A DNA stretch of 34,297 bases, taken from NCBI GenBank assembly GCA_001898625.1, contig MKUP01000029.1, positions 1-34,297 of the forward strand, written 5' to 3'. The notes beneath the pieces were generated by a model. It did not search any database and was not told the DNA's origin. It saw only the letters and a list, made by a program, of their open reading frames with translations. The translations under genes and the position numbers were made by a program. Below are positions 1 to 34,297 of the stretch, piece after piece (positions within the stretch are counted from its first letter, which is position 1; each line of letters starts with the position of its first letter). Source of the stretch: Burkholderiales bacterium 67-32. Its GTDB lineage: Bacteria; Pseudomonadota; Gammaproteobacteria; Burkholderiales; Burkholderiaceae_B.

Positions 1-220
1 TGCCCGTGAAGTTCACGGGCGATTCGGCGATCACCAAGTCGAACTCGGTGCCCTTCAGCACAGGGGCGGCACCGCGCGTCGCGGAGCCTTGCTGGGCAAA
101 TGCCTTGAACGCCGGCGTGGACAGCCCAGCGAGAACGCCGCCGGCGGCTAACCCTTGGACGAAACGCCGACGAGAAAGGCCCTGTGTGGGCACGATAAAA
201 AAGGGTGAACGAGGCGGCAT
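1..220 (-). CDS. copA: CopA-type multicopper oxidase, N-terminal part (continues off the left edge)
   Basis: Periplasmic copper-resistance multicopper oxidase of the CopA/PcoA family, which oxidises Cu(I). Only the first 73 codons are present; the 3' part lies beyond the window edge. The ATG at 220-218 has a GGAGG ribosome site just upstream (about 228-232). A twin-arginine signal is visible: SRRRFVQ at residues 16-22 followed by a hydrophobic AAGGVLAGL stretch, so the protein is exported folded through Tat. After the signal, the segment GTEFDLVIAESPVNFTG closely matches the start of the mature cupredoxin domain in CopA proteins. It is divergent from the copR/copS pair, the usual setting for a CopR-controlled cop operon. 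The family call is firm; activity cannot be judged because the copper ligands lie outside the window. Confidence 0.88.
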   Translation of the reverse strand, partial: MPPRSPFFIVPTQGLSRRRFVQGLAAGGVLAGLSTPAFKAFAQQGSATRGAAPVLKGTEFDLVIAESPVNFTG

Positions 221-343
221 GGCCTGAAATCCTCCATAGATGACTCGAAAGTCGTTCTAAACGCCACCCCATCCTGAGCGGCACAGTTCGACGCAATGCA
301 GGTCATGCTATGGGTTGGTCACTTTCCACCGAATGACCATTGA

Positions 344-359
344 ATTACATTCATGTAAT
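344..359. promoter_or_regulatory. Perfect palindrome, probable CopR (cop box) operator
   Basis: ATTACAT-TC-ATGTAAT has two perfect 7-base arms around a 2-base spacer. It sits between divergent copA and copR. CopR/CusR-type regulators of this OmpR subfamily bind TTACA/TGTAA-type inverted repeats, so this is the best candidate for the shared copper-responsive operator. The bases are seen; assignment to CopR is inference from position and consensus. Confidence 0.7.
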
Positions 360-474
360 GTTCGTGTCATGTTCGTGGAAGCTGGCAACCAGTAAATTGC
401 TGATTGAAAGTGGATGAATGCGTACATCGTGAGCGGCTATTTTTCTGCGCCGCAGCGATTTCATGGGACATGCG

Positions 475-1167
475 ATGAAACTGCTGGTCGTTGAAGACGA
501 GAACAAGACGGCGGATTACGTCCGCCAGGGTCTCATGGAGGCGGGATTCGTCGTGGATCTGGCGCGCAACGGATTGGACGGACACCACCTGGCCATGGGC
601 GAGACATACGATCTGGTGGTCTTGGATGTCATGTTGCCGGATGTCGACGGCTGGCGCATCGTGCGTGCCCTTCGAGATGCCGGTAGACAGGTTCCTGTGC
701 TCTTTCTGACGGCGCGTGGCGGTGTGGACGACCGTGTCAAGGGATTGGAACTGGGAGCGGACGACTACCTCGTCAAGCCATTCGCGTTCTCTGAGTTGCT
801 GGCGCGGGTGCGGACGCTGCTGCGACGCGGAAGCGCTCCGAGCCAGCCTGATCGCATCCAGGTTGCCGATTTGGTACTGGACTTGGCGCGCCGACGTGCA
901 ACGCGCGCTGGCCAACGCATCAATCTCACCAGCAAGGAGTTCGCGTTGCTTGAGCTCCTGGCCCGTCGCAAGGGGGAGGTCCTTCCACGTTCTCTGATCG
1001 CGTCGCAGGTATGGGACATGAATTTCGACAGCGACAGCAACGTCATCGATGTAGCCATCCGCCGTCTACGCGCGAAGATAGACGATGCGTTCAATCCGAA
1101 GCTCATCCACACCGTGCGTGGAATGGGATACACGCTCGATGCGCCCGATGATGCCCCTGCGCCATAA
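475..1167 (+). CDS. copR: Heavy-metal response regulator, CopR/CusR/IrlR type
   Basis: OmpR-family response regulator of a copper-sensing two-component system, about 230 residues, normal length. The receiver domain covers residues 1-115 with the acidic pair E7-D8, phospho-acceptor D51 ([10 protein letters not shown]) and the lysine of [10 protein letters not shown] winged-helix DNA-binding domain follows, ending in IRRLRAKID...[12 protein letters not shown] chose ATG 475 (MKLLVVEDE, the usual family start) over the in-frame ATG at 463 because a GGGA element lies about 7 bases before it. The gene overlaps the start of copS, so the two are translationally coupled. CopR most likely acts on the palindrome at 344-359. 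Confidence 0.9.
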
Positions 1168-2575
1168 GCCGCGGCAAAGCCGTCCAGCGTCGCTTGCATT
1201 AAGGGTCACGGCCCTGGTTGGTATTGCCACGACCTTGGTGTTTCTTGTGTTCAATTGGGTCATTCTCCGGTCGTTGGAGCACCACTTTGCTCAACAGGAT
1301 GCCCACGAACTGGAGGCAGTGACAACCGCTTTGGCTCAGCCCTTGCACCAGCTTGCAAGTGACATCGCAAGCGACGAGCTAAAGCAACACTTGGCCAACG
1401 CAGTCGCAGGACATCATGGGATGACCTACGGCGTCTACGATGGGTCTGGCAATAGCATCTATGCCACGCCCGGTCCTGACCTTTCGAAACTTGCCAGTAG
1501 CAAAAAGTTGATCAACCGCATCACCGCTGACGATTTGACCGTGTGGCAGGAGGATCAGAGGTCATATCGAGGTGTGGTGCTACAACTGCCTGCTGACGAT
1601 TCAGCGGCGCCCGGCTACCGCATCGTCGCCGCCATGGACATCGGCTTTCATCTCGACTTCCTGGCGGAGTTCAAGCGCATGCTCTGGTGGGCAACCGGCT
1701 TGGTCATGTGTCTAGCGCTCGGTGTGGCTTGGCTGGCGGTGCAGTGGGGCCACCTGCCGATTCGCAAGGTCAATGACGAGATTCGGGCGATTCGCTCTTC
1801 AAAGCTGGATGTGAGGTTGGATCCTCGGGATGTGCCGATCGAACTGGCTGAACTGGTATTTGCCTTCAACGATATGTTGGCGAGAATCGAGGAAGGCTTC
1901 ACCCGGCTATCACACTTTTCCGCAGACATCGCGCACGAGTTGCGCACGCCCGTCACCAACCTGGTCACGCAGACTCACGTGGCGCTTGGCCAGCCGCGCA
2001 GCAACGAGGAATACAGAGAAATCCTCTATTCAAATTTGGAAGAGTTTGATCGGATGGGACGCATGATTGGTGACATGCTGTTTCTTGCCCAAACGGAAAA
2101 TGATCCCCGCAACTTGCGTCTGTCTACCATTGATCTGTCCGAATTGGTGCGGAGTCTGTTCGACTATTTCGAGGCGCTGGCAGAAGATAGCGGCATTACG
2201 CTTGGTGTTAAAGGGGCGATCGGCAGCATAGCGGCGGATCGGGAAATGCTCACCCGGGCGCTGAACAATCTTCTCTCGAATGCAATTCGACACACGCCTC
2301 GCGGCAAGAGCATCACGGTCTTGCTTTCGCAGGATGAGCAGTGGACAACGATCAGTGTGGTCAATCCCGGTGAGAGAATTCCTGAGCGCGATCTACCAAA
2401 GCTCTTCAACCGCTTCTACCGAGTTGATCCGGCACGGCAACGAAATACGGCGGGCGCCGGTCTTGGCCTTGCCATCGTGAAATCGATTGCGGAGGCACAT
2501 GGTGGCTCCGTTGCCGTGACCTCCAGTGAGCTTGTCACCAGGTTTGACTTGGTATTGCCCCATCTGCGGCAGTAG
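1148..2575 (+). CDS. copS: Heavy-metal sensor histidine kinase, CopS/CusS type
   Basis: Inner-membrane sensor kinase partner of CopR, about 475 residues. A first membrane helix ([18 protein letters not shown]) is followed by a periplasmic sensing loop of roughly 140 residues and a second helix ([18 protein letters not shown]), then HAMP, HisKA and HATPase domains. The phospho-accepting His is H263 in [13 protein letters not shown]. The N box ([12 protein letters not shown]) and G box ([18 protein letters not shown]) are intact, so it should be an active kinase. The start is uncertain: ATGs at 1139, 1148 and 1151 are all in frame and overlap the end of copR; 1148 is a compromise. The region up to here has visibly lower GC than the rest of the window. 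Confidence 0.88.
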
Positions 2576-2923
2576 TCCGAGGGCGCTGCGGTCTGTCCAG
2601 CCAACTGGCGTATCTCTTTGCCTGATTCTGGGATCTACCCGGCCGGCCACGTTGCTACGCGAGCGGGACATTTTTTCTCCGTGACTGCCACGTGCCCAGT
2701 CCTAGCGGCAGGCGCCGACATCATGCGCTTGTGTATCCCATCGCTACGTCCACACCGCACGCGAGGGCCTTTGCTCGGCCGCGATCCGGTCACAGTTCCG
2801 GACACCGTTCGTAGATAGCCTCCGATCGGTGCCGAACGTCTGCCTGCTCGGCACATCTGTCGCGCGCTCACTTGGCGGTGTGCGCTGAGCCCCTGAGGTG
2901 AGCTGGTCTGCTGGTTCGCTGCG

Positions 2924-2956
2924 CGGGGTATGTACCCCGTAGCTGGGTACAGAGAG
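2924..2956. promoter_or_regulatory. Overlapping palindromes resembling a MerR-family operator
   Basis: CGGGGTA-TG-TACCCCG (2924-2939) is a perfect palindrome with 7-base arms. It overlaps a second inverted repeat GTACCC...GGGTAC (2932-2937 and 2945-2950). The right half (2937-2954, CCGTAGCTGGGTACAGAG) matches the MerR-like dyad at 31413-31430 at all but two central positions. It ends 5 bases before the FNR box. A MerR-family protein, perhaps the one at 32065-32487, may bind here; that is inference. Confidence 0.55.
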
Positions 2957-2961
2957 TCTTT

Positions 2962-3003
2962 TTGATCAAGATCAAGGTACTGCCTTCACCTCAGCTCTAT
3001 GCT
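2962..3003 (+). promoter_or_regulatory. FNR/ANR-type class II promoter for the plus-strand arm
   Basis: TTGATCAAGATCAA at 2962-2975 is a perfect match to the FNR/ANR consensus TTGAT-N4-ATCAA. A -10 element TATGCT lies at 2998-3003, exactly 22 bases after the box, which is the geometry of a class II FNR promoter (box centred at -41.5) and predicts a start near 3010. No gene intervenes before the DUF2933 gene at 3210, so this promoter should serve the plus-strand genes from 3210 onward under low oxygen. Motif and spacing are seen; regulation is inferred. Confidence 0.75.
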
Positions 3004-3209
3004 GAGCTTAACAAGCCACATTTGGCACGGGTCGATCATGCTCAGAAACTATCGAGGACTTTTTAGCGGGGCCATGGAAATCTCCGGTGTTCAGCCCCAT
3101 TCTTCTGGCATACCTGTTTTATGGATGGGCCTGATCAGCGCCCTGCACGGCACTCGAATGCGGGAATCTCGCCAATCGACAAGGGTCAACTTCACGAAGG
3201 AGCATCGCC

Positions 3210-3536
3210 ATGAATATTCCGCCCGATCGAAGTAAGAGCACAGGAAACGGCCCGAACTGGTCTCGCATCAACCAGTGGCTGCTGTGGCTCGGCCTCGCCG
3301 CCGCCGTTGCCTGGATGTTCTACCGCCACAACGCCCATCTTCTGCAACTGCTTCCCTTCCTCTTCATCCTCGCCTGTCCGTTGATGCACATCTTCGGCCA
3401 TGGCAGTCACGGCGCACATGGCGGTCATGACCATCAAGATCAGCCGCCTCGGGGCGATGAAGGGGGTTCGCCTGCGCGCCAATCAGACGACCGGAGCCGC
3501 CCGAAATCCGTCGACCAGTCCGGGCACCACCACTGA
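3210..3536 (+). CDS. DUF2933 family small membrane protein with His-rich tail
   Basis: A 108-residue DUF2933 protein of unknown biochemical role, often found near copper and other metal-resistance genes. Residues about 20-65 hold two hydrophobic segments (WLLWLGLAAAVAWMFY and LLQLLPFLFILACPLMHIF) with the family's typical ACPLMH motif. The tail is rich in histidine and glycine (HGSHGAHGGHDH, ending GHHH), which could bind metal at the membrane face. AAGGAG just upstream of the ATG supports the start. It is the first gene after the FNR promoter and is followed by a CopZ-like chaperone. A second DUF2933 protein lies at 30680-30919, near the head of the opposite arm. Confidence 0.8.
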   Translation: MNIPPDRSKSTGNGPNWSRINQWLLWLGLAAAVAWMFYRHNAHLLQLLPFLFILACPLMHIFGHGSHGAHGGHDHQDQPPRGDEGGSPARQSDDRSRPKSVDQSGHHH

Positions 3537-3554
3537 AACCACCGGAGCATCATC

Positions 3555-3854
3555 ATGGAAACCATCGAACTCAAGGTTGCCGGCATGACCTGCGCCTCCT
3601 GCGCGAACTCGGTCAGCAAGGCGCTCAAGCGCGTAGCTGGTGTGCAAGACGTGCATGTCGATCTCGCTCGCGGCGCAGCGAGTGTCACCGGCGACCAGAC
3701 GGCCCAGAAGACGCCTGAGCTGATCGCGGCCTTAGCTGCCGCGGGCTACGAGGCATCCGCTGATTCCTCGCCGGGCATTGCGGCGGGTGCCGGTGCCTCC
3801 CATGCGCCGGCCGCTGCCCGTTCAAAGGGGCATGGCGGCTGCTGCTGCCGCTGA
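3555..3854 (+). CDS. HMA-domain copper chaperone, CopZ-like, with Cys-rich C-terminus
   Basis: A 99-residue soluble metallochaperone. Residues 1-68 form a heavy-metal-associated domain with the canonical metal site GMTCASC (Cys-x-x-Cys), expected to carry Cu(I). An Ala/Gly-rich linker follows, and the protein ends in GHGGCCCR; three adjacent cysteines next to a histidine form an extra likely metal site that simple CopZ proteins lack. GGAG about 7 bases before the ATG supports the start. It lies 18 bases after the DUF2933 gene and 8 bases before the DUF3141 gene, so it is in the same operon. Its likely partners are the P-type ATPase at 26501-28966 or a Cu exporter outside the window. Confidence 0.85.
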   Translation: METIELKVAGMTCASCANSVSKALKRVAGVQDVHVDLARGAASVTGDQTAQKTPELIAALAAAGYEASADSSPGIAAGAGASHAPAAARSKGHGGCCCR

Positions 3855-3862
3855 TCGACGCC

Positions 3863-5530
3863 ATGGACGCACGCACGAACTCCCAGGGTATCGCCGCCGC
3901 ACCGCTTGGGCTCTTTGCTGCCTACTGGGGCGACATGCTGTGGCGGACCGTCGCGTCCGGCGAAGCGCTGAGACAGCGCGCCAACAACATGACCGAACAC
4001 GAAGCGGCGGGTATGCCGCCGCTGCTCCACTTCGAGTCAGAGCAGGTGGCTGACGGCCACGACTTGCAACCGGCGAGCAACTACCGGCTCCTGCGTGTCA
4101 CTCGCTGTGGCACCGACGCCTTGGAGAAGCATGTGCGCAAAGGCGCCGCGCCGGTGCTGGTGGTCGATCCACGCGCCGGCCACGGCCCTGGCATTGGCGG
4201 CTTCAAACGCGATTCTGAAGTTGGCATGGCACTGCTCGAAGGCCATCCCGTGTACTTCGTAGTGTTCGATCCGGAGCCCGTCGAGGGCCAGACCATGGGC
4301 GCAGTCGTCCAGACCCTGGCCACATTCATCGACATGGTGGCCAAGCGCCACCGAGGCAAGGCCCCGATCGTCTACGGCAACTGCCAAGGCGGTTGGGCGA
4401 TCACGCTGGCGCTGTCGCACTGCGAGCACCGTGCCGCCTTGGCAGTGCTCAATGGCTCGCCGCTGTCGTACTGGGCAGGCGAGAGAGGCATCAACCCCAT
4501 GCGGCTGCTCGGTGGGTTCACGGGCGGCATCTGGCCGGCGCACTGGGCGTCGGACCTCGGCGCCGGGCGATTCGACGGTGCCTGGCTGGTCCAGAACTTC
4601 GAGGCGTTGCGGCCCGAGGGCGTGTTCAAGAAATACGACACGCTCTTCGCGCAGCCGGAGACTGAGCGCGATCGCTTCCTGGAGTTCGAGCGTTGGTGGA
4701 ATGGCTTCTACCAGCTTGCCCGCGAGGAAATGTTGTCGATCGCAGGCGATCTTTTCGTAGGTAATCACCTGGAGAGCGGCGAGGTCGTGGTCGATGGCCA
4801 CTGCCGCGCGGATCTCAGCCGCATTGGCGCACCGCTGGTGGTCTTTTGCTCCAACGGCGACAACATCACACCGCCCCACCAGGCGCTCGGCTGGCTCAAA
4901 GCGGTATATCCGACGACCGCAGACCTGGTGGCGGCGGGCCAGCGCGTGGTGTACCTGCTGCACCAACATGTTGGCCACCTTGGCATCTTCGTTTCCGCGG
5001 GGGTGGCGCGACGCGAGCACCGCGCCATCTTGCATCATGCCGAATCTATCCAGGCACTCAAGCCTGGACTCTACGAGATGGTTCTGGAGGACAGCGCCTC
5101 TTCGGAGTCGGCCGCCGCTGCGCAGTTCCAGCCGCGGCGGCTGGAAGACCTGCCTTACGACGCCAACCCGGCGGGGTTCGACAAGGTCGAAGCACTCTCG
5201 GAGATCACCGAGCGCTTCTATTCGCAGTGGGTGTCGCCGTGGGTCCGCTTCGCCGTCACCCCCGACTCGGCTCGTGAACTTCGCGCGCTGCACCCCATGC
5301 GCGTCAGTCGCAAGGTCTGGTCCGAGCAGGTGACCCCGGCCCTGGCGCTGCTGCCATGGGTGCAACGATGGCTTGAGCAGTGGAGTGCGCAGGATCCCCA
5401 TCGGGTCGAAAATCCTTGGTATCAGCTTGAGCGAACTGGTGCAGACGCGATTGGGCAGGCCATGGAATCATGGCGCAAGAGCCGGGACCTGTGGGCTGAG
5501 CTTGTGTTCGAGCAGGCCTATGCCAACTGA
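3863..5530 (+). CDS. DUF3141 family alpha/beta-hydrolase, PHA-synthase-like with Cys nucleophile
   Basis: A 555-residue protein of the DUF3141 family, which is related to poly(3-hydroxyalkanoate) synthases; its reaction is not established. The nucleophile elbow reads YGNCQGG, so the catalytic residue would be C174 rather than Ser, as in PhaC (G-x-C-x-GG). A later Asp (VFCSNGDNITPP) and His (HQHVGHLGIF) complete a plausible triad. In my recollection DUF3141 proteins are longer (about 700 or more residues); this one stops after EQAYAN, so a C-terminal portion appears to be missing. In other bacteria this gene is often beside a phosphotransacetylase and acetate kinase; here acetate kinase follows but no phosphotransacetylase is present. 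The ribosome site at the ATG is weak; translation may be coupled to the chaperone gene. Confidence 0.78.
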   Translation: MDARTNSQGIAAAPLGLFAAYWGDMLWRTVASGEALRQRANNMTEHEAAGMPPLLHFESEQVADGHDLQPASNYRLLRVTRCGTDALEKHVRKGAAPVLVVDPRAGHGPGIGGFKRDSEVGMALLEGHPVYFVVFDPEPVEGQTMGAVVQTLATFIDMVAKRHRGKAPIVYGNCQGGWAITLALSHCEHRAALAVLNGSPLSYWAGERGINPMRLLGGFTGGIWPAHWASDLGAGRFDGAWLVQNFEALRPEGVFKKYDTLFAQPETERDRFLEFERWWNGFYQLAREEMLSIAGDLFVGNHLESGEVVVDGHCRADLSRIGAPLVVFCSNGDNITPPHQALGWLKAVYPTTADLVAAGQRVVYLLHQHVGHLGIFVSAGVARREHRAILHHAESIQALKPGLYEMVLEDSASSESAAAAQFQPRRLEDLPYDANPAGFDKVEALSEITERFYSQWVSPWVRFAVTPDSARELRALHPMRVSRKVWSEQVTPALALLPWVQRWLEQWSAQDPHRVENPWYQLERTGADAIGQAMESWRKSRDLWAELVFEQAYAN

Positions 5531-5825
5531 ACGACCCTCCACTGTGACTGCAAAAAGAGACGCTCACGGGTCGCAAGCAGCACGCTCCTTGTCGGAGGCG
5601 ATGCGCCTGCCACGGCCGATTTCGCTTTTCAGCGTCGTCCAGGCACGGATCAAAGTTGGATTCTCCCGTATCACCACGCCAGCAACGGCGCTACAGCATC
5701 GGAAGCATGGGCCTGATCGGCGGCCTCGCGTGCTGCTAGCGCCGAGCGAAACTTGGCAATTCGATCTGATGAACGTTGCCAATGGCGGCGACGTCGGCAC
5801 TGACCGGCGCTGACGGAGCTCCGAC
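5531..5825. other. Gap between DUF3141 and acetate kinase, no gene recognised
   Basis: About 295 bases with no recognised coding sequence. A plus-strand frame (5373-5813) and a minus-strand frame (5564-5845) are open but show no family motifs and look like shadows or decayed sequence. This is where the missing end of the DUF3141 protein or a lost phosphotransacetylase would be expected. Confidence 0.4.
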
Positions 5826-6959
5826 ATGCGCGTCCTCGCCATCAATGCCGGCAGTGCGACCCTGAAGTTCGGAGTTTTCGAGTCGGCTCGTACCTTGCCA
5901 TTGATCGACTCGGCGATTGATCATCCTGCGGTGGATGCTGCGACCTTCGAGGAGATCGAGCGGCACTTGCACAGGGCGGGTGTCACAACGCTCGATGGCA
6001 TTGGTCACCGCGTCGCACACGGTGGCCCACTGTTGAGCAACGCGGTGCTCGTGGATGAAGAAGTCGAACGCGAGATCGGCAAGGCTTCGGCTCTGGCGCC
6101 GCATCACAATCCTGCCGCATTGGCCGGCATACGCCTGACCCGTGAGCGTTGGCCCGGCGTGCGCCACGTCGCGGTCTTCGACACCGCTTTCCATGACGAC
6201 ATGCCCGAATACGCCCATTCCTATGCTGTTCCGCCATCGTGGCGCGCGGCAGGGGTACGGAGGTACGGCTTCCATGGCCTGTCCCACCAGGGTGTACTGG
6301 CCGCCGTCAGCACCGAGCTGAAACGGCCGCCGTCAGAACTTCGTATCGTGAGCTGCCACATTGGAAGCGGCGCCAGCGTCTGCGCGATCGATCGCGGAAG
6401 GTCGGTCGATACATCTATGGGAATGACCGCGCTTGAAGGTCTTGTGATGGGCACGCGCTGTGGAGACCTCGACCCTGGCGTACCCGGCTTCGTCGCACGC
6501 GCACTGGGTTTGACGTTGGCGCAGATCGAGGCGGCGCTTTACAGCGACAGTGGACTCAAAGGATTGTCGGGTGAGAGTTCGGACCTGCGGATTGTGGAGA
6601 AGCGCGCGGGAGAAGGAGTCGCAGCCGCCCAACTGGCAATGCAGGTTCACGCGTACCGCGTGCGCAAATACATCGGCGCCTACGCCGCCGCGATGGGCGG
6701 TTGCGATGCTGTGGCCTTCACTGGCGGAGCTGGAGAAAATTCGGCCGCGTTGCGTCGGCGCATCGTTGATGGCCTGGAGTTCATCGGCCTGGAACTAGAC
6801 GAAGAGCGCAATCGCGCCTACTCGCCCAACACTGAAGTCGCCCAGTTGCAGTCATCCCGATCCGCCGTCGCCGTGCTGGTGGTTCAAGCACGCGAGCAGT
6901 TAGCGATCGCGCGTGAGACGTTCCGAGCGCTGAATGACCAGGCAAGTGGTTTGGTATAG
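5826..6959 (+). CDS. ackA: Acetate kinase
   Basis: Acetyl phosphate + ADP to acetate + ATP (reversible), cytosolic, 377 residues, close to the usual 390-400. The ASKHA-fold motifs are all visible: INAGSATLKF at the start, GHRVAHGG, VFDTAFH, RYGFHGLSH, the phosphate loop CHIGSGASV, DTSMGMTALEGLVMGTRCGDLDPG and FTGGAGENS. A GGAG ribosome site precedes the ATG. With the phosphoketolase at 9218-11647 on the same strand, acetyl phosphate made from pentose phosphates can be cashed in for ATP without phosphotransacetylase, which is absent from this window. The N-terminal AGSATLK differs slightly from the common GSSSLK, so it is a diverged but apparently functional copy. Confidence 0.93.
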   Translation: MRVLAINAGSATLKFGVFESARTLPLIDSAIDHPAVDAATFEEIERHLHRAGVTTLDGIGHRVAHGGPLLSNAVLVDEEVEREIGKASALAPHHNPAALAGIRLTRERWPGVRHVAVFDTAFHDDMPEYAHSYAVPPSWRAAGVRRYGFHGLSHQGVLAAVSTELKRPPSELRIVSCHIGSGASVCAIDRGRSVDTSMGMTALEGLVMGTRCGDLDPGVPGFVARALGLTLAQIEAALYSDSGLKGLSGESSDLRIVEKRAGEGVAAAQLAMQVHAYRVRKYIGAYAAAMGGCDAVAFTGGAGENSAALRRRIVDGLEFIGLELDEERNRAYSPNTEVAQLQSSRSAVAVLVVQAREQLAIARETFRALNDQASGLV

Positions 6960-7099
6960 GCAATGAACTGGGACAAGACCACGATAAGTCTTCCTCCGGG
7001 CCGGGAGCCACGCCCGTTGATGCTCGCGCCGATGATGGTCCAGTTGCCCATCCAACCGCACGTTGAAGGAAGAAACGGAGCGGTTCAGACACCGGGCCC

Positions 7100-7130
7100 T
7101 TGACCCATGTGCAGCACCTGGGTTCAAACT
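7100..7130 (+). promoter_or_regulatory. MerR-type promoter with long spacer and dyad, upstream of the MerR gene
   Basis: TTGACC (7100-7105) and a weak -10 CAAACT (7125-7130) are separated by 19 bases, the overlong spacer typical of MerR-controlled promoters. The spacer carries the dyad ACCCATGT-GCAGC-ACCTGGGT (7103-7123), with one mismatch between arms. It points at the MerR gene starting at 7177, so autoregulation and control of the downstream Cfa/phosphoketolase genes is likely. Confidence 0.6.
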
Positions 7131-7176
7131 CGCTCGAAAGTGAAGGGATTCAAGACAACCTTGCTGGAGGATGGTG

Positions 7177-7629
7177 ATGCAACTCATTGAATGCGCCAAG
7201 GCGGCAGGCGTCACACCGGACACGTTGCGTCACTACCTTCGGGTGGGGCTTGTGGTGCCCGATGGCCGGGGCACGAACGGCTACCGCGCATTCTCGGATC
7301 GAAGCGTCGCCCGGGTTCGTTTCATACGCAATGCATTGGCCCTCGGCTTCACGCTCAAGGACGCTGCAGAGTTTGTCGAGATGAGCCAGCGCGGTGCATC
7401 GCCTTGTCCGCGCGCGCGGGCGCTGCTGAGCGAACGGCTTGACGAGCAGGCCCGGCGGCTGAAGGAGGCGACAGATTTGCATCGCCGCATGCAGCAGGCA
7501 GAGCGCGACTGGAAGCGGCTGCCGGACGGCGTCCCGGATGGCCATTCCGTCTGCGGTTTGATCGAAGGAGCGGATGCGGACGTTCAGCGCAATTCGGTGC
7601 GCGCGAAGTCCCGTCGTGTACGCGCATGA
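7177..7629 (+). CDS. MerR-family transcriptional regulator, metal-sensor type
   Basis: A 150-residue MerR-family activator. The N-terminal helix-turn-helix and wing (IECAKAAGVTPDTLRHYLRVGLVVP...GYRAFSD) are followed by the long dimerisation helix. Candidate effector ligands are C77 (ASPCPRA), H124 and C126 (DGHSVCG). C77 corresponds to the dimer-helix Cys found in sensors of divalent metals such as ZntR and MerR, but the first cysteine of the usual C-terminal loop pair is missing, so the metal cannot be named. I chose ATG 7177 over the in-frame ATG 7171 because the GGAGG at 7166-7170 touches 7171 but is 6 bases from 7177. The gene lies just before the Cfa and phosphoketolase genes. Confidence 0.82.
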   Translation: MQLIECAKAAGVTPDTLRHYLRVGLVVPDGRGTNGYRAFSDRSVARVRFIRNALALGFTLKDAAEFVEMSQRGASPCPRARALLSERLDEQARRLKEATDLHRRMQQAERDWKRLPDGVPDGHSVCGLIEGADADVQRNSVRAKSRRVRA

Positions 7630-7849
7630 ATCGCTCTGATCATCGTCGACATTCCCCGGCATCACGACGCTCTACGTACATGCGGTGCAGCGGTTGTGGT
7701 CGTGCCGATCACGCCAGCGCCAAGTATGAGTCGTCTATCCACTTCGCAGCATCCGCTGCACACGAGCGAGCGAGGCGCCCCCAAAGAGCCACCTCACGAC
7801 ACGGGATCGAACCGTATCGCCCGACGGATATGCCGCCGCGCTACGGATC

Positions 7850-9100
7850 TTGCGCCGGCTGCTGGCCGGCATCGAGCGCCCGCCGGCGTTGCGTCTGGGC
7901 GATATGCTCTTGCACGAGCTCGAATCGCACCCGGAATACACCCTGATCATCCGTGACCCGGGTCTGCTGCGTCGCTTGGTCCTGCGCCCGGATCCGCTGC
8001 TGCTGGCGGAAGCCTATTTCCGCGGCACCATCGACATTGAGGGAGACCTGTACACCGCGCTCGGGCTCAAGGCGCATTTCGAGAGGTTTTCGCTCTCTTG
8101 GCGCGACAAACTGGCCCTGTTGCGCGACGCACTGCTGCTGCGCGTGTCCGACCAGGACGGGTTGAAGCCCTCGCGGAGTCTGGCCTCGCGCGTCGCACGT
8201 CGCTTCTCCCATCGCCATTCGCGTCAAACCGATCAGGCCGCGATCTCCTTTCACTACGATGTGTCCAACGCGTTCTATGGACTCTGGCTCGATGCCGAGA
8301 GGGTCTACTCATGTGGCTATTTCAAGGCGACGGATGACACGCTGGACCAGGCTCAGCGCAACAAGCTGGAGCACATCTGCCGCAAGCTGCGCCTGCAGCG
8401 AGGCGAACGCCTGCTCGACATCGGCTGCGGCTGGGGCGCGCTCGTGTGCTGGGCGGCAAGAGAACATGGCGTCCGTGCGCACGGCATCACGCTCAGCCAA
8501 CAGCAACTCGAATACGCGCGCGAGCGCATCCGCTCGGAGGGCCTGCAGGATCTCGTCACCGTTGAACTGCGCGACTACCGTGACCTCGAAGGCACGGCCG
8601 TTTTCGACAAGGTGTCAAGCATTGGCATGTTCGAGCACGTGGGACTCGCGAACCTACCGGCCTACTACGCGGTGGTCCAGCGGGTTTTGCGGCCAGGAGG
8701 ACTCTTCCTCAACCACGGGATCACCCATGACGAGGAGGGCTGGAGCCGAACCGTCGCGACCGAGTTCATCAACCGCTACGTCTTCCCCGACGGCGAATTG
8801 GACTGCGTCAGCAATATCCAGCTAGGGATGGAGCGCTCCGGCTTCGAGATCCATGACGTCGAAGGTCTTCGACCCCACTACGCGCTGACCTTGCGTCATT
8901 GGGTCCAGCGACTCGAAGCGCGCCGGGAGGAGGCCTTGCGGGAGGTCGATGAGGTGACCTTCCGCATCTGGCGCTTGTACATGGCGGCGTGTGCACTGGA
9001 ATTCGAGGCCGGGGGGACTGGGATCTACCAGATCGTCGCGTCCAAACGCGACGGCGGAAGCTGGCCCGTGCCCTTGACCCGCTCTGATCTTTATGGATAA
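7850..9100 (+). CDS. cfa: Cyclopropane-fatty-acyl-phospholipid synthase family protein
   Basis: SAM-dependent enzyme that adds a methylene bridge across unsaturated acyl chains of membrane phospholipids, a known protection in stationary phase, acid and low oxygen. About 416 residues. Key features are the substrate/active-site segment SFHYDVSNAFYGLWLD (133-148), YSCGYF, the SAM-binding loop LLDIGCGWGAL (188-198), SIGMFEHVG, and a C-terminal HWVQRLE region. The start is unclear: no ATG or GTG exists in this frame after the upstream stop at 7727-7729, so TTG 7850 is used. The frame is open from 7730, and the residues before TTG (DGYAAALRI) look protein-like, so the real start may be a rarer codon further left or the sequence may be altered. 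Confidence 0.85.
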   Translation: MRRLLAGIERPPALRLGDMLLHELESHPEYTLIIRDPGLLRRLVLRPDPLLLAEAYFRGTIDIEGDLYTALGLKAHFERFSLSWRDKLALLRDALLLRVSDQDGLKPSRSLASRVARRFSHRHSRQTDQAAISFHYDVSNAFYGLWLDAERVYSCGYFKATDDTLDQAQRNKLEHICRKLRLQRGERLLDIGCGWGALVCWAAREHGVRAHGITLSQQQLEYARERIRSEGLQDLVTVELRDYRDLEGTAVFDKVSSIGMFEHVGLANLPAYYAVVQRVLRPGGLFLNHGITHDEEGWSRTVATEFINRYVFPDGELDCVSNIQLGMERSGFEIHDVEGLRPHYALTLRHWVQRLEARREEALREVDEVTFRIWRLYMAACALEFEAGGTGIYQIVASKRDGGSWPVPLTRSDLYG

Positions 9101-9217
9101 CACAGCCATGAACGCTAGATGGCCGTGCCGCTGGCGCGCGAAAGACGATCACAGACGCCAGCCTTCCCAATCTCGCCGTCGCGCTTACCTGCGTGCCGGC
9201 TCTCAAGGACTTTCCAC

Positions 9218-11647
9218 ATGAACCACGAGCTTCCCTGGGTCGCCGAGCGCGTCCGCGTGTTCCGCGAGTCTGATCCCGAGTTCGCCCGCTGGGCGCGCGG
9301 CCACGGCCCCATCACCCACAACGATCTCACGCAACTGCGAGTCCACGATCTCGCACAGGTGCTGGTTGCCGAAGGCAAGGCGAGCGACACAACCGCGGTG
9401 TATCGCACGCTCTGGTCGGCGGACCGCCTGGCCGTGGCAGGCATGTGGTTGACGGTTCACATGACCTATGCCGACCGGGTCTATCCCGATGGCCGGGAGA
9501 TGAGAGCCGAGGATTTCAAGGAGACGCCGGAGGGGCATACCGGTGGGGCGCTGAACATCGTGCCGGCCTATGTCGGCTACCTGGCCGCGAACGCGCTCAG
9601 TGGGTTGACGCGTGGCTGGTTGATGGGCCAGGGCCATTGCGTCGCGGGCATCGATGCCTGCAACCTTCTGGTGGGCAACATGACGCCGCGCCACGCCGAG
9701 AGATACGACCGCAGCGAAAGCGGCCTCACGCGCTTTGCCCGGGATTTCTATAGCTACGCGATCGACGCACAGGGGCGTCCCGCCTCGCCGCTGGGCAGCC
9801 ACGTCGGCCCGAATACGGCAGGCGGTCTGTCCGAGGGCGGCTATCTCGGCTTTGCCGAACTGCAGTACGTGCACATGCCCTTGCCCGGCGAGCGGCTGGT
9901 GGTGTTCCTCAGCGACGGCGCTTTCGAGGAGCAGCGTGGCAGTGACTGGGCGCCGCGCTGGTGGCGGGCAGAAGACAGCGGCTTCGTGGCACCGTTCATG
10001 ATCCTCAACGGTCGCCGCATCGAACAGCGCAGCACCATGCAGCAGCAGGGGGGCCGAGAATGGTTCCACCAGCATCTGCGGCTGAACGGCTTCGACCCGA
10101 TGGAGATCGACGGCACCGACCCCGCCGCGTTCGCCTGGGCCGTTCACGCGATGGAGGAGCGGTTGTCGGCCTGCGCGGCTGGAGTTTCGCAGGGCACCGT
10201 TCAGTACCCGGTACCCCTCCACTACACCATCGCCGAAGCGCCCAAGGGATTCGGCTTCCCCGGTGCTGGAACCAATGCCGCGCACAACCTGCCGCTGGAG
10301 GGGAACCCCCGGGTCGACCAGATAGCGCTTCAGCAGTTCAACGAGGGTGCTCGCGCTCTCTTCGTGCCGTCGCACGAACTCGACGAAGCGGTCGCACTAC
10401 TGCGCCGGCACGAAGTGCAGCATCGTCCCCTGGAGCGGGACCATGCCCTGGCGCACCGCCAGGTGGCGGCCCCCAGACTTCCGGTTCCGCAGTGGCATGT
10501 TGCGGGCCAGGGCGAGGTCTCGCCAATGGCGGCACTCGACGGAGCCTTCGCGGCCCTCGTCCAAGCCAACCCACAGCTGCGTCCGCGGGTAGGCAATCCG
10601 GACGAGCTGCGCAGCAACCGCATGGGCCAGACATTGGACCTGCTCAAACACCGCGTCTTCACGCCCGAACCGGGCCTGGCGGAGGCCGTCGATGGCGCCG
10701 TGATCACGGCGCTCAACGAAGAAGCGGTGGTCAGCGCGGCGCTGGGCAACAAGGGCGGCATCAACTTGGTCGTCTCTTACGAGGCATTTGCCGTCAAGAT
10801 GCTGGGCGCGCTGCGCCAGGAAATCCTGTTCGCGCGACATCAGGCGCAGGCAGGCACACCACCCGGATGGCTGTCGGTGGTCACGGTTGCGACGTCCCAC
10901 ACCTGGGAGAACGGCAAGAACGAGCAGTCGCACCAGGATCCGACGCTGGCCGAAGCGCTGTTGGGCGAAATGTCCGACACCTCGCGCGTGTTGTTCCCGG
11001 TCGATGCCAACAGTGCCGTTGCGGCGCTGCGCGCGGCCTACGCCTCGCATGGCCAGTTCTGGACGCTGGTCGTTCCCAAGCGGGCCGTCGCCAGCCAGTT
11101 GAGTGCCGAGCAGGCCGAACGCTTGGTCGATCAGGGTGGTTGGGTGGTGAAGCCCTGCGACGCCCCCGACGTGTTGCTGGTTGCCATCGGCGCATACCAG
11201 CTACAGCAGGCCCTGCTTGCGGCGCGGCGCCTCGAAGCCGCTGGACATCGGACCGCAGTGACCTGCGTCATCGAGCCGGGCCGCTTCAGAGCACCCCGCG
11301 ACGAACGCGAGCAGGACTTTGTGGCCGGCGACCAGGCCTTGCGCGCCCTGTTCCCGGAGACTGCCGCCGTGCGCGTCATCGTCTCGCACATGCGACCCGA
11401 GCCGACGCTGGGCCTGATGCGTCGGATCGATACAGGGGCGCGGCAGACCCGTGCCTTGGGCTACCAGGCGCGCGGCGGGACACTCGATGTGGCCGGCATG
11501 CTGTTCGCGAACCGTTGCACGTGGGCGCACGTCGCGGCGGAGGCGGCTCAAGGGCTCGGTGTCGATCCGCAGAGCTTGCTGAGCGCCGAGGAGTGGGCGG
11601 CCGTGCAGGGGCGTGGCGACCCGCGCGTCATCACGGTCTCGGCTTAA
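9218..11647 (+). CDS. Divergent phosphoketolase (XFP family)
   Basis: Thiamine-diphosphate enzyme cleaving xylulose 5-phosphate or fructose 6-phosphate with phosphate to acetyl phosphate plus glyceraldehyde 3-phosphate or erythrose 4-phosphate. 809 residues, about the family length. The N-terminal XFP domain is recognisable (AVAGMWLTVHMTYADRVYPD, GHTGGALNIVPAY, NTAGGLSEGGYLGFAE), as is the central and C-terminal region (NEEAVVSAALGNKGGINLVVSYEAF, SHTWENGKNEQSHQDP). The ThDP motif is SDGAFEEQ (from S232) instead of the classical GDGEAETG, and GPGHGG appears as GQGHCV, so this is a distant subgroup. ATG 9218 has AAGGA 9 bases upstream; an in-frame start at 9119 adds a non-conserved leader. Paired with acetate kinase it yields ATP without redox change. 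Confidence 0.87.
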   Translation: MNHELPWVAERVRVFRESDPEFARWARGHGPITHNDLTQLRVHDLAQVLVAEGKASDTTAVYRTLWSADRLAVAGMWLTVHMTYADRVYPDGREMRAEDFKETPEGHTGGALNIVPAYVGYLAANALSGLTRGWLMGQGHCVAGIDACNLLVGNMTPRHAERYDRSESGLTRFARDFYSYAIDAQGRPASPLGSHVGPNTAGGLSEGGYLGFAELQYVHMPLPGERLVVFLSDGAFEEQRGSDWAPRWWRAEDSGFVAPFMILNGRRIEQRSTMQQQGGREWFHQHLRLNGFDPMEIDGTDPAAFAWAVHAMEERLSACAAGVSQGTVQYPVPLHYTIAEAPKGFGFPGAGTNAAHNLPLEGNPRVDQIALQQFNEGARALFVPSHELDEAVALLRRHEVQHRPLERDHALAHRQVAAPRLPVPQWHVAGQGEVSPMAALDGAFAALVQANPQLRPRVGNPDELRSNRMGQTLDLLKHRVFTPEPGLAEAVDGAVITALNEEAVVSAALGNKGGINLVVSYEAFAVKMLGALRQEILFARHQAQAGTPPGWLSVVTVATSHTWENGKNEQSHQDPTLAEALLGEMSDTSRVLFPVDANSAVAALRAAYASHGQFWTLVVPKRAVASQLSAEQAERLVDQGGWVVKPCDAPDVLLVAIGAYQLQQALLAARRLEAAGHRTAVTCVIEPGRFRAPRDEREQDFVAGDQALRALFPETAAVRVIVSHMRPEPTLGLMRRIDTGARQTRALGYQARGGTLDVAGMLFANRCTWAHVAAEAAQGLGVDPQSLLSAEEWAAVQGRGDPRVITVSA

Positions 11648-11823
11648 CCCCCTTCCAGCACGACCCACGACCGGACGCTGATTGCGCCGACGCACTCTGC
11701 TCTTCATGTGCGTTGCCAGGTCGCACTGGGTTCGGATGTCTGACGAATGGCTGTGGGACCGATGGCCACGTCGCGCCTGAATGTCGTCCTCCCGTGCCAA
11801 GTAGCACTTCCTTGTCCGGGCGT

Positions 11824-12426
11824 TCAGCGCGAGGCGTCAACCATTTTCCCGCGCTGGAGAGGGGATTTGCCAGGCGAAAGCATCCGCGCAATCGCCAACT
11901 GAATCGCCCGTCTGCGCGCCTCGTGCTCCTGCGAATCCCTCGCCGCCGGTGCCATGCACCACGTTTGCACGATCGTCGCTACCAGTCGCACGATCTCATC
12001 AGGCGTGAAAGCCGCGGTGATGCGTCCTTCCGCCTGGGCAGCGGTGATGGCCGCATGTTTGGCTTCCAGTACGCTGTGACCGGCGGGGAGCAGGAGCACT
12101 TCTTGGCCTCGCTCCAGGTGGAACCAGGTCATGAGCCGCCATAGGTGCGGCCGCTCGGTGAGCAAATCGTAGGTGCGCCCCGCATAGCCGGGAAGATCGT
12201 CCGCATCGAAGCGCTCGTCCTGCGCCGCGGCGAGGATTTCCCGGCTGAGCACGGCGTCGAAGAGAGCCTCCTTGTCCCCGAAATGGACATAAAGCATCGG
12301 CTTGCTGATACCTGCAGCCGCCGCGATCCGGTCAATTCGTGCCCCCGCCAGCCCGTTCTCGGCAAATTCCCCCAGCGCAGCATCCAGCAGCATTTGCTGG
12401 GTCTCGGCGGGACGTCTCTTGGCCAT
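11824..12426 (-). CDS. TetR/AcrR-family transcriptional repressor
   Basis: A 200-residue TetR-family regulator. The N-terminal DNA-binding domain is clear (LLDAALGEFAENGLAGARIDRIAAAAGISKPMLYVHFGDKEALFDAVL, with ATG 12426-12424). The C-terminal ligand domain is variable and gives no ligand. It is divergent from the SDR gene at 12532, with a near-perfect 22-base palindrome between them, so it probably represses itself and the SDR. The pair looks like a self-contained module inserted between the phosphoketolase and the convergent operon. Confidence 0.88.
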   Translation of the reverse strand: MAKRRPAETQQMLLDAALGEFAENGLAGARIDRIAAAAGISKPMLYVHFGDKEALFDAVLSREILAAAQDERFDADDLPGYAGRTYDLLTERPHLWRLMTWFHLERGQEVLLLPAGHSVLEAKHAAITAAQAEGRITAAFTPDEIVRLVATIVQTWCMAPAARDSQEHEARRRAIQLAIARMLSPGKSPLQRGKMVDASR

Positions 12427-12490
12427 GGGCCGTTACTCCTCAACAACATTTCACCCGAGCGCCCATCATCGCTTGACACGGGTGCCATCA

Positions 12491-12512
12491 ACTTACAAAC
12501 TAGTTGGTAAGT
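12491..12512. promoter_or_regulatory. TetR-type operator between the TetR and SDR genes
   Basis: A 22-base palindrome with outer arms ACTTAC and GTAAGT and core AACTAGTT; only one pair of positions (12497 and 12506) breaks symmetry. It overlaps the -10 region of a promoter with -35 TTGACA at 12473-12478 directed at the SDR gene. That is the usual place for a TetR-family repressor site. Confidence 0.8.
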
Positions 12513-12531
12513 AAACCACAGGAGTGCATTT

Positions 12532-13362
12532 ATGTCCAGACATTGGTTCCTCACCGGCGCATCCAGCGGCATCGGTCGCCATCTTGCCGAAATCATCCTG
12601 GCTTCGGGGGATGACCTCACGGCCACCGTCAGGCGTCCCGAGACGCTCGACGACCTGGCAGCACGCTACGGTGACCAGCTCGTTGTCGAACGGCTCGACG
12701 TGACCGTGAAGGGGGACATCGCACCCGTGGTCCAGCGCGCCGAGGCCCGCCGCCCGGTCGATGTCCTGGTCAACAACGCCGGCGGCGGCATCATCGGCGC
12801 CACCGAAGAGTTTTCCGACGCGGACATCGAAGGGCAGATCAGCCTCAACCTGCTGGCGCCGGTGCACGTCACGCGGGCCTTCATTCCCGCCATGCGCACA
12901 CGGCGAGCCGGTCGGATCATCCAAATCTCCAGCGCCAGTGGCCAAGGCTCCCTGCCGACCAGCAGTCTTTACCACGCCGCGAAATGGGGTCTGGAAGGCT
13001 TCAGCGAATGCCTTCGCCAGGAACTGGAGGGGTTTGGGGTCTTCGTCACACTCATTGAACCGGGCGGCGCACGCACGAGCTTCAGCCGCAATTTGCAGTA
13101 CGCGCTGGCGAACCCCGCCTATCAGGACACGCCTGCTGGACAGATTCGCGCGATGTTCGAGAACGCGGGTGACGAGTTGTACACGCTCGATCCGCAGAAG
13201 ATCGCGCACCGGATCTTCGACACGGCCACGAGCGAGAAGCCACCGCTTCGGGTGGCGCTGGGCGGTGACGCCTTCGGCGTCATCCAGGCGGCGCTCAAGG
13301 GCAGGCTGTCTGCTCTTGAAGCGCAGGAGAGTCTGGCGCGATCGGTGGCCTTCGATAGCTGA
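12532..13362 (+). CDS. SDR-family NAD(P)-dependent oxidoreductase
   Basis: Short-chain dehydrogenase/reductase of 276 residues, classical Rossmann fold. Visible motifs are the cofactor loop TGASSGIG near residue 8, NNAG, the catalytic Ser in IQISSASGQG and YHAAK (Tyr-x3-Lys). The extended C-terminus resembles the oxidoreductases usually paired with a TetR repressor. AGGAG lies 8 bases before ATG 12532. The substrate cannot be predicted. The stop lies only 8 bases from the end of the convergent DUF4010 gene, with no terminator visible between them. Confidence 0.88.
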   Translation: MSRHWFLTGASSGIGRHLAEIILASGDDLTATVRRPETLDDLAARYGDQLVVERLDVTVKGDIAPVVQRAEARRPVDVLVNNAGGGIIGATEEFSDADIEGQISLNLLAPVHVTRAFIPAMRTRRAGRIIQISSASGQGSLPTSSLYHAAKWGLEGFSECLRQELEGFGVFVTLIEPGGARTSFSRNLQYALANPAYQDTPAGQIRAMFENAGDELYTLDPQKIAHRIFDTATSEKPPLRVALGGDAFGVIQAALKGRLSALEAQESLARSVAFDS

Positions 13363-13370
13363 TCGCTGTT

Positions 13371-14633
13371 TCAGGTCAAGCCCAGGGCGACGGCAAAGCC
13401 AGCAGCAGCCATGGCCGCGTACGACGGCAGCACTCTCCATGCGAGCGCCCTACCGGCCAGCGACATCAACAGGACAAGTTTGGTGACCTGATTGACGGAT
13501 GCGGCGATGAACAAGGCCAGGGTGGCCGAAGCGGCGGTGACGGCGCCCTCGGTCACCAGGCGGCCAATCGAGAGCGTGATCGCATCGACGTCCACCAGAC
13601 CCGAGGCAGCGGCGGTCAGCATGACGCCAGCATCCCCGAAGCGATCGGCAAGAAAGCGGCCTGCCAGCATCACCGCGGCCAGGAAGGCTGCGAACTGGAG
13701 CGCGGAGCGCAGCTGCAATGGGTTGCCAAGCTGAAGTTCGGGCAAGTCGTCGGCGGGCGACCGCGCCGCCAGGAACGTCCCCAGAACACCGCCAGCCACG
13801 GCCATGGCCACGAAGATGACCACCGGGTCCCAGCCGATGCCGGGGGCTGCGATGGCGACGAGAGCCGCCATGCGCGCAAACATGGCTGCGCAGGCGAGCG
13901 CCGCCCCCGCCGCTGCCAGTGGACGCCAGCCTGGCGTCTGCCCGGCCCAGCGCGCCAACGTGGCCGTGGTGGCGGTGCTCGACACGATCCCGCCGAGCAG
14001 CGCTGTGAATACCAGCCCTCGTTTCCTGCCGAGCGAGCGCATCAGGACGAACCCAGCGAACGACAGCACTGCCAGCAGGACAACGGCCCACCAAAGGCGA
14101 TAGGGATTCAACGCCTCATAGGGGCCAAAGCCACGATCAGGGAGTACGGGCAGTACGACCACGCTGATCAACAGCAACTGCGTGCCGCTGCTGATCTCCG
14201 CCTCGGACAGCTTGCCGACGCCGGCGTGCAAGAGCTGCTTGAAACGCAGCAGCGCCAGCACGACCACGGCGGCGACCGCCGAAACGTGCCAAGCGCCACT
14301 GGTCGCCAGCGCCCCGATGGCGAAAGTCGCAAGGGCGGCGACGGACGTGGTCAGTCCCATCACGGCATGCATATGCGCCGTCACCAGGTAGCCCACCAAC
14401 AGATACACCCCGACGAGTACGAGCAGCGCGATGAGCATGCCGGCTCCCCAGCGCTGGGCCAGCAGCCCGCCAAGGCCGCCGAGCAGGCCGATCAGCGCAA
14501 AGGTGCGAACGCCCGCGACGCGATGTCCCTCGGGCCGCTCGCGTTGCTGCCATCCCCGTTCCAGGCCGATCAGAAGTCCCGAAGCGAGTGCCAGCCCGAG
14601 CCCGACCAGCGCGGGATCATCGAATTCACTCAT
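13371..14633 (-). CDS. MgtC/SapB family membrane protein with DUF4010 domain
   Basis: A 420-residue inner-membrane protein with about 11-13 hydrophobic helices. The N-terminal third is the MgtC/SapB-type domain (GLGLALASGLLIGLERGWQQR, GVRTFALIGLLGGLGGLLA); the rest is DUF4010 (SSTATTATLARWAGQ, ASGLVDVDAITLSIGRL). MgtC proteins are linked to growth at low magnesium and to control of membrane energy, but the function of this longer form is not known. Its ATG overlaps the TGA of the GAPDH gene (14630-14633), so it is the last, coupled gene of the long minus-strand operon. Confidence 0.85.
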   Translation of the reverse strand: MSEFDDPALVGLGLALASGLLIGLERGWQQRERPEGHRVAGVRTFALIGLLGGLGGLLAQRWGAGMLIALLVLVGVYLLVGYLVTAHMHAVMGLTTSVAALATFAIGALATSGAWHVSAVAAVVVLALLRFKQLLHAGVGKLSEAEISSGTQLLLISVVVLPVLPDRGFGPYEALNPYRLWWAVVLLAVLSFAGFVLMRSLGRKRGLVFTALLGGIVSSTATTATLARWAGQTPGWRPLAAAGAALACAAMFARMAALVAIAAPGIGWDPVVIFVAMAVAGGVLGTFLAARSPADDLPELQLGNPLQLRSALQFAAFLAAVMLAGRFLADRFGDAGVMLTAAASGLVDVDAITLSIGRLVTEGAVTAASATLALFIAASVNQVTKLVLLMSLAGRALAWRVLPSYAAMAAAGFAVALGLT

Positions 14634-15685
14634 CGTCTAACCTGGACGCGGTCACGGATGAAATCACGCTGCAGTCCCAGCGAAGCATCGGTGCGCGCCA
14701 TCGACACCTGGAGATCGGTCTCGATGCCGCTCAAGGCGCGAATGGCATCGATGGTCTCGGGGATTACGATCGCCTGGTTGAAGACCTGGTAGGTGTAGTA
14801 CGCCTGATCGCCATCGACCGAAAGCACGTCCTCCCACAACGCGACCTCCCACAGGTCGCCGCGCGGGCGGCCGAGATCGGCCATCAGTTCCACCGTGCTG
14901 TTGAGGGCCACGAGACCATCCGAGGATCGCACGAACGCGATCCGTGGCGCAGCGCGAAAGGCAGCCAGCACCTCGTCGCGCGTGGCCGGCCTCGTCAGTT
15001 CGACCCACCAGGTGTGCAGGTGGCTGCTGTTGTGCGGCGCCTTGACCGCGATCGTGACGACGTCCAGGTCCGGGATCACAGTGCGCGCGTCCGGTCCCTG
15101 ATGGCTGGGGATCGTCTTCTCCGGCACGAGCGTGTTGATGATGCCCTCCGCATGCGCCTCCCACGGGTCGGAAGCCCGGCGGATCAGCGTCCCGCGGGCT
15201 CGCTTGAGCAGGCCCGCTGTCCGAAGCGCCCCCAGGGTGCGCACGATCGACGTCGTGTTGCAGGACACCACCCGGGTGGAGGTGCGGCCGATCGCGGTTG
15301 CGTAGTTCTCCTGCGCGACGAACGAATGACCGGTCAACGCGTGGGACTCGCCGCCATGGAAGATGGACTTCACACCGGCAGCGTCGTACGCCCTCTTGTT
15401 GACCGCGGCGACTTTCTTGGGTGTGCAATCGACCACGACGTCCGCGTTGGCGAGCAGGTCGGCCAGATCACCCGCGACAGGAAGCCCCGCAGCACGCATC
15501 GATTGTGCGGCTTCAGCGGTCGCCGCGTAAATCGGGAAAGCGCGCTGCGCGGCCACCTGCAGGCGATAGTCGTGCACCACATCCGCGACGCCGGCTAGCG
15601 CCATGTCCTCCTGGAGTGCGACCGCATCCGCCACCCGCTTGCCGATCACACCGTATCCGTTCACCGCCACTCTGACCTTGTTCAT
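14630..15685 (-). CDS. Type II (archaeal-type) glyceraldehyde-3-phosphate dehydrogenase
   Basis: A 351-residue NAD(P)-dependent GAPDH of the type II class best known from archaea, converting glyceraldehyde 3-phosphate to 1,3-bisphosphoglycerate. Evidence: Rossmann start VRVAVNGYGVIGKRVADAV, VADVVHDYR, DCTPKKVAAVNK, HGGESHALTGHSFVAQENYATA and catalytic C142 in VVSCNTTS, all close to archaeal sequences and unlike the bacterial GapA motif SCTTN. Its substrate is also a product of the phosphoketolase in this window. The gene follows the UbiB-like gene by 27 bases and overlaps the DUF4010 gene by 4. It is presumably an accessory copy, most of whose relatives are archaeal. Confidence 0.88.
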   Translation of the reverse strand: MNKVRVAVNGYGVIGKRVADAVALQEDMALAGVADVVHDYRLQVAAQRAFPIYAATAEAAQSMRAAGLPVAGDLADLLANADVVVDCTPKKVAAVNKRAYDAAGVKSIFHGGESHALTGHSFVAQENYATAIGRTSTRVVSCNTTSIVRTLGALRTAGLLKRARGTLIRRASDPWEAHAEGIINTLVPEKTIPSHQGPDARTVIPDLDVVTIAVKAPHNSSHLHTWWVELTRPATRDEVLAAFRAAPRIAFVRSSDGLVALNSTVELMADLGRPRGDLWEVALWEDVLSVDGDQAYYTYQVFNQAIVIPETIDAIRALSGIETDLQVSMARTDASLGLQRDFIRDRVQVRR

Positions 15686-15712
15686 GCCTGACTCCTTGCT
15701 TGATGAGGCGCC

Positions 15713-17335
15713 TCAGCCGCGGCTGCGCGCGATGGAAAACGTGAACCGGATCGCCAGCGCATAGCCCAGCAGCGCGAGTACCGGCATGTCGCCCCAGCGC
15801 GGGCCCACGCCGTGCTGCATCAACAAGCTCGATGCGATGTACAGGCCGAGCGTCACGAGCGCCAGCGCGACGCGACGGCCGAGGCGGTCGATCCCGCTCA
15901 GCATCCTGGCATCCGGCTTGATCGACAGTTGCAGCAGGTCACCCTGCCGCAAGACGCTGTGCAGACGCCGCGCCATCAGGGAGGGCAGGGCGTGGGCCGC
16001 GTTCCCCAGTTCATATGGCAGACGCTGCGATGCCGCAGACTTGGGCTCGTCGAAGACGCCCGTGGTCGTGTGGCGAGAGATGGCTTCGATGATGGAAAAC
16101 TCGGGTGCCAGCAGGCGCACCGTCCCTTCGAGCAACAACAGGGTACGCGTGAGCACGAGGAGGTCCCTGGGCAGCCGGACTTCCTGGGTCCGGCCCGCCG
16201 CCACGAGCTGCGCGAGAGCACCTGAGAGCGACCAGTCCTTCAGCGGCCTCTGTGCGCAGTCTGCGACCAGGGCACGCACGACAGGCACGAACACGGCCCG
16301 ATCGGTGCCGTCGCCGAGCAGGCCCAGGTCGAGCCAGGCATCGACCACCCATTCGGCATCCTGCTCGACGAAGGCCAGGGCGAACGCCACCAGCGCCCGC
16401 CGCATGTTGCCGTCGACCCGGCCCACGATGCCGAAGTCGTGCAGGCAGATGCGGCCATCGTCCATCACGAAGACGTTGCCGGGATGGGGGTCGCCGTGGA
16501 AGAAGCCATCGCGGAAGATCTGGGCGACGTAGCTGTCCACGAGTTTGCCCGCGGCCGCCACCGCGGTGGGCGAAGGCAGACCGTGCAGGTGAGCTCCGTG
16601 GCTGAACTGCTGGACCATGACGGTCGGCGTGCACAGGCCGTCCACCACGTCGGGGATCACGATGTCGGCAGAGCCGCGCCAGGCGTCGGCGAAACGTCGC
16701 ACGGAAGCTGCCTCGCGCGACAAATCCATCTCGTAGCGGAAGTTGGCCGCAACCTCGTCCACGATGGCTGCCAGCCCCCAGCGACGCAGCGAGGGCACGA
16801 GCCCCTGCATGACCAGGACGATGCGGCGCAGGATGCGCATGTCGGTCTCGGCCTGCTCGGCCGCGCCAGGGCGGCGGATCTTCACCACCACTTCCGTCCC
16901 GTCCGGCAGGGCTGCACGATGAATCTGGGCGATCGAGGCCGCGGCGAGCGCGTGCATGTCGAAGCGTGCGAAGACCTGCTGCCATGGGCGGCCGAGCGCC
17001 GCCTCGACCTCCTGGACCGCCTGCTCGGGAGGAAACGGCGCCACATTGGCCTGCAGGCTGGCCAGAGCCTCTTGCGCATCGGGCGTCAGAATGTCGGCCC
17101 GCAGGCTGAGATGCTGGCCCAGCTTCACGAAGGTCGTGCCCAATCGCTGCAGCACTTCGGCGAAGCGGTCGGCCGCCCGGTGGGTATCGCAGCGCATCAG
17201 GCCCCGGTGCCAGGCCACCCAGAGCAGGAACCCGCTCAGGGCCATAGCGATCTGCGTGGCCCGGCGCAGCGCCGAGCGTTGCGTTGGGCGGCCCGCAAGA
17301 CGCACGGTGGAAACGGGGCGGTTCGGTCGCGTCAT
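15713..17335 (-). CDS. UbiB/ABC1/AarF-family atypical kinase, membrane-anchored
   Basis: A 540-residue ABC1/UbiB-type protein; the family supports ubiquinone biosynthesis or lipid handling through an atypical kinase/ATPase fold. Diagnostic motifs are the KxGQ loop (FVKLGQHLSLRADIL), the Ala-rich loop AAASIAQIH, the VVVKIRRPG lysine, FFHGDPHPGN and HDFGIVGRV. Two C-terminal hydrophobic stretches (LALVTLGLYIASSLLM; VLALLGYALAIRFTF) match the membrane anchor of UbiB proteins. It overlaps the upstream dehydrogenase gene by ATGA (17332-17335). It is probably a second copy beside a housekeeping UbiB elsewhere, perhaps serving quinones under low oxygen; that role is inference. Confidence 0.86.
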   Translation of the reverse strand: MTRPNRPVSTVRLAGRPTQRSALRRATQIAMALSGFLLWVAWHRGLMRCDTHRAADRFAEVLQRLGTTFVKLGQHLSLRADILTPDAQEALASLQANVAPFPPEQAVQEVEAALGRPWQQVFARFDMHALAAASIAQIHRAALPDGTEVVVKIRRPGAAEQAETDMRILRRIVLVMQGLVPSLRRWGLAAIVDEVAANFRYEMDLSREAASVRRFADAWRGSADIVIPDVVDGLCTPTVMVQQFSHGAHLHGLPSPTAVAAAGKLVDSYVAQIFRDGFFHGDPHPGNVFVMDDGRICLHDFGIVGRVDGNMRRALVAFALAFVEQDAEWVVDAWLDLGLLGDGTDRAVFVPVVRALVADCAQRPLKDWSLSGALAQLVAAGRTQEVRLPRDLLVLTRTLLLLEGTVRLLAPEFSIIEAISRHTTTGVFDEPKSAASQRLPYELGNAAHALPSLMARRLHSVLRQGDLLQLSIKPDARMLSGIDRLGRRVALALVTLGLYIASSLLMQHGVGPRWGDMPVLALLGYALAIRFTFSIARSRG

Positions 17336-18363
17336 GGCTCATCCAACCTGTTGCGCAGGCGGCCCGCATGCCAGGCTGCGATGTTCGAGATGGTCTCGTC
17401 GAGGATGCGCGCGATCGCCTCCGACGTATTGAACCCGACATGCGGTGTCACGAGCACACGCGGATGCGTCAGCAGTGGGCTGGATGCCGACCAGCCGGTA
17501 TCGCAACCCAGTCCGCCGCAGCCCGTGGGCACTTCGGGAGACAGATCCCCTTCCTGTTCCAGCACGTCCAGACCTGCTGCGGCGACGGTACCTGCCTCCA
17601 GTGCGTGCAGCAGGGCGGCCTCGTCGATGAGCGCACCCCGTGCCGTGTTGATCAGTACCATGCCCGGTTTCATGCGCGCGAAGGCCTGGCCATCGAGAAG
17701 GTGGTGCGTGGCCTGCGTGGCCGGAACATGAAGGCTCAGAACATCGCTGCTTTGCAGGATCTGCTCCCACGTCACCACGCGGACGCCGGCGATGGGTGCT
17801 GCCGTGATGTCGAGCGATTGGGCGAGGGCCGGGTCGTAAGCGAGAACTTCCATGCCGAACCCCAGGGCGATACGGGCCACGTGGCGCCCGATCCGGCCCA
17901 GCCCGACGATGCCCAGCGTCTTTCCTTCCAGCTCGAAGCCGGTGAGGCCGCGGTAAGCGAAAGAACCTTGGCGCGCCCGCTCGTGGGCTTGTGTCAGATG
18001 GCGAGCCACGCCCAGCAGCAGCGCGAAGGCATGTTCGGCGACGCTGGCAGACCCATAGTCCGGCACGTGGCACACGGCAATGCCGCGTCGGCGGCAAGCC
18101 TGCAGGTCGATGTGATCGAAGCCCGCGGAGCGCGTTGCCACGAGCCGCACGCGCGGCAGCAACCGGAGCACCGATTCGTCAACGCGCGTGCGCACGAAGA
18201 CGCACAGCACCTCGGTGTCTTCATCGCCGACATCGGATACCACCAGGCGTTCGTTCTGGACGAAGTGCGCGTGCCAGTGGGTCGGAAGCCGTTGCTGCAG
18301 CGCGGCCTGGTCCGCCGGTGCGATGTCGGAGAACAGAACGGACAGACGGTTTTGTGCGGTCAT
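17332..18363 (-). CDS. D-2-hydroxyacid dehydrogenase (D-lactate dehydrogenase-like)
   Basis: NAD-dependent D-isomer-specific 2-hydroxyacid dehydrogenase, 343 residues. It has the dinucleotide motif GIVGLGRIGRHVA, catalytic Arg in NTARGALID, Glu in GLDVLEQEG and His in TPHVGFN. The N-terminal pattern and the insert before the His match fermentative D-lactate dehydrogenases, so pyruvate to D-lactate with NADH reoxidation is a reasonable guess. ATG 18363 has GAGGAGG about 6 bases upstream; the frame is open further left but without coding signal. It overlaps the genes on both sides by 4 bases (18360-18363 and 17332-17335). A redox valve would suit an oxygen-limited programme. Confidence 0.87.
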   Translation of the reverse strand: MTAQNRLSVLFSDIAPADQAALQQRLPTHWHAHFVQNERLVVSDVGDEDTEVLCVFVRTRVDESVLRLLPRVRLVATRSAGFDHIDLQACRRRGIAVCHVPDYGSASVAEHAFALLLGVARHLTQAHERARQGSFAYRGLTGFELEGKTLGIVGLGRIGRHVARIALGFGMEVLAYDPALAQSLDITAAPIAGVRVVTWEQILQSSDVLSLHVPATQATHHLLDGQAFARMKPGMVLINTARGALIDEAALLHALEAGTVAAAGLDVLEQEGDLSPEVPTGCGGLGCDTGWSASSPLLTHPRVLVTPHVGFNTSEAIARILDETISNIAAWHAGRLRNRLDEP

Positions 18364-18614
18364 GAGCCCTCCTCGATTACCCGGTGCAGGGACAGGATGC
18401 AGAACGCGGCGATGAAGTGCCCGGTCTTGGTGCCTTGCGCGAGTTCCGCTTGCGCGAACACCGTCGGCAGCCGGCCGGCGACCGCATCGCGCATGGTCTC
18501 GAATCCGTCGAGCAACTGAACCGTGAAGAACGCCGCGCAGCGCATCGGGCCCTGCGTGCGGCCGCAGTCCGCGTAGGCCAGTGCGGGCTTGAATCTGGCC
18601 GGAGGATTCGTCAT
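18360..18614 (-). CDS. Small protein of unknown function (84 residues)
   Basis: Not recognised. It encodes 84 residues with two cysteines in the first third (YADCGRTQGPMRCAAFF) and no membrane helix or signal peptide. It is accepted as a gene because it is joined to both neighbours by ATGA overlaps (18611-18614 with the DUF6629 gene, 18360-18363 with the dehydrogenase), and a GGAG-type site for the next gene lies inside its end. It may be a soluble accessory protein of this operon. Confidence 0.6.
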   Translation of the reverse strand: MTNPPARFKPALAYADCGRTQGPMRCAAFFTVQLLDGFETMRDAVAGRLPTVFAQAELAQGTKTGHFIAAFCILSLHRVIEEGS

Positions 18615-19255
18615 GGCACGGCCAGCCTCGCTCGGGGCTCACGGAACCGCCACAGCACGATGAAGCTGAGCCCAGCGGCAAAGAAGCACCACACCGAGAT
18701 GAACCAGGTTGCATAGAACATGTAGGCGGCGATTGCGGAGACAAAGGCGGCCACCCCAAAAGCCGCCACGCGCCGGTGGCTAGAAACCATCAGGCTTGCG
18801 CAGGTGCCGATCAGATACAGGGCCATCTTGGTCATCACGTAGAAGTGCGGAGAGTCGTAGAGGATGTGCTGGCCGACCACGCGGGCCGTGATGGGCAGCT
18901 TCACCAGCATCGCCAGCAGGTACAGACCGACGAGCGCGCCCGCGACTGCAATGGCCACCAGAACCCGACGGCGCCAACGGACGCTCTCCAGCGCCAGCGC
19001 AGCCAGCGGGACGTAGATCGGCCACAGGACGTGCGAGAAGAACGAGTAGAGATGCGTCAGCGCCACGTTCAGCAAGGGCGCGCGGTCGGGGAACGTCAGC
19101 CACAGCGTGCCTTCGAGCAGTTGCTGGACCCCGAACAGCAGCGGGATGGCGGCATACGGCAGTTCGCGCCGTGAGCGGGCCCGGCGCATGGTGACGGTCC
19201 CCAGGCCCAGCAGAACCGCTGCGGCCGTGAAACTGGCGGGTGCGGAAAAGCACAT
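18611..19255 (-). CDS. DUF6629 family membrane protein
   Basis: A 214-residue polytopic membrane protein matching the DUF6629 pattern: it begins MCFSAPASFTAAAVLLGLG and continues with IPLLFGVQQLLEGTLWLTF, then five to six further hydrophobic helices. The conserved first residues (Met-Cys-Phe-Ser-Ala) support the start at 19255. The function is unknown. It follows the PRPP synthetase gene by 53 bases and is coupled to the small ORF after it. Confidence 0.8.
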   Translation of the reverse strand: MCFSAPASFTAAAVLLGLGTVTMRRARSRRELPYAAIPLLFGVQQLLEGTLWLTFPDRAPLLNVALTHLYSFFSHVLWPIYVPLAALALESVRWRRRVLVAIAVAGALVGLYLLAMLVKLPITARVVGQHILYDSPHFYVMTKMALYLIGTCASLMVSSHRRVAAFGVAAFVSAIAAYMFYATWFISVWCFFAAGLSFIVLWRFREPRARLAVP

Positions 19256-19308
19256 GGGCAGTCATCTCCCCTCGATCGTGAGCGTCATGACGAGCGTGGC
19301 GCAGCGGC

Positions 19309-20208
19309 TCATGGCGCGCCGGCTTCCATCAGTTCCTGCACCGCTGTCGCCAGCGGTGCCACCACGCTGATGCCGTTGGAGACATGCGGCACGGTGTCGC
19401 AGGTCACCACCCGCTGGGGCCCTGCCGCAAGAAGTGCGTGGTACGCGTCGGCGGCGAACAGGGCGTGCACCCCGATGCACACCGGTGGCGGCAATCCCAC
19501 GCTGCGCACACTGGCGATTGCCTGGATCATCGTGCGCGCGCTGGACACGATGTCATCGATGAGCACGGGCTGGCGGTCTGCCAGGGCCGCGGTGTCGGGA
19601 AGGCTGACCTCCACGTCCTTGTCGCCCCGGCGGATCTTCTGCAACACCGTGAACGGCGCGCCAGCCAAGCGCGCGACTTCCTGGACCCATTGCTCGCTTT
19701 CCGCATCGGGTCCGATCAACACGGGACGGTCCACATGGGCTGCGACCCAGGCCGCGATGGCGGGCGCGGACTGGACCACACGGGTCGGCACCCGGTAGAC
19801 CTCGCCGAGCGAGCGGTAGCGGTGCAGATGGGGATCGACGGTGACGATACCGTCGAACACCGTCGACACCAGCGCAGCAAACGTGCGGGACGTGATGGCT
19901 TCGCCCGTGTTGAAGCGCCGGTCCTGACGCAGGTACGCCAGGTACGGGGCAGCCAGCAACACGCGGGTGGCGCCGAGGTCGCGCGCTGCGTCCGCGGCGA
20001 ACAACAAGGGCAGCGCCTTGGCGTCCGGCTGTGCCAGGCTGGCCACGATCACGACGGTGCGGCCGGTGACGTCGGCGTCCAGCCGCACCAGCGACTCGCC
20101 GTCCGGGAACCGGTGCAGTTGCAGGGCAGCCCGCTGCGCGCCCAACGCCCGGATCAGTCCATCGGCGAAGTCTTCGTCGCCCGGCAGGTGAAAAACGAGA
20201 GGTTTCAT
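19309..20208 (-). CDS. prs: Ribose-phosphate pyrophosphokinase, archaeal-like
   Basis: Ribose 5-phosphate + ATP to PRPP + AMP, cytosolic, 299 residues. Family motifs: the flexible-loop region APYLAYLRQDRRFNTGEAITSR, the VDPHLHR signature and the PRPP loop PVLIDDIVSSARTM. VDPHLHR in place of the bacterial DLHxxQIQGFF, and the shorter length, point to the class III or archaeal-like Prs group. It overlaps the AMP phosphorylase gene by ATGA (20205-20208), with GGAG at the junction, so the two proteins are made together. One product of this enzyme, AMP, is the substrate of the other. It is likely an accessory copy in addition to a housekeeping prs. Confidence 0.88.
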   Translation of the reverse strand: MKPLVFHLPGDEDFADGLIRALGAQRAALQLHRFPDGESLVRLDADVTGRTVVIVASLAQPDAKALPLLFAADAARDLGATRVLLAAPYLAYLRQDRRFNTGEAITSRTFAALVSTVFDGIVTVDPHLHRYRSLGEVYRVPTRVVQSAPAIAAWVAAHVDRPVLIGPDAESEQWVQEVARLAGAPFTVLQKIRRGDKDVEVSLPDTAALADRQPVLIDDIVSSARTMIQAIASVRSVGLPPPVCIGVHALFAADAYHALLAAGPQRVVTCDTVPHVSNGISVVAPLATAVQELMEAGAP

Positions 20209-21764
20209 AGGTTCTCCGAAATCTGGAAGATCGGTGGGCGCGAGCGGACGAACTGCAGCGCATAGGCCAGCTCGCCCGGCGCCTGGGCGTGCAGCGTGAA
20301 GAGCGGCTGTCCCGCTTCGACCTGGTCGCCCAGGCGCGCATGCACGTCGATGCCGGCGGCAGCGGCGGTCGGTGCTCCGGCGAGCTTGGCCGCCCGCGCG
20401 AGCAGCCGGTTGTCGATTCGGGAGACCCGTCCCGTGGACGGCGATGCGACGGTGTGCCGATGCGTTGCCACCGGGATGCTGCGCAGGCCGCCCTGCTCAG
20501 CGCAGATCGCCTGGAACGTGGCCCAGGCGCGGCCGTCGGCCAGCACCTGCGTGGCGAGCGTCAGGCCGCCGCCGGCGGGCGCTGCACCGCCCATTTCGAG
20601 GATGTCCGCCGCCAGCCGCAACGCTCGCTCCCGCAGGTCGGCCGGGGCCTCGGGCGTCCCTTGTAGGACGGCCAGCACGTCGCGGGCCTCCAGTGCCGGG
20701 CCGATCCCGCGGCCGACCGGCTGCTCACCATCGGTGACGCGCAAGGCCACGTGCAGGCCGATGGCGCTGCCCACCTCCTGCAGGCGCCGACCGAGCGCCG
20801 CCGCGGCCTGCGCGCTGCGCACTTTGGCGGTGGCACCCACGGGCAGGTCGATCAGCACATGGGTCGAGCCCGCAGCGGCCTTCTTGGACAGGACCGAGGC
20901 GACGAGCTGGCCCTCGCTGTCCAGGTCCAGCGGCCGCTCGACGCGGATGAGGATGTCGTCGGCGGGGCTGAGCCGTACCGAGCCGCCCCAGACGATGCAG
21001 CCGCCCGTGCGTTCGACCACGCGCCGCATGCTCCGCACATCCAGGTTCACCGGCGCCAGCACCTCCATTGTGTCGGCCGTCCCGGCCGGCGAGGTGATGG
21101 CGCGCGAGGAGGTCTTGGGCATCGTGAGGCCGCAGGCGGCCACGATGGGCACCACGAGCAGGGTCGTGCGGTTGCCGGGCAGGCCGCCGACGCAATGCTT
21201 GTCCACCACCAGCGGGCGCCCCCAATCGATGCGGTCACCGACGCCAATCATGGCTTTCGTGAGCGAGACGGTCTCCGCGAGGTCCAGGCGATCGCCGGCG
21301 CAGGCGGTGATGAAGGTGGCCAGATGCAGGTCAGAGTAATGGCCCGCCGCGACGTCGGAGATGATGGCGCTGAACTCGGCATCGCCCAGGGCATTGCCGT
21401 AGACCTTGGCTCGGACATGGCTGAGCGAATCCAGCGGCGGTGCATGGGTCACCGTGACCAGCTGGCCCGGCTGCGCCCCCAGCGACGCCCATGCCGATTC
21501 GGACAGGCCAGCGACGTTCTCGGCCAGCCAATCCCCATCGACGACGCTGAGCGTCGCCACGATGCTGCGGCGGCCGGCCGTCAGCTGCACGCGCGCCTGG
21601 GTCGTGAAACCCTCCGACCGGCAGACAGGGCAGTCGCGCCGCATGTAGACCACCGGCTCCTGATGGGTGTCGATGCCGGTGCGCCACGCCTGCAGCGTGT
21701 TCACGCCATCCTCTCCGGTGCCGGTGCCGGTGCCGGTGCCGGTCTCGTGCAGGTGCGCCGTCAT
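20205..21764 (-). CDS. deoA: AMP phosphorylase / thymidine phosphorylase-family protein
   Basis: A 519-residue nucleoside-phosphorylase-II family enzyme of the archaeal AMP phosphorylase type: AMP + phosphate to adenine + ribose 1,5-bisphosphate. The signature DKHCVGGLPGNRTTLLVVPIV followed by PKTSSRAITSPAGTADTMEVLAP matches archaeal AMP phosphorylases and differs from TP/PyNP (KHSTGGVGDK). An extra N-terminal domain of about 90 residues is also typical. The start is ambiguous: ATG 21764 overlaps the preceding stop, but a hexanucleotide repeat coding Gly-Thr follows, and GTG 21704 just after it has a GGAGAGG site. The CPVC motif near residue 46 is unusual. No ribose-1,5-bisphosphate isomerase or RuBisCO is in the window. 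Confidence 0.87.
   Translation of the reverse strand: MTAHLHETGTGTGTGTGEDGVNTLQAWRTGIDTHQEPVVYMRRDCPVCRSEGFTTQARVQLTAGRRSIVATLSVVDGDWLAENVAGLSESAWASLGAQPGQLVTVTHAPPLDSLSHVRAKVYGNALGDAEFSAIISDVAAGHYSDLHLATFITACAGDRLDLAETVSLTKAMIGVGDRIDWGRPLVVDKHCVGGLPGNRTTLLVVPIVAACGLTMPKTSSRAITSPAGTADTMEVLAPVNLDVRSMRRVVERTGGCIVWGGSVRLSPADDILIRVERPLDLDSEGQLVASVLSKKAAAGSTHVLIDLPVGATAKVRSAQAAAALGRRLQEVGSAIGLHVALRVTDGEQPVGRGIGPALEARDVLAVLQGTPEAPADLRERALRLAADILEMGGAAPAGGGLTLATQVLADGRAWATFQAICAEQGGLRSIPVATHRHTVASPSTGRVSRIDNRLLARAAKLAGAPTAAAAGIDVHARLGDQVEAGQPLFTLHAQAPGELAYALQFVRSRPPIFQISENL
21715..21743. repeat. Hexanucleotide tandem repeat (CCGGTG)
   Basis: Four full CCGGTG units plus a partial fifth, in the first codons of the AMP phosphorylase gene, coding a Thr-Gly repeat on the minus strand. 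Six-base units keep the frame if the number changes. The repeat lies between the ATG (21764) and an alternative GTG start (21704). Confidence 0.9.
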
Positions 21765-23122
21765 ACCAGATCCACCGTCTGCAGGTACTCGGGCACGGCA
21801 ACCGACCAGCCCAGTTCATGGTCGATCCGCGCGCGCAGCGCATCGGCCGCCTCCGGCTCGCCGTGGGTCACGAAGGTTCGGCGCGGTGTTTGCGTGAAGC
21901 CGCGCATCCACGCGAGGATCTCGTCGGCATCGGCGTGGGCGGAAAGGTTGTCGAGCGAGGCCACCTCGGCGCGGATCGGCACGTCCTGGCCATGGATGCG
22001 GACGGTGGACGCGCCGTGCACGATCGCGGCGCCACGGGTGCCGCCCGCCTGGTAGCCGGCGAACAGGATGGTGTTGCGATGGTCGGGCGCGAATGACTTG
22101 AGGTGGTGCACCACGCGTCCTCCCGTGGCCATGCCACTGGCGGAGATGATGACCATCGGTCCACGACCGGCGCTGAGCGCCTTGGACTCCTCGACCTTGT
22201 TGACGATCTTCGCGGCATGGCACATGCCCTCGCATTCCTCGGGCGAGAGCCGGTGCTCGTCGCGATGGGCGTGGTACAGCCGTGTGGCATCGATGGCCAT
22301 CGGGCTGTCCAGGTACACGGGCAGGTGCTGGTGGATGCGCCCTTGCTTCTTGAGCTGGTAGATGCCGTACATCAGGCTCTGCGCTCGGCCGACAGCGAAC
22401 GCTGGGATGACCACGACCCCTCCACGGGCGGCCGTCTTGTTGATGACAGTCTCCAGCTGCGCCAGTGCGTCGGACGCTTCATGCTTGCGGTTGCCGTAGG
22501 TGGATTCCACCAGCAGGTAGTCGGCGCCGGGGACCTGCACCGGCGGGCGCAGCACCGGGTCGTTGGGCCGGCCGATGTCGCCGGAGAAGAGCACGGATCG
22601 CCGGCCGTCGTTGAGGTGCACGAAGGCCGAGCCGAGCATGTGCCCGGAAGGCGTCAACCGCGCGGTGAGTCCGGGCAGCGCCTCGAAGTCCTGAGAGAAC
22701 GGACGTGGCGCGAACAGCTTCAGGCAGCGCTCGGCGTCCTCACGGGTGTACAGCGGCAGCGCGGGCTGGTGTTTGGAGAAACCGTGCCGGTTGGCGAACT
22801 TCGCCTCTTCCTCCTGCAGATGGCCGCTGTCGGTGAGCAGGATCTTGCACAGCTCGTGCGTCGCGGACGTGCAGTAAACCCGGCCGCGAAAGCCTTGTCG
22901 CGCCAGCAGTGGCAGGTAGCCGCTGTGGTCGATGTGGGCGTGGGTGAGCACGACCGCGTCGACGGTCTTGGGCGCGACCGGCAGCGGCTCCCAGTTGCGC
23001 AGGCGCAGCTGCTTGAATCCCTGGAACAGGCCGCAGTCCACCAGAATGGTCGCGTCGCCATGGCGCAGCAGGTATTTGGAACCGGTCACGGTGCCGGTGG
23101 CACCCAGAAATTGAAGTTGCAT
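21761..23122 (-). CDS. MBL-fold beta-CASP metallo-hydrolase, RNA exonuclease/RNase type
   Basis: A 453-residue metallo-beta-lactamase-fold protein with a beta-CASP domain, the group of RNA-processing nucleases including archaeal CPSF-like enzymes. The zinc site motif is H61-A-H63-I-D65-H66 (LTHAHIDHSG), followed by TPSGHMLGSA, FSGDIGR, and late motifs SGMATGGRVVHHL, HGQDVPIRAEV, SAHADADEI and FVTHGEPEAA. ATG 23122 (MQLQFLGATGTVTGSKYLL) matches the family start and has GGAG about 8 bases upstream. It is coupled to the AMP phosphorylase by ATGA. It could supply nucleoside monophosphates from RNA to that enzyme, an attractive but unproven link. Confidence 0.88.
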   Translation of the reverse strand: MQLQFLGATGTVTGSKYLLRHGDATILVDCGLFQGFKQLRLRNWEPLPVAPKTVDAVVLTHAHIDHSGYLPLLARQGFRGRVYCTSATHELCKILLTDSGHLQEEEAKFANRHGFSKHQPALPLYTREDAERCLKLFAPRPFSQDFEALPGLTARLTPSGHMLGSAFVHLNDGRRSVLFSGDIGRPNDPVLRPPVQVPGADYLLVESTYGNRKHEASDALAQLETVINKTAARGGVVVIPAFAVGRAQSLMYGIYQLKKQGRIHQHLPVYLDSPMAIDATRLYHAHRDEHRLSPEECEGMCHAAKIVNKVEESKALSAGRGPMVIISASGMATGGRVVHHLKSFAPDHRNTILFAGYQAGGTRGAAIVHGASTVRIHGQDVPIRAEVASLDNLSAHADADEILAWMRGFTQTPRRTFVTHGEPEAADALRARIDHELGWSVAVPEYLQTVDLV

Positions 23123-23147
23123 GGTAGGTCTCCAAGGATGTTGTCGT

Positions 23148-23645
23148 TCAAAGAAGGACCGGCCGATCCGGCAACTCGTTGCCGTGGTCCGCGCCCCGCG
23201 GAAAGTGCTGCACCAGCAGGTGGCTGACGGCCACGATGCCTTCCAGGGCTCCGGCCTCGAAGCGTCCCTGCGCAAACTGGGCTTCCATGCGCTGGCACAC
23301 AGCCGACCACCTTTCGGCACCGCAACAGGCATGGATGCCGCGATCGGCCACGATCTCCACGGCCCGGTCGGCCAGCAGCACGTAGATCAGGACGCCGCTG
23401 TTGTGCGCCGTATCCCACACACCCAGGCGTGCGAACAGGTCCAGCGCCCGCTCGCCCGGCGATTGGTTGCGCCACAGTGGCGATCCGTCCAGCGCACCCT
23501 CGACCACGAAGCGCAGCTGGCCCCCATGCTGGAACTCTCCCGTGCGGATGGCCTGCTCGATCGCATCCAGCGCGCACGGGGGGAAGGCGCGGCGGACTGC
23601 GCGATCCGTGGTCGCAAGGTGGCGAAGAAGTCGTTGCATGTTCAT
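23148..23645 (-). CDS. TPM-domain protein (no signal peptide)
   Basis: A 165-residue TPM-domain protein without signal peptide. Matching features are LDAIEQAIRTGEFQHGGQLRFVVEGAL, ALDLFARLGVWDTAHNSGVLIYVLLADRAVEIVADRGI and the closing helical part. TPM domains are proposed to be phosphatase-like or to assist membrane protein quality control; no activity is established here. ATG 23645 begins 1 base after the stop of the exported TPM gene, and the two follow a LemA gene, a common three-gene arrangement. Confidence 0.82.
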   Translation of the reverse strand: MNMQRLLRHLATTDRAVRRAFPPCALDAIEQAIRTGEFQHGGQLRFVVEGALDGSPLWRNQSPGERALDLFARLGVWDTAHNSGVLIYVLLADRAVEIVADRGIHACCGAERWSAVCQRMEAQFAQGRFEAGALEGIVAVSHLLVQHFPRGADHGNELPDRPVLL

Positions 23646-23646
23646 C

Positions 23647-24552
23647 TCACCACCGTCCTGACGCGCCGCCGCCACCGAAGCCGCCGCCGCCGCCGCGGAA
23701 TCCACCGCCACCACCGCCCAATCCTCCGCCCGGCCAGCCGCCTCCCCGGTGGCGCCCGTGCATGCCGCCGTGGCCACCCATGCCGATGCCCAGCAGCGTG
23801 ACGAGGAATCCCGCCAGTCCAGCCACCGCGGCCACCGCGAAGGTGCCCACCAACAGCCACGCAGCGGCACCCAGCACGCCAGCCGTGACCAGGGAGCCTG
23901 GAAGGCGGCCGAGGGCGTTGCGTAGCACTCCGCCCAGCATCAGGGCCGCGACGAACAGGAAGGGCCAGGCCTGCCCGATGTCGTTGGTCTGCCCCTGCCG
24001 CCGTGGGTCCGCCGCAGGCAGGGCCTCGCCATCGATCACCCGCATGATCTGTTCGGCGCCTGCGGCGATGCCGCCGTCGAAATCGCCCTGGCGCAGGCGC
24101 GGCGTGATCACCTCGTCGATGATGCGCCGCGATACCACGTCGCTCAGCGCACCCTCGATGCCGTATCCGACTTCGATGCGCACGGTGCGGTCGTCCTTGG
24201 CCACCAGGAGCAACGCGCCGTCGTCCACCTTGCGACGGCCGAGCTTCCATTGCTCTACCACCCGCAGGGCGTACTGCTCGACGGGTTCGGGCCGCGTCGA
24301 GCGGACCATCAGCACGGCGATCTGCACGCCCTTGCGTTGCTCGAAGGCCCGAAGCTGCGCATCCAGCGCGGCGACACGATCGGCGGCGAGCGTTCCCGTG
24401 AGATCGGTGACGCGCGCCTGCAGCGGAGGAACGGCGACCAACTCCTGCGCGGACGCGACCGAAAGGAACAGGCTCAGCAGCAGCCAGGCCAGAGCGTGGG
24501 CCAGCCGAAGAGGGGCCGCCGGAGAGAGCACCACTGTTCTGGGCGTTCTCAT
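23647..24552 (-). CDS. Exported TPM-domain protein with Gly-rich tail
   Basis: A 301-residue envelope protein. It has a cleavable signal peptide (AHALAWLLLSLFLSVASAQ), a periplasmic TPM domain at about residues 38-170 (VTDLTGTLAADRVAALDAQL, VEQWKLGRRKVDDGALLLVAKDD, VGYGIEGALSD), then a membrane region and a low-complexity Gly-rich C-terminus (GGGLGGGGGGFRGGGGGFGGGG), as in YgcG-type proteins. It lies between the LemA gene (1-base gap) and the second TPM gene (1-base gap). Confidence 0.87.
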   Translation of the reverse strand: MRTPRTVVLSPAAPLRLAHALAWLLLSLFLSVASAQELVAVPPLQARVTDLTGTLAADRVAALDAQLRAFEQRKGVQIAVLMVRSTRPEPVEQYALRVVEQWKLGRRKVDDGALLLVAKDDRTVRIEVGYGIEGALSDVVSRRIIDEVITPRLRQGDFDGGIAAGAEQIMRVIDGEALPAADPRRQGQTNDIGQAWPFLFVAALMLGGVLRNALGRLPGSLVTAGVLGAAAWLLVGTFAVAAVAGLAGFLVTLLGIGMGGHGGMHGRHRGGGWPGGGLGGGGGGFRGGGGGFGGGGASGRW

Positions 24553-24553
24553 G

Positions 24554-25165
24554 TCAGGGGCGCGCCGCCGGCGCCGAGGCGCCGAAATCGACCTGTGGCG
24601 GCGCCGCCATGGCCTTCTCGTCGGCGACCGAGAAATTGGGCTTGACGACGTAGCTGAACAGCTTGGCCGTGATGTTGGTCGGGAAGCTGCGCGTGAGCAC
24701 GTTGTAATCCTGCACCGCCTTCACGTAGCGCCCACGCGCCACGGTGATGCGGTTCTCCGTGCCCTCAAGTTGGGCACGCAGGTCTTGAAAAGCCTGGTTC
24801 GCCTTGAGTTGCGGGTAGTTCTCGCTCACCACCAGCAGCCGGCTCAGCGCGCCGGACAGTTCGCTCTGTGCCGCCTGGAACTTCTGGAACGCCTCGGGGT
24901 TGTTGACGAGTTCCGGCGTGGCCTGGATCGAGGTCGCCTTCGCGCGGGCCTCGACCACCCGGGTCAGCGTCTCCTGCTCGAAGTTGGTCTCGCCCTTGAC
25001 GGTCGCGACGATGTTGGGGATCAGGTCGGCGCGCCGCTGGTACTGGTTCAGCACCTCGGACCAGGCGGACTTGGTCTGCTCGTCCAGCCGCTGGAAGTCG
25101 TTGTAGCCGCATCCGCTCAGCGACAGGGCAAGCGCTGCGAGCAGGGACATCAGGATCAGTCTCAT
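24554..25165 (-). CDS. lemA: LemA-family lipoprotein
   Basis: A 203-residue LemA protein. The N-terminus is a lipoprotein signal with lipobox LSLSGC (LLAALALSLSGCGYND), giving a membrane-anchored coiled protein with the conserved DLIPNIVATVKG and NFEQETLTRVVEARA segments and SYVVKPNFSV near the end. The exact function is unknown; LemA is regularly next to TPM-domain genes, as here. Its ATG overlaps the stop of the MFS gene (25162-25165). Confidence 0.9.
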   Translation of the reverse strand: MRLILMSLLAALALSLSGCGYNDFQRLDEQTKSAWSEVLNQYQRRADLIPNIVATVKGETNFEQETLTRVVEARAKATSIQATPELVNNPEAFQKFQAAQSELSGALSRLLVVSENYPQLKANQAFQDLRAQLEGTENRITVARGRYVKAVQDYNVLTRSFPTNITAKLFSYVVKPNFSVADEKAMAAPPQVDFGASAPAARP

Positions 25166-26487
25166 GGTTCGGTTTCCGTGGAAGTGAGAAAAGTGCGGGA
25201 CGGTGAAGCGCTCACCAGGACGGGGTTGGCTGGCCACCAATGCCGCGGAATGAGCAGCAGCGCGAGGGTGGCGGCCAGTGGAATCGACAGCCACGCAAAG
25301 GTGCTCTGCATCACAGCGCCGAATAGCCATCCGGTGGCGGCCGATCCCAGTGTTTGTCCGAGGCCGGCTGCCGCGGCGAGCCCTCCCATCGCGATACCGA
25401 GCCGCCGCGCCGAGGTGCCGGCAGCGAGGTAGGCCAGGGTGGGGAGCACGAGACCCGTGCCCGCAGCCGTGAAACTCACGCCGACGTACAGCCACATCTC
25501 GCTGCCATGGCGGGCCAGCATCAGGAGCCCGGCGATGCCCAGGACCATGCCGCAGGCCAGTACGCGGCGTGGGTCGGCGCGCTCCAGCAGGCCGGTGAAG
25601 AACAGCACCGCGTTGACGCCCAGCATCACCAGACTGCACTCGGCGAACATCAACGACACCTCTCGGGAGGAGAGATCGGGGTGGCGCTGGCCCTGCAGCA
25701 CGATGCCGAGTTCAAAGCCGGCAAGCACGAACATGACCACACCGTTGAGAATCCAGAGCGCCAGGGAGCGGCTCCGGGGTGCTCCGTCGTGATCGGCTGC
25801 GTCCGCCTCTCCAAGGGAGTAAGGTGCGGGAAGCGTTGCGGCCAGGCCCAGCATCATCAGCGCGCCGAGCGCGGCCGAGAGTGCGATCACGAGCGTGGTC
25901 GATGAGCCCTGTACCAGCACGCTCAAGAAGCCCAGGCCGACAAGCCGTTCTGCAGCGGCGTTCAGGCCGGGGCCGAACAGGAACCCGAGCAGCGACATCG
26001 CACCCAGCCATGCAAAGCGCCTGGCGCGAATCGATTCTGGGGTGTACTGCGCGACGAGCGCCGGCACCACCGGCACGACCGCGGCCACAAAAAAGCCCGT
26101 CGCGCCGCGCAGCGCATAGATGCCGACCACGCCCAGGGACTCGGGGCGCAGCAGCGGGAGCAGGCTGGCCACGTAGCCGATCAGGCCCACCAGCAACACG
26201 CGGGCACGCCCCAGCCTGTCCGCCAGCATGCCCCACAGGGGCGCACCCAGCAGGATGCCCGCCGTGTAGATGCCGCTGAGGTAGCCGACATGGCGCGCAA
26301 GCGCCGCAGGATCCGCGTCGCCCATCAAGGGCCGCAGCCAGTCGGGGATCAAGGGCATCAGTGCCCCATATCCGGCCGAGACGACGAATACGGCCGCAGC
26401 GAGCCAACCCAGCTGCGCGACGCCGAGGTCTTGCTGGCGGGTGGGCCCGGATTCGCGCGGTGATCGCATGGCGCGGCTCTCTACCAT
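25162..26487 (-). CDS. MFS transporter
   Basis: Major facilitator superfamily permease, about 441 residues with 12 predicted membrane helices. The loop 2-3 signature is present (GAPLWGMLADRLGRARVLLVG), as is the helix 4-5 region (GATGFFVAAVVPVVPALVAQYTPE). The overall pattern suits a multidrug-type exporter; the substrate is unknown. ATG 26487 starts 14 bases after the ATPase stop; upstream ATG 26532 would overlap the ATPase gene by 32 bases and ATG 26469 is another option. It is coupled to lemA by ATGA. Confidence 0.84.
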   Translation of the reverse strand: MVESRAMRSPRESGPTRQQDLGVAQLGWLAAAVFVVSAGYGALMPLIPDWLRPLMGDADPAALARHVGYLSGIYTAGILLGAPLWGMLADRLGRARVLLVGLIGYVASLLPLLRPESLGVVGIYALRGATGFFVAAVVPVVPALVAQYTPESIRARRFAWLGAMSLLGFLFGPGLNAAAERLVGLGFLSVLVQGSSTTLVIALSAALGALMMLGLAATLPAPYSLGEADAADHDGAPRSRSLALWILNGVVMFVLAGFELGIVLQGQRHPDLSSREVSLMFAECSLVMLGVNAVLFFTGLLERADPRRVLACGMVLGIAGLLMLARHGSEMWLYVGVSFTAAGTGLVLPTLAYLAAGTSARRLGIAMGGLAAAAGLGQTLGSAATGWLFGAVMQSTFAWLSIPLAATLALLLIPRHWWPANPVLVSASPSRTFLTSTETEP

Positions 26488-26500
26488 GGTGGCCCGCCGC

Positions 26501-28966
26501 TCAGGCTGACGCGGCCGCTGGGACACTGGCACGCGACGTCACGCGCTTGATCCCCGGCAGGCGCGTGCGCTTGAGCATCAGCGCATTGATCGCGACGATC
26601 GCGGAGCTGCCCGACATGGACAATGCAGCGACCTCGGGCGACAAGGTGAACGGATACAGCACCCCGGCCGCCAGCGGGAAGGCGATCACGTTGTAGGCCA
26701 CGGCCCACCAGAGGTTCTGGTGCATCTTGCGCAGCGTCGCCCGGGACAGTTCGATGGCCCCGACCACGTCGTAGGGGTCACTCTTCATCAACACCACCTG
26801 GGCGCTTTCCATCGCAACGTCCGTCCCCGCGCCAATCGCAAAGCCCACGTCGGCCTGCGTCAGCGCCGGAGCGTCGTTGATGCCGTCGCCGACCATGCCG
26901 ACCTTGTGACCCTGCTGCTGCAGTTCCTTGATCTTGGAGGCCTTCTGCCCGGGCAACACATCCGCAAGCACGATGTCGATGCCCAGTTCCTTGCCGATGC
27001 GCTCGGCGGTCGCCTGGTTGTCGCCGGTCAGCATCGCGACCTTCACGCCGCGTGCCTGCAGCTTGGCGATCGTCTCGCGCGAGGTCGGCCGCACGGCATC
27101 GGCGATCGCGATGAGGCCGATCAGCCGGCCACCGCGCGCGACGTGGACCACAGTGCGCCCCCCGCCTTGCAGCCGCGCCGCCTCGCTGGCAAGGGGAGCC
27201 AGATCCACCTGTTCCGACTGCATCAGCAGCCGGTTGCCCAGGAGCACCGTCTCGCCCCCGATAGTGGCCCGTGCGCCTTGCCCATCGATGTTGGTGAAGT
27301 TCTCGGTGACCTCCGTCGGCATGTCTCCCGCACGCTTGAGCACTGCGAGCGCGAGGGGGTGCTCGGAGAACTTCTCCACCGCGGCGGCCGTCGCCAGAAG
27401 CCGCGTCTCCTCGACACCGGGCGCGGCCACCATCTCGACGACATCGGGCTGCCCCAGTGTCAAGGTGCCGGTCTTGTCGAACACCACGACCGTCAACTTG
27501 GTGGCGTTCTCCAATGCGGCCGCATTCTTGAAGAGAATGCCGTTCATTGCGCCCAGCCCGGTCCCGACCATGATGGCCATCGGGGTGGCCAGCCCCAGCG
27601 CATCAGGGCATGCGATCACGAACACGGTGATGGTCAAGGTGAGTGCGAACAGTAATGTCTGTCCCATCACCCAGTACCAGACGCTGAAGGTCAGCAGGCC
27701 AATCACGATCGCCGCCAGCACCAGCCACTGGGATGCGTGGTCGGCCAGCAGCTGGCCGGGGGCCTTCGAGTTCTGGGCCTCCTGGACCAGCTTGACAATC
27801 TGCGCCAAGGCCGTGTCCGCGCCGACCTTCGTGGCCTTGTAGCGAAAGCTCCCGCTCTTGTTGATGCTGGCGCCTACGACGGTGCTGCCCACGCCCTTCT
27901 TGACCGGCATGGACTCGCCCGTCAGCATCGACTCGTCCACTTGCGACGCGCCCTCGACGATCTCGCCATCCACCGGGATCTTGTCGCCGGGCTTGATCAC
28001 GACCAGTTCCCCGGCTGCAACCTCGGCGGTCGGTACCTTGGTCTCCACCCCGTTGCGCACGACCGTGGCCATGGGTGGGGCGAGATCCATCAACGCGCGA
28101 ATCGCGTCGGATGCGCCCGCGCGGGCGCGCATCTCCAGCCAGTGCCCCAGCAGGATGAAGACCAGCAGCACCGATGCCGCTTCATAGAACACCTCACCCT
28201 CGTAGAAGAAGGTCGCGCCGATGCTGAACAGGTAGCCGGTGCCCACCGACAGCACGACCAACGTGGCCATGTTGGCGACGCCGTTGCGCAGCGCGCGCCA
28301 CGCCGCCACGTAGAAAGGCCAACCTGGATAGATGATCGCGGCACTTGCGAGGAAGAAAAGAAAGAGCTTGTCGTCCAGCCCGAACGGCGTCTGGAAGTCG
28401 CCGAACATCTTCCCCATCGGGGAATAGAAGAACACGGGAATGGCGAAGACCAGGGCCACGAAGAAGCGATTGCGCATGTCCCGAGCCATGTCCTGCATCG
28501 AGCCCGACCCGTGGCCCATGTCGTGCATCATGTCGTCCATCGCAGGGTCGCCTGCGTGGGCCTGGTGCGCAGCATGGGCGGCGGGCGTCGTGGCCGCAGC
28601 CTTCGCGCGTGCGGCCGTGGCGGGGGCATGCGCGTGGTGCCCCTCATGCCCCATCTCTTGCGCCTGACGTGCGGGTGCGCCGTGATGGCCGTGCACCGCA
28701 TGGCTGGGGTCGGCAGAGACGCCAGCGGCGGGCGCGCACACGTGCTTGGGCGTCTGCTCGCCACGGCAGTGATAGCCGCATTCGGCGATGCGCTGGCGCA
28801 GATCCTCGACACTGAGTTGTCCCTCATCGAGATGGACCGTTGCGCTTCCCGCAACATAGTTGACATCTGCATGATGGACGCCGGGAAGCTGCAGCAGCTT
28901 GCGGCGTACTCCCTCCGCGCTCAGGCTCGATACGAGCCCTCCGACTTCAACGTTGATCGACTTCAT
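26501..28966 (-). CDS. P1B-type heavy-metal ATPase with CPD motif, probable copper exporter
   Basis: An 821-residue metal-pumping ATPase. The N-terminal HMA-like domain has lost its cysteines (S13 and S16 replace CxxC). A His/Met-rich linker follows ([35 protein letters not shown]). The catalytic core is intact: [10 protein letters not shown]497[23 protein letters not shown] and [11 protein letters not shown]. The membrane metal motif is C453-P454-D455 instead of CPC or CPH. The last helices have YN and MSGSS, as in Cu(I)-transporting P1B-1 pumps. AGGAAG precedes ATG 28966. Copper(I) is the likely cargo given the CopZ-like protein and cop genes, but the Asp makes specificity uncertain. The gene follows PPK2 by 32 bases. 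Confidence 0.88.
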
Positions 28967-28998
28967 GGCTGTTCTTCCTGTTCGCTGTGTTCGTGGTC

Positions 28999-29862
28999 TC
29001 AACGAGCGAGTCGGCCCGAGTCCAGGCAGTCCTGCGAGAACTCGAAGACGATCTCCCGGTCGGGAGCGATGACCTTGTGCTTCTTGCCGGCGTAATGCAG
29101 CCGGGAGAGGATGTCTCTGATCAGGTTGAGCCTCGCCAACCGTTTGTTGTCGGCGTGCACGACAGACCAGGGCGCCGCGGCCGTATGGGTGCGCATGAAC
29201 ATCTCGTCGCGCGCCCGTGTATAGCCGTCCCAGTGCTTCAGCGCGACGGCATCCACCGGGCTCGACTTCCACTGTTTGAGGGGATCACGGCGGCGTTCCC
29301 CGAGCCGGCGGCTCTGCTCCTTCTTGCCGATGTCGAGGTAATACTTCAGCAGCTTGATACCGGAGTTGACCAGCATCTCCTCGAACTTGGGCACTGAGTT
29401 CATGAATTCCTCGTGCTCCTCGGCGGTACAGAAGCCCATCACCGGTTCCACGCCCGCACGGTTGTACCAACTGCGGTTGAACACCACGAGCTCTTCGCCA
29501 ACTGGCAGGTGCGGGACGTAGCGCTGGAAGTACCAGCCCGTGCGATCCCGGTCGGAGGGCTTTCCTAGCGCGACGACCCGTGTTTCCCGAGGACTCAGGT
29601 GTTCGACCAGCCGCTTGATGCTGCCGTCCTTGCCTGCGCCGTCCCTTCCCTCCAAGAGGATCAGGATACGGTCGTTGCATTTGATGAAATGCCGCTGCAG
29701 TTTCACCAGTTCGATCTGCAGCATGTGCAACTGTGCTTCGTAGTCCTCGCGGCCGATCGAGCGTGTCGCTGTCTCGTCGCGCGCTGAGCCGTGGGCAGTG
29801 CCGGTGCCGTCCACATCGGCCTTGTGCTTGGCGCCTTTGGCGCCCTTCTTGTTCTTTGCCAT
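28999..29862 (-). CDS. ppk2: Polyphosphate kinase 2
   Basis: A 287-residue single-domain PPK2, which transfers phosphate between polyphosphate and nucleotides, mostly making NTP from NDP in this class. It has Walker [10 protein letters not shown] (72-80), lid/Walker B region [17 protein letters not shown], and the family segments [25 protein letters not shown] and [17 protein letters not shown]. The N-terminal Lys-rich tail is common. CGGAGAA precedes the ATG. Its job here would be ATP or GTP supply from stored polyphosphate when respiration fails, alongside acetate kinase. Confidence 0.92.
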
Positions 29863-29872
29863 GGGTTCTCCG

Positions 29873-30031
29873 TTAGGTCTGGTCGCAGGCGATCAGCATT
29901 GCGTGTGTCGACGCCCGGCGGGGCGCGGCGCTCATGTCCGCATCCGAGCGGGAGCCGCAGCCATCGCCTTGTCCGTAGGCTGCAGCCAGGTACGGTCGAT
30001 TGATGCGCTGACGCCAGCGGGTCTTCTTCAT
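29873..30031 (-). CDS. Possible small basic protein (52 codons)
   Basis: A candidate short gene filling the gap between the methyltransferase and PPK2 genes. It begins MKKTRWRQRINRPYLAAAYG 1 base after the upstream stop, with GAGG close before its ATG, and ends 10 bases before the PPK2 start. No family recognised. Its fit to the gap and the basic start are the only support; it may be a chance frame. Confidence 0.3.
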   Translation of the reverse strand: MKKTRWRQRINRPYLAAAYGQGDGCGSRSDADMSAAPRRASTHAMLIACDQT

Positions 30032-30032
30032 G

Positions 30033-30683
30033 TCAGCCTCGCTGGCGCGTGTCCGAGAGGGAGGGAAGGAAGCGCGGCGTGCGCGCGGCATAGGCGTCGA
30101 ACTCGGCGCCGAACTGCTTGCGCATGTCCTTCTCCTCGTTGACAGCCAGCCTCGAATACATCACGACGAGGAAGGGGAACATCAGCAGCGTCAACAGCGT
30201 CGGCCACTGCAGCAGAAAGCCGAAAAGGATCGCCACGAAGGCCACATACTGCGGGTGCCGAATCCTGGCGTATGGGCCGCTCACGGCAAGTTGGGCGTGC
30301 CGTTGCGCGTGGTAGAGCACCGTCCAGGCGCTCGACAGAAGCCAGAAGCCGCCCCCGATGAAGATGTAGCTCGCGATATGAAGCGGGCTGAAGTGAGGGT
30401 CGCCGCTCTCGCCCAGCAGGGTCGACCAGAGATGGCCGCTGTTGTGCGACAGCAAGTCCAGACTGGGATACTTGGTCTGAAGCCAGCCGGACAGCACGTA
30501 CAGCGTCAGCGGAAAGCCGTACATCTCGACGAACAAGGCAACAATGAACGCTGCGAATGTCCCGAAGGTTCTCCAGTCGCGCGAGGTCTGCGGTTTGAAG
30601 AAGCTGAAGGCGAACATGATGAAGACCGCCGAGTTCACGAGGACGAGCAGCCAAAGCCCATAAGCGGGCGCATCGTGGTTCAT
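30033..30683 (-). CDS. Membrane methyltransferase, isoprenylcysteine carboxyl methyltransferase-like
   Basis: A 216-residue multi-pass membrane protein of the ICMT/PEMT-like methyltransferase group. It has about five hydrophobic helices and the C-terminal SAM-site signature GPYARIRHPQYVAF...EEKDMRKQFGAEFDAYAARTPRFLP. Substrates in bacteria are mostly unknown; lipids or small lipophilic molecules are likely. ATG 30683 overlaps the stop of the DUF2933 gene (30680-30683). It is in the same unit as the metal and energy genes. Confidence 0.85.
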   Translation of the reverse strand: MNHDAPAYGLWLLVLVNSAVFIMFAFSFFKPQTSRDWRTFGTFAAFIVALFVEMYGFPLTLYVLSGWLQTKYPSLDLLSHNSGHLWSTLLGESGDPHFSPLHIASYIFIGGGFWLLSSAWTVLYHAQRHAQLAVSGPYARIRHPQYVAFVAILFGFLLQWPTLLTLLMFPFLVVMYSRLAVNEEKDMRKQFGAEFDAYAARTPRFLPSLSDTRQRG

Positions 30684-30919
30684 TTGCGCTCTCCCGGGTA
30701 CGGTGGATTCGCCTTGCTACCGTCGCCTGGTACGGCATGGCGATGCATCAGCACATGAGCGATGACGCAAGTCGCCAGGAGGACCAGTGGCAGCGCGGCC
30801 AGGTAGTGCCCGCGGTGTTCCGTCAGCAGCATGTAGATGCTCACGGCCAGGAAGACCAGAAAGCCCAGGAACCATCGCGAGCGCGAAAACCTTGGACCGG
30901 TGCGGTGAGAAGTTGTCAT
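30680..30919 (-). CDS. DUF2933 family small membrane protein
   Basis: A 79-residue protein with two hydrophobic helices (WFLGFLVFLAVSIYMLL and YLAALPLVLLATCVIAHVLMH) and the EHRGH...ALP...HVLMHRH pattern of DUF2933. ATG 30919 is preferred over in-frame 30934 because GAGGAGG stands 7 bases before it. It is shorter than the plus-strand relative at 3210-3536 and lacks its long His-rich tail. Function unknown; coupled to the methyltransferase gene. Confidence 0.75.
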   Translation of the reverse strand: MTTSHRTGPRFSRSRWFLGFLVFLAVSIYMLLTEHRGHYLAALPLVLLATCVIAHVLMHRHAVPGDGSKANPPYPGERK

Positions 30920-30930
30920 GGTCGTCCTCC

Positions 30931-31332
30931 TCACTTCGCCGGCTCAGGCATCCGGTCCATCATCATCTGCATCATGGACTGGCACATGTCCATGCGCATT
31001 TCGAGCATTTGCTGCCGCTCAGCTGTCGGCGCCGACTCGGCTCCATCCTTCATTGCGCCCATCATCGCCATGCCAGCCCGCATGGCCTGCATGTGTTCGG
31101 CCATGAGCGCCTTGCGCTGCGCAGGCGTCTTCGCAGCCACCATCCGTTCGTGCATGGCCTGCATCGACTTCAGTTGCGCATCCATGCCCTCGGTGGTCGG
31201 CGCCCTTGGCGTCTCGGCCGCGGTCGGACTCGCACCTGCGGGGTGATGGGCCTGATGGTTGTCCTGCGCGAACGCAGACAAGGTGACCAGTGCGGCGCCA
31301 ACGATGGCCGCGATCGAATGCGTGAATTTCAT
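30931..31332 (-). CDS. Exported Met/His-rich small protein, possible periplasmic metal binder
   Basis: A 133-residue protein with a signal peptide (MKFTHSIAAIVGAALVTLSAFAQ) and a mature helical part full of methionine (MAEHMQAMRAGMAMMGAM; MRMDMCQSMMQMMMDRM) plus NHQAHH near the mature start. Such Met-rich helices suit Cu(I)/Ag(I) binding in the periplasm, but no named family is recognised. GGAG precedes ATG 31332. It is the first gene behind the MerR-type promoter at 31404-31434, which fits a metal-induced protein. Confidence 0.7.
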   Translation of the reverse strand: MKFTHSIAAIVGAALVTLSAFAQDNHQAHHPAGASPTAAETPRAPTTEGMDAQLKSMQAMHERMVAAKTPAQRKALMAEHMQAMRAGMAMMGAMKDGAESAPTAERQQMLEMRMDMCQSMMQMMMDRMPEPAK

Positions 31333-31403
31333 TTCTCTCTCCTTTAGCCGCGGGTGCCTGCCATTGGGGCGAAACCGATGTCGCCGCAAGCGGACAAAGC
31401 CCT

Positions 31404-31434
31404 ATGAAAACTCCGTAGTCGGGTACAGAGTCAA
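31404..31434 (-). promoter_or_regulatory. MerR-type metal-responsive promoter with dyad
   Basis: On the minus strand, -35 TTGACT (31434-31429) and -10 TTTCAT (31409-31404) are separated by 19 bases, the overlong spacing of MerR-activated promoters. The spacer region carries CTCCGTAGTCGGGTACAGAG (31411-31430), an inverted repeat with CTCCGTA/TACAGAG arms (one mismatch), close to the mercury-type MerR operator pattern. It points at the Met-rich protein and the long operon. The likely regulator is the MerR protein at 32065-32487. Confidence 0.72.
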
Positions 31435-31486
31435 GGCTTATGAGTTGTGCGCCGGGTGTGACCGACACGGCAACTCAAAGGAGGCG

Positions 31487-31921
31487 CTACAGCGCGAGAC
31501 GCTCGAACAGCAGCCACGACGGCCGCTTGGGAGGTGGTCGCTGGTGACCCCTCGATGGGATGGCTCGCAGAGCCAACGTCGGAGCCAGCAGCTGGTCTCC
31601 ATAGGCGGGAGGCGCCAAACCGACGAGGTCGAACGCGAAGGTTGGTGCTTTCTGAATGGCGGACTGGTTGACGTCGCCGCAGAGCTTCAGGCACGGGGCC
31701 TTCGACGGGTCGTGGGAACCTTCTTCGTGCTCACCATGGAGGCCTTCATGATTTCCATGCCCGGACGATGGGACATGCTCATACCCGACAGCATGCCGAT
31801 GTTGCTGCGGAGACTCCAGAAGGCAGGCATTGGCCACCCCGGCCCCGAGCGCAAACAGCCATACCCCGAGCACCATCCACGCGATGGCGCGAATCCTGCG
31901 GTGGTTGAGAAGTGTGCGCAT
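31487..31921 (-). CDS. Exported His/Cys-containing protein, metal-resistance-associated (unknown function)
   Basis: A 144-residue protein with a hydrophobic signal segment (IAWMVLGVWLFALGAGVANA) followed by CLLESPQQHRH, a His/Glu cluster (HGNHEGLHGEHEEGSH) and CLKLCGD. It ends in a Pro/Arg-rich tail. The layout suggests a periplasmic metal-binding protein, similar in style to small proteins encoded beside metal efflux genes, but I do not recognise the family. It lies directly behind the FNR promoter at 31952-31993; its start at 31921 is 24 bases from the predicted transcription start. The ribosome site is weak. Confidence 0.65.
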   Translation of the reverse strand: MRTLLNHRRIRAIAWMVLGVWLFALGAGVANACLLESPQQHRHAVGYEHVPSSGHGNHEGLHGEHEEGSHDPSKAPCLKLCGDVNQSAIQKAPTFAFDLVGLAPPAYGDQLLAPTLALRAIPSRGHQRPPPKRPSWLLFERLAL

Positions 31922-31951
31922 GTGCGGCCTATTGACCCATTGACACCTGTG

Positions 31952-31993
31952 ATCCTATTCCCAACTGAGCTGCGGGAAATTGATTTGGATCAA
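31952..31993 (-). promoter_or_regulatory. FNR/ANR-type class II promoter for the minus-strand arm
   Basis: TTGATTTGGATCAA at 31980-31993 is a perfect FNR/ANR box (TTGAT-N4-ATCAA). On the minus strand a -10 TAGGAT lies at 31957-31952, exactly 22 bases from the box, as in the promoter at 2962-3003. The predicted start is near 31945, just before the exported protein gene at 31921. In the plus direction no good -10 lies at the right distance, so the box seems to face the minus-strand operon. Confidence 0.72.
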
Positions 31994-32064
31994 ATGGAGG
32001 CAAGGGTCAACTACGCGGTACTGCGTTATTCTGTGTTGCTCGTGAATAGACAGTGGATCGCTCG

Positions 32065-32487
32065 ATGAACGAAGGTTTGGGTGATTGGATGACGGTTGGC
32101 AGGCTGGCGAAGGTCGCTGGCGTCGGCGTGGAGACAATCCGCTACTACCAGGGACGCGGCCTGTTGCCGATCCCGAAGAACGCCGGCAGCTTCCGGCGCT
32201 ACCCCGCTTCGATGATCCAGCGGATCGGCTTCATCAAGCGCGCTCAGAGCCTTGGGTTCTCGCTGGACGAGGTGAAGTCGCTCTTGGATCTGGAGGATGG
32301 GCGGAATCGCCGGGCTATTCAGACGGTGACACGGCGGCGCCTTGACCAGATCGATGAGAAGGTTGGCGACCTTCAGCGCATGCGAGGCGCTCTGAGAGAC
32401 ATGCTGGAGAGGTGCGAAGACACGGGAGAGGCGCTTCCTTGCCCTATCATTGCTGCGCTCATGGGGCCTTTGAATACGTCCGAATGA
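32065..32487 (+). CDS. MerR-family metal sensor, MerR/PbrR-like, lacking the dimer-helix Cys
   Basis: A 140-residue MerR-family activator. DNA-binding region: MTVGRLAKVAGVGVETIRYYQGRGLLP...FRRYP; then the dimerisation helix. With ATG 32065 as start, cysteines fall at residues 117 and 126 (LERCEDTGEALPCPII), the very positions used by mercury MerR, but residue 82 is Arg, not Cys (LEDGRNR). Loss of this third ligand recalls CueR-type sensors of monovalent Cu/Ag/Au, where Ser takes that place. It is divergent from the exported-protein gene and likely acts on the dyad at 31411-31430. An upstream GTG (32053) is a less likely start. Confidence 0.85.
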   Translation: MNEGLGDWMTVGRLAKVAGVGVETIRYYQGRGLLPIPKNAGSFRRYPASMIQRIGFIKRAQSLGFSLDEVKSLLDLEDGRNRRAIQTVTRRRLDQIDEKVGDLQRMRGALRDMLERCEDTGEALPCPIIAALMGPLNTSE

Positions 32488-32721
32488 TTGCGCGCTGTGA
32501 GGAACAGACGAGACCCAAGGAAAGCGAACGAGGCCTGTCGCACTTCGTTGGTAATGGTCGTGCGGACTGTTCGCTGCACAAAAATGCCGAATGAATTTTC
32601 AGCAATCTCACGGCCGACTTAGACGACGTGAACTGCGGCGGTCGGCGTAGCGGATACATCGCCCTACGTCGACCCTGCCGGCGCGATCCACTCAGTCGAC
32701 TGTCAATCTCACAAGTCCCGC

Positions 32722-33025
32722 CTATTCTCGCTCAAGGATACGCGCACCGGGCCCCTGGCCCGCGAGTATGTCGCCCGGATTACGCAACGGGCACTCTTTG
32801 AGAGAGAGACAACCGCACCCGATACATCCCCCGAGTTCGTCCCGCAGCCGCATCAACTGCGTAATGCGGTCGTCAAGGTCTTCACGCCACCTAGACGCCA
32901 CACGGCGCCAATGCGCAGCAGTCAGATGAACGCCCGGCTGATACTGCCCGAGAGCGTCGAGCACTTCGTCCAGCGATAGTCCGGCCCGCTGCGCGACTTT
33001 GACGATGGCCAGATACCTCAAGATA
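32722..33025 (-). pseudogene. soxR: soxR remnant lacking the DNA-binding domain
   Basis: The C-terminal two-thirds of the redox sensor SoxR: ILRYLAIVKVAQRAGLSLDEV, the dimer helix, and the intact [2Fe-2S] cluster motif CIGCGCLSLKECPLRNP (Cys-x2-Cys-x-Cys-x5-Cys, about 32791-32837), ending PGARILERE. The resemblance stops near 33025, and the winged-helix part of about 50 residues is missing. The frame stays open to an ATG at 33168, but that stretch is the reverse strand of the small membrane gene, not SoxR. It cannot bind DNA as SoxR does; a fusion polypeptide could still be made. Confidence 0.85.
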
Positions 33026-33202
33026 TGGGGCGCGGTGCTGGGGGCACTGATCATGGCGTGCGCCGGTGCGACGGTGCTACTCAACGGCGAGCCCGGCCGC
33101 GTGCTGGCGCCCTCGATCGTGCTGGCAATGTGTGTGCTCGCCGGCCTGCTGCACGATGGCGCCCGCACCGTTGGATCCGTTCAGGAGGAAGCTCGACCAT
33201 GA
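33005..33202 (+). CDS. Small membrane protein, possibly 5'-truncated
   Basis: A 65-residue protein with two hydrophobic segments (IWGAVLGALIMACAGATVLL and VLAPSIVLAMCVLAGLL). Not recognised. Its ATG lies inside the edge of the soxR remnant and has no good ribosome site, so its original 5' end and promoter may have been removed by the same rearrangement. Its TGA overlaps the next ATG (33199-33202), which suggests it belonged to an operon with the genes after it. Confidence 0.5.
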   Translation: MARYLKIWGAVLGALIMACAGATVLLNGEPGRVLAPSIVLAMCVLAGLLHDGARTVGSVQEEARP

Positions 33203-33279
33203 ACGAGCGCAGCCCGCGCATCGCGGCAATCGCATTTCTGCGCAGCCGGCACACTCCGCCAGGGGGAGCCATCCGGTGA
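33199..33279 (+). CDS. Very short ORF (26 residues), possible leader/coupling peptide
   Basis: ATG 33199 has a strong AGGAGGAA ribosome site (33183-33190) with 8-base spacing. It encodes 26 residues, rich in Arg and Pro, and its stop overlaps the GTG start of the next gene (GTGA at 33276-33279). It looks like a translated spacer coupling the small membrane protein to the NAD(P)-binding protein. It may instead be the start of a longer protein whose frame was lost. Confidence 0.4.
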   Translation: MNERSPRIAAIAFLRSRHTPPGGAIR

Positions 33280-34187
33280 CCCGGTTGCTTTCTCCGTGCC
33301 TGCTGGTTGCCGGTGCCCATGATCCGCTCGGCCGGCGCGTCGTCGAACTGCTGCTGCGCCGCGATGAAACGGAGGTCATCGCCACCAGCCGCCAACCAGT
33401 GCACCTTGTGGATCTGGCTGCCCGTGGGGCGCGTATTCGCGGCGCGGATCCCGACGATGCAGCGTCCCTGGATGCCGCCTTCACCGGCGCACACCGCCTG
33501 CTGCTCCTGCCGGGCGCTGCCGACGGCTCGTGGTCGCGGCGTCGCCAACTGCAGGCCATGATCGATGCCGCAGCGCGCGTCGGCGTCCGCACCGTGGTGT
33601 ACGCGGCCCAGATCGAAGTGTTCGACCCCTCGCTGATGACTGTAGCGCGGGAATGCGAGACGGTGGCACAGGCATGCGAGGCTCGCAACCTAGCCTTGTC
33701 AGTCTTGCGGGTGAGTTGGCCTATGGAGCGATTGTTTCCGCGGATCATCCTGGCGCTTCGGTGCGGGAAATGGTTTAGCTCAGCGCCGCAAGGCAGACTG
33801 CCTTACGTGGCGGGCGAGGACGTGGCGCGCACCGCTGCGGCGGTACTGCGGGCGGACCCTGTTCCGCCCGGAGAGCTGGCGATCACCGGCCCGCAGGCTC
33901 TCACCGCCGAGGCGCTGGTGAACAGCATCAATATCATCTTCGGAGCCAGCATCGACCTGGTGCCCGTCAGTGAGGAAGCCCTGGCGCTGCATCTGCAGGT
34001 CTCGGGCTTTCCGAAATCCACGGTGCGAGAGGCGCTGATCATCGAAGAGGTGTCCAAACGCGGGCTGGCGCCGTTCTCCGACGGTGTCATCGAGCAGATG
34101 ACCGGTCAGCCGCCGCGCAGCATCGAGGCGGTGCTGGTCGAACACCGCCTCGATTTGCTGTTGTCCACCAGCACCCCCCGGCTTTGA
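33276..34187 (+). CDS. NmrA-like / NAD(P)-binding SDR-type protein
   Basis: A 303-residue atypical short-chain dehydrogenase of the NmrA/SDRa5 type. The N-terminal Rossmann start LLVAGAHDPLGRRVVELLL is followed by VIATSRQP, GADPDDAASLDAAFTGAHRLLLLPG and GVRTVVYAAQIEVF, the usual layout of NAD(P)H:quinone-reductase-like proteins of this group. GTG 33276 is chosen because GGGGGAG lies 7 bases upstream and the Rossmann fold starts right after; the frame is open further left without coding features. The classical YxxxK is not seen, as usual in NmrA-like members. Genes of this kind are often SoxR targets, which fits the soxR remnant next door. Confidence 0.8.
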   Translation: MTRLLSPCLLVAGAHDPLGRRVVELLLRRDETEVIATSRQPVHLVDLAARGARIRGADPDDAASLDAAFTGAHRLLLLPGAADGSWSRRRQLQAMIDAAARVGVRTVVYAAQIEVFDPSLMTVARECETVAQACEARNLALSVLRVSWPMERLFPRIILALRCGKWFSSAPQGRLPYVAGEDVARTAAAVLRADPVPPGELAITGPQALTAEALVNSINIIFGASIDLVPVSEEALALHLQVSGFPKSTVREALIIEEVSKRGLAPFSDGVIEQMTGQPPRSIEAVLVEHRLDLLLSTSTPRL

Positions 34188-34190
34188 GAC

Positions 34191-34209
34191 GAGTCGACTT
34201 CTTCGACTC
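34191..34209. terminator. Hairpin just after the NAD(P)-binding gene
   Basis: GAGTCGA-CTTCT-TCGACTC forms a perfect 7-bp stem with a 5-base loop, 3 bases after the stop codon. No T-run follows, so it is at best a weak or Rho-assisted terminator, or an mRNA-end stabiliser. Confidence 0.5.
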
Positions 34210-34297
34210 TAGAGGCTGCAGGCGTGCTTGCTGCAGTACATGATCCACGCCGAGACGATGATGAAACAACGATCTGTACGAACAGCCACCCCGACGA

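Follow-up and report, generated by a model that had tools for sequence, protein, structure and literature searches.

Host-FNR-type promoters and MerR-type control sequences on a probable mobile copper and energy island of Burkholderiales

Two FNR-type promoters that face each other across 29 kb of convergent genes raise the question of whether everything between them forms a single low-oxygen regulon, as a first-pass annotation of the locus had proposed. The window, by which we mean the whole 34,297-nucleotide stretch analysed (contig MKUP01000029.1 of Burkholderiales bacterium 67-32), contains this block, hereafter the island, and its features are collected in Table 1. Motif searching recovered the two perfect TTGAT-N4-ATCAA boxes at 2962-2975 and 31980-31993, pointing inward as claimed, and each is followed exactly 22 bases on by a -10 element, TATGCT on the left and TAGGAT (31957-31952) on the right. 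The annotation had seen no other perfect box in the intergenic regions that it checked, and this holds for the entire window. Two perfect boxes, a number reached in none of 100 shuffles, compare with 0.02 expected. When up to two mismatches were tolerated the window held 12 sites against 4.85 expected; the remaining 10 lie inside genes or span a gene start, judging by their coordinates. The strict class II pattern, TTGAYN4RTCAA-N22-TANNNT, matched twice in the window and occurred at least once in none of 400 dinucleotide shuffles of it, and on these counts (2 against 0.02 expected; 0 of 400) a chance origin of the boxes was rejected. With 22 nt between box and -10 element on both sides, the sites would lie near -41.5, as at class II FNR promoters.

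Table 1. Features of the window, with coordinates, strand and basis of assignment.
Feature	Position	Strand	Basis or remark
Response regulator and sensor kinase	463-2575	+	Translation; outside the bracket
MerR-like dyad CCGTAGCTGGGTACAG	2937-2952	+	Upstream of the left FNR box
Left FNR box TTGATCAAGATCAA	2962-2975	+	Motif search
Left -10 element TATGCT	2998-3003	+	22 nt downstream of the left FNR box
DUF2933	3210-3536	+	Predicted left FNR operon core (3210-5530)
HMA copper chaperone-like	3555-3854	+	Predicted left FNR operon core
DUF3141	3863-5530	+	Predicted left FNR operon core
Acetate kinase	5826-6959	+	Family match
MerR (left side)	7171-7629	+	Family match
Cyclopropane fatty acid synthase (CFA)	7907 (chosen start)-9100	+	
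Phosphoketolase	9217 (chosen start)-11647	+	Family match
TetR	11824-12426	-	Divergent from SDR
SDR	12532-13362	+	Divergent from TetR
Right operon, distal part	13371-23644	-	Family matches
Right operon, proximal part	23647-31921	-	Family matches; gaps up to 170 nt
MerR-type promoter: TTGACT, 19-bp spacer with dyad CTGTACCCGACTACGG, AGT, then TTTCAT	31404-31434	-	Pattern search
Right -10 element TAGGAT	31952-31957	-	22 nt downstream of the right FNR box
Right FNR box, TTGATCCAAATCAA in operon direction	31980-31993	-	Motif search
Conserved 12-mer GGGTCAACTACG	32004-32015		Between right FNR box and merR; one arm of a MerR-like dyad
MerR-family regulator	32065-32487	+	PF09278, PF13411; divergent from right operon, outside the bracket

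Across the 6.66-Mb genome the strict pattern matched only the two island sites, which is the outcome of the search for equally spaced boxes that the first-pass annotation had suggested as a check; the reversed control pattern matched once. The genome contains 10 perfect boxes, the other eight of which lack TANNNT at 22 nt. Pigmentiphaga G206 likewise gave two matches, both of them the island sites, and the single match in Piscinibacter G208 lies in the island (1/1). Two were found in the metagenome-assembled genome (MAG) G207, one being the island's left promoter and the other lying at a distance of 13 kb from it within that contig; the one perfect box in the 4.5 Mb of this genome is the island's left box. 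Two of the seven matches in Achromobacter ruhlandii G201 fall in the island.

The host carries a candidate reader for these sites. Its FNR gene (L009:943-1668) encodes a CX2CX5C motif with a fourth cysteine and an ETVSR recognition helix, a combination of cysteines and E..SR helix that we take to be the FNR-type signature of this protein. The protein scored 246.4 bits against NF008365 (cut-off 228) and was the sole match at E 1e-15 when its sequence was used to search its own genome; with cluster cysteines and a matching recognition helix it would suit a class II FNR promoter. Of 26 PF13545 matches in the genome, 7 exceeded the cut-off, and the best four of the 26 are FNR and three Crp-type proteins without the E..SR helix residues. 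None of the 30 window proteins scanned matched a Crp/Fnr-type family, which suggests that the island relies on the host regulator. An FNR homologue with N-terminal cysteines was present in all 11 carrier genomes searched, seven of which gave a second FNR-like match.

Copies of the island, traced through homologues of its phosphorylase, occur in A. ruhlandii, Stenotrophomonas nitritireducens, Pseudomonas rhodesiae, Aquabacterium soli, Pigmentiphaga, Hydrogenophaga and others, and the near-identical ones span six named genera. Pigmentiphaga is also the probable genus of the window's own genome. Most aligned blocks of these near-identical copies are 98.5-99.8% identical to the window, the P. rhodesiae copy being 94.6% identical over its first 5.5 kb, and diverged copies (67-89% by block) are found on an Acidovorax plasmid (W01), in Piscinibacter sakaiensis (G208) and in a Burkholderiales MAG (G207). 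Twelve copies were compared, the window among them. All 12 right boxes conform to TTGAYN4RTCAA, nine of them being perfect boxes, with one altered base in each of G118, G208 and G207; as right -10 element the close copies and W01 have TAGGAT, TAGAAT or TATGAT, and G208 and G207 have the weaker GAGACT and GACACT. The DNA ahead of the left genes exists in three versions, one in seven window-like copies, one in G202 and G200, and one in G208 and G207. An FNR box with a -10 element at 22 nt stands there in 11 of the 12 copies and in all three versions; the box is TTGACTAAYATCAA in G202/G200 and perfect in G208/G207, and both of these versions have TATTCT at the same spacing. The distance from the left box to DUF2933 is about 0.25 kb in the window version and 0.7 and 1.0 kb in G202/G200 and G208/G207, so that in the latter two the promoter may serve an extra gene first. 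The first gene behind the left promoter of G208 is a homologue of the small protein encoded at 31487-31921, and given this and the differing distances the left promoters may be less than fully equivalent. On the Acidovorax plasmid, no FNR-type box with up to one mismatch was found in the 10.7 kb of L120 that precede acetate kinase-MerR-CFA-phosphoketolase, four genes that W01 retains. Conservation in related islands, one of the checks named in the first-pass annotation, extends to every copy for the right box and to 11 of 12 for the left, the Acidovorax plasmid being the exception.

What the eight near-identical copies (94.6-99.8% by block) have in common is uninformative and was rejected as proof of selection, an argument for which only W01, G208, G207 and the second of the left versions (G202/G200) were used. 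The 164-nt promoter regions of independent versions are 40-52% identical (47-52% between left versions; 40% between the window and G208 on the right), compared with 49% for the unrelated pair of window-left and window-right regions; W01 and the window are 79% identical on the right. That the FNR sites appear to have outlasted the DNA surrounding them is the strongest evidence that they function. Together, sequence, spacing, rarity and persistence in diverged relatives support the class II FNR geometry that had been ascribed to both boxes.

Similar boxes recur in wider phosphorylase neighbourhoods. We surveyed 98 sequences of reduced redundancy that surround the phosphorylase (1,565,557 bases), leaving out 15 loci as duplicates or near-identical (L011, L012, L016, L018, L019, L040-L048 and L051) and retaining the window, W01, G208, G207 and L015, where the box lies inside a gene; G043 and G206, apparently one record, were counted once. 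This set holds 20 perfect boxes in 17 sequences, and each of 19 permuted arms occurs in it 0-3 times; five of the 20 boxes are the island's own (window, W01, G208 and G207). With other spacers of 0-12, the TTGAT and ATCAA arms occurred 0-6 times. Near 43 degenerate boxes, counted in both directions and with boxes in recognised genes omitted, a -10-like hexamer stood 16 times at spacing 22 and 0-6 times at the other spacings from 8 to 37. The -10 element at 22 is found at under half of these 43 boxes, and since many lack it and others lie within genes, not all of the wider boxes would be promoter sites. At 52-148 nt ahead of an MBL match, boxes are present in Massilia, Pseudoduganella, Noviherbaspirillum, a Neisseriaceae genome and a proteobacterial MAG; the five Legionella loci have none.

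A further promoter, of MerR type and not noted in the first-pass annotation, lies in the gap that separates the right operon's first two genes. All 12 copies, diverged ones included, have its TTGACT and dyad, and its -10 element differs among them, being poor in G208 and G207. The -35 and -10 elements are 19 bp apart around the dyad in the window and the near copies, within the 19-20 bp typical of MerR-activated promoters, and by eye 20 bp fits G208 and G207 better. A merR gene lies nearby at 32065-32487; its product is similar to mercury MerR but scored 130.8 bits against the model TIGR02051, under the cut-off of 150.85. The same promoter pattern matched seven times elsewhere in these genomes, and the four of these seven that were inspected by eye all adjoin MerR-, MerT- or MerP-like genes of mer operons.

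MerR-like dyads also stand upstream of each FNR box, at a centre-to-centre distance of 22-24 bp, or about two helical turns. The left dyad is nearly complete, with two mismatches to CCGTAGN4CTACGG in the window, one in G202 and none in G208 and G207; the right is a half-site only, and its 12-mer is identical in 12 of 12 aligned copies. We rejected the left dyad as a MerR-type promoter in its own right, as by eye neither TTGACT nor a consistent -10 element flanks it. A dyad-FNR composite was likewise rejected as a widespread promoter type, the pattern occurring in 6 of 399 genomes of the order. Besides the window's two sites, the combination of dyad arm, FNR box and -10 element gave six matches in five genomes, where little of a second arm was seen by eye, and its reversed control gave two in the 399 genomes. 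More remote phosphorylase loci showed no such dyad by eye at their FNR boxes.

The arrangement of the genes bears on how far each FNR promoter might reach. The two gene sets meet at 13362/13371, in agreement with the approximate 13365 of the first-pass annotation. That annotation had treated TetR as the exception among the plus-strand genes; the TetR gene is on the minus strand and forms a divergent pair with the plus-strand SDR gene. This pair is missing from five of the 12 copies (G200, G203, W01, G208 and G207), 154 nt of other DNA replacing it in G203 and G200, and is therefore separate, optional cargo. DUF2933, HMA and DUF3141 are separated by gaps of 18 and 8 nt, and only these three genes (3210-5530) appear tightly linked to the left FNR promoter. 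Gaps of 295, 211, 277 and 116 nt, some of which depend on chosen start codons, precede acetate kinase, MerR, CFA and phosphoketolase, and the membership of these four genes in a left transcript is unproven.

Genes of the minus-strand operon lie close together, the exceptions being three gaps of 151, 170 and 259 nt. The distal part of this operon encodes DUF4010/MgtC, type II GAPDH, a UbiB-like kinase, a 2-hydroxyacid dehydrogenase, DUF6629, PRPP synthase, an AMP/thymidine phosphorylase-family protein, an MBL beta-CASP-family protein and a TPM protein, at gaps of -4 to 53 nt and one of 259; the phosphorylase-family and beta-CASP-family genes overlap. The phosphorylase scored 480.7 bits against AMP phosphorylase TIGR03327, below its 535, and passes the broader NF003338 thymidine phosphorylase subfamily. 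The proximal part encodes a TPM protein, LemA, MFS, a Cu P-type ATPase, PPK2, a PEMT/ICMT-like protein, DUF2933 and two small proteins (30931-31335 and 31487-31921) with no Pfam or NCBIfam matches. Scanned for sigma-70-like consensus promoters, the two halves held 1 (against 1.9 expected) and 0 (against 1.5 expected), and terminator-like sites numbered 9 (7.9 expected) in the left part and 14 (7.2 expected) in the right. The two-component pair outside the bracket is, by resemblance, presumably of copper type.

The flanks of one copy suggest how the island travels. In Pigmentiphaga G206 the left flank carries CopB, a multicopper oxidase, CopC, CopD and a CusB/CusF-type efflux set, these copper-resistance genes adjoining the response regulator and sensor kinase pair, and the right flank carries TraI_2, TraG_N and TraU. 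The A. ruhlandii copy has a Tn3-type transposase on its right. Conjugation genes are thus found beside the block in G206; the window's own contig ends and shows no such flank. The combination of cop/cus and Tra flanks indicates that a metal-rich conjugative element carries the block as cargo, in this relative at least.

These observations were weighed against the proposal that the two FNR promoters alone govern the full 29 kb as a single low-oxygen regulon. We consider this unlikely. It accommodates the convergent layout, the short gaps of the minus-strand operon and a number of sigma-70-like promoters at or below background in both halves, but not the conserved MerR-type promoter within the right operon in 12 of 12 copies, the MerR-like dyads at both FNR boxes, the optional TetR-SDR pair, the left-side gaps of 116-295 nt, or the persistence of acetate kinase-MerR-CFA-phosphoketolase on W01 with the left box absent from L120. 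The evidence supports the earlier proposal for the pair of class II FNR promoters and does not support it for the whole 29 kb as one regulon.

NO-sensing Dnr-like proteins read the same box as FNR, and in some hosts the boxes might mainly be used by such a regulator, or by another member of the CRP/FNR family. The two FNR-like matches in seven of 11 carrier genomes would allow for this, as would the fact that inspection covered the best four of the 26 PF13545 matches; the three next-best Crp-type proteins of the window's genome nevertheless lack an FNR-type helix, FNR with N-terminal cysteines is present in every carrier genome searched, and we regard a main role for another regulator as quite improbable. 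A lack of any function, the boxes being chance or hitch-hiking sequences, is extremely improbable in view of the shuffles, the genome-wide uniqueness of box plus spacing and the survival of the sites in diverged promoters, even though some perfect boxes elsewhere fall within open frames, as in the L015 group.

The reading that we favour, and hold to be probable, is that the block is mobile cargo that uses the host's FNR together with a metal input. Both boxes would then be class II FNR promoters read by the chromosomal FNR of the host. The left promoter would drive at least DUF2933-HMA-DUF3141; the right would drive at least the small gene at 31487-31921 and probably reads through the long minus-strand operon. 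The MerR-type promoter at 31404-31434 would convey a metal signal to the right operon through the divergent MerR encoded at 32065, copper being the likely context, and the MerR-like dyads beside both FNR boxes suggest that oxygen and metal signals meet there too. The block would travel as cargo of a conjugative, copper-rich element and bring no FNR of its own. We put forward more tentatively, as a possibility, that the FNR promoters are composite gates, at which a MerR-family dimer 22-24 bp upstream of the box acts with FNR. Emergency energy and copper export would in that case operate only, or most strongly, at low oxygen and high metal; a MerR that acts from an upstream site rather than from the -35/-10 spacer would be unusual.

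If host FNR and a metal input do control this cargo, it is a transferable island that joins oxygen and metal control without an oxygen sensor of its own, and it needs none because it carries FNR sites readable by an FNR-bearing host. Copper(I) is more toxic without oxygen, so the coupling of copper export to ATP from fermentation and polyphosphate, a predicted energy supply in the absence of oxygen, would make ecological sense. Since the island holds both of the strict class II FNR sites that the host genome contains, it could offer a clean test of a regulatory plug-in for mobile genes. As to the phosphorylase, an archaeal AMP-to-RuBisCO pathway in the host was rejected, the RuBisCO large subunit not being found in G000; this subunit was found in seven of 12 genomes or records searched. 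A route from RNA through nucleotides, ribose phosphates and acetyl phosphate to ATP, which would include a step from ribose-1,5-bisphosphate, is speculative.

No title describing this island, which joins predicted host-FNR promoters on mobile cargo with MerR-type control, was found in a library of open-licence papers. Class II FNR/ANR promoters share with it the TTGAT-N4-ATCAA box, a -10 element at class II distance and a host FNR with cluster cysteines; a Herbaspirillum Fnr site at -42 is termed class II in the available part of one report (PMC5934665). The island differs in its facing pair, in the MerR-like dyads about two helical turns upstream and in being apparent mobile cargo.

The FixK2 regulon of Bradyrhizobium diazoefficiens offers a second comparison, drawn from the available part of its description (PMC9104804). 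Three units, among bll2518-bll2517, bll3117-bll3115 and bsl7992-bll7990, fall about 7- to 31-fold in delta-fixK2 under microoxia: a phosphoketolase-acetate kinase unit with FixK2 motif TTGACCTCACGCAA, a thymidine phosphorylase-PRPP synthase-MBL unit with ATGATCTGGGTCAA and a DUF2933-ICMT-hypothetical unit with TTGATCTGCGTCAA, two of the three motifs being imperfect. Matched by product names, and within that part of the paper, like-named gene sets thus stand under a CRP/FNR-family activator with TTGA-type boxes. They lie at separate loci there, whereas the island collects them together with copper genes; only DUF2933-ICMT keeps the same gene order, two of the three units differing, and the predicted activator is FNR for the island and FixK2 for the B. 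diazoefficiens units. The phosphoketolase and thymidine phosphorylase-PRPP synthase-MBL genes also have positive values in a protein/gene expression table in the accessible portion of PMC6515984. By analogy, and as far as these excerpts go, the B. diazoefficiens data provide independent support for viewing such genes as low-oxygen equipment.

With mer-type MerR promoters the island shares TTGACT, the 19-20 bp spacer, a CCGTA-type dyad and a divergent merR gene, and one pattern finds both; it differs in a MerR that scores below the mercury cut-off, in its copper and energy cargo and in the extra dyads upstream of FNR boxes. The likeness to copper-resistance conjugative elements is seen in Pigmentiphaga G206, where the island has cop/cus-type genes at one flank and TraI_2, TraG_N and TraU at the opposite flank; the island differs from such elements in its added low-oxygen energy and nucleotide module.

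The genes for the Beta-CASP-family protein, the phosphorylase and PRPP synthase are joined to one another by 4-nt overlaps, and it is possible that together they serve an RNA-to-ATP salvage pathway under low oxygen. At four other phosphorylase loci (L015, L016, L018 and L019) the phosphorylase gene itself contains a perfect FNR-type box, with no good -10 element at 22 nt from it. In Legionella, the phosphorylase module is present at five loci (L091, L095, L109, L113 and L118), none of which carries an FNR-type box, and three of the five genomes gave no FNR match at E 1e-15.

The TetR-SDR pair is missing in 5 of the 12 island copies compared, and in G203 and G200 a 154-nt stretch occupies its place. 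Where the window has two of its gaps, the related Acidovorax plasmid (L120) carries genes for a SAM methyltransferase, a VTT protein and a trypsin-like protease. In Stenotrophomonas G204, approximately 4 kb containing a MerR-like gene separates the left FNR promoter from the sensor kinase gene; around this stretch, the two blocks aligned with the window share 12 bp of it. In Piscinibacter G208, each of the two FNR boxes is followed first by a gene for a homologue of the small protein that opens the right operon.

Coordinates of the features (window unless a locus is named)
Feature	Position
Shared 12 bp	2674-2685
TetR-SDR pair	11655-13370
Gaps, Acidovorax comparison	18351-18611; 19255-19309
Beta-CASP-family, phosphorylase and PRPP synthase genes	19309-23125
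Small protein	31487-31921
MerR-type gene	32722-33168
G204 stretch	L162:9073-13134
G208 left box	L184:642-655
Host MerR-type dyad (L244)	G000:C18:82966-82988

The sole family-search match of the MerR-type gene at 32722-33168 was the C-terminal MerR-DNA-bind domain, and the gene is perhaps truncated or mis-started. The host itself has an apparent mer operon that uses a similar MerR-type dyad, so there may be cross-talk between mercury MerR and the island.
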